Assembly: GCF_016862935.1 (NCBI RefSeq)
Contig: NZ_BONX01000024.1
Span: 1-64,000 of the forward strand
DNA: 64,000 bases
Source: Plantactinospora mayteni
GTDB taxonomy: Bacteria > Actinomycetota > Actinomycetes > Mycobacteriales > Micromonosporaceae
Direction: 5' to 3'
Part shown: positions 1-64,000 of the stretch, one piece after another
Layout of the letters: each line of letters opens with the position of its first letter
Position numbering within the stretch: position 1 is the stretch's first letter
Position numbers and translations under genes: made by a program
The notes under the pieces: model-generated
What the model was told of the DNA's origin: nothing
The model's input: the letters and a program-made list of their open reading frames with translations, nothing else
Databases searched by the model: none

Positions 1-88
1 TTGCGCCGAGCCGGCACGTGCGCGGACTGCCGATTTGAGCGCGCGTGCCAGCGATAGATCCCAGAGTGCCGAGGGTAGGTTCAACGCC

Positions 89-556
89 ATGAACTCGACA
101 CGGGTCTCCCAGCACGTTCGTGCCTCGCGTCCAGCCGTCTACCGCGCCTTGCTGGATGCGGACGCCATCGCGAAGTGGCGGGTGCCGGCCGGCATGAGCA
201 GCCACGTGCATGAATTTGACGCCCGCGAAGGTGGTTCCTTCCGCATTTCGCTTACCTACGACGCGCCGGAGCGCTCCGGCAAGTCGGCGGCACACACTGA
301 CACGTACCATGGCCATTTTCTGAAGCTCGTGCCAGACGAACAGGTCGTCGAAGTGATCGAGTTCGAGACCACCGACATCGCGTTCGCCGGCATTATGACG
401 ATGACCACGACGCTTGCCGATAAAGATGGTGGCACTGATGTCCTCGTCGTACACGAAGGCATTCCCGACGGCGTCCCCGCCGCCGACAACGAGACCGGCA
501 CGCGTATGGCCCTGGAGAGTCTTGCCCGGCTCGTGGAGGCGATCGAGCGTTCCTGA
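89..556 (+). CDS. SRPBCC (AHSA1-like) domain protein
   Basis: A 155-residue protein of the START/SRPBCC fold: an N-terminal segment with the 'RASRPAVYRALLDADAIAKW' pattern typical of Aha1-like ligand-binding proteins, a central Phe-Arg-Ile-Ser strand region and a C-terminal helix that packs over the cavity (MALESLARLVEAIE). Members bind small hydrophobic ligands; the ligand here cannot be told. I chose the ATG that follows a GAGGG Shine-Dalgarno by about 10 nt; a TTG 54 nt upstream is an alternative. The YCII/sigma module begins about 300 bp downstream on the same strand, and SRPBCC proteins often accompany YCII-ECF sigma loci, so a shared regulon is possible (inference). Confidence 0.85.
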   Translation: MNSTRVSQHVRASRPAVYRALLDADAIAKWRVPAGMSSHVHEFDAREGGSFRISLTYDAPERSGKSAAHTDTYHGHFLKLVPDEQVVEVIEFETTDIAFAGIMTMTTTLADKDGGTDVLVVHEGIPDGVPAADNETGTRMALESLARLVEAIERS

Positions 557-784
557 AACCGGCGGCGTGTTGTTCACGTCAGACGGGACGGCAGTACGGT
601 GCTGCGGGGACAGGGAGCCGACTGGTGCATGCCGTGACTGTCAGGTCGGCAAGGTGGCGGGCGGAGCGGGTTCGCCCAGGTGTGCTGGCTGCGGAGCCGA
701 GACCCGGTCGGCGGTGCCTGCGTGCGCGGCAACGCGACGTGCCCGGACGGGCGTTCGCCGTATGGGAGATTTCGTCCGGGCTGC

Positions 785-811
785 TGTCGAAACCAGCCGG
801 TCCCGTTCGTC
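785..811 (+). promoter_or_regulatory. Predicted ECF42-type promoter of the YCII-sigma operon
   Basis: TGTCGA (785-790) and CGTC (808-811) are separated by 17 nt and lie 39 nt before the YCII start codon. From memory, ECF42 sigma factors recognise a TGTCGA -35 and a CGWC -10 in front of their own YCII/DGPF gene, so this is a candidate autoregulatory promoter. The match is seen in the sequence; the use by this sigma factor is inference. Confidence 0.55.
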
Positions 812-849
812 GGGTTAGAGAGTTGACCGTCAACAAGGAGGAGGGTCTG

Positions 850-1194
850 ATGCCCCAGTACGCAGTTGTGGTTTACCAGCCGGCACCGGCTGACCCGATG
901 GAGATCTCGGCCGAGTACGCGGAGGCGCTGGAGCGGTACCCGGCGCAGGTCGAGGAGTTGGGCGGGCGCGGGGTTGCGGGGTATGCGCTGCAACCGAGTA
1001 CCACGGCGACTGCGGTGCGTGGTGACATCATCACTGACGGCCCGTTCGTTGAGGCCAAGGAGGTCGTCGCCGGATTCTTCGTTCTGGAGGCGCCCGATCT
1101 GGACGTCGCCCTGAAGATCGCCAAGCTCAATCCGGTGTACCTGGACGGCGGGGGTGTGGAGGTCCGGCCGTTGTTCGTCCCGCCGGCCGAGTGA
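850..1194 (+). CDS. YCII/DGPF-domain protein, ECF42 partner
   Basis: A 114-residue YCII-related protein. The family hallmark is visible as ITDGPFVEAKE near residue 60, followed by GFFVLEAPDLDVALKIAK, the typical second ferredoxin-like half. These proteins are small alpha/beta barrels, almost always encoded next to ECF42-type sigma factors, with unknown exact role (perhaps a signal-sensing enzyme). A strong AAGGAGGAGGG ribosome-binding site precedes the ATG. Its stop codon overlaps the GTG of the sigma gene by 4 nt, so the two are translationally coupled. The operator-like palindrome GTTGAC-C-GTCAAC (822-834) overlaps the leader. Confidence 0.9.
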   Translation: MPQYAVVVYQPAPADPMEISAEYAEALERYPAQVEELGGRGVAGYALQPSTTATAVRGDIITDGPFVEAKEVVAGFFVLEAPDLDVALKIAKLNPVYLDGGGVEVRPLFVPPAE

Positions 1195-2474
1195 GCCTCG
1201 GCGACAACGGAGGTACGGCGGCGGCCGAACGCGCCGTGACGGAGGCGCACCGTCGCGAGTGGGCCTTCGTGCTCGCCGCGACGGCGCGCGTCGTCGGGGA
1301 CCTCGACGTGGCCGAGGAGTGTGTCCAGGATGCCTACCTCGCGGCGCTGGAGACGTGGGCGCGTGAGGGTGTGCCCCGCAGGCCCGGTGCCTGGCTCACC
1401 ACCACGGCCAAACGCAGGGCGCTCGACGTACTGCGCCGGGAGCGGATACTCCGAGCGAAGATGCCCCTGCTGGTGGAGCCGGGCGAGGTCGAGATGGACG
1501 AGTTCGACGGCGAGTCGATCCCCGATGACCGGCTGCGCCTGATCTTCACCTGTTGCCATCCCGCGCTGGCCCGGGAGGCCCAGGTGGCGTTGACCCTGCG
1601 TCTGGTGTGCGGGGTCAGCACCGCCGACATCGCGAGAGTGTTCCTGGTCTCGGAGCCGACGATGGCCGCGCGGGTGACCCGGGCCAAGAAGAAGATCTCG
1701 GTGGCGCGGATCCCGTACCGGGTGCCGGACGCCGCCGAGCTGCCCGAGCGGCTGGACACGGTGCTGAGCGTCGTCCACCTGCTCTACACCACCGGCCACA
1801 CGGCCTCGTCAGGCACCGATCTGGTCCGCGCCGACGTGATCGACCACGCGCTGAACCTCGCTCGCATGATCTTGGCCCTCATGCCTGACGAACCGGAGGT
1901 CCGCGGGCTGCTCGCGCTGGTGCTGCTTACCGACGCCCGACGGGCCACCCGTACCGACGCCCAGGGTCGGCTCCTGCTCCTGGAAGAGCAGGACCGTTCC
2001 GGCTGGGACCGTGCCGCCATCGAGGAGGGAGGCCGCCTCCTGGCGGGCGCCTTCCGCACCGGCCGTGTCGGCCGGTACACGTTGCAGGCCGCCATCGCCT
2101 GCCTGCACGCTGTCGCGGTCAGCTACGCCGCGACCGACTGGCATCACATCCTGCGCCTCTACGACCAACTGCTGTCGGTCTGGCCCTCGCCGGTCGTCGC
2201 CCTCAACCGGGCTGTAGCGGTGTCGATGGTGGCCGGTCCCCAGGCCGCCCTCGATGAACTCGATGCCCTGGAACGGGACGGCCGACTCGCCGGCTACCAC
2301 TACCTGCCGGCCATCCGCGCCGATCTGTTGCGCCGCCTCGACCGCCCCGGCGAGGCCGCTGTCGCCTACCGGGCGGCGTTGGACCTCGCCGACAACGAGG
2401 CCGAGCGGGAGTTCCTCGCCGCACGCCTCTCCGAGGCTGTCGATCCCGGATCCGGTCGCTCGCCGGAAGGGTAG
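1191..2474 (+). CDS. RNA polymerase sigma factor, ECF42 type with C-terminal extension
   Basis: A 427-residue ECF sigma factor. Region 2 lies at about residues 18-90 (FVLAATARVVGDLDVAEE then GAWLTTTAKRRALDVLRRE), region 4 at about 115-175 (DRLRLIFTCCHPAL, ending SEPTMAARVTRAKKKI). The remaining 240 residues are an alpha-helical, TPR/SnoaL-unrelated extension (VLSVVHLLYTTGHTAS, NRAVAVSMVAGP, YHYLPAIRADLLRRL) that is diagnostic of ECF42 factors. No anti-sigma gene is adjacent, as usual for this group, where the extension is thought to control activity. GTG start, 4-nt overlap with the upstream YCII gene. Likely autoregulated from the TGTCGA/CGTC promoter. Confidence 0.93.
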   Translation: MSLGDNGGTAAAERAVTEAHRREWAFVLAATARVVGDLDVAEECVQDAYLAALETWAREGVPRRPGAWLTTTAKRRALDVLRRERILRAKMPLLVEPGEVEMDEFDGESIPDDRLRLIFTCCHPALAREAQVALTLRLVCGVSTADIARVFLVSEPTMAARVTRAKKKISVARIPYRVPDAAELPERLDTVLSVVHLLYTTGHTASSGTDLVRADVIDHALNLARMILALMPDEPEVRGLLALVLLTDARRATRTDAQGRLLLLEEQDRSGWDRAAIEEGGRLLAGAFRTGRVGRYTLQAAIACLHAVAVSYAATDWHHILRLYDQLLSVWPSPVVALNRAVAVSMVAGPQAALDELDALERDGRLAGYHYLPAIRADLLRRLDRPGEAAVAYRAALDLADNEAEREFLAARLSEAVDPGSGRSPEG

Positions 2475-2875
2475 ACGACCGATCGGAAGGAATCCTCATG
2501 CAGGGGTGGCGGCAGCGGCCGTCTTTCTCGCCAGCGCCGACAACTCCCGGCGAGGTGGTTGGTGCGCTGGCGGCCTGGGCACGGTGATCCTCGTCGGGGC
2601 GGCGCGTCCACGCCGTCCCGCCGAGCGCCCTGGCGGTGGCGCTGGTCTGTGCCGAACACCTGGGTACGCGCTGACCGCACCGTACTGATCCGGCCAGCGT
2701 CCTGTTGCGGCGTCACGAGTACTCCCTCGGAGCCGGTGGCCCGGCCATCGCCGGTTCTGGTCCGACCAGGGCGATCTTCGGTTGGCGGCATGCTGCCGTT
2801 CAGTACGGGGTCGCGGGTTGCTCACCTGGGCACGGGACAGTCCGGGCAAGGCCCGATCACCTGCTTGGAGACCAG
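2475..2875. other. Intergenic stretch without convincing gene
   Basis: About 400 bp between the sigma factor and the phosphoesterase. Open frames cross it on both strands, but their products are Arg/Pro-rich with no domain pattern and no ribosome-binding site. I see no terminator hairpin of note. Confidence 0.5.
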
Positions 2876-4741
2876 ATGGCAACGAACGGCGATCACCGGC
2901 GGGTCGATAGGCGCGCGCTGTTGCAGGCCGCGCTCGCCGCGCCTGCGGCCGGCGCCGGCGCCACCCTGCTCGGCGCCGCGCCGACCCCCGCCGCCGCAGC
3001 GGCCGCCGGGGCGTTCGACCCGCAGAGCCCCCGGTTCGCCATCGCGGTGCTGCCGGACACCCAGTACCTCTTCGACGAGGACAGCTCCGACCCGGAGCCG
3101 TTGAAGGCGACGTTCCGTTACCTGGTCGAGGAGCGCCGGGACACGAACATCGCGTTCATGACACACCTCGGTGACGTCACCGAACACGGCAGCGAACACG
3201 AGATCGCCATCGCCGGGAAGACCTTCGGCGTACTCGACGGCAAGCTGCCGTACAGCGTCCTCGCCGGCAACCACGACGTCCGGGGCGGCGACGACCAGCG
3301 CGGCGACAGCGTCTACCTGCGTACCTTCGGGCCGCGGCGGTTCACCAGGATGCCGACCTTCGGCGGCGCGTCGCCGGACGGCTACAACAGCTTCCACGTG
3401 CTGCGGGCAGGTGGCCGGGACTGGCTGGTGCTGGCGCTCGACTGGCGGGCCTCGGACAAGGGTCTGGCCTGGGCGCAGCAGGTGCTCGACGCGCACCGTA
3501 CGCTGCCGGTGATCCTCACCACCCACGACCTGGCCTGGGCCGACGAGGCCGGCCAGGCGCGGTTGTCGGAGAACGGGCAGCGACTCTGGGACCGGCTGAT
3601 CCGGGACAACGACCAGATCTTCCTCAGCCTGGGCGGTCACTACTGGCCGCCGGGCCGGACCACGCTCAGCAACGCCGCCGGCAACGACGTGCAGGTGCAC
3701 ATCACCAACTACCAGGACCGCTACTACGGTGGGGCGGGAATGATCCGCCTGTACCACTTCGATCTGGCCCGCAACGTCGTCGACGTCGAGACCTTCGCGC
3801 CCTGGTTCCTCGCCCGCGACCCGGCCAGGCGGACGCCGCTGGAGGCCGAGACCATCGAGCTGACCGGTCCGGTCGACCGGTTCAGCATGCGGATCGACTT
3901 CGCCGCTCGGTTCGCCGGGTTCGCGCCGGTGCCCCCGCCCGCGCCCCGGCCGCCGGTGGCGGTGCTGCCGCGCGGCACCGTCGGATACTGGCGGTTCGAC
4001 TCCTACGGCCTTTCCTCGGGTACGGCCGGCAGCCCGATCGCCGACGGCACCGTGGTGCGGGACCTGAGCGGAAACGGCAACGACCTGACCGTCGCGCGGA
4101 TCGGCGCCGGCACCGCCGAGACCCTGACCTACTCGACCGAGCACCACCCCGGTCAGCCGGCCCACGCCAGTCTCCGCTTCGACGGCGGCAAGGGCCCGGA
4201 TCGGGGCGCCATCCTGCGGGCCGGTCCGCACGCACCGATCAACAGCATGAAGTTCACCGACGGGTACACCATCGAGGCATTCGTCAAGCTGCCCGATCCC
4301 TACCAGGGCGACCACGCCTGGATGGGGATCATGAGCTGGGAGGGGCGCAGCGGGGACGCCGGCAAGACCACCGGCTGGTCTCCGCTGGAGTGCACGTGCA
4401 GCCTGAACATCTCCCCGGAACGGTTCCTCCAGTACGTCGTCTACGCCGACCGGCAGGACGCCGACCCGACCTCGTGGAGTCACGCCCTGCCGACCGGCCG
4501 CTGGACGCACATCGCAGTGGTGAACGACTCGCGGCGGACCGTTGTACACGTCGACGGTTCGAGGATCGCCCGCAACCCGAGTCAACCGTCGACCGGGATC
4601 GCCACCCTGGGCCGGCCGTTCGTCGTCGGGGCCACCTCGTTCGACCTGAAATACGGCCAGGGCTTCTACGGCTGGATCGGCGATATCCGGATAACCGCGA
4701 GGGCACTGCGCCCGAAGGACTTCCTCACCCCGTACGCGTAG
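2876..4741 (+). CDS. Secreted calcineurin-like metallophosphoesterase with LamG domain
   Basis: A 621-residue exported enzyme. The N-terminus has paired arginines (RRVDRR) before a hydrophobic Ala-rich stretch ending in APTPAAAAAA, consistent with a Tat signal peptide. The metallophosphoesterase domain (about 50-340) shows the ordered metal ligands: VLPDTQYL, HLGDVTEHG, AGNHDVRGG, LTTHDLAW and LGGHYWPPG. A C-terminal LamG/concanavalin-like domain (about 365-620) starts with GYWRFDSYG and ends WIGDIRITARAL; such domains bind glycans. Probable role is an extracellular phosphodiesterase anchored to or acting on polysaccharide or teichoic-like polymer; substrate unknown. The start chosen is an ATG preceded by TTGGAGACC; a longer in-frame start would add 57 residues before the signal peptide and is unlikely. 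Confidence 0.88.
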   Translation: MATNGDHRRVDRRALLQAALAAPAAGAGATLLGAAPTPAAAAAAGAFDPQSPRFAIAVLPDTQYLFDEDSSDPEPLKATFRYLVEERRDTNIAFMTHLGDVTEHGSEHEIAIAGKTFGVLDGKLPYSVLAGNHDVRGGDDQRGDSVYLRTFGPRRFTRMPTFGGASPDGYNSFHVLRAGGRDWLVLALDWRASDKGLAWAQQVLDAHRTLPVILTTHDLAWADEAGQARLSENGQRLWDRLIRDNDQIFLSLGGHYWPPGRTTLSNAAGNDVQVHITNYQDRYYGGAGMIRLYHFDLARNVVDVETFAPWFLARDPARRTPLEAETIELTGPVDRFSMRIDFAARFAGFAPVPPPAPRPPVAVLPRGTVGYWRFDSYGLSSGTAGSPIADGTVVRDLSGNGNDLTVARIGAGTAETLTYSTEHHPGQPAHASLRFDGGKGPDRGAILRAGPHAPINSMKFTDGYTIEAFVKLPDPYQGDHAWMGIMSWEGRSGDAGKTTGWSPLECTCSLNISPERFLQYVVYADRQDADPTSWSHALPTGRWTHIAVVNDSRRTVVHVDGSRIARNPSQPSTGIATLGRPFVVGATSFDLKYGQGFYGWIGDIRITARALRPKDFLTPYA

Positions 4742-4799
4742 GTACCGCTGCCGTCACTCCGCCCGCGAGCTGGTTCCGTCCGACGGCGTCGGTTCTCGC

Positions 4800-5438
4800 C
4801 TACCTGTTCGCCCGCAGCCAGCGGCGACGGGTGGCCGCGGCGATGCCGTGGACCAGCCGGGCCAGGTCCGCCGCTCCCTCGGCGTCGTCCGCGCGTCGCA
4901 CCGTGGTGAGGATCGGTGCGGCCTCGTCGAGTTCGACGCGCTCGCGCAGCAGCACGAACTGGAGCACCAGCCCGGCCAGCCGAGCGTTCCCGTCGTCGTA
5001 CGGGTGGAAGAAGGCGACGTCGAGGTAGGCCCGGGCGGCCCGGGCCGTCACCGGTGTCTCCCGGTCGGCGGTCTCGGCCAGGCATCCGGCGAACCGGTAC
5101 TCGGTGTCGGCGTACAGCCCGTACCGCTCCCGGCCGTTCTTCGCGTACGCCGGTGCGCGGCGGAACGCCGCGACCGGGACACCACGGATGATCCGGTTCC
5201 ACCGGGCCAGTAGGTCCGGGGTGAGGTCGGCCCCGGCGGCGGCTTCGCGCCGCACGTCGTCGTACGCGGTCAGCAACCGGCTCAGCCGTCCAGGGTCACG
5301 TCCGGTGGAGCCGCCGACGAAACCGACGAAGCCGTCACGAATCGCCGACACCGGCGCCTTCGGGTGTGGGACGATCTCCCGCCAGCCGACGGTGTCCCGC
5401 AACCGCTGCCACACCGCCAAGTGATCAGGCGAGGTCAA
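4800..5438 (-). CDS. Fic/DOC family protein
   Basis: A 212-residue Fic-fold protein. The active-site loop reads HPYDDGNAR near residue 147, against the family consensus HPFx(D/E)GN(G/K)R; the catalytic His, the acidic residue, Asn and Arg are kept, but the second Gly is Ala. Fic proteins usually transfer AMP or another nucleotide-derived group to Ser/Thr/Tyr of a target. I found no classical inhibitory (S/T)xxxE(G/N) motif in this protein. Its ATG lies inside the 3' end of the upstream gene (14-nt overlap), so expression is coupled to the duplicated unknown protein. Target and physiological role are unknown; a toxin-like or regulatory role is possible. Confidence 0.85.
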   Translation of the reverse strand: MTSPDHLAVWQRLRDTVGWREIVPHPKAPVSAIRDGFVGFVGGSTGRDPGRLSRLLTAYDDVRREAAAGADLTPDLLARWNRIIRGVPVAAFRRAPAYAKNGRERYGLYADTEYRFAGCLAETADRETPVTARAARAYLDVAFFHPYDDGNARLAGLVLQFVLLRERVELDEAAPILTTVRRADDAEGAADLARLVHGIAAATRRRWLRANR

Positions 5439-6588
5439 CGGCCACCCGCCGGGCCAGATTCTCGGCCACCGACTCCACGACCGCTCTCGGTGGCTCCACC
5501 CAACTCTCGAAGCGGCCGGCGACCGCGTGTTCGAGCAGCTCCTCCCGGCGGGGGGACTCGATCCCGGCCGCGTCGAGAAACCAGTCGAGCACGGTCAGGC
5601 AGCAGCCGTACCAGCCCGACTCGTACTGCGTGCGGTCGCCGACCGCGGTCACCAGGTGCGCGACCGCGCGCTCCCACCCGGCCAGGTCGTCGGCGGCAAG
5701 CGGCAGGAATCGGTCGAACCGCTCCGCCACGTCGTCCAGCCAGTCGCGCCACTCCACCAGGGCCGCGGAAATCGTGCTCGCGGTCGCCTCCGGCGTGCTG
5801 ACCGAGTGCGGAAAGCAGCACCAGGAGCCAACCGGGCCACCACCGAAGTCACCCTCGCCGACCGCCCACCGCCAACCCACCGCCCACCGCCCGTACCGGT
5901 CGACGAGCCCGGCCGAGATGTTCTCCAGCCACAGGTCTCTGAGCCGCCAGTCGGCCTCCGCGGACGGGGGTTCGGCTGCCGCGACCAACTCGCTCACCAC
6001 CGCCCGGACCTCGTCCGGATCGAAGACCAGCTCCGGGCGATCGGTCTTCGCCCAGCTCAACTTGCTCGGATGGGGCAGACGACGGTCGTCGGGCATGTCG
6101 TAGACGGTGGTCCAGCCATCGCCCCGGACAGCCCGCCAGGCCGGCGGCTCGTCCGTACCGTCCGCTGCCGCCGGGGCCGCCGCCGCGAAGCGGCCACGGG
6201 CGTCGGTGGCCAGCTCGACCAGCAGTTCGTGCCAGGCCAGCACGGCGTCGGCGATGCGGGTCAGGGTCTCCTCCGGCGTCGTCACCGGAGGACGTCTCGC
6301 CCGCCAGAGCGGGATGACCCCACGGTCCTGGTGGTCCTCCATCGCGACGGTGTACCACCAGCCCACCACCCAGTCGCCCAGGTGCTCGACCAGCGCCTCC
6401 GTCATCCGGTCGTACCAGAAATCGGTGAGCCGCCAGTCGGTGCCGGGCGGCGGGACGTCGGCGGCCGGCGGCAGCACCCGCACCAGCTCCGCGACGCGGC
6501 CCGGGTCGAACGCGGGCCGGGTGGCGGGGTCGACGTCCTTCCAGGTGAGTCTCGAGAAGTCGGTGAGATTGACTCGGTCGATTGTCAC
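5425..6588 (-). CDS. Unrecognised protein with internal duplication, coupled to fic
   Basis: A 387-residue, Trp- and acid-rich, apparently cytosolic protein. It is built from two related halves: residues ~11-125 and ~180-300 both run L(T/S)WK/AK-D-P..., FDP(G/D)(R/E)V, (T/A)DWRL-D-W, VGW-WV/YT, then a TPE-A/E-T-I-A helix and a W-(E/D)-L-LA/DD segment. I cannot assign a family. The GTG start follows GGAAGG by about 8 nt. It is the first gene of a two-gene unit with the Fic protein, so it may be its partner, antidote or target (inference only). No signal peptide or membrane segment seen. Confidence 0.75.
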   Translation of the reverse strand: MTIDRVNLTDFSRLTWKDVDPATRPAFDPGRVAELVRVLPPAADVPPPGTDWRLTDFWYDRMTEALVEHLGDWVVGWWYTVAMEDHQDRGVIPLWRARRPPVTTPEETLTRIADAVLAWHELLVELATDARGRFAAAAPAAADGTDEPPAWRAVRGDGWTTVYDMPDDRRLPHPSKLSWAKTDRPELVFDPDEVRAVVSELVAAAEPPSAEADWRLRDLWLENISAGLVDRYGRWAVGWRWAVGEGDFGGGPVGSWCCFPHSVSTPEATASTISAALVEWRDWLDDVAERFDRFLPLAADDLAGWERAVAHLVTAVGDRTQYESGWYGCCLTVLDWFLDAAGIESPRREELLEHAVAGRFESWVEPPRAVVESVAENLARRVAVDLA

Positions 6589-7282
6589 ACTCGGCCTTCC
6601 GTAGGGCAGCCGGCCAGCTTAACGGGTCCGCCCTCCGGCTCGCCGCCCCATTTTCGGCCGGTCGGCCTCGGCGCGGCGGTGGCCGCCCGCTTGGCCACGC
6701 CTGGTGCGTCGACCTGCACCCGGCGTGCCAGCGGGAGGCCACGAGGCCGCGCGTCCCCGGCAGCTACCGGGCAGTCGCGGTCTGCGGATGTGCGCCGGGT
6801 GATGAACGAACGGCTGGCCCTGCTGCCCGCGATGCCCCGGCACGACCCGAACGCCGCCCCTGGACGGCGGAGTCGACATCAAGGTCGTCCAGGAGGAGCT
6901 GGGCCACTCCTCCAGCACGCTCACCCGCGCGGCGAGGGTGTTCGTGGCACTCTTGCGCTCGTGGACGACGCCCCAGAGTTGGTCGTCACCCACCGAGTAG
7001 CAGCCGTGGAACTGTCGGACTCCGTGCGGCTTGCGGTAGTTCGCCGGGAGTCGGTGGGGGTCTCCATCAAACCCGGGGCTTGACACCGTCAACAGCCCCG
7101 ACCGTGGTGGAACCTACCGCATCTGACCCCGACACCGGGACAGTCGTACGTGACGGCGACTCAAAGCCTGGCGCGCCGCACCAGCGGCAGGAGTGTGTAC
7201 CGTCGAAGGCGAGCATCGGTCGGCAGGCCCGCCATGCCGTCGACGGTCACTGCGACCCACTGTGCGGACGCGCGTCAGCGAG
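6589..7282. other. Gene-poor stretch with integrase scar
   Basis: Roughly 700 bp without an intact gene. Apart from the recombinase fragment listed separately, frames here give compositionally odd products without ribosome-binding sites. It marks the left edge of the eroded accessory zone. Confidence 0.5.
6860..7000 (+). pseudogene. C-terminal scrap of a tyrosine recombinase (phage-type integrase)
   Basis: One frame reads DGGVDIKVVQEELGHSSSTLTR before drifting off and stopping. The DIKVVQE-LGHSSSTLT pattern is the conserved region around the last catalytic His of tyrosine recombinases, just before the nucleophile Tyr. A stop (at 6800) closes the frame upstream, and no Tyr-box follows, so only about 25 family-like codons survive. 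It is evidence for a past integrated element whose boundaries are no longer visible. Confidence 0.6.
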
Positions 7283-7936
7283 CTACGACATCCCGGGCTT
7301 GCGGGCTAGGAGGAAGGCCTGCTGGACCTTCTCGCGCGCCTCCGGCCCGCGGAGCAGCCGGGTGTGTTCGACCAGACCGGCCTGGATCAACAGCTCGGCG
7401 ATATGATCAGGTGCCAACCGGTAGGCGTCGAGCGACACGCTGTGGCCGTACCCCTGCTCGATGTGCTGACGCTCGTTGCCGGCTTGGAACGCGACTAGTA
7501 CATGGCCGCCCGGAGCCAGCACCCGGTGAAACTCGGCGCATACCACCGGCAAGAGCTCTGGTGGTGTGTGGATGATCGAGTACCAGGCGACGATGCCGCC
7601 GACAGAGCCGTCCTTCAGGTCCAGTTCGGTCATGGAACCCTCGTCGAACCGCAGATCAGGGTATGTCCTGCGAGCCTCCGCCACCATCGCTGGCGACAGG
7701 TCGATGCCGAAGGCGGTTAAACCAAGAGAGCGCAGGTGTGCCGTAATGCGGCCTGGGCCGCAACCGAGGTCGGCGACCGATCCGGCGCCGGCGGACCGCA
7801 CAAGTTTCGCGAACGCCGCAAGCATCGCGAGGTCCAGCGGTGTTTCCGGAGGTTCCGTACTCAGGAGGTTGGCATAGTCAACGGCGACGGTGTCGTAGGC
7901 GGCACGGGTGGCGCTCAAGTAGGACGGCTCGGTCAC
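7283..7936 (-). CDS. Class I SAM-dependent methyltransferase
   Basis: A 217-residue small-molecule-type methyltransferase. Motif I is VADLGCGPGRIT (about residues 58-69), followed by GIDLSPAMV (acidic end of strand 2), and the post-motif region LDLKDGSVGGIVAWYSIIH. C-terminal part has the usual GGHVLVAFQ strand. Substrate is unknown. The GTG start lies 7 nt after a TACGAT box with no Shine-Dalgarno, so a leaderless transcript is likely. It stands alone on the strand, 180 bp upstream-facing of the next gene. Confidence 0.88.
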   Translation of the reverse strand: MTEPSYLSATRAAYDTVAVDYANLLSTEPPETPLDLAMLAAFAKLVRSAGAGSVADLGCGPGRITAHLRSLGLTAFGIDLSPAMVAEARRTYPDLRFDEGSMTELDLKDGSVGGIVAWYSIIHTPPELLPVVCAEFHRVLAPGGHVLVAFQAGNERQHIEQGYGHSVSLDAYRLAPDHIAELLIQAGLVEHTRLLRGPEAREKVQQAFLLARKPGMS

Positions 7937-7943
7937 TTAGAGG

Positions 7944-7949
7944 ATCGTA
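7944..7949 (-). promoter_or_regulatory. -10 box of a leaderless methyltransferase transcript
   Basis: TACGAT on the minus strand, 7 nt before the GTG of the methyltransferase gene; no ribosome-binding site intervenes. This spacing is that of actinobacterial leaderless promoters. Confidence 0.5.
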
Positions 7950-8119
7950 GCCGCTGCCGGTGCCCGGCTGCCGACAGCGACTTCAGTGATCACCACCACC
8001 GGACAGTTCGGACTGCTCAGGACACACACATTTCGGCCACGACCGCGCGTCGACTGTCTCCGCACATCCGTCACACGCTGTAACGTCCGTCCGCGAAACG
8101 ACCGGGCGTGGGTACCGGG

Positions 8120-9511
8120 TCATACACGATCAGCGGCAGTGGGGGTTGGGCTGGGGCGGGTGACGGTGAAAGCGCCGTTGCCGAGGGACAGTGATATTCC
8201 GGCGGTGTACGAGAGGGTGTGGGGGGCGGTGAGCGCGGCTGTGCGTAGCGACAGACGCGCCGGTCGCGGGAACTTCACCGCTCGCAGTCCCCACCTGTCG
8301 TCGCCGTCCGGAACGGCGAGGTTGACCACCGCTGTGGCGTCGCGTACCGCGCCGAACTGGGTGTGGGCGGCGGTGTAGGCGGCCAATGTGAGCTGGGCCT
8401 GTGCGGGTTGGTCAACCACCGTGGGCTGGCGTGAGCCGGTCGGAACCACCGCCTGGGCCCAGTGGTCGGCTGGGGACCGGTCCGCGATCCGGTCGGCCAG
8501 GCTGGGACTCCTAGTGAGCCATTCCTCTGCCAACCTTTGGAACGCCTGGTCGCGCGCCGCCCGGGGCTGACTGGTGGCGGTGAGTACCCTAGTGCCGGCT
8601 CCGGCGAGGGCGTCACACATCTCCCGCAGGGGAACCCGGCCGACGACGTGTGAGTAGCGCACCGACCTGATCTCCAGCATCGCCTGGTGGAGCACCATGG
8701 CGGCATCCAACGCCGCACCCCGCAGTGGTGACCGCTTGATCTGCCGGGGCGCGCGCCGGCCCGCGCTGCGGTCGGGGGTGTCCGCGTCCGCGGCCCGGCC
8801 GGCGTGCGACAGGTGCCACGACGGGTCGTCGAACCCGACGGTGGCCGAGGCGGCGCGGAGGTGGCCCTGGGCGCCGACCCGAACCTCGACCACGTCCGGA
8901 TCGGCGGCCACGGTCGCACCGGCTCTGTCATCGCTGTCGAACCGCACGGCCCAGACATCGTCGAGGAACAGTTGAACGACAGCGTCCCCGTGGTCATCCG
9001 AGGCGGCGTAGCGGCGCGGAGCCACCAGGGCGACGTAGCCGGAGAGTGCCTGCCCGGCGCGTTCCACCCGCACAGTGCGGACCTCGGCACGGGACAGGTC
9101 GTAGTCCGTCGTGACGCTCGCAACGGCCGTCGTGGTCAGCGGCACGACGCCGGGCCATACCTGTCGCCGGTAGTCGCGGTAGTGCACGACACGGTCGACG
9201 AGCGCGGGCAGCAGGGGCTCCAGCCGGTGACCGGCGATCGCGGCCTGCTCGATCATCCACGCCCGACGGGACAGTCCCAGGTCTGCCATCCACACGAGCG
9301 CGGCCCTCGCGCGCCGCTCACGCAACCATCCCGGACGGCTAAGCACCGTCTCGAAAAGTGGGAAGGTGTTGTTGTCCCAGACGTCCGCGATCCGGGCGAC
9401 AGCCTGCCGATCGAAGTAGCGGCCATCGGCCGTCAGTTCCCCGATCCCGGCCACCGACCGGTCTAGCAACGCGGCGAACATCAACATGGCAGAAGACCCG
9501 GTCATGACCAC
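8120..9511 (-). CDS. Unrecognised 463-residue protein
   Basis: I do not recognise the family. The protein appears cytosolic: no signal peptide or convincing membrane span. It has a helical N-terminal part (to about 120: LFETVLSRPGWLRERRARAA), a central beta-rich, acidic part (VRTVRVERAG, VVQLFLDDVWAVRF, VVEVRVGAQG), an Arg/Lys-rich hinge (RRAPRQIKRSP) and a second helical part. The long frame with strong third-position GC supports coding. The start is uncertain: a GTG at 9511 and ATGs at 9505 and 9487 lack good ribosome-binding sites. It lies alone between a methyltransferase and a sigma-factor remnant, in the accessory zone. Confidence 0.7.
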   Translation of the reverse strand: MVMTGSSAMLMFAALLDRSVAGIGELTADGRYFDRQAVARIADVWDNNTFPLFETVLSRPGWLRERRARAALVWMADLGLSRRAWMIEQAAIAGHRLEPLLPALVDRVVHYRDYRRQVWPGVVPLTTTAVASVTTDYDLSRAEVRTVRVERAGQALSGYVALVAPRRYAASDDHGDAVVQLFLDDVWAVRFDSDDRAGATVAADPDVVEVRVGAQGHLRAASATVGFDDPSWHLSHAGRAADADTPDRSAGRRAPRQIKRSPLRGAALDAAMVLHQAMLEIRSVRYSHVVGRVPLREMCDALAGAGTRVLTATSQPRAARDQAFQRLAEEWLTRSPSLADRIADRSPADHWAQAVVPTGSRQPTVVDQPAQAQLTLAAYTAAHTQFGAVRDATAVVNLAVPDGDDRWGLRAVKFPRPARLSLRTAALTAPHTLSYTAGISLSLGNGAFTVTRPSPTPTAADRV

Positions 9512-9748
9512 GGAAGCCTAAGGACGACCCGACGCGCCCGTCCAAACCACAGGCCTCGAACCCGACTCATCCGCGATCACGCCCTCTCATCAGAGCAGGA
9601 GCGTGCGCCGGAGGCCCGACAGGGGGCCCTGCGACCGGTGTACGGACGGTGACGAGCGCCGTGGCTCTCCGCCGCCTCGCGGCAGATCCGGATACCCGAG
9701 CACGGAGCTACACCATATCGATAGCGGCGACGTCGGGTAGTCGCTACG

Positions 9749-9949
9749 GTGCTCGCCACGGATAGCCGAGACCGACAGGGGACGGATGACGCTGGCGCTC
9801 AAGGGGTGCCCGGCGCGTTGTGGACTCAGGCCGGCCTACCACGCGTGGCCTTCGCCTTCACGACCTTCGCCGACAAAATCGCCGAGATCAATCTGATCGC
9901 GAACTCCGATCACCTCCACATGCTCGATCTGGTGATGCTCGACGACTGA
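9749..9949 (+). pseudogene. C-terminal remnant of an ECF41-type (SigJ-like) sigma factor
   Basis: The last 45 codons encode GALWTQAGLPRVAFAF, then a DKIAEINLIA strand and LHMLDLVMLDD before the stop. This order is the end of the SnoaL-like C-terminal domain carried by SigJ/ECF41 sigma factors (typically ...GKI..IDLIADP..LRQLDL..L). No sigma region 2 or 4 is present upstream, so this is a decayed gene rather than a small protein. The preceding 20 codons of the frame do not look related. Confidence 0.55.
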
Positions 9950-10000
9950 CACACCTAGCGCAAACACGGATCCCGCCTTCGAACGGGGGCCTGTCTCGCC

Positions 10001-10203
10001 AACGGCCCTGGCTCACATTCGGTGGTAGCAGTGTGTAGTGGACAGTTTGCCCCGACCATCGAGCTCGACCAACTTGGACGTATCGACACAAAGCTTCACG
10101 TGGATCATGATTGCGGCGTTCCTCGTGAAGCCCGGCCAGCCTCGCGAGCACAGTTTGCGGCGCCGCTACCGACTGTCACCACCGAATGTGAGCCAGAGCC
10201 CTT
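10001..10203. mobile_element. MITE-like element with 33-bp inverted ends
   Basis: The left end (10001-10033) and right end (10171-10203) are inverted repeats matching at 28 of 33 positions, including an uninterrupted 19-bp core CTGGCTCACATTCGGTGGT. About 137 bp lie between, with no coding capacity I trust. The ends beginning GGCTCTGG resemble those of ISL3-type insertion sequences (from memory), so it may be a non-autonomous derivative. I see no clear target duplication. Confidence 0.65.
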
Positions 10204-10243
10204 AGATCCACAGACCCCGCAGCGGTGACTGCGTACGGTCTCC

Positions 10244-11239
10244 TCAGTCGAGCCAGCCGAGCTTGGCGGCGCGGACTCCCGCCTGAAATCGGCTGCGGGC
10301 ATCCAACGTCGACATGATTTCGCTGACCAGCCTGGTGACGGTACGGGTCGACGTACCGAGGCTGCGCGCGATCGCTTCGTCCTTGAGGCCTGACGAGAGC
10401 ATCCTGACGATAGCTTGCTGCTGCTCGCTCGGGTGGGCGGACGCCATGGACTGGGGCACGTCTTCCAGGTCGGACGCAAGGATCCAGCAGTAGTCGAAGA
10501 TGGCGGCGAGCGAGGCGACCAGTGCCCCTCCGCGCAGCAGGACGGCTCCGAACTCGTAGTCCCGGGGATCGATCTGCATGATCGCGTTCTGTCGGTCGAA
10601 GATGATGAGCCGGGTCGGAATCAACGTCGCCAGCCGGATCTCGACGCCCATTTCGGTCTGAGCGTTCGCGGCCCACCGCCAACCTTTGTCCGAGGCCGAC
10701 TGCTGGCTGTACAAGTTGCGTATCCGTATGTCGCGGGCGCGTAAGGCGCTGTATCGCTCCAAGCCTTGTGTCAAGGATGCCATCGACAGGGTGGGTGGTG
10801 GCTGCATCGCCATCATGTCGTGTCTGGTGATCTCGCCGAGTTCGTCGATTGTCTGGTTGATGCGGTCTCGGTCACCGATGAGTTCGACGTGTTTGCTCTC
10901 CGCTGCGCCGTGAGATAGCGGCAGGTAGTCGGCGACCAATGAGTCGATTGACGCCTGTAGATTGTGGAGCTGTTCGGTGAGCGACCGCAGTCCACTGCGG
11001 CCCCCGCTCAGGATGCGGGAGAAGGCGGCCGCCGGGTCGACGGCGGTGTCCGTGACGGGGTGGAGCAGCCCGAGAGCGAGCAACCCGTCCCGGGCCTGGC
11101 CCAGGTCAGCGTCGTCCATGGCTAGAGCGGTGGCGGCCAGCGCTGCGGTTTCCCGGTGTTGCCGCATCCGGGCATAGAGGGTCTTCGTGGGTTGGTCGTT
11201 CGCGACCGAGCCCTTGGGTCGGTCGTGAGCCTCGTTCAT
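10244..11239 (-). CDS. LuxR-type HTH regulator with TrmB-like N-terminal part
   Basis: A 331-residue regulator. The C-terminal HTH (about 270-325) has the LuxR/NarL pattern: QQAIVRMLSSGLKDEAIARS, then LGTSTRTVTRLVSEIMSTL, with a final GVRAAKLGW. The N-terminal half (about 20-130) is helical with a possible winged-helix fold (ARDGLLALGLLHP), and the middle resembles the effector-side domain of actinobacterial 'TrmB/LuxR' fusion regulators often linked to secondary metabolism. No kinase or receiver domain is adjacent. Its ATG overlaps the stop of a 22-codon upstream ORF. Targets are unknown. Confidence 0.85.
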   Translation of the reverse strand: MNEAHDRPKGSVANDQPTKTLYARMRQHRETAALAATALAMDDADLGQARDGLLALGLLHPVTDTAVDPAAAFSRILSGGRSGLRSLTEQLHNLQASIDSLVADYLPLSHGAAESKHVELIGDRDRINQTIDELGEITRHDMMAMQPPPTLSMASLTQGLERYSALRARDIRIRNLYSQQSASDKGWRWAANAQTEMGVEIRLATLIPTRLIIFDRQNAIMQIDPRDYEFGAVLLRGGALVASLAAIFDYCWILASDLEDVPQSMASAHPSEQQQAIVRMLSSGLKDEAIARSLGTSTRTVTRLVSEIMSTLDARSRFQAGVRAAKLGWLD

Positions 11240-11304
11240 CGGTCACCTGCCGCGATGAGGTGGCGCCGACGCAGCCGACTCGGGCTCTGGCGAGTTTCGG
11301 CCAT
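11236..11304 (-). CDS. 22-residue Arg-rich leader ORF coupled to the LuxR regulator
   Basis: ATG preceded by TGGAG at 7 nt spacing; product MAETRQSPSRLRRRHLIAAGD plus Arg. The TGA overlaps the regulator ATG (ATGA), and the regulator itself has only a weak site (GGCAGGTGA) inside this ORF. It may be a translational leader or a short peptide; I have no evidence of secretion. Confidence 0.4.
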   Translation of the reverse strand: MAETRQSPSRLRRRHLIAAGDR

Positions 11305-11726
11305 GGCGATCTCCAGAATTGTTGATCTATGGAATCCGGGCGGTCATGGCAGCAGACTTCCCGTTGCCAGGGATTCCGAGGGGGATGGACATGACGTGGT
11401 CGTCTGGGACGGAACTTACGTGCCGATGGTTTCCGACTTCGACGGGTGCGGCCGGTGGTGGTGCGGAACTCCGTATTCGGTCGTACTCGGTCTACAGCCG
11501 CTCGCCGCCCCCGCCGTGGGGGCGAACGGGCGACGCTGTCAGCGCGGCGGGCGACTGCCCGCTTGTCGACGGTTGATGGCGGAGCGGTACGGCCAGCTGC
11601 GCTGACGGTAGGCACTTCCTGCTGTCGGCCGGGATGTGCCGGCGCGGCGGCAACATGGAAGGGCGCCTGCTTCCGGGGCTGGCGTCGCGCCGGATGCCGC
11701 CGACCTGCTCCGGATCGCGCGTCAGG
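11305..11726. other. Intergenic stretch upstream of the LuxR regulator
   Basis: About 420 bp between the leader ORF and the 3' end of csoR. Overlapping frames on both strands are Arg/Pro-rich and lack initiation signals. The AT-richer patch near 11317-11335 may hold the regulator promoter. Confidence 0.4.
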
Positions 11727-12029
11727 TCAACCGCGTTTCATGAGGCGGCCGACGGCGGCCATCATCTCGGTAGCCATCTCGTCGGCACGTCCTTCGGCGG
11801 CGCCTTCGTGCATGCAATGGCGGGCGTGGCCGTCGAGCAGGCCGAGGGCGACCTTGTCCAGCGCGGCCTGGATCGCGGAGATCTGGGTGAGGACGTCGAT
11901 GCAGTAACGGTCGTCCTCGACCATCTTCCCGATGCCGCGGACCTGTCCTTCGACACGTCGCAGCCGGGCGAGCAACTGGTCCTTGCTGGCGGTGTATCCA
12001 CGGGTCGGGGACGGGTCGGGCGTGGTCAT
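11727..12029 (-). CDS. csoR: CsoR family copper-sensing repressor
   Basis: A 100-residue, all-helical metal-sensor repressor. The Cu(I) ligands are present with the spacing of Mycobacterium tuberculosis CsoR: Cys43 (RYCIDVL), His68 and Cys72 (DGHARHC), i.e. 25 and 4 residues apart. The N-terminal part KDQLLARLRRVEGQVRGI is the DNA-contact helix pattern. Apo-CsoR represses and Cu(I) releases it. It is divergent from the CopZ-like gene with an 83-bp control region carrying G/C-rich dyads. A TATAGT box lies 6 nt before the ATG, so its transcript is probably leaderless. Confidence 0.93.
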   Translation of the reverse strand: MTTPDPSPTRGYTASKDQLLARLRRVEGQVRGIGKMVEDDRYCIDVLTQISAIQAALDKVALGLLDGHARHCMHEGAAEGRADEMATEMMAAVGRLMKRG

Positions 12030-12035
12030 ACATCA

Positions 12036-12041
12036 ACTATA
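12036..12041 (-). promoter_or_regulatory. -10 box of leaderless csoR transcript
   Basis: TATAGT on the minus strand with 6 nt to the csoR ATG. The ACCCCCC-GGGGGT dyad lies immediately upstream, between the -10 and the expected -35, where repressor binding would block it. Confidence 0.55.
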
Positions 12042-12045
12042 GCGA

Positions 12046-12058
12046 ACCCCCCGGGGGT
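12046..12058. promoter_or_regulatory. Candidate CsoR operator (A-C6-G5-T dyad)
   Basis: ACCCCCCGGGGGT followed by AT is a G/C-tract dyad flanked by T/A, which is the known look of CsoR operators (ATACCCnnnnGGGTAT type). It sits in the csoR-copZ divergent region. Confidence 0.65.
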
Positions 12059-12079
12059 ATGCTACGTTCCTTCCCGACC

Positions 12080-12098
12080 GGTACCCCTACCGGGTACC
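12080..12098. promoter_or_regulatory. Second dyad in the csoR-copZ region
   Basis: GGTACCC-ctacc-GGGTACC, perfect 7-bp arms with a 5-bp centre, located directly before the ribosome-binding site of the CopZ-like gene. It may be a second CsoR site or an mRNA hairpin near the start. Confidence 0.45.
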
Positions 12099-12112
12099 CG
12101 TATAGGAGGTTC

Positions 12113-12367
12113 ATGATGTGCACCAGTTGTGAGACGGCTGCCGCGCAGGCCGTACCGACGACCGGCGAGGGCCGGGAGTTCGTCGTGGCGGGGATGTCCT
12201 GCCAGCCATGTTCCACCAAGGTCGCTACCGCGGTACGCGCGGTACCCGGCGTCACCGACGTCCGGGTGGAGTTGTCGGAGCGGCGGGTCACCGTCGCGGG
12301 CACGGCCGAGGAGAGCCAGATTCACGCCGCGATCGTTGGCGCCGGCTACACGATCACCAATCCCTGA
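12113..12367 (+). CDS. CopZ-like heavy-metal-associated (HMA) protein
   Basis: An 84-residue copper chaperone-like protein. The HMA domain (about 25-84) has the metal site GMSCQPCSTKV (CxxC) and the usual beta-alpha-beta-beta-alpha-beta pattern (VPGVTDVRVELSERRVTVAG, HAAIVGAGY). The N-terminal tail adds an extra CTSC pair (residues 3-6), unusual for CopZ and a possible second metal site. AGGAGGT lies 6 nt upstream of tandem ATG ATG. Divergent from csoR and followed 60 bp later by an MFS pump rather than by a CopA ATPase. Confidence 0.88.
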   Translation: MMCTSCETAAAQAVPTTGEGREFVVAGMSCQPCSTKVATAVRAVPGVTDVRVELSERRVTVAGTAEESQIHAAIVGAGYTITNP

Positions 12368-12427
12368 CTCTGGGGTACCAAACCGCTAGGCCTGGGCACA
12401 AACGCCTCGGCCGGAATAGGACTTGTC

Positions 12428-13867
12428 ATGTTGTCGTCGTCCCGGCGTTGGTGGGCGTTGGCGCTCATCGCCGCGGCCCAGTTCATGGTCATCATGGACA
12501 CCTCGATCATCGGGGTGGCCCTGCCCCGCATGCAGGAAGATCTTGGGTTCTCGCAGGAGAACCTGTCGTGGGTGTTCAACGCCTACGTCGTTGCGTTCGG
12601 TGGTCTGCTACTGCTGGGCGGGCGGCTGTCGGACCTGTTCGGCGCCCGCAGGATGTTCGCCACCGGCTGGGCGGTCCTGCTGGTCGGTTCGGTGGTGGCC
12701 GGCGTCGCCGGTACGGTCGGCGTCGAGTTGATCGGGCGGGCGGTGCAGGGCGTCGGCGCCGCGCTGATCGCGCCGTCGGCACTGACCCTGCTGATGATGC
12801 TCTTCGGCGCCACCCCGAAAGAGCTGACCAAGGCCCTGGCGTTGTATGGGGCTGCGGCACCCGCCGGCGGCACGGCCGGGGTGTTCCTCGGAGGTCTGAT
12901 CACCGAGTACGTCAGTTGGCCCTGGGTGTTCTACATCAACATTCCGATCGCGGTCCTGGCCCTGGCGGCGACCCCGGCGCTCATGCCCGGCGGAAACGCC
13001 GGAGGGCGCGGCTCGGTGGACGTGTTGGGCGCCGCCACGGTGACCGCCGGCCTGGGCGCGGCAGTGTACGCGATCGTCCGGGCGCCGGAGGTCGGCTGGG
13101 AATCGGCGCAGACCTTGCTCGTACTGGCCGGTGCCGCCGTGTTGCTCGGACTGTTCGTGGTCATCCAGGCCAACCGTCGCCAGCCGTTGATGCGACTGTC
13201 GATCCTGCGCACCCCGAACCTGGGTGCGGCTAACCTGGCGCAGTTGCTGTTGGGCGGGGCGTGGATCCCGATGTGGTTCTTCCTCAACCTGTATCTGCAG
13301 CAGGTCCTCGGCTACAGCGCTTTCCCCAGCGGCGCCGCTCTACTTCCGATGACGATTCTCATCATGGTCGGAATGATCGTCCTGGCCCCGAGGGCGATCG
13401 CCCGGTTCGGTCCGAAGGCCATGGTGGTCACCGGGCTCGCCGTCCTCGCGGTCGGCATGGGATGGCTGTCACTGATCCGCCCCGACGGCAACTTCTGGGT
13501 GGATGTCCTACCCGCCTCCCTGCTCGCCGCGCTGGGCATGTCCCTCGCCTTCATTCCGTCCCTCGGCACGGCCCTGTCCAGTGCCCGCCCGGAGGAGGGC
13601 GGGTTGGCGGCCGGGATCGTCAACACCAGCTACCAGGTCGGTTCCGCCCTCGGCCTGGCCGCGATGACCGCAGTGGCCGCGTCGTTCGGCGCGGACCAAC
13701 TCGATAACCTTCCGGCCCTGACCGACGGGTTCTCCGCCGCGTTCGTCGGTGCCGCCGCGATCTCCGCGGTGGGCGCGGTGCTCGCCGCGGTCACCCTGCA
13801 TACCGGCAGGCAGGCAGGGGCAGCGGAGACCACCAGCGATGCGGTTGCAGCAACCGCCAACCGCTAG
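12428..13867 (+). CDS. MFS transporter, DHA2 (14-helix) drug exporter type
   Basis: A 479-residue integral membrane protein with about 14 hydrophobic segments. Family motifs are visible: motif D1-like FMVIMDTSIIGVALP in helix 1, motif A GGRLSDLFGARR after helix 2, and motif C-like LYGAAAPAGGTAGVFLGG in helix 5. DHA2 members export drugs or other toxic organics by proton antiport. Lying behind csoR/copZ it may be copper-controlled, though a direct copper role is not typical of the family. A strong hairpin terminator follows. Confidence 0.9.
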   Translation: MLSSSRRWWALALIAAAQFMVIMDTSIIGVALPRMQEDLGFSQENLSWVFNAYVVAFGGLLLLGGRLSDLFGARRMFATGWAVLLVGSVVAGVAGTVGVELIGRAVQGVGAALIAPSALTLLMMLFGATPKELTKALALYGAAAPAGGTAGVFLGGLITEYVSWPWVFYINIPIAVLALAATPALMPGGNAGGRGSVDVLGAATVTAGLGAAVYAIVRAPEVGWESAQTLLVLAGAAVLLGLFVVIQANRRQPLMRLSILRTPNLGAANLAQLLLGGAWIPMWFFLNLYLQQVLGYSAFPSGAALLPMTILIMVGMIVLAPRAIARFGPKAMVVTGLAVLAVGMGWLSLIRPDGNFWVDVLPASLLAALGMSLAFIPSLGTALSSARPEEGGLAAGIVNTSYQVGSALGLAAMTAVAASFGADQLDNLPALTDGFSAAFVGAAAISAVGAVLAAVTLHTGRQAGAAETTSDAVAATANR

Positions 13868-13899
13868 CGCTCCGACACTCCTGGCTGACCCGGCCGCAG

Positions 13900-13940
13900 T
13901 CAAGGTTGTCCTGGCCCCGTTCGGGCCAGGACAACCTTGA
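13900..13940 (+). terminator. Strong hairpin terminator after the MFS gene
   Basis: Perfect 18-bp stem (13900-13917 with 13923-13940) around a 5-nt loop, TCAAGGTTGTCCTGGCCC on the left arm, 33 bp after the MFS stop. No U-run follows, as is common in actinomycetes. Confidence 0.75.
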
Positions 13941-14138
13941 CCGGCGCCGTCGAGAGGCGGCATCAGGCTCGGCCCGCCGGTCGATCTCGGCCCCGTTGTC
14001 GGGCGCCGGCAGCCGTTTGATCCTCTCAGCGGCAGGCGGAGCCGACGATCGGTAACCTCCTACTCATGAGGCGCGATGTATGCCGACAAGCGCTATCGGC
14101 CCGCCTCGACGGGGAGGCAGAGGGCCAGGAGACGATTC

Positions 14139-14216
14139 TAGGATGTCTCGGGTGCCCTCGACCGTGACCGCGAGCGCGATATAGATCGGCCGGTTGGCGA
14201 CCTTCTGTCCACGAAC
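14139..14216 (-). pseudogene. IS256-family (mutator) transposase fragment
   Basis: About 26 codons read VRGQKVANRPIYIALAVTVE then GTRDIL, the segment following the first catalytic Asp in IS256-type transposases (typical form KVRDGQVANRPIYVALAVT..G.RDILG). It abuts the IS630-type fragment in another frame, so two different IS remnants are joined here. Confidence 0.6.
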
Positions 14217-14518
14217 GCCGGATCGTTGGACAGCTTGAAGGTGCCGGACCGGTGGGGACGCAGGTCGTGGGCGCGCCACAGGTCGGCGATGAAGTTGTGC
14301 GACACCCGGACGTTCTCGTGCCGAGCCAGGAACGCGGCCATCTCCCGGCTCGACCAGTGCGTCAGCCCGGTCACCGCTGGTGGGGTCATCCGGGTCAGTG
14401 CGAGGATCCGCGCCCGAACCGAGCCGGGAACCTCGGCCGGCTTACCCGGCCGGGGCCGGTCGGCAAGGCCCGGCACACCCCGGTCGTGGTAGCGACGCAC
14501 CCGCTCCCGGCGTACCAG
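14207..14518 (-). pseudogene. IS630-family transposase N-terminal fragment
   Basis: About 104 codons read LVRRERVRRYHDRGVPGLAD, then RPRPGKP, LTRMTPPAVTGLTHWSSREM, FIADLWRAHDLRPHRSGTF and KLSNDPAF. This is the helix-turn-helix and linker region of IS630-type transposases; the DDE catalytic part is missing because the frame runs into the IS256 fragment. No start or inverted repeat is evident. Confidence 0.7.
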
Positions 14519-14623
14519 CCGCGAGTGGTGGTGATCCGAGAACAAGGACACCGCAATCCACTTCCCCGAACTCGACAGCATGGCGGGCTCGGGGACGTCG
14601 TGCGCCCGGCTTCTGGCTCGGGG

Positions 14624-14943
14624 TCGAGTCTCGTCACGGCGGCCCAGATCCTCGGGGCCAATCTGAGTAGCCGGATGCGCATCGAGGGCCATACCGACAC
14701 CACCGGTACGGCCGAGTCGAACCTCATCCTCAGCCGGGGCCCGAGCTGCGGCGGTGACGACTTCCTGGTCAGCCACGGCGTCACCGCCGACCGGTTGAGC
14801 GCCAAGGGGCTCGGGGCGAGGCGGCCCAAGGTGGCCGAAACCACCGCTGACAACCGGGCCGAGGGTTGACGGGTGGAGCTGGTCGTCAGCACCGCCATGT
14901 CGCCACCGGGGTCGCAGCCGATCAGCGGCGGCGCGGCCGAGTG
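14624..14943 (+). pseudogene. OmpA/MotB C-terminal-domain pseudogene
   Basis: The frame encodes MRIEGHTDTTGTAESNLILS, DDFLVSHGVTADRLSAKGLG, ARRPKVAETTADNRAEG, then an in-frame TGA followed by RVELVVSTA. This is the peptidoglycan-binding OmpA-like core (EGHTD, S..RA..V, G...RL...G.G, N...NRRVEL). The TGA replaces the expected NRRVEL junction and no upstream domain or start is present, so the gene is broken at both ends. Confidence 0.65.
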
Positions 14944-15146
14944 ACACGAACGCCTGGCACAACGCCTTCAACCGCCTCCGTTTGCGCGGCCCCTCACCGG
15001 TGGCGGGTCGCGACCGAACGCGGCGCGCCCGCCGGGTCTGTGGACCTAACGGGCGGGACCTTGATAGGTCCACAGTCCCCAGCCCGGCGCGGACGGTGGC
15101 GAACATGTGATGACCTGCTCGATCGATGTACCCCTTGACTTGGTCA

Positions 15147-15177
15147 ATTACGGATGGCATCGTGCCCTCATTACGGA
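15147..15177 (+). promoter_or_regulatory. Direct repeat in the upstream region of the sugar-cluster lipoprotein
   Basis: ATTACGGA occurs twice (15147-15154 and 15170-15177), 23 bp apart, about two helical turns, and 38 bp before the start of the binding-protein gene. A TTGACT (15135-15140) precedes it. It is a candidate regulator site; no match to a known operator is claimed. Confidence 0.3.
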
Positions 15178-15214
15178 CGACCGTTATGAGAGCTCCGGTG
15201 CGGAGGTGGATCGT

Positions 15215-16510
15215 ATGCGGTTCTGGACTCGAGGTCGGGGGACGTCACGAAGGGTGTTGCTCGGCCTCGCCGGGGTGCTCGTCGCGGCGAGCGTGACGGC
15301 ATGTATCCCCGGGGACGAGGGCAACTCATCTGGCGGCGACAGCAAGACTGTCGAATGGTGGACGATCAACCTCCAGAAGAGCTACAAGGTGTACATCGAC
15401 GGGCTGATCAGCCAGTACGAGAGCCAGAACCCAGCCATCAAGATCAAGTGGGTCGACGTCCCGGCGACGGACATGCCCCAGAAGTTCCTGGCCGCGGTGT
15501 CCACCGGTAACCCGCCTGACGCGGTCAACCTCACATCGGCGCAGCTCGGTGCGTTCCGGCCCGCGCTGTCCGACCTCGGCGAGTTCTTCACCGACGAGGA
15601 CCTCAAGGCCTACCAGCCCAGCTTGGTGGACGCGCTGGAGGCGAACGGCGTCCAGTCCGGCATCCCCTGGTACCACGGCGGCGGACTGATCAGCTACTAC
15701 CGCAAGTCGGTGGTTGACAAGGTCGGGTTCACGGCCGACAAGGCACCCAAGACGTTCGACGAGGCGCTCGAACTCGCCCAGCAGATCAAGGACAAGACCG
15801 GCGTCTACGGCATGAACCTGCCGTTCGTGTTCACCATCCCGAGCTATTACGGCATCGAGGTGCTCAGCGCCGACAAGACCAAGGCGGCGTTCAACACCCC
15901 GCAGACGGTCGCAGTGCTCGAGAAGCTGAAGAAGTACTACGACTCGGGGGCCCTCGCCCCTGGCACCACCGAGAAGAACTGGCGCGAGTACCCGCAGTCG
16001 GTCCAGAACAAGCAGATCGCGATGGCGTCCGCCGACTTCGCCACCAGCCTCGTGGCGGTGGAGGAGAACGCGCCGGAGGTCTACCAGGACCTCGTCGTCG
16101 CGCCGGGCGTCCGTTCGCCGGAAGGCAAGTACCTGCTCAACGGCATGCAGACCTTCGTGATCCCGGCCAAGTCCGACAACAAGGCAGCCGCGGCCGACTG
16201 GCTCAAGTTCGTCACCGACGCGAAGAACGAAGTGGAGTTCTGCAAGCTGGTCGCGATCTTCCCAGGGACCGTCGACTCCTTGAACGACCCGTTCTTCACC
16301 GGGTCGAAGAGCGGCGCCCCTACGGACGTGGCGCGCCGGCTGGTGGCCAGCTCGGTGTCGGACGTCATCGACGTCACCTACGGGACCGAGCACGACGTCG
16401 AGCTGCAGGAGGCGCTGGAGGAACAGATCCGTGCGGTGCTGAGCGGAGCCAAGACGGCAAAGCAGGCGCTGGACGCTGCCGAGGCGGCCTGGAACGAGAC
16501 GCTCGGATGA
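15215..16510 (+). CDS. ABC sugar-binding lipoprotein (family 1 solute-binding protein)
   Basis: A 431-residue extracellular binding protein. The N-terminus has RRVLLGLAGVLVAA and the lipobox VTAC (Cys at about 29), so it is lipid-anchored. The mature part follows the pattern of family 1 sugar-binding proteins: VEWWTINLQ, LISQYESQNPAIKIKWVDVP, AVSTGNPPDAVNL, GIPWYHGGGLISYYRKSVVD, and a C-terminal AVLSGAKTAKQALDAAEAAW. It would hand an oligo- or monosaccharide to the two permeases encoded 9 kb away. The ATG after CGGAGGTGG was chosen; it opens a five-gene chain with overlaps. Sugar specificity cannot be read. Confidence 0.92.
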   Translation: MRFWTRGRGTSRRVLLGLAGVLVAASVTACIPGDEGNSSGGDSKTVEWWTINLQKSYKVYIDGLISQYESQNPAIKIKWVDVPATDMPQKFLAAVSTGNPPDAVNLTSAQLGAFRPALSDLGEFFTDEDLKAYQPSLVDALEANGVQSGIPWYHGGGLISYYRKSVVDKVGFTADKAPKTFDEALELAQQIKDKTGVYGMNLPFVFTIPSYYGIEVLSADKTKAAFNTPQTVAVLEKLKKYYDSGALAPGTTEKNWREYPQSVQNKQIAMASADFATSLVAVEENAPEVYQDLVVAPGVRSPEGKYLLNGMQTFVIPAKSDNKAAAADWLKFVTDAKNEVEFCKLVAIFPGTVDSLNDPFFTGSKSGAPTDVARRLVASSVSDVIDVTYGTEHDVELQEALEEQIRAVLSGAKTAKQALDAAEAAWNETLG

Positions 16511-17544
16511 CGTCCGGAACGCTCCGCGTCGGAGTCGTCGGCGCAGGAATCATGGCCAAGGGCAACGCGACCATGCTCGCGTCGCACCCCGCGGTCCGCC
16601 TCGCGGGCGTCGCGAGCCGGACCGTCGACGGAGCCCGTCGGTTCGCCGAGGAGGCAGGTGGCCTGCCGGTCTACGACGACTACGAGCAGCTGATCGGCTC
16701 GGGAGACATCGACGCGGTGGTGGTGACCACCCCCGACGACGTTCATGCCGACATCACCGTCGCGGCGGCGAAGGCTGGCCTACACGTGCTGGTGGAGAAG
16801 CCGTTCACGACGACCGTCGAGGATGCCGACCGAGCCGTGGCGGCGATCCGCGCCGCGGGTGTGGTGGCCATGTGCTTGTTCAACCACCGCTGGGTTCCGG
16901 CGTACGCGCAGGCTAAGGAGCTGCGCGGCACCCTGGGTGACGCGGTGGTCGGTTACGCCCGCAAGAACGACACGATCGACGTTCCGACTTCGATGATCGG
17001 GCCCTGGTCCGCCAGGACCACCTGCGCCTGGTTCCTGTCCAGCCACGACATCGACCTGATGACCTGGCTCATCGGCGCGCCGGTCGTCGAGGTCTTCGCG
17101 ACCGCCCGGACCGGTTTCTTGCACAGCAAGGGGTTCGACACTCCGGATGCCGTGCAGATCCAGGCCCGCTATGCCGGCGGCGCGGTCGCGACCTTCGAGT
17201 CCGCCTGGATCTACCCGTCGACCTTCCCGACGGTGGTGGACAGCTACGTCACCCTGGCCTGCGAGCGCGGGGTGATGCAGGTCGACCGGCAGAAGGAGAA
17301 CGTGGTCGTCGCGACCGAGGAGGCGTACAGCTACCCGCGCAACATGCTCCAGCGGATCCAGCACGGCGTCCCGGCGGGTGCCTACCGGGATGCCGTCCAC
17401 CACTTCGTCGACTGCGCCCTGACCGGCACCGAGCCGCTGATCAGCATCGAGAGTTCGCGTGACGTCACCGCGGTGCTGGCCGCCGCGCACGAGTCCATCC
17501 GGACCCGTACGCCGCAGCCGGTCCGCGCGTTGGGTGCCGCCTGA
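16507..17544 (+). CDS. Gfo/Idh/MocA-family dehydrogenase (paralogue 1)
   Basis: A 345-residue NAD(P)-dependent oxidoreductase. The Rossmann part has VGVVGAGIMAKGN near residue 8, VVTTPDDVHAD, and the signature VLVEKPFTTT at about 95-104, including the catalytic-type Lys-Pro. The C-terminal part has GYARKNDTIDVPT and SSHDIDLMTWLIG, where the His is a usual catalytic residue. It resembles the second dehydrogenase of this cluster along its length (shared GYARK-DTIDVPT, TTCAWFLS-HDIDL, DTPDAV-IQAR, VDRQKE). It probably oxidises a sugar or uronic-acid intermediate. Overlaps the binding-protein gene by 4 nt (ATGA). Confidence 0.9.
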   Translation: MTSGTLRVGVVGAGIMAKGNATMLASHPAVRLAGVASRTVDGARRFAEEAGGLPVYDDYEQLIGSGDIDAVVVTTPDDVHADITVAAAKAGLHVLVEKPFTTTVEDADRAVAAIRAAGVVAMCLFNHRWVPAYAQAKELRGTLGDAVVGYARKNDTIDVPTSMIGPWSARTTCAWFLSSHDIDLMTWLIGAPVVEVFATARTGFLHSKGFDTPDAVQIQARYAGGAVATFESAWIYPSTFPTVVDSYVTLACERGVMQVDRQKENVVVATEEAYSYPRNMLQRIQHGVPAGAYRDAVHHFVDCALTGTEPLISIESSRDVTAVLAAAHESIRTRTPQPVRALGAA

Positions 17545-17545
17545 C

Positions 17546-18325
17546 ATGGACGGGCCGAGTACTGAACTGGGAAGACGAGTACGGCTGACCGACGTCTCCG
17601 TGGCGCTCGGTCGGCACCCGCGGGCAGCAGCCGGGTCGGTGGCCGTCAAGCAGCTACTGGCCATGATGGACGGTTTCGGGATCGCGACCGCCGTGGTGTC
17701 GAACCTGGCCTCGCGGTGGCACGCACCGGCAGCGGGGAACCGGGAACTGGTCGAGATGCTCGACGGCGTCGATCGGCTGCATGCCTGCTGGACCGTATTG
17801 CCGGACGTGTGCGGGGAGATCGGCGCCGCTGACGAGTTCGTCGAGCGGGCACGTACGGCCGGGGTGGTCGCGGTGCGGGCCTTTCCCGCCGACCACCGCT
17901 ACCGGCTTGACGGGCCGGACCTGACCGACCTGCACGGCGCGCTGGTGCGGGCGCGGCTGCCGCTGCTGGTGGAGGCGTCGCAGACCTCCTGGGAGGCGGT
18001 GGAGGCAGTGGCGCACCGGTTCGATGGACACACCCTGGTGATCGGTGATGTCGGTTACCGGTCGCTGCGCACGGTGGCCGGAGTGCTGTCGCGGTGCGAC
18101 AACGTCTACCTCGACATCAGCTACCTGGCGTCGCACTGCGGACTCGAGTGGCTGGTTGGCAGGTTCGGGGCCGGCCGCTTCCTGTTCGGCACGGGCTCGC
18201 CGCTGCGTGACCCGGCCGAGGTGGTGACCCGGCTGCTGTGGTCCGAACTCGACGACGACGCCGTGACGCAGATCGGCAGCGGGACCGCCGGCCGGCTGTT
18301 CCGGACGGAACGGAAACCCTCATGA
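17546..18325 (+). CDS. Amidohydrolase-like TIM-barrel protein lacking metal ligands
   Basis: A 259-residue protein with the overall layout of amidohydrolase-2 (PF04909-type) enzymes and similar to its downstream neighbour. However, the usual D-x-H-x-H-x-G is replaced by TDVSVALGRHP near residue 14, the Lys/His segment by RAFPADHRYRLD, and the final GSDFP by FGTGSPLRDP. The metal centre therefore looks lost, suggesting a pseudoenzyme, scaffold or a metal-independent lyase. ATG is 1 nt after the dehydrogenase stop; the stop overlaps the next gene by 4 nt. Strict co-translation with the intact homologue suggests a heteromer (inference). Confidence 0.8.
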   Translation: MDGPSTELGRRVRLTDVSVALGRHPRAAAGSVAVKQLLAMMDGFGIATAVVSNLASRWHAPAAGNRELVEMLDGVDRLHACWTVLPDVCGEIGAADEFVERARTAGVVAVRAFPADHRYRLDGPDLTDLHGALVRARLPLLVEASQTSWEAVEAVAHRFDGHTLVIGDVGYRSLRTVAGVLSRCDNVYLDISYLASHCGLEWLVGRFGAGRFLFGTGSPLRDPAEVVTRLLWSELDDDAVTQIGSGTAGRLFRTERKPS

Positions 18326-19158
18326 GCCTTGCGGCGGACCTCGAAACCGCGGTATTCGACCGGGTCCCGCAGCGTGCGGTGTCCATCGTCGACGCGCACG
18401 CCCACGTCGGGCCATACAGCGAGTTCTTCATACCGCAGTGCGAGCCGGCCGACCTGGTCCGCGTGATGGACCGCTGCGGTGTCGACCGGGCCGTACTCTC
18501 CAGCCATCTCGCCATCCAGCTCGACGCCCGCAGCGGCAACGAGGCCACCGCGGCGGCGGTGGCGGCACATCCCGACCAACTCGCGGGCTACCTCGTCGTC
18601 AACCCGTGGCAGAATCCGGCCGAGGAACTGGCCCGCTGGGGGGATGACCCACGGTTCGTGGGTGTCAAGCTGCATCCGGACCTGCACGCGTACCCGCTCA
18701 CCGGGTCGCGCTATGCCCCGGTGTGGGAGTTCGCGGAACGATCCGGTTGCCTGGTACTGACCCACACCTGGACCGGTTCCCCGTTCGACGATCCGAAGCA
18801 CCTCGGGATGGTGGCGGACCGGCATCCCGAGGTGGTGCTGCTGGCCGGGCACGCCGGGGCCCTACCCGAGGGGTTCGACCAGGCGATCGAGGTGGCAGCC
18901 GCACATCCGCGGGTGTTGCTGGAGATCTGTGGTTCGTACCACTCGGGGGCCACGATCACCCGGATGGTGCGCGCCCTCGGGGCATCGAAGGTGGTGTTCG
19001 GGTCGGACTTCCCGTTCATCGATCTTCGCTACTCGTTGGGCCGCCTGATCTTCGCCGATCTTGACACCGAGGACCGCATCGCCGTCCTCGGCGGCAATGC
19101 CTCGCGCCTCTTCGCCTGGCGAGGCCGTCCGCCCGCCGATGACCGCCCGACCGGATGA
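18322..19158 (+). CDS. Amidohydrolase family 2 (TIM-barrel) enzyme
   Basis: A 278-residue metal-dependent hydrolase or lactonase/decarboxylase-type enzyme. Metal and substrate motifs are intact: DAHAHVGPY near residue 26, GVKLHPDLHAY, LTHTWTGSP, LLAGHAGALPEG and FGSDFPFIDLRYS. Relatives open lactones, hydrolyse C-C or C-N bonds, or act as decarboxylases, so the reaction is not settled. It sits between its degenerate homologue (4-nt overlap) and the aminotransferase, fitting a short catabolic chain: oxidation, ring or amide opening, transamination. Confidence 0.88.
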   Translation: MSLAADLETAVFDRVPQRAVSIVDAHAHVGPYSEFFIPQCEPADLVRVMDRCGVDRAVLSSHLAIQLDARSGNEATAAAVAAHPDQLAGYLVVNPWQNPAEELARWGDDPRFVGVKLHPDLHAYPLTGSRYAPVWEFAERSGCLVLTHTWTGSPFDDPKHLGMVADRHPEVVLLAGHAGALPEGFDQAIEVAAAHPRVLLEICGSYHSGATITRMVRALGASKVVFGSDFPFIDLRYSLGRLIFADLDTEDRIAVLGGNASRLFAWRGRPPADDRPTG

Positions 19159-19170
19159 GGAGTCGTGCCG

Positions 19171-20472
19171 ATGGCAAGGAAGCTGACTACCAGTGCCGCG
19201 CTGTTCGAGTCCGCCAAGCAGGTCATCGCCGGCGGGGTGTCCAGCGATGCGCGGCGGTCCCCCGGCGTACCACTCTATGTCGACCACGCCTCGGGGTCCC
19301 GGCTGTGGGACGTTGATGGCAATAGCTACCTCGACTATGTCCTGGGGCAGGGACCTGCGGTGCTCGGGCACTGTGCGCCCGAGGTGGTGGCCGCGGTGGT
19401 GGATCAGGTTGGCCGCGGAATCTCCTACGCGGCGCAGCACCGCCTCGAGGTCGAGGTCGCCGAACGACTGTGTCGGATGGTCCCGTCGGCCGAGCTGGTG
19501 AGGTTCAACAGCGTCGGCTCCGAGGCGGTGCACGGCGCACTCCGGCTGGCCCGCGCCTTCACCGGACGTGCGAAGGTGCTGAAGTTCGAGGGGCACTACC
19601 ACGGCTGGTTCGACCCGGTGCTGTACAGCCTGCACCCTGACCTGGAGCAAGCCGGCCCGGTCGAGGAGCCGGTCCCCGTGCCGGGGAGCCCTGGCCAGCC
19701 GAGTTCGGCCGAGGGTGACGTGGTTGTGGTCACCTGGAACGACGTCGAAGCCGTGCGCGCGGCACTGGAGAAGCACCGGGGCGAGATCGCCGCGGTAATC
19801 ATGGAACCGATCCTCTGCAACACCGGTGCGATCGTGCCCTTGCCCGGCTATCTCGAAGGTGTGCGGGATCTCTGCGACGAGCACGGCGCATTACTCATTT
19901 TCGACGAGATCATCACCGGGTTCCGGGTGGCACCCGGTGGTGCCCAGGAACGCCTCGGCGCGCTGCCCGACCTCGCGACGTTCGGCAAGGCGATGGCCGG
20001 CGGTATGCAGGTCTCCGCGCTGGCCGGCCGCGCCTCCGTGATGGAGACCATCGCGTCCGGGCGGGTGGCACACGCCGGCACCTTCAACTCCCACCCGGTT
20101 GCGATGGCCGCGGCAAACGCGACCCTGACGGTGCTGGACGAGGAGCGCGACGACCGTTACGGCCTGCTGTACCGCCAGGGTGAACGCCTGATGGAAGGGC
20201 TGCGGGAGGCCGCCCGCCAGGCCGGCGTCCAGATGCTGGTGGACGGCCTCGGACCAGTCTTCCAAACCTACTTCACCAGCCAGGAGTCGGTGCGCGACTA
20301 CCGCGACTTCGCCCGTACCGACCGGCAGACGGCAGCCAGGTTCCACGCCGGGCTACAGGACCGGGGGATCAACATCGTCCCCCGCGGCCTCTGGCTGATG
20401 TCGACCGCACACACCGACGCCGACATCGAGGCGACGATCCAGGCCGCTACCGAAACACTGCACGCCATGTGA
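19171..20472 (+). CDS. Class III aminotransferase (HemL-like)
   Basis: A 433-residue PLP enzyme of the glutamate-1-semialdehyde aminomutase/aminotransferase type. Seen: GGVSSDARRSPGVPLYVDHA at the N-terminus, FNSVGSEAVHGALRLARAFT, HYHGWFDPV, LIFDEIITGFRVAPGGAQ with the PLP-ring Asp, and FGKAMAGGMQ with the Schiff-base Lys. It is too divergent and out of context for haem synthesis; more likely it adds or removes an amino group on a sugar or keto-acid intermediate of this cluster. The ATG 8 nt after AGGAG is preferred over a GTG 6 nt upstream. Confidence 0.9.
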   Translation: MARKLTTSAALFESAKQVIAGGVSSDARRSPGVPLYVDHASGSRLWDVDGNSYLDYVLGQGPAVLGHCAPEVVAAVVDQVGRGISYAAQHRLEVEVAERLCRMVPSAELVRFNSVGSEAVHGALRLARAFTGRAKVLKFEGHYHGWFDPVLYSLHPDLEQAGPVEEPVPVPGSPGQPSSAEGDVVVVTWNDVEAVRAALEKHRGEIAAVIMEPILCNTGAIVPLPGYLEGVRDLCDEHGALLIFDEIITGFRVAPGGAQERLGALPDLATFGKAMAGGMQVSALAGRASVMETIASGRVAHAGTFNSHPVAMAAANATLTVLDEERDDRYGLLYRQGERLMEGLREAARQAGVQMLVDGLGPVFQTYFTSQESVRDYRDFARTDRQTAARFHAGLQDRGINIVPRGLWLMSTAHTDADIEATIQAATETLHAM

Positions 20473-20513
20473 ATCCGGTACTTCCACGCCCCCCTGTAGC
20501 TGGAGGTCACACC

Positions 20514-22157
20514 ATGCCCGACTTCGTCCCCGCTCTCCGCTCAGCTGCCGCGTCGCGTCGCGACCTCCTGCGCCTGAGCGGCCTGGCGGCCGCTGGCACA
20601 CTGGTCGGTGTCGGCCTGGCGCCGCCAGCGGCCCGTGCCGACGGCGGCAGCGGTTACACCGCACGGCAGACGTTCGACGACTGGGACCGGCTGTTCCAGG
20701 CCGGGTCACCGGGCCAACCGGACCAGCCCAACGACAACACCAACGCCGACGGCAGGTCCGGCATGCTGGCGTGGAGCCAGTCGTATGTGCTGCTCGGCCT
20801 GGTCCGGATGTACGAGACGTACAAGGACACCTACTACCTGGACCGGCTGATCGAGAACATCGATCAGGTGTTGTCGGTCCGCGACAGCGAGCGCGGCGTC
20901 AGCGACTACCGAGGTCTGTCGTTGCCGGCCTGGCGGGCCGACTATCCCTACACGGTCGGGTTCACCACTCTCCGCGACAGCGAGGGACGGCCGACACTTG
21001 AGGTCCGTTCCGCGCTGACCTACGCCAACGACGTCACCGTGACGGTGTTGGCGGGGACCCGGCCGGACACCTTCACCCTGGAGGTCGTGAACGCCCAGTC
21101 CAACCGCACCGCGACCATCGCAGATCTGACCATGGACCCGACCAGCGGCGACTACGCGGTGCTCCGGTTCTACCAGTCCTCGATCGGCCCACTGATGTGG
21201 ACCGTACGCGATGTCCGGGAGTCCCCGACGGCCGCCGGGAACCCCGCGCCCGGATCGTTCCCGATGCTGTCAAAGCCGGTGATCTTCGCCGTGCACACCG
21301 GGATGATCACCTACCCCATCGCATCCTTCGTCCGGATCGTCCGGCAGTCACCGTCGCTGCTCAAGAACCGGCGCTACCGCGCGAAGGCCGCGGAGTACCT
21401 GGACGCGGTGCGGGCCGCGGTCGCGGTGCACGACTGGGAGTACCGGGAGAACGACAACGGCGAGGGCTACCTGATCTGGCCGAAGGGCCAGCCGCTGGCC
21501 TGGGACGGCTGCGAGCAGCCGATCAACCAGTCGTTGGCGCTCGGCCAGACGCTGGTCGAGTTGGCCATCACCACCGGTAACCCGGCGTATCGCAACAAGG
21601 TGAAGGCGATGGCGAAGATGTTCGCCCGACAGCTCACCGTCGACGCCGGCGGCGCGTACACGTGGCACTACTGGCCGACCGGTGGTCACGTCTACGAGGG
21701 ATTCACCAGGACCGGATCGCCGGACACCGACATCTCCCTCTTCACCCCCGAGCCGGTTGGCGGCCGAGGCTACAAGCAGTTCGAGGACATCAGTCACGGT
21801 GCGATCGGCGTCGAGTTCGCCGTCCGGGCATTCCGGGCCAAGCTCGGCTTCTCCGGGCTCGACATGACCCGGTTCGCCCGCACGTTCACGCAGAACGTGG
21901 CGACGACCGACGACACGGGTCAGCCGGCCACCCGTACCACCGTGGCCGGCACCGGACTGGGCGCCGCCTCGGTGGCCCAGCAGGTGCCGCGCTGGATGCA
22001 GGCGACGCCCTGGGACGCGGGGGTGCACGCTCACTCGCTGGCGTTGTACAACCGGTACCAGCCGACACCTGAGCAGGACGGCGCACAGGCGATCGGCTTC
22101 GGGTGGCTGCTCGCGAACGTCGCCTACCTGAACTGGGGCGCCAAGTACAGCGCCTGA
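20514..22157 (+). CDS. Tat-exported protein with alpha-toroid-like fold, probable glycan-active
   Basis: A 547-residue exported protein. The signal peptide has the Tat motif SRRDLLRLSGLAAAG and a cleavage region ARADGG near residue 43. The mature part is rich in Trp/Tyr and in paired helices (AWSQSYVLLGLVRMYETYKD, NQSLALGQTLVELAITTG, AKMFARQLTVDAGGAYTWHYW), which suggests an alpha/alpha toroid as in polysaccharide lyases, uronate epimerases or unsaturated glucuronyl hydrolases; between these lies a beta-rich insert. I cannot assign a family. Its place at the end of the uptake/catabolism chain suggests extracellular processing of the cluster's glycan substrate. TGGAGG precedes the ATG. Confidence 0.75.
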   Translation: MPDFVPALRSAAASRRDLLRLSGLAAAGTLVGVGLAPPAARADGGSGYTARQTFDDWDRLFQAGSPGQPDQPNDNTNADGRSGMLAWSQSYVLLGLVRMYETYKDTYYLDRLIENIDQVLSVRDSERGVSDYRGLSLPAWRADYPYTVGFTTLRDSEGRPTLEVRSALTYANDVTVTVLAGTRPDTFTLEVVNAQSNRTATIADLTMDPTSGDYAVLRFYQSSIGPLMWTVRDVRESPTAAGNPAPGSFPMLSKPVIFAVHTGMITYPIASFVRIVRQSPSLLKNRRYRAKAAEYLDAVRAAVAVHDWEYRENDNGEGYLIWPKGQPLAWDGCEQPINQSLALGQTLVELAITTGNPAYRNKVKAMAKMFARQLTVDAGGAYTWHYWPTGGHVYEGFTRTGSPDTDISLFTPEPVGGRGYKQFEDISHGAIGVEFAVRAFRAKLGFSGLDMTRFARTFTQNVATTDDTGQPATRTTVAGTGLGAASVAQQVPRWMQATPWDAGVHAHSLALYNRYQPTPEQDGAQAIGFGWLLANVAYLNWGAKYSA

Positions 22158-22167
22158 CCGCGACGGC

Positions 22168-22202
22168 GGCCGTGGCACCGGCGGAGATCCGGTGCCACGG
22201 CC
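22168..22202. terminator. Bidirectional hairpin terminator
   Basis: Perfect 14-bp stem (GGCCGTGGCACCGG with its complement) around a 7-nt loop, between the convergent Tat-protein gene and the second dehydrogenase gene; CCCCTT follows on the plus strand. Confidence 0.75.
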
Positions 22203-22225
22203 CCTTCGTGCCCGATGCTGGTGGA

Positions 22226-23284
22226 TCAGCGGGCCGGCGCCACGTCGTCGAGCCGGACCGAGCCGCCGGTGTCGATCGCGCGGTGCGCGGCTGCCAGGAC
22301 GGCGGTCACCTGCCGGGAACTCTCGATGCTGACCAGTGGTTCCCGGCCGGTCCGGACGCACTCGACGAAGTGCTCCACCGCGAACGGGTACGAGCCGCGC
22401 AGCACGCCGTGGATGTCTCCCTCGATCATCGTGCGCGGGTAGCTGAAGCTGTCGGGGGTTGCCGCGAGAATCCCCTCCTTCTGCCGGTCGACGTGGATGG
22501 TGCCACCCTCGGCCACGATGCTGAGATAGCTGTCGATCATGGTGGGGAACGTCTCGGGATTGACCCAGCCGGACTCGAACGTGGCCACCGCGCCGCTGTC
22601 GAAGCGGGCCTGGATGACCACCGCGTCCGGGGTGTCGATGCCCCGCCCGGCGAGCAGGCCCCGCCGGGCCACCGCGCTGACCTGCTCCACCTCGCTGTCG
22701 AACAGCCAGCTCACCAGGTCGATGTCGTGTCCGGAGAGGAACCAGGCGCAGGTGGTCCTTTCGGCCCACTTCAGCATCCGGGTGGGTACGTCGATGGTGT
22801 CGTGCTTACGGGCGTACCCGCAGACCGCAGGGCCCATATCGGCGAGCAACTGCTTGGCTTTCGCATTCGGGGGCAGCCACCGGTGGTTGTACAGGCACAT
22901 CGCCCGGACTCCCGCGGCTCGCACGGCGGCCACCATCCGGTCCGCGTCGGCGACCGATGTCGCCAGCGGCTTCTCGATCAGGACGTGCAGCCCTGCCGCT
23001 GCCGCCGCCACGGTCGGCTCCGCATGCAGGTGGTCGGGCGTCATCACCGCGATGGCGTCACAGCGACCGGACGCGATCATCTCGTCGACGTCCTCGTACC
23101 CGGTCACCGGCTCACCACTCAGCTTCTCCAGCTCGATGGCCAACCGGGTGGCGCTGTCGCGGGTACGGCTGCTGACGGCGGTCACGACGGAGTTCGGATA
23201 CTGAGCCAGCACCTTGCCGGTCAGGGCCGCCATCGCACCGGTTCCCACCAGCCCGAACCGGACCGGCCGGGTGGTCGTGGCCAT
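22226..23284 (-). CDS. Gfo/Idh/MocA-family dehydrogenase (paralogue 2)
   Basis: A 352-residue oxidoreductase. Rossmann motif FGLVGTGAMAALTG near residue 10, VMTPDHLHAEP, signature VLIEKPLATSV, and catalytic-type LSGHDIDLVSWLF. It is a clear paralogue of the plus-strand dehydrogenase of this cluster, with shared blocks GYARK-DTIDVPT and TTCAWFLS-HDIDL, so the two may act on successive or epimeric intermediates, or one may reverse the other. ATG follows GAGGAG; a GTG 12 nt upstream is an alternative. It is transcribed with the fumarylacetoacetate-hydrolase-family gene upstream of it (34 bp gap). Confidence 0.9.
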   Translation of the reverse strand: MATTTRPVRFGLVGTGAMAALTGKVLAQYPNSVVTAVSSRTRDSATRLAIELEKLSGEPVTGYEDVDEMIASGRCDAIAVMTPDHLHAEPTVAAAAAGLHVLIEKPLATSVADADRMVAAVRAAGVRAMCLYNHRWLPPNAKAKQLLADMGPAVCGYARKHDTIDVPTRMLKWAERTTCAWFLSGHDIDLVSWLFDSEVEQVSAVARRGLLAGRGIDTPDAVVIQARFDSGAVATFESGWVNPETFPTMIDSYLSIVAEGGTIHVDRQKEGILAATPDSFSYPRTMIEGDIHGVLRGSYPFAVEHFVECVRTGREPLVSIESSRQVTAVLAAAHRAIDTGGSVRLDDVAPAR

Positions 23285-23318
23285 GATGCTCCTCACTGCC
23301 GTGTTAGCCGGTGCCGGG

Positions 23319-24185
23319 TCAGCTGAACCGGACGTCGTTCTGTAGCGTGCCGAGCCGGTCGATCGTCGCGCGCATCACGTCACCGTCGACGAGAGGTGCC
23401 AGGCCCGCGGTCGTGCCGGTGGCGATCACGTCGCCGGGCAGCAGCGTCATGCCGTTGGAGAGATCGGCGATCAGTCGCGGCAGCCCGTACACCATTTGGG
23501 CGGTGTTCGCCCGCTGCCGGACCGTGCCGCCGACCTCGAGCCGCATCTCCAGCGCCGACGGGTCGCCCACCTCGTCCGGAGTGACCAGGTACGGCCCCAG
23601 CGGAGCGAAGGTGTCGAACCCTTTGAACTGATCCCACGGCACGTTACGGGCGATGTTCACCAACTGCAGGTCCCGCGCGGTCATGTCGTTGATCACGGTG
23701 TAGCCGGCGACGGCCTCGGTCCACCGCTCGGCGGGCAGATCGCGCGTTGTGGTGCCGATGACCACCGCCAGCTCGATTTCGTGCTCGAGGTGCCGGGTCC
23801 GCCGTGGCGCGACCACCGTCGTGCGATGGCCGGTCAGCGCGGACGGGGGCTTGAAGAACAGCACCGGCTCGGGGGGCACGTCGAGGTTGCTCTCCTCGGC
23901 ATGGTCCCGATAGTTCAGCGCCAGGCAGCAGATCTTCGTACAGGTCGCCACCGGCGGCTCGAAAAGCACCTCAGCAACGCTCAGCAGATCCCCGGCCGAG
24001 GTCGAGGCGGCGAGCGCGGCGATGTCCTCGGCGAGCGACTCGCGGCCGGTTCGCGCCAGCAGGGCGACCGGATCGGCGTTGCCGCTGTCGTCCAGCGACG
24101 CGAGCGGAAGCAGCCGGTCGTCGGGCGTCCGATACACCAGCTCCACGTCGCGGTCGGCTGCCCTGCGGACACGGGCAAACTGCAC
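23319..24185 (-). CDS. Fumarylacetoacetate hydrolase (FAH) family enzyme
   Basis: A 288-residue member of the FAH superfamily. The metal-binding and catalytic pattern is clear: LNYRDHAEES, EPVLFFKPPSAL, HEIELAVVIG (two acidic metal ligands), GYTVINDMTARDLQ, GFDTFAPLGPYLVT and LLPGDVIATGTTAG near the end. Members hydrolyse acylpyruvates, decarboxylate or dehydrate keto-acid sugars (for example keto-deoxy-sugar-acid catabolism). Here it probably handles a 2-keto-3-deoxy-type intermediate. The GTG start lies 6 nt after AGGAGG. It is divergent from the permease genes across a 160-bp control region. Confidence 0.9.
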   Translation of the reverse strand: MQFARVRRAADRDVELVYRTPDDRLLPLASLDDSGNADPVALLARTGRESLAEDIAALAASTSAGDLLSVAEVLFEPPVATCTKICCLALNYRDHAEESNLDVPPEPVLFFKPPSALTGHRTTVVAPRRTRHLEHEIELAVVIGTTTRDLPAERWTEAVAGYTVINDMTARDLQLVNIARNVPWDQFKGFDTFAPLGPYLVTPDEVGDPSALEMRLEVGGTVRQRANTAQMVYGLPRLIADLSNGMTLLPGDVIATGTTAGLAPLVDGDVMRATIDRLGTLQNDVRFS

Positions 24186-24256
24186 AATCGCCTCCTCATG
24201 CGGTCCTCCGGCAATGACGTGACCACTCTTGCACCCGATCGTCGCGCTGCCTAGAC

Positions 24257-24286
24257 TTCGGGACAGAACTTTTCCGAGTTTCGGAC
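24257..24286. promoter_or_regulatory. Direct repeat in the FAH-permease divergent region
   Basis: TTCGGGAC (24257-24264) and TTCGGAC (24280-24286) lie 23 bp apart, similar in spacing to the ATTACGGA repeat upstream of the binding-protein gene, with CGGAC/CGGGAC in common. It is a candidate operator for the cluster regulator (weak, inferred). Confidence 0.3.
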
Positions 24287-24347
24287 GTCCATCATGGGTG
24301 GTTGTGGGATCGAGCAGGTCGAGTGGGGACACGGAGAGGCAGACCGG

Positions 24348-25223
24348 ATGACAGTGGGCAGGACGTCAGGTGGTAGCCGCTGGGTTCCGTATGCCTTCCT
24401 GCTGCCCGGGATCGCGCTGTTTTCGGTCTTCTTCGCCTGGCCCGCGATGATGGCGATCCGGTTGTCGTTCTACGAGTACAACGTCGTGTCGCCTGCCCGG
24501 TTCGTCGGCCTTGACAACTTCCGTCGACTGCTCACCGACGACCGGTTCCACCTCGCGCTGGGAAACTCCGCGCTGTACCTGGTCGGGATGATTCCGTTCG
24601 CCGTGATCATCCCGATCTGGCTCGCGGTGCTGGTCAACCAGAAGGTCCGCGGCATCCGGGCATTCCGCGCGATGTACTACCTGCCGGCGATCACGTCCAT
24701 GGTTGCCGTCGGCGTGGCCTGGCGCTACCTCTTCCACCAGCAAGGCGTGCTGAACTGGGCGCTGATCGAGACGGGGATCATCGACAAGCCGATCCAGTAC
24801 CTGCTCAGCGACGACTGGGCACTGCCCGCACTGGTGCTGGTCGAAGGCTGGAAGATGGTCGGCTTCTTCATGATGATCTACCTGGCCGGGTTGCAGTCCA
24901 TCCCGGCCGAGATCTTCGAGGCGGCCAAGGTCGACGGCGCCAACTCGGCACGGCGGATGTGGCACGTGACCATCCCGCTACTGCTGCCGTACACGACAGT
25001 GACGCTCACGCTGGGGATGCTCGACGCGTTACGGGTCTTCGAGTCCGTCTACGTGATGACCAGGGGCGGGCCACAGGACTCGACCATAAGTCTCGGCTAC
25101 CTCGCCTGGTCGACCGCCTTCGAGCGGTACCAACTCGGCTACGCCAGCGCGATCGGGCTGGTGATGCTGGTGCTGATGGTCGGGCTCGCCGTTCTCAATC
25201 AGCGCATCACGCGAGAGAGGTGA
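24348..25223 (+). CDS. ABC sugar permease, MalF/UgpA type
   Basis: A 291-residue inner-membrane subunit with six predicted spans, starting SRWVPYAFLLPGIALFSVFF. The coupling (EAA) loop is EIFEAAKVDGANSARRMWHV followed by TIPLLLP, where the ATPase docks. Works with the MalG-type permease 5 bp downstream and presumably with the lipoprotein at the other end of the cluster. No ATPase gene is present in this region, so a shared sugar-ABC ATPase (MsiK-like) must be supplied in trans. ATG after GGAGAGG was chosen; a longer in-frame start adds 18 non-hydrophobic residues. Confidence 0.92.
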   Translation: MTVGRTSGGSRWVPYAFLLPGIALFSVFFAWPAMMAIRLSFYEYNVVSPARFVGLDNFRRLLTDDRFHLALGNSALYLVGMIPFAVIIPIWLAVLVNQKVRGIRAFRAMYYLPAITSMVAVGVAWRYLFHQQGVLNWALIETGIIDKPIQYLLSDDWALPALVLVEGWKMVGFFMMIYLAGLQSIPAEIFEAAKVDGANSARRMWHVTIPLLLPYTTVTLTLGMLDALRVFESVYVMTRGGPQDSTISLGYLAWSTAFERYQLGYASAIGLVMLVLMVGLAVLNQRITRER

Positions 25224-25228
25224 CGCCG

Positions 25229-26059
25229 GTGTACCGCATCAGGCGTACATTACGCAGCCTACTGACGTATGTCCTGCTGTGTGCGATCGCGGTACTGTTC
25301 ATGGCGCCGTTCGCACTGCTGCTGTCCACCGCCCTGAAGTCCTCCGGCCAGGATGTGTTCGGTTTCCCGCCGCAGTGGATCCCACGGCCACCGGTGCTCA
25401 CCTGGTTCGGGGAGGCCTGGTCGACGATTCCGTTCGCCCGCTACCTGCTGAATTCGGTGATCTACGAGATCGGAATCATCCCCGCCTACCTGGTCGTCTC
25501 CGCGCTCACCGCGTACCCGCTCGCGGTTATGCGCTTCCGCGGCCGGACGGTGCTGTTCTACCTGTTCCTGGCGACGATGTTCATGCCCGCCGAGGTGTTG
25601 CTGATACCGCGCTTCATGGTGGTCTCACAGCTCGGACTCAACGACACCTACGTCGGCGTGATGCTCCCGGCGATCCTCTCGGCGATCGGGATCTTCCTGC
25701 TCCGCCAGACGTTCGCCGCGGTACCGAGGGAACTGCTGGACGCTGCGGCGATTGACGGCTGCGGGCACCTGCGGGTGCTGTGGCACGTAATGGTCCCGGT
25801 GGCGCGGCCGACCTTCGCGGTGCTGTCGATCCTCGGCTTCATCTCGGTCTGGAACAGCTTCATCTGGCCGCTGGTCGTGCTCAACGACACGGACAAGTAT
25901 CCCATCGTGCTGGGCCTGGCGTTCCTGTCCGGGATCGCGGGCAACGACGTCCGGGGCCTGGCCGCCGGAACCATCATCTCGATCATCCCGATCACGGTTT
26001 TCTTCCTGCTGATGCAGCGACACATATTGGATGGAATGAGCGGTGCGGTCAAAGGGTAG
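25229..26059 (+). CDS. ABC sugar permease, MalG/UgpE type
   Basis: A 276-residue membrane subunit with six spans. Typical N-terminus LRSLLTYVLLCAIAVLFMAP, a periplasmic loop ending FARYLLNSVIYEIG, and the EAA loop ELLDAAAIDGCGHLRVLWHV followed by MVPVARP. GTG start with GAGAGAGG upstream, 5 bp behind the first permease gene. Forms the heterodimeric channel with it. Confidence 0.92.
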   Translation: MYRIRRTLRSLLTYVLLCAIAVLFMAPFALLLSTALKSSGQDVFGFPPQWIPRPPVLTWFGEAWSTIPFARYLLNSVIYEIGIIPAYLVVSALTAYPLAVMRFRGRTVLFYLFLATMFMPAEVLLIPRFMVVSQLGLNDTYVGVMLPAILSAIGIFLLRQTFAAVPRELLDAAAIDGCGHLRVLWHVMVPVARPTFAVLSILGFISVWNSFIWPLVVLNDTDKYPIVLGLAFLSGIAGNDVRGLAAGTIISIIPITVFFLLMQRHILDGMSGAVKG

Positions 26060-26117
26060 GGTCCAGGTGCGACGGTGCCGGATCGTCGGGGCGGCCTGGG
26101 AAAGGGCGGGTTGACAG

Positions 26118-27434
26118 GTGCAGTGGCATCGACGGTCGGTCAATGAGTTGATCACCATCGGCGTGGTCGGCCCGCGTGACCAAGTCCAACGGATCCTGCT
26201 CATGCCGAGACGACCGGACTCCCAGAATTGGCGGCTGGTCGGTGCCGCACACGCCAGGGAACGCCAGACATACGAGCAGGTCCTGAAGATCGCCGACAGC
26301 GTCGACGCGATCCTGTTCACCGGGCCGCTGCAGTACGACCTGGCCCGGGAATCCGGCGAGCTGACGGTGCCCGCGACGTACGTCCCGGTAAGCGGCGCCT
26401 CGCTGTACTCCGGCATCATCCGGGGCCTGATGGCCGGCACCCTCGATCCGTCCCGGGTCAGTATCGACTCGATCGGCGCGGACGAGGTCGAGGCGGCGTA
26501 CGCGGACATCAAAGTGAGCAATCAGCTCGTGCACACCATCGAGTACCTCGGGGCGGAGTCGGTGGAGAAATTCATCGACTTCCATCGCGGCCTGTACGAG
26601 AGTGGAGCCACCTCGGCCGCGCTGACCACCGTCAAGTCGGTGGCGCAGCGGCTGGTGGCTGCCAAGGTGCCGGTGTTCCGGTTGGTGCCGCCGTCGAACA
26701 GCATCCGGGACGCCCTGAACACCGCGGCCCTGCTGGGGGCCGGCAGCATCCTCGGGGACTCCCAGATCGTGATGGTGGTAGTGCAGGTGTCGCCGGCGTT
26801 CCGTCCGCTCGGCAACGGACCGCAGAACTACCGCCAGATGGAACTCATCCTGTCGTTGCACCGGTTGCTGCTCTCCGAGGTTGCCGACCTCGGGGTGACC
26901 TTGCTGCAACGCGACGCGGACACGTTTGTCATCACCGCGACCCGCGGCTCGCTGGCTCAGCTGATCAGTCGCCTCCGGGCCGACACCTTCGTCGATCGGA
27001 TGCGGGCCGAGACCGGGATGGTCGTCGACATTGGGGTCGGCATTGGCGAGACGCCGCAAGCCGCCGAGGAACACGCGTACACCGCGCTGGAGCGTTCCCG
27101 AGAAGGTGACGCGGCGAAGGTGTACCTGGTGCGGCCGGATGGCAGCAACGTGGCGCTGTCGGGTCCCTCCGACGGGCAGGTGTCGAGCGAACCGCCGTTG
27201 GGGTCGTCGAAAGCCGAGGAGACGCTGCGCCGGATCATCGAGGTGCTGCAACCACAGCCCGGTGAGCCGATAGTGGTGGATGCTGAGGCAGTGGCGGAGG
27301 GCCTCACGGTCACGCCGCGAAGCGCGCGCCGGGTGCTGGCATCGCTCGTCGACGCCGGCCTGGCCTGGCAGATGCCCGCCGTGCAGTCATCGCGGAGCGG
27401 CCGACCGCGACAACAGTTCCGACTGATCGTCTAA
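26118..27434 (+). CDS. Transcriptional regulator with cyclase/GGDEF-like middle and C-terminal winged helix
   Basis: A 438-residue protein of unusual build. The N-terminal half (about 8-200) is an alpha/beta sensor domain (ITIGVVGPRDQVQRIL, SVDAILFTGPLQYDLARES, PATYVPVSGASLYSGIIRGL). The middle (about 210-340) has the beta-alpha pattern of a degenerate GGDEF/GTP-cyclohydrolase-III-like domain (LLQRDADTFVITATRGS, GMVVDIGVGIGETPQAAEEH, LERSREGDAAKVYLV) without an active GGDEF. The end (about 365-438) is a winged HTH (AEGLTVTPRSARRVLASLVD, RSGRPRQQFRLIV). It probably senses a cluster metabolite. It lies directly behind the permeases; GTG start with only a weak site. Confidence 0.75.
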   Translation: MQWHRRSVNELITIGVVGPRDQVQRILLMPRRPDSQNWRLVGAAHARERQTYEQVLKIADSVDAILFTGPLQYDLARESGELTVPATYVPVSGASLYSGIIRGLMAGTLDPSRVSIDSIGADEVEAAYADIKVSNQLVHTIEYLGAESVEKFIDFHRGLYESGATSAALTTVKSVAQRLVAAKVPVFRLVPPSNSIRDALNTAALLGAGSILGDSQIVMVVVQVSPAFRPLGNGPQNYRQMELILSLHRLLLSEVADLGVTLLQRDADTFVITATRGSLAQLISRLRADTFVDRMRAETGMVVDIGVGIGETPQAAEEHAYTALERSREGDAAKVYLVRPDGSNVALSGPSDGQVSSEPPLGSSKAEETLRRIIEVLQPQPGEPIVVDAEAVAEGLTVTPRSARRVLASLVDAGLAWQMPAVQSSRSGRPRQQFRLIV

Positions 27435-27624
27435 CATGCCCACCATCGCCGCCCCGCGCCCGGCTCCGGTCGGCGTCGACCGTAGCCGCGCACGGACAGC
27501 GGGCCAATCGCCCGGAGCCCGTCGTGACTGGGCGAGCCGCTGCCTGCCGGGCCAGCTCTTCGAGGGCCCGGCGTCGGGTGGATTGTCTTGTCAGCGTCCG
27601 ACAGACCCACTCGGGAGAGCGCGC

Positions 27625-28410
27625 GTGATCGATCCGTATCAACCCCACGGGACACGCTTTTCCGCAGAGCGCGTCTCGATCCACGCCAGCCGCCATGACG
27701 CCGGCGCTGCGGCCGCCGCCGACGCGGCCGCCGCCATCAGGAGCGCAATCGAGCAGCGCGGTGAGGCCCGCGTCATCCTGGCCGCGGCCCCCTCGCAGGA
27801 GCCGTTGCTGGACCACCTCGTGCGGGAGGCCGGCGTGCCCTGGGAGCGGGTGCACCTGTTTCATATGGACGAGTACGTCGGCTTGCCATCCGGCGCGCCC
27901 CAGGCCTTCGCTGGTTGGCTCACTCGCAGATTGGCCGCGCTGCCAATCCTGCGCTTTGAGGCTCTGCGACCCGACCCTGACCCAGCGGCCGAGCTACGCC
28001 GGTACGCGGAGCTGCTCGCAGCGGGCCCGATCGACCTCGCGTGCCTCGGGGTTGGGGTGAACGGCCACCTGGCGTTCAACGAGCCTGGCGAATGCCGCCT
28101 GGACGACCCGGCGACCCTTCGGCTCACCGACCTGCACCTCGCCTCAAGGCAGCAGCAGGTGGACGAGAGGCTCTTCGCGACACTCGCCGACGTGCCACGA
28201 CAAGCCATCACGGTTACCGTACCGGGCCTGCTGAACAGCACACGGGCGGTCCTCTGCGCGTTCGGCAACGCGAAGGCAGCCGGCGTGCGCCGGATGCTGA
28301 CGGGGCCCGTCGACGAGAGCTGCCCAGCATCGGCGATCCGCACACATCCAGACGCCCAGGTACACCTCGACGCCGCGGCAGCGGCACTGCTCTCGGAGAC
28401 GGTCGGATGA
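27625..28410 (+). CDS. NagB-like glucosamine-6-phosphate deaminase/isomerase
   Basis: A 261-residue enzyme of the NagB/RpiA fold. Hallmarks: VHLFHMDEYVGL with the catalytic Asp near residue 77, and LGVGVNGHLAFNEPGEC with the catalytic His. The C-terminal part has VTVPGLLNSTRAVLCAFG. Such enzymes convert glucosamine-6-P to fructose-6-P and ammonia, but a related amino sugar phosphate is equally possible. GTG start after GGGAGAGC was chosen. The stop overlaps the SIS gene by 4 nt. Confidence 0.88.
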   Translation: MIDPYQPHGTRFSAERVSIHASRHDAGAAAAADAAAAIRSAIEQRGEARVILAAAPSQEPLLDHLVREAGVPWERVHLFHMDEYVGLPSGAPQAFAGWLTRRLAALPILRFEALRPDPDPAAELRRYAELLAAGPIDLACLGVGVNGHLAFNEPGECRLDDPATLRLTDLHLASRQQQVDERLFATLADVPRQAITVTVPGLLNSTRAVLCAFGNAKAAGVRRMLTGPVDESCPASAIRTHPDAQVHLDAAAAALLSETVG

Positions 28411-29198
28411 CGGGCACCCCCGATGAAGCCGCCGCGGCGGTGGTGGGCGGCGTGATGTCTGGCTACCTCGATGCCGTGATCGGGCATATCCAGGCCATCG
28501 CGGCCACCGAGACCGCGGCGGTAGAACAGGCGGCGGCGCTCGTGGCCGATCACGTCCTCGCCGACCGGTTGGTGTACGTGTACGGACCGGGAGGACATTC
28601 GAACCTCGCAGCCCAGGAGGTGTTCTTCCGTGCCGGAGGGCTGGTGAACGTCAGCGCGATTCTCGACGAGGGGACGCTGCTGTCGAACGGGGCGATGCGC
28701 TCCATGGCGATGGAGCGGACACCGGGCTACGGGCGGTTGGTGATGGAGGACAACGGGCTCGTACCCGGGGACCTCCTGGTGCTGGTCAACGCGTACGGCA
28801 TCAATGCCGCCCTGATCGACGCGGCCCTCTGGGCAAGAGAGCACGGCGTGAAGGTGATCGGAGTGTCCTCCCGAGTGCATGCCGACTCGACGGCGCTGGA
28901 CCATCCAGCACGGCATCCATCGCAGCGGAACCTGCACGACATCGTGGACGTGCACATCGACACCAAGGTGCCAATCGGGGATGCCGTCCTCCAGCCGCCG
29001 GGCATCAGCGGGCGGGTGGGTGCCGTATCTACCTTCGCCAACGCCTACGCGCTGAACTGTCTGATGGTCTCAGCATCGGCTCTGGTCGCCGCGCGCGGTG
29101 TTGAACCGACGATCTGGCGCAGTGGCAACGCGCCGGGTGGCGACGAGCAGCACAGCGGCTTCCTCCACCGGTACCGCAGGCGGGTCCGTTGGTTGTAG
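28407..29198 (+). CDS. SIS-domain sugar isomerase-like protein
   Basis: A 263-residue protein with one sugar-isomerase domain: VYVYGPGGHSNLAAQEVFFR (phosphosugar-binding loop), DEGTLLSNGAMRSMAMERTP, PGDLLVLVNAYGINAALIDA, KVIGVSSRVHAD. It matches the 'sugar isomerase domain' group often placed next to amino-sugar catabolic genes. Likely isomerises or binds an amino sugar phosphate. Coupled by ATGA overlap to the NagB-like gene. Confidence 0.85.
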   Translation: MTGTPDEAAAAVVGGVMSGYLDAVIGHIQAIAATETAAVEQAAALVADHVLADRLVYVYGPGGHSNLAAQEVFFRAGGLVNVSAILDEGTLLSNGAMRSMAMERTPGYGRLVMEDNGLVPGDLLVLVNAYGINAALIDAALWAREHGVKVIGVSSRVHADSTALDHPARHPSQRNLHDIVDVHIDTKVPIGDAVLQPPGISGRVGAVSTFANAYALNCLMVSASALVAARGVEPTIWRSGNAPGGDEQHSGFLHRYRRRVRWL

Positions 29199-29485
29199 GA
29201 CGCGCGCGTTTGGGGCAACCCCAGGCCGGCCTGGCTCGCGCAAACATCACCTCTGGCCCCGAAATCGCCAGGCCCATGGGCTGTACCTACCTGCGGCTGT
29301 CCATCGGGACCGACCTGCACGGCGAGCACCACGGCGGGGTCACCCCGGCCCTGTCGAACAGGGTCACGTGCGTGCGGGAGAAGAAGCAGCCCTTCATCAC
29401 ACTGCCGAGCTCGTGCGACGTTGTCGCCGTTCTGGACGCCCTACACCGTTCCCTGGGCTCGGGGCCGCCGGAGACCCTACGATGA
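29189..29485 (+). pseudogene. C-terminal remnant, possibly of a Gfo/Idh/MocA dehydrogenase
   Basis: Codons 30-98 are strongly coding-like (third-position GC) and end in LPSSCDVVAVLDALHRSLGSG and PPETLR, a pattern resembling the last helix of Gfo/Idh/MocA proteins. Its stop overlaps the ATG of nagA by 4 nt, as a real operon gene would. No Rossmann half or ribosome-binding site is present. Most economical reading: an operon gene lost its 5' part by internal deletion; alternatively a genuine 98-residue protein starting TTG at 29189. Confidence 0.5.
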
Positions 29486-30624
29486 TCATCCTTACCGGTC
29501 GGTCACCCGCTGGCGAGCCGGTACGGGTCACCGTCCGCGACGGGGCGATCAGCGCGGTCGAGCGACAGGAGCACGATGATCCCGCCTGGCTCCTGCCAGG
29601 CCTGGTCGATTTGCAGGTGAACGGCTACCAGGGATATGACCTGAATTCCGACGAGGTCGACGCCGACGTGGTGACCAACCTGGTTGAAGTCAAGCGTCAG
29701 CATGGCGTGACCGCATTCTGCCCGACTCTGATCACCGCCGAGGAGGGTAAGTTGGTCTCCGCGCTCGCGGTGATCCGTAAGGTCCGGGCGGCCGATCCGG
29801 ATATGGCGACGGCGATGCCCTGCGTTCACGTCGAGGGCCCGCACATCTCCCCCGCGCCGGGCGCTCGGGGAGCGCATGACCCCGACCTGATGCGGCCGCC
29901 ATCGACTGCTGAGTTCGATCGCTGGCAGGCCGCGTCGGGTGGAATCGTGGGAATCGTGACCATCGCCCCCGAACTGCCAGGAGCGGTCCGCTACACCCGG
30001 GAACTGGCGGGGCGTGGCGTCATCGTGTCCCTCGGGCACTGTGATGCCACAGCAGAGCAGATCTCAGCGGCAGTCGACGCCGGGGCCCGCCTCTCGACGC
30101 ACCTCGGCAACGGCGCCGCGCAGCTGCTGCCGCGGCACCCCAACCATCTGTGGGCGCAGTTGGCGGATGACCGCCTTAGCGCCTCCTTCATCGCCGATGG
30201 TCATCATCTTCCGGCTGACACCTTCACCGTAATGACCCGGGCGAAGGGGGTGGAACACTCCATCCTGGTTAGCGACTCCGCCGCCCTGGCGGGGCTTCCG
30301 CCAGGGGACTATGAGACACCAGTGGGTGGACGAGTCACCGTGGACGAGGTCGGCCGGCTGGTGCTGACGGGATCCAATCTGCTCGCGGGCTCGGGCCGCA
30401 GCCTGCTGCACTGCCTCGCCTGGGTGGTCCGCCACACCGAGGTGGGTCTGGCGCCGGCGGTGCAGATGGCTTCGTCCAACCCGGCGCGGCTTCTCGGGCT
30501 CGCTGGCCGGCACGGGCTCGTGCCCGGGGCGCCGGCGGACCTCGTGGTGGCGCATGAAGATTCCGCGGGTGCCATTACGGTGCAGCGAACCCTCGTGGCA
30601 GGGCGAACGGTCTACCAATCGTGA
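29482..30624 (+). CDS. nagA: NagA-like N-acetylglucosamine-6-phosphate deacetylase
   Basis: A 380-residue amidohydrolase. N-terminal LPGLVDLQVNGYQGYDLN and the metal/substrate motifs HVEGPHISPAPGARGAH, VSLGHCDATAEQI, STHLGNGAAQLLPRHPN, IADGHHLPADT and LVSDSAALAGLP. The HLGNG block differs from the HLFNAM of E. coli NagA, marking a distinct subgroup, so the substrate may be another N-acyl amino sugar phosphate. ATG overlaps the preceding stop. It ends the plus-strand catabolic chain; the next gene converges. Confidence 0.88.
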   Translation: MIILTGRSPAGEPVRVTVRDGAISAVERQEHDDPAWLLPGLVDLQVNGYQGYDLNSDEVDADVVTNLVEVKRQHGVTAFCPTLITAEEGKLVSALAVIRKVRAADPDMATAMPCVHVEGPHISPAPGARGAHDPDLMRPPSTAEFDRWQAASGGIVGIVTIAPELPGAVRYTRELAGRGVIVSLGHCDATAEQISAAVDAGARLSTHLGNGAAQLLPRHPNHLWAQLADDRLSASFIADGHHLPADTFTVMTRAKGVEHSILVSDSAALAGLPPGDYETPVGGRVTVDEVGRLVLTGSNLLAGSGRSLLHCLAWVVRHTEVGLAPAVQMASSNPARLLGLAGRHGLVPGAPADLVVAHEDSAGAITVQRTLVAGRTVYQS

Positions 30625-30658
30625 TGTCCCGCACCGGGTTTGATGGAGACAGTCGCCA

Positions 30659-31006
30659 TCACGCCGGGTTGACGTCCAGCGCGGTCACGTGTGCCGCACC
30701 CGCCAAGGCCAGCGCCACCGTGTACAGGCCGGAGCCGCACCCGATGTCCAAGGCGCGAGCGCCCGCCACGGGTAGGCCAGAATCGGCGTTCAGCGCGCTC
30801 AGCAACGTGAGCCCCACATCGGTCGGAAAGAGGACGGAGCCGTCATCCGGCGTCTCGATCTCGACCCGCCGGCCTCGCACCTCAACCTCCGCCGAAACCA
30901 TGCCGCCGCGTACTGGCCTCACCTGGCAGAGGGCATTTGCCGCGCCCGCCGGGATCCTCATTCGGACCGTGGGCGGCGGCGCATTGATGACGTCAGTGCT
31001 GCTCAT
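30659..31006 (-). pseudogene. Truncated SAM methyltransferase
   Basis: 115 codons with a beta-rich N-terminal part (GGMVSAEVEVRGRRVEIETP) and then the start of a methyltransferase domain: LDIGCGSGLYTVALALAGA (motif I) and VTALDVNPA, followed at once by TGA. The remaining strands and the substrate-binding part are missing, so the enzyme cannot fold as a normal class I methyltransferase. The gene converges with nagA 35 bp away. Its ATG overlaps the stop of the upstream small gene (ATGA), so the operon was intact before truncation. Confidence 0.65.
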
Positions 31007-31332
31007 GAAGATTCCTCCTCGTCAAGAGAAGCCGTGGTGGCGAGCCGGTAGGAGCGGTTATGCCGGGCAGGCCAGCCGAGGAATCGGTCGAAGACACCGG
31101 CAGTGCTGCCGGTGTCGTTGGGGCGGAGCTGGTGCAGATCGTCGATCGCGTCATGCAGGCAGCTGGCCAGATAGAGACAGAGACTGACCACGTTGTCCCT
31201 GTACTCCGCCAGAAGGGCGACCTTCGCCGCGCCGCAGGGCCACGGGTGGCCGCACCGTCGGCACAGCCACAGCGGTCGCATCGGCAGGTGTGGTCGGGAG
31301 GGGGTCGCAAGACGGTCTCCGTCGCTGCTCAT
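31003..31332 (-). CDS. Small Cys-rich protein in a coupled operon
   Basis: A 109-residue protein. Seen: LWLCRRCGHPWPCGAAK near residue 24 (a C-x2-C-x4-C cluster, zinc-ribbon-like), then a helix LLAEYRDNVVSLCLYLASCL and FDRFLGWPARH near the end. Proteins of this type are frequent in actinomycetes, short and uncharacterised; the family name 'flavin reductase' sometimes attached to them is not supported by anything seen here. ATGA overlap with both neighbours. Confidence 0.8.
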   Translation of the reverse strand: MSSDGDRLATPSRPHLPMRPLWLCRRCGHPWPCGAAKVALLAEYRDNVVSLCLYLASCLHDAIDDLHQLRPNDTGSTAGVFDRFLGWPARHNRSYRLATTASLDEEESS

Positions 31333-31490
31333 CGGGGGTCGCGATCTCGCGTCTGCCGCTCGAACACGATTCGCCAGGCATACGTCAACAGGGGCGGATC
31401 GACCGACCCCGGCCGTACCGCTGAGGCTGCCGCCACGCGGCCTCGCGGCGGCTCGCCCATCTTCGCGTTGCGCGAGACATAAACGGTCAC
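31329..31490 (-). CDS. Small 53-residue protein, first gene of the coupled operon
   Basis: GTG start after a GGGGGG-rich site; product starts MTVYVSRNAKMGEPPRGRVA and has DPPLLTYAWRIVFERQ before the stop. The stop overlaps the ATG of the Cys-rich protein (ATGA), and codon third positions are G/C-rich. No family recognised. Confidence 0.5.
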   Translation of the reverse strand: MTVYVSRNAKMGEPPRGRVAAASAVRPGSVDPPLLTYAWRIVFERQTRDRDPR

Positions 31491-31525
31491 AGCCGCCCCC
31501 CGCTCGGATCTGCTGCCTGAGCGCA

Positions 31526-31555
31526 GTGGGCTTGCCGACGTGCCGGCAAGCCCAC
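31526..31555. terminator. Perfect hairpin before the small-protein operon
   Basis: GTGGGCTTGCCG and CGGCAAGCCCAC form a 12-bp stem with a 6-nt loop, 36 bp upstream of the 53-residue ORF. It may be a leader structure (attenuator) or a terminator of something lost. Confidence 0.45.
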
Positions 31556-32003
31556 CGCCGTCGGCCGGCGGCGGGGAGCAGACCCCCCGGTCGCCCGCCC
31601 ACGCAGCCCTGCTGGCGGTACGCGAACGGGGAGTCACCCGTGCGGTCGACGGAGTGCCCGGCGCGAGCACTTGCCGGTGCGTCGGGTCGCATTCCGACCT
31701 GTCGCCGTGAGGCACGTCCATCTGGATCTCCCTGGCGTGACATTGCCGCTGGCCCGTCGGCGCCCCCGGATCAGGAATGGTCCTGGACCGTTCCGCCGAC
31801 GTGTTCCTGGCCCAGGATCGCTGGCGGCACTGGCCGGAGATAGACGGCAGGTCGAGTCGGAGGCGTCCGCCCCAGCGTCGGCGCATTTGGCAGCATCCGG
31901 AACACCCACGATGGGCCCCCACGATGTCCTGGCAAGGACTCAAGCCCAGGTCCGAGCGTCACGACCTCTCCGTCCGCCGGGGGTGCCCCCTACCGTGGAA
32001 GGC
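31556..32003. other. Intergenic stretch before the P-loop kinase
   Basis: About 450 bp. Frames cross it on both strands, but without initiation signals or recognisable domains. Confidence 0.45.
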
Positions 32004-32519
32004 GTGGACCGGATCGCCATCATCGGCTGCGGCGGCAGCGGCAAATCCACCGTGGCCCGGCAACTCGCGCGGATCCTCGGCGCACCGCTCACCCACCTCG
32101 ACGCGCTCTACTACGACGAGCACTGGACACCGCTCCCGCAGGACGAGTTCGCCGCCCAGCAGGAGAAACTCGTCACCGGCGAGCGGTGGATCATCGAGGG
32201 CAACTACGCCAGTACCCTGCCCATTCGACTCGCCGCCGCCGACATCGTGATCTTCCTGGACCTACCCGCCACCGCTTGTCTCCGGGGCATCGCCCAACGC
32301 CGCTGGCGCTACCGGGGCGGCCAGCACCGAACCGACGGCGTCTACGACCGGATCACCATGAACTTCGTCCGCTACATCCTCGACTACCGCCACACCATGC
32401 GACCCCGCGTCCGCAACCTGCTCCAGGAACACGGACCACATGTTCAGCTCGTCACCCTCACCAGCCGACGTCACGCCAACCGGTACATCGACCGTGTACA
32501 ACAGGAACGCAGCCGGTGA
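32004..32519 (+). CDS. P-loop NTPase, adenylate-kinase-like (topology-modulation-protein type)
   Basis: A 171-residue ATPase/kinase. Walker A is IIGCGGSGKSTVARQL near residue 5, followed by LTHLDALYYDEHWTPLP and WIIEGNYASTLPIRL, the pattern of 'FlaR/topology modulation' small kinases. Arg-rich lid region RRWRYRGGQHR. Substrate unknown. GTG start after GTGGAAGG; the frame continues upstream without a plausible start. A convergent tRNA-Lys follows. Confidence 0.85.
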   Translation: MDRIAIIGCGGSGKSTVARQLARILGAPLTHLDALYYDEHWTPLPQDEFAAQQEKLVTGERWIIEGNYASTLPIRLAAADIVIFLDLPATACLRGIAQRRWRYRGGQHRTDGVYDRITMNFVRYILDYRHTMRPRVRNLLQEHGPHVQLVTLTSRRHANRYIDRVQQERSR

Positions 32520-32624
32520 CCCGACCCGGAAGTCCACGAGGATGGTGCCGTGTCCCACCGAGGCCAGCCCGGCCCAACGGCTCCCGAGCACCCATCGAGC
32601 GACCATCCGCCACCGACGTACGCG

Positions 32625-32665
32625 AAAAGGCCCCGACCAGCACAGTAGCGCCAGGTCAGGGCCTT
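32625..32665 (-). terminator. Rho-independent terminator of tRNA-Lys
   Basis: AAGGCCCTGACC and GGTCGGGGCCTT pair (one G-U) around a 15-nt loop on the minus strand, ending in a TTTT run. Confidence 0.75.
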
Positions 32666-32674
32666 GATCGTTGG

Positions 32675-32747
32675 TGCGCCGCCAGGGACTCGAACCCCGA
32701 ACCCGCGGATTAAGAGTCCGCTGCTCTGCCAGTTGAGCTAGCGGCGC
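32675..32747 (-). tRNA. tRNA-Lys (anticodon CUU)
   Basis: 73-nt cloverleaf: acceptor GCGCCGC/GCGGCGC, D arm GCTC..GAGC, anticodon stem GCGGA/TCCGC with loop CTCTTAA (anticodon CTT), T arm CGGGG TTCGAGT CCCTG, discriminator A. CCA is not encoded. Confidence 0.97.
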
Positions 32748-32936
32748 TCGCTGACAACGGGAGAAACCTTAACACGGGCCCAGGAGGAGGTTCCAACCAG
32801 TTCCCCTCCAGCCCACGACCGGTTCAGCCAGGTGACCAAAACGGTCATTCCACCCATACGTCTGGGCGTCCGGGATCAAAACTGTGGCCCCGATAGTGCA
32901 CGATGTCTCCCGGGATTCGAGTGGACCGAGGTGGGG

Positions 32937-34175
32937 ATGGGCAGGAGCACGCGCGACTGGGCGATGATCATCGCTCTGGCGGTCGTCACGCCACTGGGTA
33001 CGGCGGCGTGTGGCGACGGCGGAGACGAGAAGCCGCAGTTCGCGAGCGGTAACAGCGCGGCGGCGGGAGCGAGTGCGAGCCCGACACCACCCGCCGAGCC
33101 GCTCGAATTCGCGGTCACCCCGGCCAACGGCGCCAAGAAGCAGCCGGTGAGCGTCGAGATCGGCACCAGCGTCAAGGGCGGAAAGATCAGCGACGTCAGC
33201 CTCACCCTCGCCGGAGGCGGCGCGGTCAAGGGTGCGATGCGGCCGGACGGCTCGTCCTGGGTACCGGCGGCGCCGCTGAACTACGCCAAGACATACACCG
33301 CCCAGGTCACCGCGACCTCCGCGTCCGGGCAGACGGAGACCAGGTCCACCTCGTTCACCACGATGGCGAAGCCGAAGTCGGTGATCGGCTCCGGCCTCTA
33401 CCTCTTCGACGACAAGACCTACGGCGTCGCCATGCCGGTGGTGGTGGAGTTCTCGCCGGGGATCGCCAAGAAGGACCGGGCCAAGGTGCAGCAGCGGATG
33501 TTCGTCGACTCCGACCCGCCGCAGCCCGGCGCCTGGCACTGGGTCTCCAACGGCACCCAGGCTTACTACCGGGCCCCGGAGTACTGGCAGGCCGGGACCA
33601 CGCTGAGCGTACGGATCGGGCTGGAGGGGATCCCGCTGAGCAACGGCCGGTACGGCAACGTCGACCGGAAGGCGACCGCCAAGATCGGCAGCAGGTTCGA
33701 GATGAAGGTCGACAACAAGACCAAGAAGATGACCGTCCTCGAGGACGGCAAGGTGGTCCGGACCATCCCGGTGAGCCTCGGCAAGAAGAGCACCCCGTCC
33801 TCCAGCGGCACCATGGTGGTGATGGAGAAGAAGGAGACCACGGTCTTCGACACCCGCGACGATCCGGACCCGGCCAACCGTTACGTGACCGACATCGACT
33901 TCGCCCAGCGCCTGACCTGGGGCGGGGAATACATTCACGCCGCTCCGTGGTCCGTCGGCGACCAGGGGCGACGCAACGTCTCGCACGGCTGCGTCAACGT
34001 CTCCACCGCGAACGCCCGCTGGCTCTTCGAGAAGACCAAGACCGGCGACCCGGTGACGATCAGCGGCACCGAGCGGAAGCTGGTCTCCGGCAACGGCTGG
34101 ACCGCCTGGAACCTGCCCTGGAAGGAGTTCGTCAAGGGCAGCGCCCTGCCGGTCCCCGCCGACCTGGGCGCCTGA
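32937..34175 (+). CDS. L,D-transpeptidase lipoprotein (first of tandem pair)
   Basis: A 412-residue cell-wall cross-linking enzyme. The N-terminus is a lipoprotein signal ending in GTAAC (lipobox Cys at about 24). It is followed by two Ig-like domains (from LEFAVTPANGAKKQPVSVEI and from KSVIGSGLYLFDDKTYGVAM) and the YkuD catalytic domain with IHAAPWSV and SHGCVNVS, holding the catalytic His and Cys. It forms 3-3 cross-links in peptidoglycan at the outer face. The ATG after GAGGTGGGG was chosen. A close paralogue follows 180 bp later. Confidence 0.95.
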   Translation: MGRSTRDWAMIIALAVVTPLGTAACGDGGDEKPQFASGNSAAAGASASPTPPAEPLEFAVTPANGAKKQPVSVEIGTSVKGGKISDVSLTLAGGGAVKGAMRPDGSSWVPAAPLNYAKTYTAQVTATSASGQTETRSTSFTTMAKPKSVIGSGLYLFDDKTYGVAMPVVVEFSPGIAKKDRAKVQQRMFVDSDPPQPGAWHWVSNGTQAYYRAPEYWQAGTTLSVRIGLEGIPLSNGRYGNVDRKATAKIGSRFEMKVDNKTKKMTVLEDGKVVRTIPVSLGKKSTPSSSGTMVVMEKKETTVFDTRDDPDPANRYVTDIDFAQRLTWGGEYIHAAPWSVGDQGRRNVSHGCVNVSTANARWLFEKTKTGDPVTISGTERKLVSGNGWTAWNLPWKEFVKGSALPVPADLGA

Positions 34176-34354
34176 CAGGCGGATCGACGACGAATCCCGT
34201 CGACATTTGCGGCGCTAACCGACTAAATCGACCTCACCCGATGGTGTTTTACGGCACGGCAGGAAACGAAAACTTGCTCACGGGCGTCATTGGGAGAGGA
34301 TGACCGTGCGGACCGAGTGGGTACAGCTGTGGAAAACAGCAGTGTGAGGGGATC

Positions 34355-35665
34355 ATGCGACCAGGCCGAGATCAGTTGACCCGTCGTACCTCCGACCGGG
34401 GTCTGGCGACGCGGGGACGACCCGCGCCGTTCCGGGCCCTCGCCTCGGTCCTGATCGCCGGCGCCCTGGCGGTCACCGTGACCGCCTGCACCGGCGACGG
34501 CGGCAAGGGCGATGGGCCGTCGTTCCAGGATGGCAGCGAGGCCGAGCAGAAGCCGAAGGCCACCGCCGCGATCACCGCACCGGCGGCGGACGCGAAGGAC
34601 GTACCCGCCGCTGCGGAGATCGCCTTCAGCAGCAAGGACGCCGTCGACACCACCGTCGAGGTCAAGAACGCGGCGGGTGAGGCCGTCAAGGGCGCGCTTA
34701 CCGCCGCCGGGACGTGGCTGCCGGAGAAGGCGCTCGAATACGGTACGACGTACACCGCGACCGTGACCGCGACCGGCGACGACGGCAAGCCGGCGACGAC
34801 GACCAGCACCTTCACCACGATGGCCAAGCCCGGCAAGCAGATCCGGGTGACCAGCTTCCTCGGCGACGGCCAGACGGTCGGGGTCGGCATGCCGTTGATC
34901 GTGAAGTTCAGCCGGGCCGTACCGGAGGACTACCGGGACGACGTGCAGCGCCGGATGACCGTCCAGGCGACCCCTGCACAGGAGGGGATCTGGCACTGGG
35001 TCAGCCCGACCGAGGTGCGCTACCGCCCGAAGACGTACTGGAAGGCCAACACCAAGATCTTCTACAAGATCCAGGCCGGCGGGTTGCCGATGGGCGATGG
35101 CTGGTACGGCCGGGCCGACCTGACCGTCGACGTCAAGACCGGGCCGGCGGTGGTGATGACCGTCGACAACAAGACCAAGAAGATGACGGTCACGAAGGAC
35201 GGCAAGGTCATCAAGACCATCCCGATCAGCCTCGGCAAGAAGAGCACCCCGTCCTCCAGCGGCACGATGGTGGTCATCGAGAAGCTGAAGGAGACCGTCT
35301 TCGACACGAGGGACGACCCGAACCCGGCCAACCGCTACGTCACCGACATCGAGTACGCCCAGCGGCTCACCTGGGGCGGCGAGTTCATCCACGCCGCGCC
35401 CTGGTCCGTCGCCTCGCAGGGGCGTACGAACGTGTCGCACGGCTGCGTCAACATGTCCACCGCCAACGCGAGCTGGCTGTTCAACCAGACCCGGGTCGGC
35501 GACCCGATCCAGGTCAAGGGCACCGAGCGCAAGCTGGAGAACGGCAACGGCTGGACCGACTGGAACATGAGCTGGGACGAGTACGTCAAGGGCAGCGCGA
35601 TTCCGGCGGGCGAGACGGCGACCCCGCCGAGCACCGAGCCGACCACCGGCACCGCCACTGGCTGA
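34355..35665 (+). CDS. L,D-transpeptidase lipoprotein (second of tandem pair)
   Basis: A 436-residue paralogue of the preceding gene with the same layout: Arg-rich N-terminus, lipobox TVTACTGD, two Ig-like domains (ITAPAADAKDVPAAAEIAFS; KQIRVTSFLGDGQTVGVGMP) and YkuD domain with IHAAPWSV and SHGCVNMST. Blocks such as VDNKTKKM and SLGKKSTPSSSGTMV are identical between the two, which indicates a tandem duplication. It ends in a Pro/Thr-rich tail. ATG with GAGGGGATC upstream. Confidence 0.95.
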   Translation: MRPGRDQLTRRTSDRGLATRGRPAPFRALASVLIAGALAVTVTACTGDGGKGDGPSFQDGSEAEQKPKATAAITAPAADAKDVPAAAEIAFSSKDAVDTTVEVKNAAGEAVKGALTAAGTWLPEKALEYGTTYTATVTATGDDGKPATTTSTFTTMAKPGKQIRVTSFLGDGQTVGVGMPLIVKFSRAVPEDYRDDVQRRMTVQATPAQEGIWHWVSPTEVRYRPKTYWKANTKIFYKIQAGGLPMGDGWYGRADLTVDVKTGPAVVMTVDNKTKKMTVTKDGKVIKTIPISLGKKSTPSSSGTMVVIEKLKETVFDTRDDPNPANRYVTDIEYAQRLTWGGEFIHAAPWSVASQGRTNVSHGCVNMSTANASWLFNQTRVGDPIQVKGTERKLENGNGWTDWNMSWDEYVKGSAIPAGETATPPSTEPTTGTATG

Positions 35666-35692
35666 GCCGGCGGCGAGCCGGTACGACGTCGC

Positions 35693-35733
35693 CCCCGCTC
35701 CTCCTCGGAACCTTCCGGAGAGGGCGGGGGCGT
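35693..35733 (+). terminator. Terminator after the second L,D-transpeptidase
   Basis: CGCCCCCGC pairs with GCGGGGGCG, with an inner CGGAA/TTCCG helix, just after the stop codon. Confidence 0.6.
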
Positions 35734-35825
35734 CCGCTTCTTCCGAAAGCCGCTCCGGCGAAAGCCGCTCCGGTTCTTCCGGGAGTCACTCGCGGAGTGC
35801 GCCCACGGTGCCCCTGAAACGATCA

Positions 35826-35849
35826 AGACCCCCTCGGAAGAGGGGGTCT
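35826..35849 (-). terminator. Terminator downstream of tRNA-His
   Basis: Perfect 10-bp stem AGACCCCCTC/GAGGGGGTCT with a 4-nt loop, 30 bp after the tRNA-His 3' end in the minus direction, followed by TTGATCGTTT. Confidence 0.7.
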
Positions 35850-35878
35850 GACCAGCAGTGGAGTAGATCCACAAGTGG

Positions 35879-35951
35879 GGTGACTGATGGGATTTGAACC
35901 CACGACACCCGGGACCACAACCCGGTGCTCTGCCAACTGAGCTACAGCCAC
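35879..35951 (-). tRNA. tRNA-His (anticodon GUG)
   Basis: Cloverleaf with acceptor GTGGCTG/CAGTCAC (one G-U), D arm GCTC..GAGC, anticodon stem CCGGG/CCCGG with loop TTGTGGT, T arm GTGGG TTCAAAT CCCAT, and C73 as expected for tRNA-His. Confidence 0.97.
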
Positions 35952-36097
35952 CATGTTCAGTTTGATCAGGAACATCCGCCACGACCGGATCAGCGGACCC
36001 GGCGGGGCGACGACCAATGATAGCCACACCTCTCCCCCCGCCGTCGACCGGGTTGCATCCTGATCCGGGGCGACGGCGGGCCCCTCCGCCGAGATCG

Positions 36098-36688
36098 TCA
36101 GAGTTCGGCGGCGATGGCCTTGGCGGTGTCGACGTCCGGCCCGGGCAGCGGCACGAAGACCGTCCGCCGGTAGTACTCCAGCTCCCGGATGCTCTCCCGG
36201 ACGTCGGCCAGGGCCCGGTGGGCCAGCCCCTTGGCCGGCTGGCCGAAGTAGACCCGGGGGTACCAGCGGCGGCACAGCTCCTTGATCGACGAGACGTCGA
36301 TCATGCGGTAGTGCAGGTGGGCGTCGAGTCGTGGCATGTCGCGGGCCAGGAATCCACGGTCGGTGGCGATCGAGTTGCCGCAGAGCGGCGCGGTACGCGG
36401 ATCCTTGACCAACGAGGTGACGTACTCCAGCACCAGGTCCTCGGCCTCGCGCAGGCTCACCGTCGACCGGCGGACCTCCTCGGTCAGGCCCGAGCGTTCG
36501 TGCATCGCCCGCACGATCTCCGGCATCCCGGCCAGCGCCTGCTCGTCGGCGTGGATCACCACGTCCACACCCTCGCCGAGCACGTTGAGATCACGGTCGG
36601 TGACCAGCGCAGCGACCTCGATCAAGGCATCCTTGCCGAGATCGAGCCCGGTCATCTCACAGTCGACCCAGACGAGAAGATCAGCCAC
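36098..36688 (-). CDS. orn: Oligoribonuclease
   Basis: A 196-residue DEDDh exonuclease that degrades 2-5-nt RNA (and pGpG) to mononucleotides. Catalytic blocks: [12 protein letters not shown] near residue 6 (Asp, Glu), [18 protein letters not shown] (Asp) and [18 protein letters not shown] (His, Asp). Full length for the family. The GTG start lies 7 nt after TAGTCT without a Shine-Dalgarno, so it is likely leaderless. Confidence 0.97.
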
Positions 36689-36695
36689 GACGATC

Positions 36696-36701
36696 AGACT
36701 A
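36696..36701 (-). promoter_or_regulatory. -10 box of leaderless orn transcript
   Basis: TAGTCT on the minus strand, 7 nt before the orn GTG. Confidence 0.5.
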
Positions 36702-36750
36702 CGCGCAGCCCCGGGACCCGCGCCTCAACGCTGTGGACAGAACGGCCCGC

Positions 36751-36756
36751 TAGGGT
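36751..36756 (+). promoter_or_regulatory. -10 box of leaderless GT87 transcript
   Basis: TAGGGT with 6 nt to the GTG of the glycosyltransferase gene; no ribosome-binding site between. Confidence 0.5.
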
Positions 36757-36762
36757 TTTCCC

Positions 36763-38058
36763 GTGCCAGCCGATCCCCCCGCGCCATCCGCCACGGACGA
36801 GGACGACCCCGGCGGCCGTACCGCACGTCAGATCATCGTCGTGGTGCTGGTCGCCGCGGCGGTGCCGCTGCTCTATCTGGTCAGCACCCCACACAACTTC
36901 TACGACCTCAAGATCTATATGAGCGCGATGCGGTGGTGGGCGGACGGCAACCCGCTCTACGACTACGCGCAGGCAGACCTGCTACAGGGCGAACTGTTCT
37001 TCACCTATCCGCCCTTCACCGCCCTGCTGCTGCGCCCGTTCGCCGAGCTGCGGATCGGGGTCACGGTCGTCGTCTTCACCGTGCTGACCGTACTGGCCCT
37101 GCTGGTGACCACCTGGTGGCTCGTCTCGTCGGTCGCCGACCGGTACGGGGTGCCCCGGTGGTTCGCGGCGGGACTCGCCGTACCGCTCGCCTTCGCCGTG
37201 GAGAGCACCCGGGAGACCATCGTCTTCGGCCAGATCAACATGCTGCTCGTGGTGCTGGTCCTGGCCGACCTGCTCTTCGCCGTACCCCGGAACTCGCGCT
37301 GGGCCGGCGTCGCGATCGGGCTGGCGACGGCGCTCAAGCTCTATCCGGGGATCTTCATCGTCTACCTGCTCGTCACCCGGCGGTGGCGGGCGGCGCTGGT
37401 CGCCAGCGCGACGGCGGCCGGCGCGACGCTGCTGGCGGCGGCGATCGCCCCGAGCGACTCCTGGCGGTTCTGGACCCACGAACTCTGGCTGACCAACCGG
37501 GTCGGCCGACCCGACTACACCGGCAACCAGTCGCTGTTCGGGCTGCTCAGCCGGTTCACCACCCCTGGCGAGCCGAACCAGGCGCTCTGGCTGATCCTGG
37601 TGGTCGCCGTCGGGGCGTACGGGCTGTGGCGGGCGGCCCGGGCGGTGAGGGCCGGTGACGAGCTGACCGGGCTGACCCTGACCGGGCTGGTCGGCGTACT
37701 GGTGAGCCCGATCACCTGGACCCACCACGCGTACTGGTTCATCCCGGCCGTGGTGGTGCTGGTGGACGCCGGACTACGGCGCCCCGATCCGGCCGCCGAC
37801 CGGGCCGGGCGGCGCCGCCGGGTGGCACTGCTGGCACTCGCCACGCTGGTCACGGCCGTGATCGTGTACGGGGTGGTCTCGTACTACGACTGGGGACGCG
37901 CCTTCGACCGGACCGACAACCCCATCGAGTTCCTGCTGCGCAACCTCTACGTGCTCTTCGCGTTGCTGCTGCTCTTCGTGCTGCCGATCCGGCGGGAGTC
38001 GCCGGGGACGGACACCGGTGCCGAGATCCCGAAACATGAACCAAGCATCCGGCAGTAG
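36763..38058 (+). CDS. GT87-type membrane mannosyltransferase
   Basis: A 431-residue polytopic membrane protein with about 10 hydrophobic spans. The extracellular-loop motif FYDLKIYMSAMRWWADG then NPLYDY, and FTYPPFTALLLRPFAEL, are typical of DUF2029/GT87 polyprenyl-phosphate-mannose-dependent alpha-mannosyltransferases. Also QINMLLVVLVLADL and ALKLYPGIFIVYLLVTRRWR, as in PimE-like enzymes. It would add mannose to lipoglycans on the outer face. Probably leaderless. A strong terminator follows. Confidence 0.88.
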   Translation: MPADPPAPSATDEDDPGGRTARQIIVVVLVAAAVPLLYLVSTPHNFYDLKIYMSAMRWWADGNPLYDYAQADLLQGELFFTYPPFTALLLRPFAELRIGVTVVVFTVLTVLALLVTTWWLVSSVADRYGVPRWFAAGLAVPLAFAVESTRETIVFGQINMLLVVLVLADLLFAVPRNSRWAGVAIGLATALKLYPGIFIVYLLVTRRWRAALVASATAAGATLLAAAIAPSDSWRFWTHELWLTNRVGRPDYTGNQSLFGLLSRFTTPGEPNQALWLILVVAVGAYGLWRAARAVRAGDELTGLTLTGLVGVLVSPITWTHHAYWFIPAVVVLVDAGLRRPDPAADRAGRRRRVALLALATLVTAVIVYGVVSYYDWGRAFDRTDNPIEFLLRNLYVLFALLLLFVLPIRRESPGTDTGAEIPKHEPSIRQ

Positions 38059-38425
38059 CAGAAGTTGCACCAAATGGACAGATCTATCTAGTACGCCTCG
38101 ATGCGGTTAATCTAGGGACAACAGCTGAAACGTCCCTTCGGTACACCGATCCCCCGGTGAAGATGGCCCCCCGCGTCGGCAGCGCGGGGGGCCATCTGCC
38201 GCCCATCCTCTCGCAACGATGCTCAGGCCGGGCGGTCAACAGGCTGCCTCCGTACGGCGCCGAACAGGTCGGCTCCACCATCCCCGCTCGCCTCGGCCAC
38301 CCGGTCGCTCGGCACCTGGTCGCCCCGGCCCGGCCTGGTCGCCTCGGCCCGGTCGGTCGGCTCGGGCCGTCCGGAACGATCTCCCGTTGGGCAAGCCCGG
38401 AGAGCGGATGCGCCGGGAGCCGGGG
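38059..38425. other. Intergenic stretch with terminator
   Basis: About 370 bp between convergent genes. It has the hairpin listed separately and then G/C-rich DNA with CGGTC/CGGCTC short repeats; no gene seen. Confidence 0.5.
38161..38197. terminator. Strong hairpin terminator
   Basis: Perfect 15-bp stem (AGATGGCCCCCCGCG and complement) with a 7-nt loop, 100 bp after the GT87 gene; can serve both converging genes. Confidence 0.75.
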
Positions 38426-40777
38426 TCAGCGGGGCGTCGGACTCGGACTGGGCCGTCTGATCCCGCTATCCCGCCCGGCCGACTCGTCCTCCTGGCCCGG
38501 GCTCTGCGAGTACCCGGGCCCGGCGTTGCCACCGTGCCGTCCCTCCAGGGTGTCCATCACGGCCGACCTGGTCGCCGGCTCATAGCCCCACGGCCGGTTC
38601 AGGGCGGTACGCCCCGTACGCGGCTGCCCAGCGTCGTACCCGGCCGCTCCGGGAGTCGCCGGGCGCAGCGAGATCCGCCGAACCGGTTCGTCCTGACCCG
38701 GGGCCACAGCGGGCAGGGCACCGTGCTCCGGTAACGGGTACTCGGAAGCCGCCGGGTCCTCTCCCGACCTCACACGTCCGGTGGCCGGGCGGGTCTCGGA
38801 GATCGGCTCCGGCTGGGACGCCGATGCCTCTGGCTGGGCCGCCGGTCGTCGGGCCGGCACCACCGCACTCCGTGCCGCCGGCATCAGCCTGGATCCGGTC
38901 GAGACCGGACCGGGCCAGGCCGCCACCGCCCCGGGACCGATCGCCGCCGACGCCAATGCGACCGTCGACGCGACCGTCGGGTCGGACACTGCCGTGGCCG
39001 CCGGCTCGGACACTGACGCGGCTGCCGCCTCGGACGCTGACGCGGATACCGGTCCGGCTGTCCGCGCCGCCATCGGGGCGCTGGTCGGTCGTGGGGCGGC
39101 ACTGGCCGCCGGAACGGGTGCGGGCTTGGGCGGCGCCGGCATCGGCGGTGCCGGGACGGGCAACGGCGGCGTCGGCGAGGGTGCCGGGACGGGCGCGGGT
39201 GGTGGCGCCGGCATGGGAGCGGGCGCGGGTGCCGGCGCGGGAGCACGGGCAGAACGCACCGCCGCCACCGAGCCTGTCGACCCGGCAGCATCCAGCGACC
39301 CACCAGAACCCGATAACCCGACAGAACCCGACGACCCGACAGAACCCGATGACCGGCCAGAACCAGCCGAACCAGCGGAAGTGGCCGAAGCAGCAACCGT
39401 AGGCCCGGTGGCGGGAATCGTCGCGCCGCCAGTCGGGGCACCGGCGGCCGGGTTCATCGGCGGCCAGACCAGGCGTGCAGATGGGCCGTGGTCCGATCCC
39501 ACCGCTGTGCTGCCGCGCGCTGCCGAGCCGCGCGCTGGGGTCAGCACGTCCGCCAGCGTCGCCGGCCGGCTCGACGGCACCCGCCGGCCCGACGACATCA
39601 CCCCGACCGGCGCCTCCCCGATCGACGTCGATTCGGTCGGCGCCGTATCGGTCCGAGCCGCATCGTCTCCGGCCCGAGCCGCATCGTCCCCGGCCCGAGC
39701 CGCACCGGCCGGTGACGCGGCAGCTTCCCGGGCCGACCCGCCGCTCGGGCAGCCCGCCGGCACAGCCTCACCGAGCCCAGCCCGGCCCGCCCGACTCCCG
39801 GCCTGAGCCGGTAGGTCCACCGGTCGCTCGCACAGGTTCCCGCCCCGAGCTGGAATGTCCACCGGTCGCGCCGGCAGGTCCCCGCCCTGAATCGGCAGCT
39901 CCACCGGCCGCTCTGGCGCCCGGACGGGACGGTCCGGAGAGTGAAGATGGTCCGGAGAATAGGGACGGTCCGGGGAATAGGGACCGTCCGGGGAGTGGAG
40001 ACGATCCGGAGAGTGGGGACGGTCCGGAGAGCGGGAGTCCCCGATCTCGTCCAGGGTGGCGATGCCGAGCCGGGCGGCGAGCCCCGGCACCTGGCTCGGT
40101 TCGACGACGAAGACCACCTCACGGGGACGGACCGGCCGGGCCAGCAGTACGACGCCGAAGAGCGCCAACAGGCCGCCGACGGCCAGCGCACTCCAGGCGA
40201 CCGGATCGAGCCAGCCGGGGCGTACCTCGGCACGCAGGTCGGTGACGACGCCGGCTCCCGCGTCCGGGCGCATGACGACGAGGCTGAGCCGGGACGCGCG
40301 TAGGTCGTCGGCGGTCAGGTCCAGCGTGCCGAGGCCGCTGCGGATCCAGAGCCCCTGCTCGCCGGGGAGTACGGGTACGGCCGCCGGGGCCGGCTCGTCG
40401 GCCGGGCCGAGGCGTACCGGCAGGCTGCCCCGGGTCACGCTGACCCGGTCGACCCGGGCGTACGGCGAGTTGGCGAGGTACGCCGAGACCTCGGCCGCGG
40501 GCGCGAGGCCGAGAAACGCCGGCTCCGCTCCGGCACGGGCGACGACCCGCAGCCCGGTCCGACCGGCTTCCAGGAACGGCGCGTCCCGGCGCAGCATCGC
40601 GGCCAGGTCCGGTACGACGACGGCGTGCCCGCCGGTCTCGATCCGCTCCAGGGTGCCGGCGAATGCCCCGTCGCCGCCGCGCTGCTGAGAAAGCGTCCAC
40701 AGTGCGCCACCGACGAGGAACACCGGCAGCCCGATCGTGAGCAGGAGTATCCCGGCGATCAGCCGCACGAAGCGCAT
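38426..40777 (-). CDS. Large membrane-anchored protein with low-complexity tail
   Basis: A 783-residue protein of unknown function. An N-terminal span (RLIAGILLLTIGLPVFLVGG), an extracellular domain of about 160 residues (ARVDRVSVTRGSLPVRLG), a second span (PVAWSALAVGGLLALFGVVL) and a short folded cytosolic segment (REVVFVVEPSQVPGLAARLG) are followed by some 500 low-complexity residues: six SPDxxx hexapeptides, Pro/Arg runs, Gly/Ser runs and a Pro/Ala tract. ATG after GGAGAG was chosen; 35 further in-frame codons upstream look non-coding. The tail may be disordered. A long antisense frame over the tail is a composition artefact. Confidence 0.75.
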   Translation of the reverse strand: MRFVRLIAGILLLTIGLPVFLVGGALWTLSQQRGGDGAFAGTLERIETGGHAVVVPDLAAMLRRDAPFLEAGRTGLRVVARAGAEPAFLGLAPAAEVSAYLANSPYARVDRVSVTRGSLPVRLGPADEPAPAAVPVLPGEQGLWIRSGLGTLDLTADDLRASRLSLVVMRPDAGAGVVTDLRAEVRPGWLDPVAWSALAVGGLLALFGVVLLARPVRPREVVFVVEPSQVPGLAARLGIATLDEIGDSRSPDRPHSPDRLHSPDGPYSPDRPYSPDHLHSPDRPVRAPERPVELPIQGGDLPARPVDIPARGGNLCERPVDLPAQAGSRAGRAGLGEAVPAGCPSGGSAREAAASPAGAARAGDDAARAGDDAARTDTAPTESTSIGEAPVGVMSSGRRVPSSRPATLADVLTPARGSAARGSTAVGSDHGPSARLVWPPMNPAAGAPTGGATIPATGPTVAASATSAGSAGSGRSSGSVGSSGSVGLSGSGGSLDAAGSTGSVAAVRSARAPAPAPAPAPMPAPPPAPVPAPSPTPPLPVPAPPMPAPPKPAPVPAASAAPRPTSAPMAARTAGPVSASASEAAAASVSEPAATAVSDPTVASTVALASAAIGPGAVAAWPGPVSTGSRLMPAARSAVVPARRPAAQPEASASQPEPISETRPATGRVRSGEDPAASEYPLPEHGALPAVAPGQDEPVRRISLRPATPGAAGYDAGQPRTGRTALNRPWGYEPATRSAVMDTLEGRHGGNAGPGYSQSPGQEDESAGRDSGIRRPSPSPTPR
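39931..40036. repeat. 18-bp tandem repeats encoding SPDxxx hexapeptides
   Basis: About six imperfect copies of GGTCCGGAGAGTGGGGAC, each encoding Ser-Pro-Asp plus three variable residues (RPH, RLH, GPY, RPY, HLH) on the minus strand. It keeps the reading frame, so copy number can vary without breaking the gene. Confidence 0.85.
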
Positions 40778-40902
40778 ACGTGTCTCTTTCTCTCCGGTCG
40801 CGGTACCGCCGACGACATCGCGCGACCGGCGGCGGGGGGTCGCAGTACCCGCCGACCATACCGAGCGAAATCGCTCCAACACGGATTATTGACCGAAAAC
40901 GC

Positions 40903-40938
40903 CGTTGGCCCGTCGGCAGTTCTGCCGACGGGCCAACG
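40903..40938 (-). terminator. Terminator of the ycnI-copCD operon
   Basis: Perfect 16-bp stem (CGTTGGCCCGTCGGCA and complement) with a GTTC loop, 34 bp after the YcnI stop on the minus strand. Confidence 0.75.
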
Positions 40939-40971
40939 AGGACACCGGTGGGTGCGGAGGGTGTGCCGAGA

Positions 40972-41715
40972 TCAGGCGGCGGGCGGCGCGGCCTCCCGTC
41001 GGGTACGCGCGAACGCCAGCCCGCCCAGCGCCAGGCCGGCGAGACCGGCGACCAGGCCCGCGATCGCCAGGCCCAGCGCGGTCGAGTCCCCGTCGTCCTC
41101 GCTCGACGACGCCGCCGGCTGCTGCGCCACGGCCGAGCCCGAGGGCGACGGTGCGCCCTCCTCGGCCGCCGGAAGCAGCCTCAGCACCGGGGCGGGGTCG
41201 TTCTCCGGCTCGGTACCGTCGGCGGCCGGCGGCTCGATCCAGCGTGCCGTGTTGCCGTCCGAGTAGTGCTGGAGGATCCGGAACACTATCTGCTTGACCT
41301 CGGGCAGCGGCCCCATCGAGACCGGGAACTCCTGGAACTCCCCCGGCTTGATCCCGGCGTTCGTCGACGCCGTCCAGGTGATCTTCGAGACCACCTCGCC
41401 GATCTGGCTGCCGTGCACCTCCACCGGCGGGTTCACCGCGCGCTTCTCGACCGCCGCCGTCCAGCCGGGCACCGGCATGGTGGAGACCGAGGCGAGCGGC
41501 GCGTCCTCGGGGAACGTCACCTCCAGCTTGACGGTCGACGCGGTGTCACTCTCGGTCGGTACCCGGAACGCCACGCGACCGTAACCGCCCTGGTTCGCTT
41601 CCTTCGGGTTCACCGAGACGTGCGCGGACGCCGACGAGGCCAGCCCGAACACGCCGATCACGGCTGCCCCGAGGACGAGGGCGGCAGCGCGCGCCGCCCG
41701 ACGGTGACGGATCAT
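40972..41715 (-). CDS. YcnI-like copper-binding membrane protein
   Basis: A 247-residue DUF1775 protein. Signal peptide LVLGAAVIGVFGLASSASA, then mature N-terminus AHVSVNPKEA whose His is the family's copper ligand; then TVKLEVTFPEDAPLASV, GWTAAVEKRAV and VSKITWTASTN. Pro/Ser-rich linker, a C-terminal span (ALGLAIAGLVAGLAGLALGG) and RTRREA. Exported, membrane-anchored copper chaperone, probably feeding CopC/CopD. ATG with GAGAGG; 11 bp behind the copCD gene. Confidence 0.9.
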   Translation of the reverse strand: MIRHRRAARAAALVLGAAVIGVFGLASSASAHVSVNPKEANQGGYGRVAFRVPTESDTASTVKLEVTFPEDAPLASVSTMPVPGWTAAVEKRAVNPPVEVHGSQIGEVVSKITWTASTNAGIKPGEFQEFPVSMGPLPEVKQIVFRILQHYSDGNTARWIEPPAADGTEPENDPAPVLRLLPAAEEGAPSPSGSAVAQQPAASSSEDDGDSTALGLAIAGLVAGLAGLALGGLAFARTRREAAPPAA

Positions 41716-41726
41716 GATGTACCTCT

Positions 41727-43661
41727 CTAGGTGATGGGCACGGTGCTGGTCACCGTGGCCTGGTCGATGTCTGAAATCCGGACCGTGAAGCTGAGCTGCC
41801 AGTTCCCGGCGGCCGGCAGGCTGATCTCGCCGGTGGCGTGGTTGTCGGTGAGCGGCAGCAGGGGGATCTCGATCGGTTCGACACCCTGGTCCGGCAGCGC
41901 GGCCGTGGCCCGCCACTCGACCACCGGCAGGGGCTTGTTGTCCGGGGTGTACGCGTACAGGTGGACCGAGTTGCTGCCGGTCCCGGCCGGGTCCACCTCG
42001 ACCTGCAACGAGTAGAGCGAGCTGGTCAGCATGGTGGTGTAGTAGCCGGGGGCGCTGGCGTCGCCGTACTCGCCGGCGGTCCGGGCCGGCGGGGTCTGCA
42101 CCAGTACGGCGGAGAGGGCCAGCACGATCGCGGTGATCGCGAGTTCGACCCAGACCGCCCGTCGGATCCGCCGCGCCGAGGCGACCGGCCGGGGCGGGTC
42201 GGCGACGAGTACCGCCGTGGCGGCACCACCGCGTGACGGCGCTCCGGCCGGTTCGTCACGACCACCCGGGCCACCCGGGCCACCCGGCTCGTCCCGCCCG
42301 TCAAGCTCCCGCTCGTCAGGCCCCCGCCCGTCGACCTCTTGCTCGGCGTCCCGCTCGTCCGGGTCGCCGTCGATCCTCCCGCCCGGCTCGGCAACGCCGT
42401 CCGCCCCGTCCGGCCCGTAGTCGTCGGCGAAGAGCCGGCGCCGGACCAACTGCCGGGAGTACGCGGCCACCCCGACGACCGCCGCGAAGAGTACGACCTT
42501 GGCGATGATCAGCCGGCCGTAGGTGGTCGACACCAGCGCCTGCGCCAGGTCCGAGAAGACCCGGGTCAGGTCGGTGGTGCCCGGCGTGCTCAACTCGATC
42601 AGGGCCTGGACGATCCCGGCGAGCAGCAGCGCGGAGACGGCGACGGTCGCCCAGCGGGACCAGACCGGCAGGATCGCGTCGAGTTCCCGGTCGTTCGCGC
42701 GACGCAGCAGGAACCCGCCGAGCATGACCAGTCCACCGAGCCACACCGCCATGCCGGCCAGGTGGACGCTGTCGGCCACGACCGAGACTGCCGGCTGCGG
42801 CGAGGCCGCCGCGTGCCCCGCGATCGGCCAGGTCGCCAGGCCGGCCACCCCGAGCACGGTCAACAGGATCTGGTCGCCCCGACCCGCCCGGCCGCTGATC
42901 AGGGGGCGGATCAGGATCGCCGCCGCGGCCAGGATGCCGAGCCGGACCAGGTGGGCCGCGCCGAAGGTGCTGCCGAGTACGTCACCGAGTGCGCTGCCGC
43001 TGACCGCGAACGGCCCACCACCGTTGGTGTACGGCACCTGGAGCCAGAGCCCGGCGAGGGTGGAGAGCACGATCAGCCCGATGCCGGTCCAGATCAGCCG
43101 GGCCGGGCCGACCCGGTCGAGCCGCCGGGGCCAGAGCAGGCTGAGTACCATCACCGGGCCGATCAGCAGCAGCAGGCCGGCGTAGCCGACGTACTTGAAG
43201 ACCCGTACCGCCACGCCCACCGCCGGGTGGACGTCCTCGGCCCCGCTGTCCGACGGCGGCGTCGACGGTGCACCGACCGAATAGGTGTACGCCCCGGCCA
43301 CCGGATGGTTGTCCGCCGAGACCACCCGGTAGCTGACCAGGTAGGTGCCCTGGGCTCCGGAGGTGTCGACCGGGATGGTGATCACCGCACCGTTGAAGGT
43401 CGGGTCGCCCCGGTCGACGCGGGCACCGTCCGGGCCGAGGACGCGGATCTTGTCCGGCACCTCGCGGACGCTCTCGCTGAAGGTGAGCACCACCTCGGCG
43501 GGCGAGTTGGGCACTACCACGTCGGCGGCCGGACTGCTGCTCACCAGTACCGCGTGCGCGCTGGCCGGGGCGGCCGGGCCGAGCAGCAGGGCGAGGGCGG
43601 CCAGCAGCAGGCCGAGAGTGGCGCCGGCGCGGGCCAACCATCGACGATTCGCAGCAATCAT
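41727..43661 (-). CDS. CopC-CopD fusion copper transport protein (YcnJ-like)
   Basis: A 644-residue fusion. Signal peptide ending PAAPASA, then the CopC domain AHAVLVSSSPAADVVVP with N-terminal copper-binding His and DNHPVAGAYTYSV (second ligand region), then the CopD part with about eight spans (VFKYVGYAGLLLLIGPVMVL, SVHLAGMAVWLGGLVMLGGF). An acidic, Gly-rich cytosolic loop of about 90 residues follows the last CopD span, before one more span and an exported C-terminal domain (YTTMLTSSLYSLQVEVDPAG). The extra C-terminal domain is absent from short YcnJ proteins. Copper import or delivery to cuproenzymes. Operon with ycnI. Confidence 0.9.
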   Translation of the reverse strand: MIAANRRWLARAGATLGLLLAALALLLGPAAPASAHAVLVSSSPAADVVVPNSPAEVVLTFSESVREVPDKIRVLGPDGARVDRGDPTFNGAVITIPVDTSGAQGTYLVSYRVVSADNHPVAGAYTYSVGAPSTPPSDSGAEDVHPAVGVAVRVFKYVGYAGLLLLIGPVMVLSLLWPRRLDRVGPARLIWTGIGLIVLSTLAGLWLQVPYTNGGGPFAVSGSALGDVLGSTFGAAHLVRLGILAAAAILIRPLISGRAGRGDQILLTVLGVAGLATWPIAGHAAASPQPAVSVVADSVHLAGMAVWLGGLVMLGGFLLRRANDRELDAILPVWSRWATVAVSALLLAGIVQALIELSTPGTTDLTRVFSDLAQALVSTTYGRLIIAKVVLFAAVVGVAAYSRQLVRRRLFADDYGPDGADGVAEPGGRIDGDPDERDAEQEVDGRGPDERELDGRDEPGGPGGPGGRDEPAGAPSRGGAATAVLVADPPRPVASARRIRRAVWVELAITAIVLALSAVLVQTPPARTAGEYGDASAPGYYTTMLTSSLYSLQVEVDPAGTGSNSVHLYAYTPDNKPLPVVEWRATAALPDQGVEPIEIPLLPLTDNHATGEISLPAAGNWQLSFTVRISDIDQATVTSTVPIT

Positions 43662-44132
43662 GCCCGATATCGTGGCTGACCACCCCGGCCGCGCGCGACC
43701 TCGGGTCACGCCCGGTCCGCCTCGGTCACACCGACCGCCGTCGTACGCCGACCTACCGCCGTCGTACGCCGAGCGACCGCCACCCGCCGAGCGACCGGCA
43801 ACCATCGACCGGCTGGCAACCGCCGATGGGCCCGCCTGTCGGCGTGGAGATCGTCGACCGGTCGGCGCGCGAGCCCGGCTCCGTCGAAAGCCATAGCCGG
43901 ATAGTCGGCACCGGGACCGGAAAAGTTCCCGGCCCGGCGACACCGATTCCCGGGAACGTCGTGGATCAGCACCGCACCCGGGTACGGCCGGCCGACAGCC
44001 GGGGCGTTCTGCCCGGTAATGCCCACCTACCACCGTAACGTCCACGTACCGTGGGTGAGCGTGATCCCACCCGTACGGCGTCCCGGATGACCAACGCCAC
44101 ACCGGAAACCCTGCCACCGAGCAAGACGACTA
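43662..44132. other. Divergent intergenic region with short repeats
   Basis: About 470 bp between copCD and the MauE-like gene. It contains a 21-bp-period direct repeat of ACCGCCGTCGTACGCCGA (43734-43751, 43755-43772) and, near 44034-44053, a TAACGTCCACG/CCGTGGG partial dyad. No gene seen; promoters for both directions must lie here. Confidence 0.45.
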
Positions 44133-44678
44133 ATGACTGTGACTGAGCGGACCACAGCAAGCACCCCGGCGCCGGGCCACCGCCGCTGGCGGGCCGCCCG
44201 CCCGTGGCTCGGCACGGCCGCCCGACTGGGCCTCGCCGCCGTGTGGCTGGCCGCCGGCGGGTCCAAGGTCGGTGACCTCGCCGCCTCCGGCCGGGCGGTC
44301 AGCGCGTACAAGATCTTCCCGTACGACCTGGCGGTGGTGATCGGCGCGGCGCTGCCGTTCGTGGAGCTGGCCCTCGGGCTGATCCTGCTGGTCGGGCTCG
44401 CCACCCGGCTCGCCGCCGGGATCTCCGCGGCGCTCCTGGTGATCTTCATCGCCGGGATCGCCTCGGCCTGGGCGCGTGGCCTCTCCATCGACTGCGGGTG
44501 CTTCGGCAGCGGTGGCGACCTCGCCGCCGGCCAGGACCCGACGTACGGGACGGAGCTGCTCCGTGACGTGGGCTTCCTGGTGCTCGCCGGCTTCCTGCTG
44601 GTCTGGCCGCGTACCCCGGTCTCGGTGGACGCGGCGTTGGGTCGGGACACCCGCGAGGAGGAGAGCGACGATGAGTGA
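44133..44678 (+). CDS. MauE/DoxX-family membrane protein
   Basis: A 181-residue four-span protein. Seen: LGLAAVWLAAGGSKVGDL in span 1, PFVELALGLILLVGL, and the redox-type motif SIDCGCFGSGGDL near residue 127, shared with MauE-like thiol-redox membrane proteins. Typically partners a thioredoxin-fold protein, and a DsbA-like gene overlaps it (ATGA-type, 8 nt). The pair probably moves reducing or oxidising equivalents across the membrane. ATG at 44133 lacks a strong ribosome-binding site. Confidence 0.88.
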   Translation: MTVTERTTASTPAPGHRRWRAARPWLGTAARLGLAAVWLAAGGSKVGDLAASGRAVSAYKIFPYDLAVVIGAALPFVELALGLILLVGLATRLAAGISAALLVIFIAGIASAWARGLSIDCGCFGSGGDLAAGQDPTYGTELLRDVGFLVLAGFLLVWPRTPVSVDAALGRDTREEESDDE

Positions 44679-45390
44679 CCGGAACCGCAAGGGACAGCGC
44701 CGGCCCGCCCGGGTCGTACGCGAGCAGATGGCCCGGGAGCGGCGCCGCAAGCGCACCCTGTGGACCTCGGTCGGCGCGGTCATCGTGCTGGTCATCGCCG
44801 GTTTGATCGGCTGGGGCGTCTCGGCCAGCCAGGACGCCGGCGACTTCACCCCGCCGGGTGGCTCCAACCCGGAGGGCACCGGCATCGTGCTCGGCTCCGG
44901 CCCGATCAACATCGACGTGTACGAGGACTTCATCTGCCCGATCTGCCGCACCTTCGAGCAGCAGGCCGGCGGTACCCTCGACCAGCTCGTCGCGCAGGGC
45001 AAGGTACGGGTCACCTACCACCCGGTGGCGTTCCTCAACCGCTTCTCCAGCACCGAGTACTCGACCCGGTCGTCCGCCGCCTCCGGATGCGCGGCGCAGA
45101 GCGGCAAGTTCCGGGAGTACGCGAAGGCGCTCTTCGACCGGCAGCCGCCGGAGGGCAGCGCCGGGCTCAGCGACGACCAGCTCGTCGAGGCCGCCACCAG
45201 CATCGGGCTGGCCGGGGACAGTTTCCGCAACTGCGTCCGGGAGAATACCTTCAAGAAGTGGACCGAGCACGTGACCGACGAGGCGGCCCGGGCGGGGGTG
45301 ACCGGCACGCCGACCGTGCTCGTCGCCGGCAAGCAGGTGCAGCCCAGCGCCGAAGCGATCACCGCGGCGGTGGCGGCGGCCGGCGGGTGA
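44671..45390 (+). CDS. DsbA-family membrane-anchored thiol oxidoreductase
   Basis: A 239-residue protein: positively charged N-terminus, one span (VGAVIVLVIAGLIGWGV) and an exported thioredoxin fold with the active site DFICPICRTFEQ near residue 88 (C-P-I-C) and the cis-Pro region GVTGTPTVLVAGK. Two more Cys (SGCAAQSG, NCVREN) could form a structural disulfide. Expected to oxidise or isomerise exported proteins. Encoded between MauE-like and a membrane protein, overlapping both. Confidence 0.92.
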   Translation: MSDRNRKGQRRPARVVREQMARERRRKRTLWTSVGAVIVLVIAGLIGWGVSASQDAGDFTPPGGSNPEGTGIVLGSGPINIDVYEDFICPICRTFEQQAGGTLDQLVAQGKVRVTYHPVAFLNRFSSTEYSTRSSAASGCAAQSGKFREYAKALFDRQPPEGSAGLSDDQLVEAATSIGLAGDSFRNCVRENTFKKWTEHVTDEAARAGVTGTPTVLVAGKQVQPSAEAITAAVAAAGG

Positions 45391-46580
45391 GCCGCGTCAG
45401 CGGTCAGAACGGACTGCTGCGGCGGGTCGGGTCTGTGCTGGTCGTGGGCCTGGTCGGGATGCTCTCGACCGCAGCGCCGGCCGCCGCGCACGCCGGGGAC
45501 ACCCCGGACGGCACCAACTACCGCACCGAGGTCACCGGGGTCACTCCGGCGCTGCCGGGGCTGCGGGTACGGGTGGTGGAGGGCGGGGCCCGGCTCGAAC
45601 TGGAGAACCGGACCGGTCGTACGGTCGAGGTGCTCGGCTACGCCGGGGAGCCGTACCTGGAGATCCGCCCCGACGGCGTCTACGAGAACACCGCCTCCCC
45701 GGCGACGTACCTGAACCGGACCCTCGCCGGGGACACCGCGCTGCCGGCCGGGGCCGACCCGACCCGGCCGCCGTCCTGGCGACGGGTCGACACCGAGCCG
45801 GTGGCCCGCTGGCACGACCAGCGCAGCCGCTGGCTGGAGGCGGCGCCGCCGCCCGAGGTCGCCGCCAGCCCGGACCGGCCGCACCGGGTCCGCGACTGGG
45901 TGGTGCCACTGCGCGACGGGCTACGCCCGCTGGAGCTACGCGGCACGCTGGACTGGCTGCCACCGCCCGACCCGCTGCCCTGGTGGTGCGTCAGCCTGCT
46001 CGGTGCGCTGGCCGTCGGGGCACTGGGGGTGCTGCCCCGGAACTCCCGACCGGGCCACCGGGCCACCGTCGCGCTGGGCATGCTCGCGATCGTCGGCGGG
46101 GTGGCGGCGCTCTGCTTCGCGCTGGCCCGGGGCGCCGACGCCGGGCTCGGCGGCATGCTGCTCGGACTCGTCACGGGGCAGCTCTGGCCGACCCTGACCG
46201 GCGCCGCCGCGCTGGCCGCCGGGGCGTACGCGCTGACCCGCCGAGCGGCCGGCGACTTCGCGCTGGCGCTGGCCGGTACCTGCCTGGCGCTCTTCACCGG
46301 GGTGACCAACGCGGCCGTCTTCCTGCGCTCGGTGGTCCCGGTACCGTGGCCGCCGGAGTGGGCCCGGGTCCTGGTCGCGGTGGTGATCGCGGTCGGCGGT
46401 GGGCTGGCCGTGGCCGGGATACTGCGGCTGCGCGCCACCGGCCGGTCGTCCGACACCGGACCGGCCGGCACCGACGCACGTCGACGGACGGCCCGCCGCT
46501 GGTCGGTGGCCCTGCCGTCGGACGAACCCGACCCCACCACCGACGGACCGCGCACCGACGAGCCAGCGGTCAGCGGTTGA
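45387..46580 (+). CDS. Exported/membrane protein of unknown function
   Basis: A 397-residue protein with signal peptide (VLVVGLVGMLSTAAPAAA) followed by AHAGD, an exported beta-rich domain (LELENRTGRTVEVLGYAGEP; TYLNRTLAGDTALPAGADP) and four to five C-terminal spans (LGALAVGALGVLP, ALAGTCLALFTGVTNAAVFL). No family recognised. The mature His-Ala-Gly-Asp start recalls copper proteins, and the gene follows MauE and DsbA by a 4-nt GTGA overlap, so a role in copper or disulfide chemistry is plausible (inference). Confidence 0.85.
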   Translation: MSRVSGQNGLLRRVGSVLVVGLVGMLSTAAPAAAHAGDTPDGTNYRTEVTGVTPALPGLRVRVVEGGARLELENRTGRTVEVLGYAGEPYLEIRPDGVYENTASPATYLNRTLAGDTALPAGADPTRPPSWRRVDTEPVARWHDQRSRWLEAAPPPEVAASPDRPHRVRDWVVPLRDGLRPLELRGTLDWLPPPDPLPWWCVSLLGALAVGALGVLPRNSRPGHRATVALGMLAIVGGVAALCFALARGADAGLGGMLLGLVTGQLWPTLTGAAALAAGAYALTRRAAGDFALALAGTCLALFTGVTNAAVFLRSVVPVPWPPEWARVLVAVVIAVGGGLAVAGILRLRATGRSSDTGPAGTDARRRTARRWSVALPSDEPDPTTDGPRTDEPAVSG

Positions 46581-46677
46581 CAGTTGACGATTGACGGGTT
46601 CAGCCGTCAACCGGCCAACAGCGGTTGACGGGCTTCGGCCGTCAAGAGGCAGAGCGGTTGACGGGGCTCGGCCGTCG
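46571..46677. repeat. Three imperfect AGCGGTTGACgg...CCGTCAA hairpin units
   Basis: Units near 46571, 46621 and 46653 share GCGGTTGAC(GGG) and end CCGTCAA or CCGTCGA, each able to fold as TTGACGG/CCGTCAA. It lies between two convergent genes, so it may serve as a transcription stop or be a degenerate repeat family. Confidence 0.55.
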
Positions 46678-46707
46678 ACGGGGTAGCCAGCCGGCGGGTT
46701 GGGCGAC

Positions 46708-47508
46708 TCAGCCGTTGGCGGTGAGCTGCCGGGCGGCCATCGCCGGGTCGAAGCCGTACGGCAGCTCCAGGCGGTGCCGGGCGAGCAGGTCGGCGTCGGC
46801 GAGGATCTCGGCGGTCGCCCCGTCCGCGACGATCCGACCGGTGTCCAGGATCACCGACCGGTCACAGAGTTCCAGCGCGTACGGCAGGTCGTGGGTGACC
46901 ATCAGCAGGGTCACCGGGAGCCCGCGCAGGATCCCGGCCAGTTCGCGGCGGGCGGCCGGGTCGAGGTTGGAGGAGGGCTCGTCCAGGACGAGGATCTCCG
47001 GCCGCATGGCCAGTACGGTCGCCACCGCCACCCGGCGACGCTGCCCGAAGGAGAGGTGCTGGGGCGCCCGGTCCCGGTGCTCGGCCATCCCCACCGCGTC
47101 CAGCGCCTCGGCCACCCGCTCGGCCAGTTCGGTGCCGCGCAGGCCGAGGTTTGCCGGGCCGAACGCCACGTCCTCGGCGACGGTGGGCAGGAACAACTGG
47201 TCGTCGGGGTCCTGGAAGACGATGCCGACCCGGCGGCGGATCTCGGCCAGGGTGGCCCGGTCCCGGTCCACGGTCAGCCCGCCGACGGTGACCGTGCCGG
47301 CACCACCGGCGAGGATCCCGTTCAGGTGCAGTACCAGGGTGGTCTTGCCTGCGCCGTTCGGGCCGAGCAGGGCGACCCGCTCGCCGCGCGGCACGGTCAG
47401 GTCGACGCCGCGCAGCGCGACCTGCCCGTCGGGATAGCTGAACTGCACGCCGCGTACGTCCAGGGACGGGGCGTCGGCGGCGGGAGCGGTGTGCACGTAC
47501 CCGATCAT
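46708..47508 (-). CDS. cbiO: Cobalt/nickel ECF-type ABC ATPase (CbiO)
   Basis: A 266-residue ATP-binding subunit. Walker A LLGPNGAGKTTL near residue 48, Q-loop VFQDPDDQLF, signature LSFGQRRRVAVA (LSGGQ variant), Walker B ILVLDEPSSNLDP and H-loop VTHDLPYAL. Full length for the family. Powers metal uptake with CbiQ, CbiN and CbiM. ATG overlaps the cbiQ stop (ATGA). Confidence 0.94.
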   Translation of the reverse strand: MIGYVHTAPAADAPSLDVRGVQFSYPDGQVALRGVDLTVPRGERVALLGPNGAGKTTLVLHLNGILAGGAGTVTVGGLTVDRDRATLAEIRRRVGIVFQDPDDQLFLPTVAEDVAFGPANLGLRGTELAERVAEALDAVGMAEHRDRAPQHLSFGQRRRVAVATVLAMRPEILVLDEPSSNLDPAARRELAGILRGLPVTLLMVTHDLPYALELCDRSVILDTGRIVADGATAEILADADLLARHRLELPYGFDPAMAARQLTANG

Positions 47509-48275
47509 CCCAGCACGACCGCGGCGGCGGCGATGCCGGTCGCGGCGAGCGGCACCGTCGCGGCCACCAGCCAGTGCCGGGTGGTGGCCGCACCCGTGGC
47601 CAGCCAGGCCCCCGGCATCCGCCCCTGGTAGCCCCGGGAGACCATCGCCAGATAGACCCGCTCGCCCCGCTCGTAGGCGCGCAGGAAGAGCGCGCCCACC
47701 CCGGCGGCGAAGCCGCGCAACTGCCACAGGAAGCGGGGATCGTCGCCCCGGGAGATCCGGGCGACCCGCATCCGCCGCGCCTCGCCGACGAGTACGTCGA
47801 GGTAGCGCAGCATGAAGGTGGCGATCTGGGTGAGGATCTGCGGGCAGTGCAGCCGGTCCAGCCCGAGGATCAGGTCCCGCATGGTGGTGGTACCGGCGAG
47901 CAGCAGCGAGGCCAGCACCCCGAGGGTGCCCTTGGCCAGGATGTTCCAGCCGCCGTAGAGCCCGTCGACGGAGAGTTCCAGCCCCAGCCAGCTCACCCGC
48001 TCGCCGGTGCCGAGGAACGGCAGCGCGAACGCGAAGACCACGAACGGCAGCTCGATCAGCGACCGGCTGGCCAGCCAGGCCAGCCCGACCCGGGAGACCG
48101 CCGCCACCAGCAGCACCAGCAGCAGGTAGCCACCGAACGCCCAGAACGCGTCCCGGGGGGTCGCGACCACGGCGAGGGTGAAGACCACCATCGCCGCGAT
48201 CTTGACCTCGGGGGGCAGCCGGTGCACCGCCGACGTCCGGTCCCGGTAGAGCACGTGCGCGTGCCCGGCTCCCAT
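47505..48275 (-). CDS. cbiQ: ECF transporter transmembrane subunit CbiQ
   Basis: A 256-residue membrane protein with five to six spans (VKIAAMVVFTLAVVATP, AFGGYLLLVLLVAAVSRVGL). The two Arg-containing coupling segments are visible: EARRMRVARISRGDD and LAMVSRGYQGR. Full length. Couples CbiO ATP hydrolysis to transport by CbiM/CbiN. Confidence 0.93.
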   Translation of the reverse strand: MGAGHAHVLYRDRTSAVHRLPPEVKIAAMVVFTLAVVATPRDAFWAFGGYLLLVLLVAAVSRVGLAWLASRSLIELPFVVFAFALPFLGTGERVSWLGLELSVDGLYGGWNILAKGTLGVLASLLLAGTTTMRDLILGLDRLHCPQILTQIATFMLRYLDVLVGEARRMRVARISRGDDPRFLWQLRGFAAGVGALFLRAYERGERVYLAMVSRGYQGRMPGAWLATGAATTRHWLVAATVPLAATGIAAAAVVLG

Positions 48276-48286
48276 CTCCGACGCTC

Positions 48287-48820
48287 CTACTCGGTGCCGT
48301 CGCTACCGGTCCGACCGGCCGACGTCGCGGTCGACGCGTCGCCGCCGCGCGGCGCGGGCGTACCCGGGCCACTGCCGTCGGTCCGCGCCGGTCCGACCCT
48401 GGTCCCGACGGCCTCCGCCGAGCCGGCCGCTTCCGCCGAACCGGGGGCTTGGGCCGAGCCGGGGATCGGGCGGCGGCGGGTCAGCCAGAACAGGCCGCCG
48501 CCGACGGCGAAGGTGATCAGCACGCCGAGCACCCCGGAGAGCCCGGTGGAGAGGAACGCGTTGTCGACGCCCCGGATCCCGTAGTCGGCCAGCGGCGAGT
48601 CGGCCAACTCGTGGTCCTTGGCCTGCTGTGCCGGGCAGCTTCCACCGGTGATGTTGTCGTCGGCGTCGAAGGTGCAACCCTCGCGCAGCGACGAGTCCAG
48701 GCCGTCCGGGTGCGCCGAGGCGAAGTTGCTGACCACTCCGGCGAGGAGCAGCGCGACCAGTAGGCCGCCGAGGACGAACGCGCCGGAGCGCTTCGAGATC
48801 CGGGTTCCTCCGGTCGTCAT
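48287..48820 (-). CDS. cbiN: PDGLE-domain (CbiN-like) transport subunit
   Basis: A 177-residue protein with two spans and, between them, SAHPDGLDSSLREG, the PDGLE-domain mark, then the loop DNITGGSCPAQQ with two Cys (one also upstream at REGC). The usual CbiN is about 100 residues; the excess is a Gly/Ala/Ser-rich C-terminal tail. It stabilises CbiM and loads the metal. Stop of cbiM overlaps its ATG. Confidence 0.88.
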   Translation of the reverse strand: MTTGGTRISKRSGAFVLGGLLVALLLAGVVSNFASAHPDGLDSSLREGCTFDADDNITGGSCPAQQAKDHELADSPLADYGIRGVDNAFLSTGLSGVLGVLITFAVGGGLFWLTRRRPIPGSAQAPGSAEAAGSAEAVGTRVGPARTDGSGPGTPAPRGGDASTATSAGRTGSDGTE

Positions 48821-49536
48821 CGGGCACCTCCGGTCACCGGCAGTTGGTGGGCGGTCGGGAGCGGACGCAGCGAGCGCAGCGCGTAGACCAGGTCGGGCCG
48901 GACCTTCGCCACGGTGACCACGGTGCTCGCGGTGATCAGACCCTCGCCGACCCCGATCAGCAGGTGCACCCCGGCCATCGTGCCGGCCAGCCCGCCGAGG
49001 CTGCTGCCGACGTCGGTGGTGCCGCCGAGCCAGTACTGGAGGACGAAGCCCTGCGAGGCGACCAGCACGCTGAGTACCGAGGCGACGAACGCGGTGGCGG
49101 CCAGCCCGGTCACCGTACGGGGCAGGATGCGCAGCAGGAGCGCGACCAGCAGGTACGCGACCGCGACACCGAGCAGCGCCATGTTGGTGATGTTGAGGCC
49201 GAGCATCGCCACCCCGCCGTCACCGAAGATCAGCGACTGCACGATCAGCACCACCGCGACACAGAGCGCCCCGACCCAGGGTCCGACCAGGACCGCGGCG
49301 AGTGCCCCGCCGAGCAGGTGGCCGCTGACCGCGCCGGTGAAGATCGGGAAGTTGAGCATCTGGACGGCGAAGATGAACGCGGCGACCAGCCCGGCCATCG
49401 GGGCGAGCCGGTCGTCCAGGTCCTGCCGACCGCGGAACACGCACAGCGCGAGCGCTGCCAGGGCCAACGCCCCGAACGCCGCCGCCACGGGACCGTTGAT
49501 GATCCCGTTCGAGATGTGCATTGCCAGGTTGTCCAC
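48817..49536 (-). CDS. cbiM: Cobalt/nickel-binding permease subunit CbiM
   Basis: A 239-residue membrane protein. MHISNGIINGPVA near the N-terminus holds the family's metal-binding His (Met-His) motif; here it is preceded by MDNLA. Also FAVQMLNFPIFTGAVSGHLLG (second conserved His) and GVHLLIGVGEGLITA. GTG start after GGAGGT. It is the substrate-specific component; Ni versus Co cannot be read from the protein, but a Nur-type operator upstream argues for nickel. Confidence 0.92.
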   Translation of the reverse strand: MDNLAMHISNGIINGPVAAAFGALALAALALCVFRGRQDLDDRLAPMAGLVAAFIFAVQMLNFPIFTGAVSGHLLGGALAAVLVGPWVGALCVAVVLIVQSLIFGDGGVAMLGLNITNMALLGVAVAYLLVALLLRILPRTVTGLAATAFVASVLSVLVASQGFVLQYWLGGTTDVGSSLGGLAGTMAGVHLLIGVGEGLITASTVVTVAKVRPDLVYALRSLRPLPTAHQLPVTGGAR

Positions 49537-49607
49537 GCCACCTCCCGAAAATGCCGGCGCGGGATCCGCCCCGCCGGCCGGCTCAGCCTAGGAGCCGAGC
49601 ATCGTTA

Positions 49608-49624
49608 TTGCCAAGAGTTTGCAA
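49608..49624. promoter_or_regulatory. Candidate Nur (nickel uptake regulator) box
   Basis: TTGCCA-AGAGT-TTGCAA matches, with one weak position pair, the reported Streptomyces Nur box (tTGCaa-N5-ttGCAA; from memory) at exact spacing. It lies 72 bp upstream of cbiM in the divergent region. Confidence 0.6.
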
Positions 49625-49663
49625 GAGCTGTAGACCAACCGCAATCTCCGGTCCACCTGGCGA

Positions 49664-49669
49664 TAGGGT
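49664..49669 (+). promoter_or_regulatory. -10 box of leaderless bcp transcript
   Basis: TAGGGT with 7 nt to the ATG of the peroxiredoxin gene and no ribosome-binding site between. Confidence 0.5.
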
Positions 49670-49676
49670 CGTGGTC

Positions 49677-50153
49677 ATGACCTCGCCGATCCGCCTCGCC
49701 CCCGGAGACGCCGCGCCCGACTTCGCGCTGCTCACCGACGCCGGAGAGACGCTCTCGCTCAAGGAACTGCGTGGCCGGAAGGTGGTGCTCTACGCCTATC
49801 CGAAGGCGATGACACCGGGCTGCACGAAGCAGGCCTGTGACTTCCGGGACTCGCTCGCCTCGCTCCAGGCCGCCGGCTACGAGGTGGTGGGCATCTCGCC
49901 GGACTCCCCCGCCGCGCTGGCGAAGTTCCGGGACCGGGACGCCATCACCTTCCCGCTGGTCTCCGACCCGGACAAGGCGACACTCGTCGCGTACGGGGCG
50001 TACGGCGAGAAGCAGTCGTACGGGCGGACGATCACCGGGGTGATCCGGTCGACCTTCGTGATCGACGAGGAGGGCCGGATCGAGCGGGCGCTCTACAACG
50101 TCAAGGCCACCGGGCACGTCGCCAAACTCCGGCGGGACCTCGGCCTCGACTGA
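49677..50153 (+). CDS. bcp: Thiol peroxidase, BCP/PrxQ family
   Basis: A 158-residue peroxiredoxin. LYAYPKAMTPGCTKQACDFR near residue 40 carries the peroxidatic Cys (TPGCT) and the resolving Cys five residues later, as in BCP-type enzymes; the canonical FYP is YAYP. It reduces H2O2 and organic hydroperoxides with thioredoxin. Divergent from cbiM, so the shared region might also carry metal or redox control. Confidence 0.95.
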   Translation: MTSPIRLAPGDAAPDFALLTDAGETLSLKELRGRKVVLYAYPKAMTPGCTKQACDFRDSLASLQAAGYEVVGISPDSPAALAKFRDRDAITFPLVSDPDKATLVAYGAYGEKQSYGRTITGVIRSTFVIDEEGRIERALYNVKATGHVAKLRRDLGLD

Positions 50154-50184
50154 GCCCGCCAGCGGTCTAGACTCTGGAGCGCGA

Positions 50185-50265
50185 GCGGGAGTGGTGTAAT
50201 GGCAGCCACGCAGGATTTAGGTTCCTGTGCCTTCGGGCGTAGGGGTTCGACTCCCCTCTCCCGCA
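50185..50265 (+). tRNA. tRNA-Leu (anticodon UAG)
   Basis: Class II tRNA: acceptor GCGGGAG/CTCCCGC, anticodon stem CAGGA/TCCTG with loop TTTAGGT, a long variable arm, T arm GGGG TTCGACT CCCC, discriminator A. Confidence 0.97.
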
Positions 50266-50414
50266 CTGACGGCCGGGCCGGTCAGCGGAGCCCTGACGGC
50301 TGACGCCCGACGACCGACGCCGGCCGCCACTACGTCGACACCCCGCGCGGCGGGCTGTTAGCGCCGTCACGCTCGGCGCGCGGGCCGACGGGGCTTTCCG
50401 GCGGGCGGGCGAGG

Positions 50415-50942
50415 ATGGCTCGCGTGGGCATCCGCTTCGTACTCGATCCGCCGTTGACCCCCGAGTTGCGCGACGAGATCGTCGGACTGTGGACGGTGGT
50501 GACCAACGCCGGTGGCGCGGTCGGGTTCGTCGGCCAGGTCACCGAGGACGACATACGGCCGTTCGCGCTGGCCACCCTCGGGGCGGCGTACGAGGGGCCG
50601 GACCAACTGCTCGTCGGCTACCAGGGCGACGAGTTGATCGCGTTGCTCTTCCTCACCGACAACCGGTTCCACCTCAAGACGCACTGGTGCGTACTGAAGC
50701 GGGTGATGGTGCACCCCGACCGCCAGGGGTACGGCTACGGCCAGGCCCTGCTGCGCGAGGCCGAGCAGGTGGCCCGGGAGGCGGGCTGGGAGGCGCTGCA
50801 CCTGACCGTCCGGGACGGCCGGGGCGTGGAGGAGTTCTACCGGCGGCTCGGCTACCGAGAGGTCGGCCGGCTGCCCGGGGCGCTCCGGGTCGGGCCGGGC
50901 GACGATCGTGACGAGATCCAGATGTGGCTGCCGCTGACCTGA
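50415..50942 (+). CDS. GNAT-family acetyltransferase
   Basis: A 175-residue acetyltransferase. The acetyl-CoA loop is VHPDRQGYGYGQALLREAEQ (Q/RxxGxG/A-type), with the preceding strand CVLKRVMV and the later LHLTVRDGRGVEEFYRRLGY. Substrate unknown. ATG with GGCGAGG upstream. Confidence 0.9.
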   Translation: MARVGIRFVLDPPLTPELRDEIVGLWTVVTNAGGAVGFVGQVTEDDIRPFALATLGAAYEGPDQLLVGYQGDELIALLFLTDNRFHLKTHWCVLKRVMVHPDRQGYGYGQALLREAEQVAREAGWEALHLTVRDGRGVEEFYRRLGYREVGRLPGALRVGPGDDRDEIQMWLPLT

Positions 50943-51060
50943 CTGTGCGGCACCGGATCAGTGAACCTTTTCCCACCTCCCCTTGGCGGTCTCGCCGACC
51001 GCAGGGTCGGACACCGTGCCTGGGGGCGCCACGCGGTTCAGGTGGAAAACGGTTCAGCGG

Positions 51061-52092
51061 TCAGCCGCAGCCGACCGGTGCCGGGCCGCCGGCCGCGCCG
51101 GCCACCGGCTCTCCGGACGGATCCACCCCGGTCGGCGTACCCGGGGCGGGCGTCGGGGAGGCGGTCGGGGCGGGAGTGGCGCTGGTGCCGGGGGCGGGCG
51201 AGGCCGAGGGGGTCGGCGCGGCGGCAGTCGCCGGGTCGTACATCCGTACCGTGCTGCGCTGCACCTGTCGGGGCGCCAGCCGGATTCCGGTGGCGACCGC
51301 CTCGTTGCCGTAGACGTCGACCACCCGGATCGAGTACGGCCCCGGGCCGATCCCGCCGTCGATCACCCAGTAGTTGTCCGAGCCGCGCTTCGCCGCCCGC
51401 CAACTCGAACCGGCGCGCTTCGCCGCCACCGACTTCACCGGGTTGCCGTGGGCGCCCACCTGCACCGCGAACCAGTACTGCGACACGCCGCTCTTCAGCC
51501 GGAAGGTGAGCGGGCCAGCCAGCGGCGGGTCGACGGCCGCCCGGTAGCGCACCGGGACGATGCCCTGTGACAGGTCGGCGATCTTCGCGAACGCCTGCCT
51601 GGACAGGTCGATCTTGTTGTTCGTGCAGCCCGCGCAGCGGTCCAGCACCATCACCCGGACGGTACCCACCGGACCGGTGACGTCGAGGAAGCTGCCGCAG
51701 GCGGCCGAGCCGGCGTACTGGCTGGAGCCGAGCGCGACGTAGAGCCGGTTGGCCGGCGGGCCGGGCAACGAGCAGTTGCCGCCCGAACTGCCCCCGTCAT
51801 AGTGCGACGCCTTTCCCTTGTAGACGGTCGAACCGACCGGCGGCGCGGCCCGGTCCAGCGGGGGTGCGGCCAGGGCGGCGGCGCAGGCGGCCGGCTCGGA
51901 GAACTGCCAGGCGAGCACCAGCCCGAGGACGGCGGCGAGTACCGCCGCGAACCCGCCGGCCAGCCAGCGCCGGGACGGACGCCGCCGCGACGACCCACCG
52001 CCCTTGCCCGGGTCAGCGCCGGACTCCAGGGCAGCCGCCGGAACGCCGCCGTCCGTACTTTCGGGAAGTTCCGCCTCGGTCACCCGGGGCAT
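51061..52092 (-). CDS. Expansin-like secreted protein
   Basis: A 343-residue exported protein: N-terminal span (GFAAVLAAVLGLVLAW), then a double-psi beta-barrel expansin domain (GKASHYDGGSSGGNCSLPG; SAACGSFLDVTGPVG; VMVLDRCAGCTNNKIDLS) with the conserved Asp of DRC, and a second beta-sandwich (CBM63-type) domain (QYWFAVQVGAHGNPV, IRVVDVYGNEAVA). It ends in a long Pro/Thr/Ala tail. Such proteins loosen plant cell walls or bind cellulose non-hydrolytically, fitting a soil or plant-associated life. ATG chosen; weak ribosome-binding site. Confidence 0.9.
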   Translation of the reverse strand: MPRVTEAELPESTDGGVPAAALESGADPGKGGGSSRRRPSRRWLAGGFAAVLAAVLGLVLAWQFSEPAACAAALAAPPLDRAAPPVGSTVYKGKASHYDGGSSGGNCSLPGPPANRLYVALGSSQYAGSAACGSFLDVTGPVGTVRVMVLDRCAGCTNNKIDLSRQAFAKIADLSQGIVPVRYRAAVDPPLAGPLTFRLKSGVSQYWFAVQVGAHGNPVKSVAAKRAGSSWRAAKRGSDNYWVIDGGIGPGPYSIRVVDVYGNEAVATGIRLAPRQVQRSTVRMYDPATAAAPTPSASPAPGTSATPAPTASPTPAPGTPTGVDPSGEPVAGAAGGPAPVGCG

Positions 52093-52205
52093 GTTGCCGT
52101 AGCCGTCCCGGCTTTCGCAAGATCTGCACCGGCCGCCGGGCCGTCCGCCCCGCCCTGCACCCCGTTGCCGCCGGACAAAAGAGGACCGGGCGGAAGCGGA
52201 CCAGT

Positions 52206-53039
52206 TCAGTCGAGCAGTTCCACCGGGTCGCCGACGGCGAGCGTGCCGGCCGGAGCGGTCGGGTCGATCACCGGTACCAGGTTCTGGCCGAAGACCAACT
52301 GCCGGTTGATCCGGCGGTACTTGGCCAGGGTGCGCAGCGGTTCGCGGCCGCGTACCCCGGTCTCCTGGTCGGTGGTGGTGACCAGGCACCGGCCGCAGGG
52401 CTTGGCCACCCGGAACGTCACCGGGCCGATCCGGAGCCGGCGGCCGGTCCAGTCGTCCTCGGCCCACAGGCCGGCGCCGCCGACCACCACGTTGGGGCGG
52501 AACCGGGTCATCGGCAGCGGCTCGATTTCACCGGATTCCAGCAGCGAGGAGTTCAGCGCGTCCAGTGACGCGCGGTTGGCCAGCAGCAGCGGGTAGCCGT
52601 CGGCGAAGCTGACCCGGTCGGCCGGGTCGACCAGGTCGGTGTCCGGGATCGGGCGCACCGTCGGGTCGCCGAGCCAGACCAGCCGGACCTTGCGGTCGAG
52701 CAGCCGGGAGAGCCAGTCGTCGGCGGCCGGATCCGCCCGCCGGGCCGGCGCGGCGGGCAGGTTCGAGAAGACGCGTACCACGATCGGCTCGCCGTCGGTC
52801 GGCTCGGTGACCTCCAGCGCGGGCCAGCCGGCGGCGCGCAGCAGCAGACCGCCGGGGCGGAGTTCCGGCCGGATGGCCACCAGACCGGCCACCTGGCGCT
52901 GGGTGACGCCGACCCCGTCGTCGCCGACGATCATCCAGCGCCGGTCGCCGGCCAGGCCCCACGGCTCGACTCGGGCGGCGTCGAGGTCGAGCCGGTAGCA
53001 GCCCTTGACCGGGTACGTGTGCAGGGAGACCAGCCGCAT
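52206..53039 (-). CDS. MOSC domain protein (YcbX type)
   Basis: A 277-residue protein with an N-terminal MOSC beta-barrel (LHTYPVKGCYRLDLDAARVE; WGLAGDRRWMIVGDDGVG) and a C-terminal MOSC domain with MTRFRPNVVVGGAGLWAEDD and the Moco-binding Cys region VAKPCGRCLVTTTDQETG. Members bind molybdenum cofactor and reduce N-hydroxylated bases or carry sulfur. Start ATG with CAGGGT 7 nt upstream, possibly leaderless. Confidence 0.9.
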   Translation of the reverse strand: MRLVSLHTYPVKGCYRLDLDAARVEPWGLAGDRRWMIVGDDGVGVTQRQVAGLVAIRPELRPGGLLLRAAGWPALEVTEPTDGEPIVVRVFSNLPAAPARRADPAADDWLSRLLDRKVRLVWLGDPTVRPIPDTDLVDPADRVSFADGYPLLLANRASLDALNSSLLESGEIEPLPMTRFRPNVVVGGAGLWAEDDWTGRRLRIGPVTFRVAKPCGRCLVTTTDQETGVRGREPLRTLAKYRRINRQLVFGQNLVPVIDPTAPAGTLAVGDPVELLD

Positions 53040-53149
53040 GGCGTTCACCCTGCCACAGCGGTTCGGACGACCAGAACACTGTCGACTGGCTGGCGTCCTA
53101 CGGTGACGCGGCTGGCGTCGAGGCACCCGCGAGGGCCTGGCAAGCTGCC

Positions 53150-53190
53150 GGGCCGTCAGTTCTCGGTAGGGGGCCGTCAGTTCTCGGTAG
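53150..53190. repeat. 20-bp tandem duplication at a gene 3' end
   Basis: GGGCCGTCAGTTCTCGGTAG occurs twice, 1 bp apart; the second copy contains the stop codon and last codons of the HTH regulator, the first duplicates them. Confidence 0.8.
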
Positions 53191-53704
53191 GTATGACGAC
53201 CACACTGATCATCCGTCGGGTGCGGTCCTGGCCGGGGTCGTTCTTCGTCCGAGCCGTGATCGCCGAGCGCAGTTCGGCGACCAGTTCGGCCAGCTCCGCG
53301 TCGGTCAGCCAGAGTGCGGCCTGCCGGTAGGTCACGCCGTCGGTGTCGGGATCGGCCGATTCGCGCGTCAGGTAGCGGTCGAAGTCCGCCAGCAGTCCGC
53401 CGGTGAACGCGGTGAAGGCGCGTCGGTGGTCGTCGACGCTCATGGCGGCGCGCTCGGTCGGATCGAGTTCGGTGCGGTCCCACTGCAACCGGTAGGTCCG
53501 TTCCACCGCGCCCCGCACCCGTTTCTCGCCCAGGACCTCCAGTACGCCGGCGGCGGTGAGCGCCGCGACGTGCCGGTACATCGTCGCGGGCGGGATGTCG
53601 GGCAGTCGGTTCCGCAACTGGGTCGTGGTGCTGGGCCGCCCGTCCAGCAGCGCTTGGAGGATGCGCAGTCGGACGGGGTGGATCAGCAGGTCCAGGTGTG
53701 CCAT
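53177..53704 (-). CDS. ArsR-like winged-helix transcriptional regulator
   Basis: A 175-residue regulator with the wHTH at about 5-75 (LLIHPVRLRILQALLDGRPS; PPATMYRHVAALTAAGVLEV) and a helical dimerisation/effector part (MSVDDHRRAFTAFTGGLLAD). No metal-binding Cys pair is seen. Divergent from the hydrolase gene with a 58-bp gap containing a perfect dyad, so it probably represses both. TAATAAT 6 nt before the ATG suggests a leaderless transcript. Confidence 0.9.
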   Translation of the reverse strand: MAHLDLLIHPVRLRILQALLDGRPSTTTQLRNRLPDIPPATMYRHVAALTAAGVLEVLGEKRVRGAVERTYRLQWDRTELDPTERAAMSVDDHRRAFTAFTGGLLADFDRYLTRESADPDTDGVTYRQAALWLTDAELAELVAELRSAITARTKNDPGQDRTRRMISVVVIPTEN

Positions 53705-53731
53705 GGCGACATTATTACCGACGTGATACCT

Positions 53732-53747
53732 TTCTCACAGATGAGAA
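53732..53747. promoter_or_regulatory. Operator-like dyad between regulator and hydrolase
   Basis: TTCTCA-CAGA-TGAGAA, perfect 6-bp arms, centred in the divergent region and flanked by ATTATT and AATAAT. Confidence 0.55.
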
Positions 53748-53762
53748 TAATGGAGGTGCGGG

Positions 53763-54716
53763 ATGGATCGGACAGACGTGGTCGCGGAACCCTCGCCGGC
53801 GATCGGAGACGGCGTGCGGGAGGTCGAGATGGCCGCGCCGGCCGACGACGGCATCGCCCTGGCCGGCACGCTTACCCTGCCCGCCGGTCCCGGCCCACAC
53901 CCGGCGATGCTCTTCCTGCCCGGCTCCGGACGGCTGGACCGCGACTCCAACGCCGGTCGGCTGCGGATGTCGCTTGGCCGCCCCCTGGCCGAGGAGTTGG
54001 CCCGACACGGGGTGGCCTCGCTGCGCTACGACCGGCGCGGCGTCGAAGCGACCCCGGGTGACTGGCGGGCGGTCGGCTTTCTCGACAACCGCGCCGACGC
54101 CGCCGCCGCACTGCGGGCGCTGCGCGCACGCCCGGAGATCCGGGCTGCGGCCACCGGCGTGGTGGGGCACAGCGAGGGCGCGGTGCATGCGGCGTGGCTC
54201 GGCGCGCACGAGCGACCGGCGGCGGTCGTACTGATCGCCGGCTATGCCCGGCCGGGCCGGCAGGCCCTCTACTGGCAGGCGGCCACGCTCGCCGGTACCC
54301 TCCCCCGGCCCGCCCGTGCGCTCCTGCCCATCCTCCGGCGGATCGCCGCCCGGCAACTGTCCAGGCTGGAGGCCAGCACGACGGATGTCGCCCGGATCGG
54401 CGGTACCCGGATCAACGCCCGATGGTGGCGGGAACAACTCGCCTACGACCCGAGCGTGGACCTGGCCCACGTCCAGGCACCGGTGCTGGCGATCACCGGC
54501 GAGAAGGACCTCCAGGTCGACCCCGACGATCTGGCGAGGGTCGAGCGGCTGGTCCCCGGCGGCGCCGAAGTACGCCGGATCGCCGACCTGACCCACCTAC
54601 TGCGGCGCGATCCGGGTCGCCCGTCGCTGCGCTCCTATCCCCGGCTGCTGCGCCAGCCGGTGGACTCGGACCTGCTCACCTACATCGCCCGCTGGACCGC
54701 CGCCCGGCTCCGCTGA
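53763..54716 (+). CDS. Alpha/beta hydrolase (dienelactone/BAAT type)
   Basis: A 317-residue serine hydrolase. AMLFLPGSGRLDRDSN (oxyanion region), SLRYDRRGVEATPGD, nucleophile elbow GVVGHSEGAVHAAWLG near residue 139 (G-H-S-E-G), acid DLTHLL region near 280 carrying His, and GEKDLQVDPDDLARV. Likely esterase or peptidase-type hydrolase; substrate unknown. Divergent from its probable regulator. ATG after GGAGGTGCGG. Confidence 0.88.
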   Translation: MDRTDVVAEPSPAIGDGVREVEMAAPADDGIALAGTLTLPAGPGPHPAMLFLPGSGRLDRDSNAGRLRMSLGRPLAEELARHGVASLRYDRRGVEATPGDWRAVGFLDNRADAAAALRALRARPEIRAAATGVVGHSEGAVHAAWLGAHERPAAVVLIAGYARPGRQALYWQAATLAGTLPRPARALLPILRRIAARQLSRLEASTTDVARIGGTRINARWWREQLAYDPSVDLAHVQAPVLAITGEKDLQVDPDDLARVERLVPGGAEVRRIADLTHLLRRDPGRPSLRSYPRLLRQPVDSDLLTYIARWTAARLR

Positions 54717-54949
54717 CCCCGACACCCGCTCCGGACACGGCCCGGTCCGATGCCTTCTGCCACCGGTCGGGCCAGGGTGGCCGGGGCGACGGCGCACCAG
54801 ACCGTCGCCCCGGCCAGTCCGTCGCAGCTTGGTGGTACACCGCTCGCGGCCGGAACCGGGCGAAGCGACGTCGACGGCTGGCGAGGCTCGCCTCGGGGTC
54901 GACGACCGGCGGCCCCGGGTTCTCGGCGACGAAGCCCCCAGCCGGTCGG

Positions 54950-55840
54950 CTACCAGGCGATGCCGATCCCGTCGCCGGGGTACCAGTGCTGGGCCGGGGT
55001 CTCCCGGTAGGCCAGGAACCGGCGGCCGGTCTTCTCGGCGTGTTCGGCGAGCACGTTGGTCACCGTGACGTTGTCGGTGAGCAGCCGGGCCCCGGGGGCG
55101 AGCTTCGGCGCCACGGCCTGGAATTCCCGGCGCTCGTGCCCGGTGTGGTGGTTGCTGTCGTGCAGGAAGAGGTCGACCGGCCGGTCCAGCGCCTTGATCG
55201 AGGCGAGCGAGTCCCCGATCACCAGGTCGACCACGCTGGCCCACGGCTCGGCCTTGGCCAGGTAACCGGCCTCCGGATTGATGTCCAGCGAGGTGACCCG
55301 GCCCGGCTCGCCGTCGACGGCGTTGCGCAGCAGGGCCGAGGCGAGTACGCAGGTGCCGAGCCCCTTGTCGGTGCCGGTCTCCACGACGTGCGCGGGTCGG
55401 GTGGCCCGGACGATCGCGTACCAGCCGATCCGGCGGGCGTACCGGACCTGCCGGTCGGCCAGGCCGCGCCGGTCCGAGACGGCGGTGGCCTGCTCGATGT
55501 GCTGCCGCAGCGGCTCGTCCCGCTCGATCTCGGTGAGGTACGTCCGCACCTGCTTGACCGGTACGTCGCAGGTCACGCTGACGAACCAGGCGAGGTGCTC
55601 CCGGCTGAGCTTGGTCAGGTCGTAGGTGAAGTTGTGGTGCTCGCGGGAGGTGAGCAGCCACTTGGCCGAGACGCTGATCACCCGCGCGTCGTACCGGGCC
55701 ACCCGCATGAGCCGCTTCGGGAACGCCGCGACGGGGGCGAGGCGGGTGCGGGCGATCGCGCGCCGGAAATTCGTACCATCCACCCGGAAGGTTCTACCAC
55801 GTTCCCGGTGTCCCATTGCCCTCTGAATGTTTTCATGCAT
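54950..55840 (-). CDS. Class I SAM methyltransferase-like protein
   Basis: A 296-residue protein. The fold starts at VVETGTDKGLGTCVLASALL (motif I variant ETGTDKG) near residue 157, then VTSLDINPEAGYLAKAEPW and VDLFLHDSNHHTGHERREFQ, the His/Asp pattern of CmcI/O-methyltransferase-like proteins (TylF/MacOMT-type), usually metal-dependent. The N-terminal 150 residues are helical and Arg-rich. The start is uncertain: the ATG at 55840 lies 12 bp from the divergent regulator start, and an ATG at 55816 has too close a ribosome-binding site. Confidence 0.8.
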   Translation of the reverse strand: MHENIQRAMGHRERGRTFRVDGTNFRRAIARTRLAPVAAFPKRLMRVARYDARVISVSAKWLLTSREHHNFTYDLTKLSREHLAWFVSVTCDVPVKQVRTYLTEIERDEPLRQHIEQATAVSDRRGLADRQVRYARRIGWYAIVRATRPAHVVETGTDKGLGTCVLASALLRNAVDGEPGRVTSLDINPEAGYLAKAEPWASVVDLVIGDSLASIKALDRPVDLFLHDSNHHTGHERREFQAVAPKLAPGARLLTDNVTVTNVLAEHAEKTGRRFLAYRETPAQHWYPGDGIGIAW

Positions 55841-55845
55841 ACAGT
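55840..55845 (+). promoter_or_regulatory. -10 box of leaderless hut-regulator transcript
   Basis: TACAGT with 6 nt to the GTG of the RpiR-type regulator. It lies next to ATGTTTTCATGCAT, a small dyad that could be its own operator. Confidence 0.5.
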
Positions 55846-55851
55846 CTTCTT

Positions 55852-56718
55852 GTGAATGACAGCGCTGTCATCGCGGCCCCGCCGATGGACCGCGTGCTCG
55901 ACCTGTTCCAGGGCATCCGGCTGACGCCGACCCAGCGACGGATCGCGCACAGCCTGGTCCAGCACGCCGCCTCCGCCGCCTACCTCTCCGCGGCCGAGGT
56001 CGCCGAACTGGCCAAGGTCAGCCAGCCCTCGGTGACCCGGTTCGCCATGGCCCTCGGCTACGACGGCTATCCGGCGCTGCGCCGTCGGCTCCGGGAGATC
56101 GCCGCCGCCGGCCACGGCCGGCCCGACCTCGGGGTACCGGCCGGCAACGAGATGCAGCGGGCGATCCGCGCCGAGGCCGACAACCTGGACCGGCTCGCCG
56201 AGCAGCTCACCGACCGGGACGGAGTGACCGCCGCCGGTACGCTGCTGGCCGGCAGCCGCCCGCTGGTCGTACTCGGGCTGCGCGCCGCCGCCCCGCTGGC
56301 CGGATACTTCGCGTACTTCGCGGCGAAGGTGCACCCGGACGTACGGGTGCTGGACTCCGGCGGGACGCTCCTCACCGACCGGCTGGAACAGGCCCGGGCG
56401 GCCGGGGCGAGCGCGCTGCTCGGCATCGTGCTGCCCCGCTATCCCCGGGAGGCGCTGGAGGCGCTCCGGGACGCCCGCGCGGCCGGGATGTCGGTGGTGG
56501 CGATCACCGACTCGGCGGTCAGCCCGGCCGCCGAGTACGCCGACATCGTGCTGCCGGCCGCAGTCGGCGCCCAACTCGTCTTCGACCTGCACACCGCGCC
56601 GATGGCGCTGTCGATGGTGCTGCTCCAGGCGATCTGCGACGCCGCACCGGCCGACGCCCAGCGCCGGCTGGAGGAGTTCGAGCAGTCCGCCGCCCGCCGC
56701 CAGTTGTTCGTCGGTTAG
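55852..56718 (+). CDS. MurR/RpiR-family transcriptional regulator of hut
   Basis: A 288-residue regulator: N-terminal HTH_6 domain ([36 protein letters not shown]) and a C-terminal SIS sugar-isomerase-like sensor domain ([59 protein letters not shown]). The group is common next to actinobacterial hut operons, where it presumably senses a histidine breakdown intermediate; here hutU follows 160 bp downstream. GTG start, leaderless. Confidence 0.9.
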
Positions 56719-56876
56719 CCACCGGCATTTCACCGCCCCAGCCCCACCGCACACAGCCCACCGCCGATGCCGCACCGCCGCACACGTCACCCGTCCGAGC
56801 CGTCCCGCACCGCAGCACCCACCAAAGCCGCACCGCAGACCACCGTCGAACCGTTCCCACCGCAGGAGGAGTTGAC

Positions 56877-58556
<1,680 letters not shown>

Positions 58557-58566
58557 GCGGGCCGCG

Positions 58567-59790
58567 TTGTCCCCGAATCCGATCCCCGTGCACACCTGGT
58601 TTACCCGGCTCTGGGCGGAGATCGCCCCGATCGGCCGCGACCCGGGCACCGGCGGCTACCTCCGGTACGGCTTCGCCGAGCCGGTACGCGAGTTGGAGCG
58701 GTGGTTCCAGCGCGTCGCCGAGGCCGACGGGGCGCACACCGTCGAGCCGGACGGCAACGGCAACCTGGTCGCCTGGTACGGCCCGCCGCCGGAGCGGGGC
58801 GACGCCGTCCTGCTCGGCAGCCACTTCGACTCCGTCCCGCACGGTGGCGGCTACGACGGCCCGCTCGGCATCGTCAGCGCCCTGCTGGCCGTCCGAGCGC
58901 TCCGTGCCGAGGGTCGGGAGTTCCGCCGTCCGGTCGGGGTGGTGGCGTTCGCCGAGGAGGAGGGCTCGAGGTTCGGCGTACCCTGTCTCGGCTCGCGGCT
59001 GCTGACCGGGGCGCTCGATCCGGAGCGGGCGGCGGCGCTGACCGACCGGCAGGGCGTCAGCCTGGCCGAGGCGATGGGCGGCCGGCCGGCGGGGGCCCGG
59101 CCGGAGCTGCTGGGCCGGATCGGCGCCTTCGTCGAGCTGCACGTCGAGCAGGGCCGGGCCCTGGTCGACCTCGGCGCACCGGTCGGGGTGGCCAGCGGGA
59201 TCTGGCCGCACGGCCGCTGGCGGCTGGACTTCGCGGGCGAGGCCAACCACGCCGGCACGACCCGGATGGCCGACCGCCACGACCCGATGCTGACCTACGC
59301 GTTCACGGTGCTGGCCGCGAACAAGGAGGCCCGGCTGCGCGGCGCGCACGCCACGATCGGCCGGGTCGAGGTGGAGCCGAACGCCACCAACGCGATCCCG
59401 GCCCGGGTCCGCGGCTGGCTGGACGCCCGGGCCGCCGACACCGGCACCCTGGAGGCGCTGGTCGAGGGGGTACGCGCCAAGGCCGCCGACCGGGCCACCC
59501 GGGACGGTACGACGCTTGAGGTGACCCGCGAGTCGCTCAGTCCACTCGTCGAGTTCGACGGCGGACTGGTCAAGGCATTCCGCCAGGTGCTCGCCGAGGG
59601 CGTACCGGTGCTGCCGACCGCCGCCGGGCACGACGCGGGGATCCTGGCCGAGCACGTACCGACCGCGATGCTCTTCGTACGCAACCCGACCGGGGTTTCA
59701 CACTCCCCGGCCGAGGCGGCCGGCGACGACGACTGTGCCGAGGGCGTACGCCGGCTGGCCGACCTGCTCGCCCAGCTGGCCGCCGGATGA
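58567..59790 (+). CDS. M20-type amidohydrolase in HutG position
   Basis: A 407-residue dinuclear metallo-amidohydrolase of the allantoate amidohydrolase/N-carbamoyl-amino-acid hydrolase branch: LLGSHFDSVPHGGGYDGPLG near residue 82, FAEEEGSRFGVPCLGS, VELHVEQGRALVDL and NHAGTTRM. The C-terminal part has TAAGHDAGILAEHVPTAMLF. In this operon it most plausibly takes the place of N-formylglutamate deformylase (HutG), which is otherwise missing, since hutF produces N-formylglutamate (inference). TTG start with GGCGGG upstream; 10 bp behind hutU and overlapping hutF. Confidence 0.88.
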   Translation: MSPNPIPVHTWFTRLWAEIAPIGRDPGTGGYLRYGFAEPVRELERWFQRVAEADGAHTVEPDGNGNLVAWYGPPPERGDAVLLGSHFDSVPHGGGYDGPLGIVSALLAVRALRAEGREFRRPVGVVAFAEEEGSRFGVPCLGSRLLTGALDPERAAALTDRQGVSLAEAMGGRPAGARPELLGRIGAFVELHVEQGRALVDLGAPVGVASGIWPHGRWRLDFAGEANHAGTTRMADRHDPMLTYAFTVLAANKEARLRGAHATIGRVEVEPNATNAIPARVRGWLDARAADTGTLEALVEGVRAKAADRATRDGTTLEVTRESLSPLVEFDGGLVKAFRQVLAEGVPVLPTAAGHDAGILAEHVPTAMLFVRNPTGVSHSPAEAAGDDDCAEGVRRLADLLAQLAAG

Positions 59791-61133
59791 CCGCCCCCGC
59801 CTCCGGCCGCTACCACGCCGAGTACGCCTGGCTGCCGGACCGCCCCGAGCCCGACGCCGACGTACTGGTCGAGGTGACCACCGACGGCCGGTTCGGCACG
59901 ATCACTCCCGGCGTACCGGTGCCGCCGCCGGACGCCCGGCGGCTGCCCGGGCTGACCCTGCCGGGGCTGGCCAACGCGCACTCGCATGCCTTCCACCGGG
60001 CTCTGCGCGGGCGCAGCCACGGCAACCGGGGCGACTTCTGGGCCTGGCGCACCGGGATGTACGCGGTCGCCGACCGCCTCGACCCGGAGCGCTACCTCGC
60101 CCTGGCCCGGGCCGCGTACGCCGAGATGGCGCTCGCCGGCATCACCTGCGTCGGCGAGTTCCACTACCTGCACCACACCCCGGACGGCACCCCGTACGCC
60201 GACCCGAACGTGATGAGTACGGCGCTGGTCGAGGCCGCCGCCCAGGCCGGAATCCGGCTCACCCTGCTGGACACCTGCTATCTGACCGCCACCGTGGACG
60301 GCAAGCCGCTGACCGGTCCGCAACTGCGGTTCGGTGACGGCGATGCGGCACGCTGGGCCGAGCGGGCCGCCGCGTTCACCCCGGCCGGCCCGCACGCCCG
60401 GCTCGGCGCGGCGATCCACTCGGTCCGGGCGGTACCGGCCGACCAACTCGCCGAGGTGGCCGGCTGGGCCGCCGACCGGGCCGCCCCGCTGCACCTGCAC
60501 CTCTCCGAGCAACCGGCCGAGAACGAGGCGTGTCTGGCGTACCACGGGAAGAGCCCGACCGCGCTGCTGGCCGAGGCCGGCGTGCTCGGCCCGGCCACCA
60601 CGGCGGTGCACGCCACCCACCTGACCGGGCCGGACGTCCGGGCGCTCGGGCGCAGCGGCACCGGCGCCTGCGTCTGCCCGACCACCGAACGGGACCTGGC
60701 CGACGGGGTGGGGCCGGTCCGCGAGCTGGCCGACGAGGGCAGCCCGATCAGCCTCGGCAGCGACAGTCACGCCGTGGTCGACCTCTTCGAGGAGGCCCGG
60801 GCGCTGGAGCTGGACCTGCGGCTGGCGACCCTGGCCCGGGGTCACTTCACCCCGGCCGAGCTGCTGCCCGCCGCCACCGCCACCGGACATGCCGCGCTGG
60901 GCTGGCCGGACGCCGGCCGGCTGACGCCCGGCGGTCGGGCCGACCTGGTGACCGTCCGGCTGGACAGCGCCCGGACCGCCGGGACACCGCCGGTCGGGAT
61001 CTTCTTCGCGGCCGGCGCCGCCGACGTGACCGACGTGCTGGTCGACGGCCGGCCGGTGGTCCGGGACGGCCGGCACGAGACGCTCGACGTGCCGGCCGAG
61101 CTGGCGGCGGCGATCACGGCGGTGACGCGATGA
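59787..61133 (+). CDS. hutF: Formimidoylglutamate deiminase
   Basis: A 448-residue metal-dependent amidohydrolase turning N-formimino-L-glutamate into N-formylglutamate and ammonia. Motifs: LANAHSHAFHRALRGR (metal-binding HxH), GITCVGEFHYLHHTPDGT, LHLHLSEQPAENEACL and SLGSDSHAVVDLFEEAR. The ATG overlaps the M20 gene by 4 nt. Its presence means the two-step HutF route rather than direct HutG formiminase. Confidence 0.96.
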   Translation: MTAPASGRYHAEYAWLPDRPEPDADVLVEVTTDGRFGTITPGVPVPPPDARRLPGLTLPGLANAHSHAFHRALRGRSHGNRGDFWAWRTGMYAVADRLDPERYLALARAAYAEMALAGITCVGEFHYLHHTPDGTPYADPNVMSTALVEAAAQAGIRLTLLDTCYLTATVDGKPLTGPQLRFGDGDAARWAERAAAFTPAGPHARLGAAIHSVRAVPADQLAEVAGWAADRAAPLHLHLSEQPAENEACLAYHGKSPTALLAEAGVLGPATTAVHATHLTGPDVRALGRSGTGACVCPTTERDLADGVGPVRELADEGSPISLGSDSHAVVDLFEEARALELDLRLATLARGHFTPAELLPAATATGHAALGWPDAGRLTPGGRADLVTVRLDSARTAGTPPVGIFFAAGAADVTDVLVDGRPVVRDGRHETLDVPAELAAAITAVTR

Positions 61134-61252
61134 ACCCGCCGATCGACAACGCCCGGCGAACCGGCCCCGGCGAACCGGACGGTGACGGCGTGAACCCGCT
61201 GATCGACAACGCCGACGAACTAGCCGCAGCGACCCGGACGGTGACCGCGTGA
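61130..61252 (+). CDS. Mini-ORF 1 upstream of hutI (40 codons)
   Basis: Starts with ATGA overlapping the hutF stop; reads [20 protein letters not shown] then [19 protein letters not shown]. It contains two copies of the NPxIDNA... hutI-start-like sequence and ends TGA overlapping the GTG of the next mini-ORF. It is a product of the tandem repeat, not necessarily a functional protein. Confidence 0.45.
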
Positions 61253-61311
61253 ACCCGCTGATCGACAACGCCGACGAACTGGTCGCGGCAATCCGGACGG
61301 TGACCGCGTGA
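61249..61311 (+). CDS. Mini-ORF 2 upstream of hutI (20 codons)
   Basis: GTG AAC CCG CTG ATC GAC AAC ... TGA encodes [20 protein letters not shown]. Overlaps the preceding stop and the hutI GTG by 4 nt each. A minimal termination-reinitiation relay into hutI. Confidence 0.45.
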
Positions 61312-62480
61312 ACCTGCTGATCGACAACATCGGCGAGCTGGTCACCAACACCGGGATCGGTGAGGGCGGGCCGCTCGGCATCCGCCGCAAGGCGGCGCTG
61401 CTGGTCGAGGAGGGCGAGGTCGCCTGGATCGGGCCGGCACGCTACGCCCCGGCCGCCGACCGACGGATCGACGCCGACGGCCGGGCGGTGCTGCCCGGGT
61501 TCGTGGACAGCCACGCCCACCTGGTCTTCGCGGGCGACCGGGGCGCCGAGTTCGCCGCCCGGATGGCCGGCGAGCCGTACACCGGGGGTGGGATCCGGAC
61601 CACCGTCGCCGCCACCCGGGCCGCCGACGACGACCGGCTCCGCGACACCGTCGGGCGGCTGCGCGCCGAGGCGATGCGGCAGGGCAGCACCACGATCGAG
61701 ATCAAGAGTGGGTACGGGCTCAGCGTCGCCGACGAGGCCCGCTCGCTGCGGATCGCCACCGAGTTCACCCCCGAGACGACGTTCCTCGGCGCCCACGTCG
61801 TGCCGCCGGAGTACGCCGACCGGCCCGACGACTACGTCGGACTGGTCTGCGGGCCGATGCTCCGGGCCGCGCTGCCGTACGCGAAGTGGATCGACGTCTT
61901 CTGCGAGCGGGGTGCCTTCGACGCCGACCACGCGCGGGCGATCCTCACCGTCGGGCAGGCCGCCGGGCTCGGAGTGCGGGTGCACGCCAACCAGCTCGGT
62001 CCCGGGCCGGGGGTGCAGCTCGGGGTGGAGCTGGGCGCGGCCAGCGTCGACCACTGCACCCATCTCTCCGATCTGGACGTCGACGCGCTGGCGATGTCGG
62101 AGACGGTGGCGACGCTGCTGCCCGGCGCCGAGTTCTCCACCCGGTCGCCGTACCCGGACGCGCGGCGGCTGCTGGACGCCGGGGTGACCGTGGCGCTGGC
62201 GACGGACTGCAACCCCGGGTCGTCGTACACCTCGTCGATGCCGTTCTGTGTCGCGCTCGCGGTCCGCGAGATGGGCATGACCCCGGCGGAGGCGGTCTGG
62301 GCGGCCACCGCCGGTGGCGCGCGGGCGCTGCGCCGCCTGGACGCCGGAGTGCTCCGGCCGGGCGTACCGGCCGACCTGAGCATCCTCGACGCGCCCTCTT
62401 TTCTGCACCTGGCCTACCGGCCCGGTGTTCCACTGATCAGCCAGGTCCTGCACAACGGAGTGCCGCAATGTCAACCGTGA
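61308..62480 (+). CDS. hutI: Imidazolonepropionase
   Basis: A 390-residue metal-dependent amidohydrolase converting 4-imidazolone-5-propionate to N-formimino-L-glutamate. Motifs: [20 protein letters not shown] (metal HxH), [47 protein letters not shown] and [18 protein letters not shown]. The GTG start is chosen because it follows the repeat relay and gives the standard N-terminus ([14 protein letters not shown]). The stop overlaps hutH by 13 nt. Confidence 0.96.
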
Positions 62481-64000
62481 CCCGAACCGTCGTCACCGTC
62501 CAGCCCACCGGGATCTCCCCGGCCGACGTGCTGGCGGTGGCCCGGGGCACCGCCACCGTCGCCCTCGATCCGTCCACACTGGACGCTATGGCGGCCAGCC
62601 GGGCGATCGTCGACCGGATCGAGCAGACCGGCCGCCCGGTGTACGGCGTCTCGACCGGGTTCGGCGCGCTCGCCAACACCTTCGTGGCACCGGAGCGGCG
62701 GGCCGAGTTGCAGCACGCGCTGATCCGCTCGCACGCCGCCGGGGTGGGCGCCCCGATGCCCCGCGAGGTGGTCCGGGCGATGATGCTGCTCCGGATCCGC
62801 TCGCTCGCGCTCGGCCACTCCGGGGTACGCCCCGATCTGGCCCAGGCGCTCGCCGACCTGCTCAACGCCGAGATCACCCCGTGGGTACCGGAGCACGGCT
62901 CGCTCGGCGCCTCCGGCGACCTGGCCCCGCTGGCGCACTGCGCGCTGGTGCTGCTCGGCGAGGGCTGGGTGGTCGGCCCGGACGGCAGCCGACAGGACGC
63001 GGCTGTCGCGTTGCGCGCGGCCGGGCTGCGGCCGGTGACACTGGCCGCCAAGGAGGGGCTGGCGCTGGTCAACGGTACCGACGGGATGCTCGGGATGCTG
63101 CTGCTGGCGATCGCCGACGCCGGGCACCTGTTCACGATGGCGGACGTGACGGCGGCACTCGCCATCGAGGCGATGCTCGGCTCGGAGCGGCCGTTCCTGC
63201 CGGAGCTGCACGCGATCCGCCCGCACCCCGGGCAGGCGCGCTCGGCGGCCAACATCCACCGACTGCTCCAGGGTTCGTCCATCATGGACTCCCACCGGGA
63301 CGACCTGTCGCACGCCGTGCAGGACGCGTACTCGATGCGCTGCGCGCCGCAGGTCGCCGGGGCAGCCCGGGACACCCTCGCCTTCGTCGACCAGGTCGCC
63401 GGCCGGGAACTCCGCTCGGTGGTGGACAACCCGGTCGTACTGCCGGACGGCCGGGTGGAGTCGACCGGCAACTTCCACGGCGCCCCGCTCGGCTTCGCCG
63501 CCGACTTCCTGGCCATCGCCGCCGCCGAGGTCGGGGCGATCGCCGAACGCCGGGTCGACCGGCTGCTCGACGTCACCCGGTCCCGGGAGTTGCCGGCGTT
63601 CCTCTCCCCCGATGCCGGGGTCAACTCCGGGCTGATGATCGCGCAGTACACCGCGGCCGGGATCGTCGCGGAGAACCGGCGGCTGGCCGCACCCGCCTCG
63701 GTCGACTCGCTGCCGACCAGTGGCATGCAGGAGGACCACGTCTCGATGGGCTGGGCGGCGGCCAAGAAGCTGCGTACGGTGCTGGAGAACCTGTCCAGCC
63801 TGCTCGCGGTGGAACTGATCGCCGGGGTACGCGGATTGCAGTTGCGGGCCCCGCTGACCCCGTCCCCGGCCGGCCGGGCGGCACTCGCGGCGCTGCGGGA
63901 CGTCGTCGGCGAGCCGGGGCCGGACATCTTCCTCGCCCCGGCGATGGAGGCGGCCCGGGCGGTGGTCGCCGGACCCGAGTTGCGGGCCGCGATCGAGACG
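62468..64000 (+). CDS. hutH: Histidine ammonia-lyase (3' end outside window)
   Basis: 511 codons are present without a stop, near the full family length of about 510-520, so only the last few residues are missing. It deaminates L-histidine to urocanate. Motifs: [17 protein letters not shown] near residue 53, the MIO tripeptide in [33 protein letters not shown], and [13 protein letters not shown]. The MIO forms from Ala-Ser-Gly. Start ATG inside the hutI end. Confidence 0.95.

Follow-up and report, generated by a model that had tools for sequence, protein, structure and literature searches.

A conserved actinobacterial gene cluster in Plantactinospora mayteni, possibly for the catabolism of a glycan with uronic acid and amino sugar

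The described systems closest to the locus presented here are the heparinase III-type lyase systems of Bacteroides and Pedobacter (HepC, PL12), the L-rhamnonate/L-fuconate-type oxidative pathways, the nagBA pathway of Escherichia coli and NagS (SCO4393), the GlcNAc-6-phosphate dehydratase of Streptomyces, which is the nearest solved relative of a SIS-domain protein discussed below. According to excerpts from the description of NagS, its residues H53, R64, E94 and D179 are essential for activity, S91 is catalytic and S54, S119 and S121 contact the phosphate; the mutants S54A, S119A and S121A are still active, and homologues with 26-36 % identity are inactive or show negligible activity (PMC12680351). 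The locus itself lies in a stretch of 64,000 nucleotides of Plantactinospora mayteni, which was analysed as a whole and is called the window. It has in common with the HepC/PL12 systems the logic of uronate plus hexosamine and, in related organisms, a lyase with heparinase II/III domains. However, it is an actinobacterial cluster with an ABC importer and without a sulfatase among the proteins searched, to which Gfo/Idh dehydrogenases, an amidohydrolase pair, a glutamate-1-semialdehyde (GSA)-type aminotransferase and a fumarylacetoacetate-hydrolase (FAH)-family enzyme are added, and the window contains no lyase. The oxidative pathways share the combination of a dehydrogenase with an FAH-family 2,4-dioxo-3-deoxy acid hydrolase, whereas no sugar-acid dehydratase was found among the window proteins searched, and aminotransferase and lyase come in addition. 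The enzyme combination could not be matched to a described pathway, and a full-text literature search revealed none with this gene set among the matches listed, judged by title and start of the abstract.

The cluster sits in strain-specific DNA and abuts a tRNA-Lys gene. All gene families listed by an earlier note on this DNA are present as stated there, and none of the 14 genes named contains an internal stop, so that all frames are intact. The layout had been described as two convergent arms. Convergent genes do exist, with a dyad between them at 22168-22202, but the wording is loose: there are three stretches (15215-22157, plus strand; 22226-24185, minus strand; 24348-30624, plus strand) and a divergent gap of 162 bases between the FAH and permA genes, whose starts were placed by homology. 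The importer is encoded on the plus strand by the genes for a sugar ABC-transporter substrate-binding lipoprotein (SBP, 15215-16510, SBP_bac family match) and the permeases permA (24348-25223, frame open from 24294) and permB (25220-26059), both matching BPD_transp_1. None of the window proteins reached the equivalog cut-offs for NagA, NagB, FAH-type enzymes or IolG.

A core consisting of SBP, two permeases, a Gfo/Idh dehydrogenase, two amidohydrolases of the amidohydrolase-2 type, the GSA-type aminotransferase (AT3), the FAH enzyme, a Tat-type protein (TatX) and a regulator (Reg) is found again, compactly clustered, in most of the 25 relative loci, 23 of which were found with the intact amidohydrolase (AH_int) as bait. 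The loci belong to seven other named actinobacterial genera and to G080 and G153, a recurrence beyond chance; in an eighth genus, Nonomuraea, the amidohydrolase pair alone was found. Both amidohydrolases are present in all 25 loci, AT3 and Reg in 24, the dehydrogenase GfoA, SBP, permA, permB and a heparinase-type lyase (Hep) in 23 each, TatX in 21 and FAH in 20. The unit in the relatives is thus the core with permeases and regulator, and only the amino-sugar genes NagB-SIS-NagA are optional. A transporter, a regulator and a glycan-active enzyme conserved as a unit, as required of a polysaccharide-utilisation cluster, are found in the relatives, while TatX, on weak evidence, is the only glycan-active component of the window copy. 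The G080 locus carries an enolase-superfamily gene, and a GH20 gene follows AT3 in G153 and G180, which share a genus handle. Genes for PhoD, ClpX and trigger factor in the Kribbella flanks, the latter two identified by reading the sequences, were judged to be chromosomal neighbours shared by descent and not parts of the cluster.

The heparinase II/III-type lyase is encoded within the core of the relatives, between GfoA and the amidohydrolases. One member (L020) matches the Pfam heparinase II/III N and C domains (1.4e-20 and 1.8e-18), and a profile of 18 Hep sequences matches solved heparinase III proteins with E values of 1e-19 to 4e-16. Two Hep proteins reached 59.2 and 41.8 bits against the heparin-sulfate lyase equivalog (cut-off 700); in all, their scores against equivalogs with cut-offs of 600-700 range from 27 to 59 bits. 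The Hep gene is absent from the window and from its genome, in a genome search that matched six of six positive-control genomes, and an overlooked lyase was therefore rejected; the window copy of the cluster has lost the lyase or never had it. A Hep search of 396 genomes of the phylum, shown with two scored candidates per genome and without positive control, gave 0 matches. Since the relatives possess a heparinase-type lyase, a uronic acid in the substrate is likely.

In the best reading, with a probability of about one half (0.52), the locus is one cluster for uptake and catabolism of a glycan that contains uronic acid and N-acetylhexosamine. TatX would act extracellularly, either on the polymer or on fragments of it, and the SBP-permA-permB importer would take up oligosaccharides. 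In the relatives, a cytosolic lyase of the heparinase type would then yield an unsaturated uronate and the amino sugar. As the window has no lyase and a second dehydrogenase, it probably relies on TatX or on fragments that others produce. The uronate part would be degraded by GfoA, the amidohydrolase pair, AT3 and FAH, most economically by oxidation of the C3 hydroxyl of a 4-deoxy-5-keto uronate to a 2,4-dioxo acid, which the FAH enzyme may hydrolyse to pyruvate and a three-carbon semialdehyde acid, while the amidohydrolase pair and AT3 would remove acyl and amino groups. The amino sugar would be degraded by NagA, NagB and the SIS protein, and the gene set would be controlled by Reg. Against this proposal count the lyase missing from window and genome, the amino-sugar genes missing from most relative loci, the lack of a confident fold for TatX, the equivalog cut-offs that were not reached and the failure to find an operator common to both arms in the window.

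For several of these enzymes the family matches can be specified. The two dehydrogenases announced as paired paralogues, GfoA (16507-17544, plus strand) and GfoB (22226-23296, minus strand), are both present, both match GFO_IDH_MocA and are 56 % identical to each other. In the relatives GfoA shows 57-78 % identity (best segment), and a single-sequence search of GfoA against the PDB gave no match at 1e-20. In the core of relatives no GfoB was seen; Phytoactinopolyspora alkaliphila has a GfoB-like frame, about 3 kb outside the cluster. Considered as a duplicate of GfoA that arose within the cluster, GfoB has a long branch with weak support. The FAH enzyme (23319-24185, minus strand, FAA_hydrolase, frame open to 24332) has 2,4-didehydro-3-deoxy-L-rhamnonate hydrolase as its best NCBIfam match (191.6 bits, cut-off 500). 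TatX (20469-22157, plus strand, 562 aa) had been put forward as a Tat-exported, probably glycan-active protein. A twin-arginine-like start is recognised by eye, but the GH88/GH105-like signals are weak and the fold has no confident assignment: TatX has no Pfam match at E 0.001, and the window member scores 14.3 bits against GH88 (gathering score 26.6). A weak GH88 match is seen in 13 of 16 members (E up to 5, best 1.2e-4), weak PDB matches are 4mu9 and the YteR-like 4wu0, and a few members also match GH127, LANC-like or GH76 weakly.

The amidohydrolases form an unusual pair. In AH_int (18322-19158, plus strand, Amidohydro_2) the residues H27, H29, H149, H178 and D230, which we take to be the HxH motif, further histidines and the last-strand aspartate of the metal site, are kept in 26 of 26 aligned sequences including the window, in agreement with its former description as intact. 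The preceding AH_deg (17546-18325, plus strand, Amidohydro_2), formerly called degenerate, is actually a conserved partner devoid of metal ligands: H29, H149, H178 and D230 are kept in none of 25 aligned sequences (window included), H27 in four, and three loci (Ruania and two Microlunatus) encode both proteins as one in-frame fusion. A decaying copy was ruled out because the ligand-free form is common to all 24 aligned orthologues. AT3 (19165-20472, plus strand, Aminotran_3) is of the glutamate-1-semialdehyde aminomutase type; it remains below the hemL equivalog TIGR00713 (389.9, cut-off 527.3) and exceeds the threshold of subfamily PRK00062 (425.1, threshold 398). Such an enzyme is not needed for an ordinary glycosaminoglycan, so the uronate may be amino-substituted or the reading incomplete. 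It is possible, though rather unlikely, that the uronic acid is a 2-acetamido-2-deoxy-hexuronic acid, a type that occurs in certain teichuronic acids or capsules. Elimination and ring opening would in that case produce an alpha-amino aldehyde resembling glutamate 1-semialdehyde, which the amidohydrolase pair would deacetylate; AT3 would handle the amine, and GfoA and FAH would cleave the chain to pyruvate. This would explain the presence of a GSA-type aminotransferase, as regular as the lyase (24 versus 23 of 25 loci), and of an amidohydrolase pair beside a uronate-type lyase. However, a lyase of the Hep type is tied here to no amino-uronate polymer, the chemistry is paper chemistry, and nine listed solved relatives of AH_int include six decarboxylases and no named deacetylase.

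The third stretch ends with plus-strand genes for a NagB-like deaminase/isomerase (27625-28410, Glucosamine_iso, frame open from 27436), a SIS-domain protein of the PRK02947 subfamily (28407-29198, SIS_2) and a NagA-like amidohydrolase (29482-30624, Amidohydro_1/NagA-like). The NagA-like protein narrowly misses the nagA equivalog (213.5, cut-off 225.65), and the NagB-like protein scores 98.5 against nagB (cut-off 236.9). Compared with E. coli, the NagA ligand residues E131, H195, H216, D273, R227 and H251 and the NagB residues D72, H143 and K208 are kept in the window, whereas six core-linked copies including the window have AAAPSQ in place of the GGT phosphate loop of NagB and Q in place of R172. 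The loss of these phosphate-binding residues was weakened as a mark of the cluster because four of five NagB homologues elsewhere in the relatives' genomes (L168-L172) share the APSQ loop. The window SIS protein keeps H53, R64, E94, D179, N228 and S54 of NagS, while S91, S119 and S121 are changed to M, N and Y; N and Y occur in seven of seven aligned sequences (window included), N and F in the more distant L165 copy. NagS is linked to dmdR1, in contrast to the cluster protein with its NagB and NagA neighbours. In agreement with the former observation, a search of 20 window proteins revealed no sugar kinase and, in contrast to the E. coli pathway, none stands beside NagB in the window. Phosphorylation elsewhere, as had been supposed, is one possibility. 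In Streptosporangium minutum the cluster includes a protein of the BadF type; its single NCBIfam match, N-acetylglucosamine kinase, stays far below the cut-off (58.1 versus 370 bits).

At least one of NagB, SIS and NagA is joined to the core in seven of the 25 relative loci. These genes, the BadF-type protein of S. minutum and the GH20 genes of G153 and G180 speak for an amino-sugar-containing substrate, which, as already suggested, is likely. Less probable than the amino-uronate is a chance neighbourhood in which a general N-acetylglucosamine operon came to lie beside the core. It would account for the 18 of 25 loci, some ending at contig ends, in which none of the three genes was found, for the set standing alone in L164 and L165, and for the window SIS and NagA being closest to the stand-alone L164 copy. 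However, the core-joined copies do not form one clade (AU p 0.006, 0.002 and 0.003 for SIS, NagA and NagB), so the association was either formed repeatedly or repeatedly broken and retained in other lines; the trees exclude a single clade and are compatible with one joining followed by departures. Furthermore, in Kribbella capetownensis, K. pittospori and K. steppae a single locus of about 16 kb comprises all cluster genes of the window apart from the second dehydrogenase. In the first two, NagA, SIS and NagB run on one strand into FAH, TatX and the permeases, and in Ruania NagB and SIS directly follow AT3. The refutation named beforehand, arms found apart in relatives, therefore fails for the main part and gives a mixed picture for NagB-SIS-NagA, which also occurs apart from the core. 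That the cluster genes of the window form one sugar-catabolic system and are not two chance neighbours is supported.

Regulatory sites bear on the same question. Reg (26118-27434, plus strand, 438 aa), present in nearly all relative loci, has no Pfam match at E 0.001 but a weak GTP-cyclohydrolase-III-like part and hints of a C-terminal HTH. The SBP promoter carries a 24-base dyad, CTCATTACGG-N4-CCGTTATGAG (15167-15190), as candidate operator, with one copy in the window at up to three mismatches and 0 of 100 shuffles. That it is single fits a chance neighbourhood. It resembles the relatives' conserved dyad in position and differs in sequence; the latter dyad does not score above 8.2 anywhere in the window, whereas seven of its eight seed sites reach 27.8-34.3 and the eighth 15.1. 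An operator shared by both arms was thus not found in the window.

Quite improbable is an undescribed route with a lyase-derived 2-acetamido-uronate as glutamate-1-semialdehyde analogue, in which the obligate amidohydrolase pair would deacylate, AT3 would move or remove the amine, an acylpyruvate hydrolase would release pyruvate and NagB-SIS-NagA would work without a kinase on an amino sugar that is unphosphorylated or carboxylated. It is very improbable that the cluster makes or modifies an amino sugar belonging to a natural product or a surface glycan: Gfo/Idh dehydrogenase and PLP aminotransferase are a common pair in amino-sugar biosynthesis, but the importer with its SBP, the lyase of the relatives, the NagA/NagB-type enzymes and the lack of glycosyltransferases and nucleotide-sugar enzymes among the 20 window proteins searched argue against it.

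If the uptake and catabolism of a uronate- and N-acetylhexosamine-containing glycan is the right reading, a family-crossing actinobacterial cluster for such a glycan awaits its substrate. Two oddities stand out: in all core loci examined the amidohydrolase has a metal-less sister at its side, and a GSA-type aminotransferase is associated with a polysaccharide lyase. In addition, a NagS-like SIS subfamily, kin of proteins inactive on GlcNAc-6-phosphate, would gain a definite catabolic context.

Each of the 14 genes at 15215..30624 is an open frame without internal stops, and the family assignments which an earlier note had made from the sequence were confirmed. The families are SBP_bac for the substrate-binding lipoprotein (SBP), Gfo/Idh for the two dehydrogenases GfoA and GfoB, Amidohydro_2 for the two amidohydrolases AH_deg and AH_int, Aminotran_3 for the glutamate-1-semialdehyde-aminomutase-type aminotransferase (AT3), FAA_hydrolase for the fumarylacetoacetate-hydrolase-family enzyme (FAH), BPD_transp_1 for both permeases (permA, permB), Glucosamine_iso for NagB, SIS_2 for the SIS protein and Amidohydro_1/NagA-like for NagA. 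A Pfam search placed TatX (562 aa), whose start is twin-arginine-like, and the cluster-linked regulator Reg (438 aa) in no family at E 0.001. The genes SBP-GfoA-AH_deg-AH_int-AT3-TatX form a first stretch on the + strand, in which adjacent genes overlap or are at most 6 bases apart; GfoB-FAH follow on the − strand and permA-permB-Reg-NagB-SIS-NagA again on the + strand. Between the convergent TatX and GfoB lies a perfect inverted repeat (22168-22202; 14-base arms, 7-base loop) that might act as a terminator but lacks a T run.

The cluster is one conserved unit. TatX is present in 4/150 genomes of the family and Reg in 6/249 of the order, the window's counted. G080, which carries TatX, and G153 and G180, which carry Reg, have the rest of the core (the cluster apart from GfoB and NagB-SIS-NagA) nearby. 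No such core surrounds the TatX homologues in genomes G113 and G149 (identity 36-40 %), nor those of Reg in G354, G360 and G369 (30-33 %). Scanning the AH_int alignment against GTDB genome contigs yielded 413 stretches and 168 relatives, and 80 loci were kept. Annotation was restricted to the 23 loci (L029-L050, L052) with 42-68 % identity to AH_int, the remaining 57 reaching at most 32 %. They come from Streptosporangium, Phytoactinopolyspora, Jiangella, Nonomuraea (amidohydrolase pair only, at the thresholds used), Microlunatus, Ruania (on a cut contig), Kribbella and Fodinicola. The usual order in relatives is FAH-TatX-permB-permA on one strand and, divergently, SBP-GfoA-Hep-AH_deg-AH_int-Reg-AT3 on the other, where Hep is a heparinase II/III-type lyase; FAH is placed elsewhere within the cluster in Streptosporangium, Phytoactinopolyspora and Jiangella.

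Gene presence was tabulated for 26 loci, namely these 23, G080, G153 and the window, leaving out L023 and also L022, whose contig equals that of L052 in length and was taken to be from the same genome, with thresholds chosen after identities had been seen. AH_deg and AH_int occur in 25/25 relative loci, AH_int being the bait for 23 of them. AT3 and Reg are each present in 24/25, GfoA, SBP, permA, permB and Hep each in 23/25, TatX in 21/25 and FAH in 20/25; some contigs are short, so that absences are upper bounds. NagB and SIS were each found in 6/25 and NagA in 4/25, with at least one of the three in 7/25. Kribbella accounts for 11 of the 25 loci, which are not independent because every one adjoins a clpX-like gene. 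No description of this gene set was found in the open-access literature searched.

The gene between GfoA and AH_deg in relatives encodes a heparinase II/III-family protein (Pfam, on the protein of locus L020). A profile of 18 Hep proteins matches solved heparinase III chains (E 1e-19 to 4e-16) and alginate lyases (E 3e-6 to 6e-6); the two Hep proteins tested miss the equivalog cut-off for heparin-sulfate lyase by a wide margin. In the window GfoA directly abuts AH_deg with no gene between. A Hep-like gene was found neither in the window (best E 0.056) nor in its whole genome, in a search in which the query matched 6/6 other genomes supplied as positive controls.

The residues H27, H29, H149, H178 and D230, which we take to be the metal ligands of the amidohydrolase-2 pair, are kept by AH_int in 26/26 aligned sequences. 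AH_deg keeps H29, H149, H178 or D230 in 0/25 and H27 in 4/25 (window's counted in both sets). AH_deg adjoins AH_int throughout the conserved loci; in L037, L038 and L039 both lie in a single open frame with one stop codon, and the fused Ruania protein has a Pro/Ala-rich linker. AH_deg, previously called degenerate, is thus better read as a ligand-free partner than as a relic, its form being conserved and fused to AH_int in L037-L039. More distant pairs (AH_int 41-44 % identical) occur in other loci of the relatives' genomes, several near import genes; one of these, L147, also has AT3, a Gfo protein and FAH. DegT-type aminotransferase genes (Pfam match for L158; by eye for L151, L155, L166 and L167) lie near distant amidohydrolase pairs or SIS loci, in several cases with import genes too.

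Weak GH88 matches were obtained for 13/16 TatX homologues. The TatX profile matches PDB entries weakly, with a glycoside hydrolase and a YteR-like protein heading the list. For Reg, 4/12 members have a stretch weakly resembling GTP cyclohydrolase III, and hints of an HTH come from single members. Among 16 relative loci scanned, the dyad TGTCYGWAA-N6-TTWMRGACA was found in the permA-SBP promoters of five Kribbella, two Microlunatus and the G153 loci, each with a weaker second site. Seed sites of the matrix were drawn from 6/8 dyad-bearing loci, so that only the remaining loci and the second sites count as independent evidence; the Streptosporangium seed site is weak. The window's SBP promoter carries a 24-base dyad (15167-15190) unlike that of the relatives and in single copy in the window.

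NagA, SIS and NagB (the latter identified by tblastn in K. steppae) form a single run with FAH, TatX and the permeases in Kribbella capetownensis, K. pittospori and K. steppae, and in Ruania NagB and SIS come after AT3. These loci support the earlier proposal of one system, but the set also stands apart from the core, in L164 (with an SSF transporter, a ceramidase-like gene, a LacI-like regulator, by eye, and a GlcNAc-2-epimerase-like gene) and in L165 (with an importer and a GH3-like gene, by eye). SIS proteins of the PRK02947-type subfamily adjoin a ceramidase-like hydrolase in L164, L166, L167 and L023, all away from the core. Trees with few rows (SIS 12, NagA 7, NagB 9), whose groups were defined by locus but after pairwise identities had been seen, rejected one clade for the core-joined copies (AU p 0.006, 0.002 and 0.003, respectively); for SIS and NagA, the window's copies cluster with those of the stand-alone L164. 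Either the set entered the core on two or more occasions, or a single entry was followed by departures in some lineages. Under both histories the association is repeated or long kept, and this favours a common substrate, though not decisively.

In Streptosporangium minutum the interval between Reg and FAH holds another PRK02947-type SIS and a BadF-family protein, the latter with an N-acetylglucosamine kinase as its sole NCBIfam match (58.1 bits against a cut-off of 370); on its map S. canum has the same layout, with a putative kinase-like gene. At E 1e-4 the genome yields no NagB besides the one in the window. In cluster NagB the GGT loop of E. coli NagB is replaced by AAAPSQ, and 4/5 homologues from elsewhere in the relatives' genomes also have APSQ. 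The nearest solved relative of the window's SIS protein is SCO4393, a demonstrated GlcNAc-6P dehydratase named NagS (PMC12680351). Compared with NagS, H53, R64, E94, D179 and N228 are kept, and M, N and Y replace S91, S119 and S121; N and Y are found in 7/7 aligned SIS sequences, and in the L165 copy the two residues are N and F. The same paper reports homologues of 26-36 % identity as inactive or negligible and the mutants S119A and S121A as still active (PMC12680351), so that on this account the residue change alone is no proof of a phosphate-free substrate.

DNA right of ~32.6 kb is conserved in 6/6 other genomes of the genus (82-93 %), and in the four with the flank homology ends at 32574, 32529, 32570 and 32668, adjoining the 3' end of a tRNA-Lys(CTT) gene (32672-32747). 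For 10.2-13.9 kb the best match in each of the six is only a 325-386-base element. The DNA carrying the cluster is hence strain-specific and borders a tRNA gene, and the cluster likely arrived horizontally. The element at 11716-12104 has an 84-86 % copy in 6/6 other genus genomes and one more in its own. In G032 and G058, of the same genus, roughly the same 66-120 bases at the tRNA end occur again 37-38 kb away, a pattern that looks like att repeats at a tRNA integration hotspot; no second copy of the tRNA-end repeat was found in the window. Upstream of SBP, a frame that looks chimeric contains a fragment related to IS630-type transposases (14138-14560, − strand; 52.9 bits, cut-off 100).

The substrate is most likely a glycan containing uronic acid, as the lyase and the GH88-like protein suggest, and N-acetylhexosamine, to which NagA/NagB/SIS, the kinase-like gene and a GH20 gene beyond AT3 in G153 and G180 point. 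Oligosaccharides would be imported and, in relatives, cleaved by the lyase; GfoA, the amidohydrolase pair, AT3 and FAH would then serve a uronate branch alongside an amino-sugar branch. From family chemistry we infer this order, and that the uronate branch may include oxidation to a 2,4-dioxo acid, which FAH would cleave to pyruvate. AT3 is the least explained enzyme of the cluster, and an amino-uronate is therefore kept in mind as part of the substrate.
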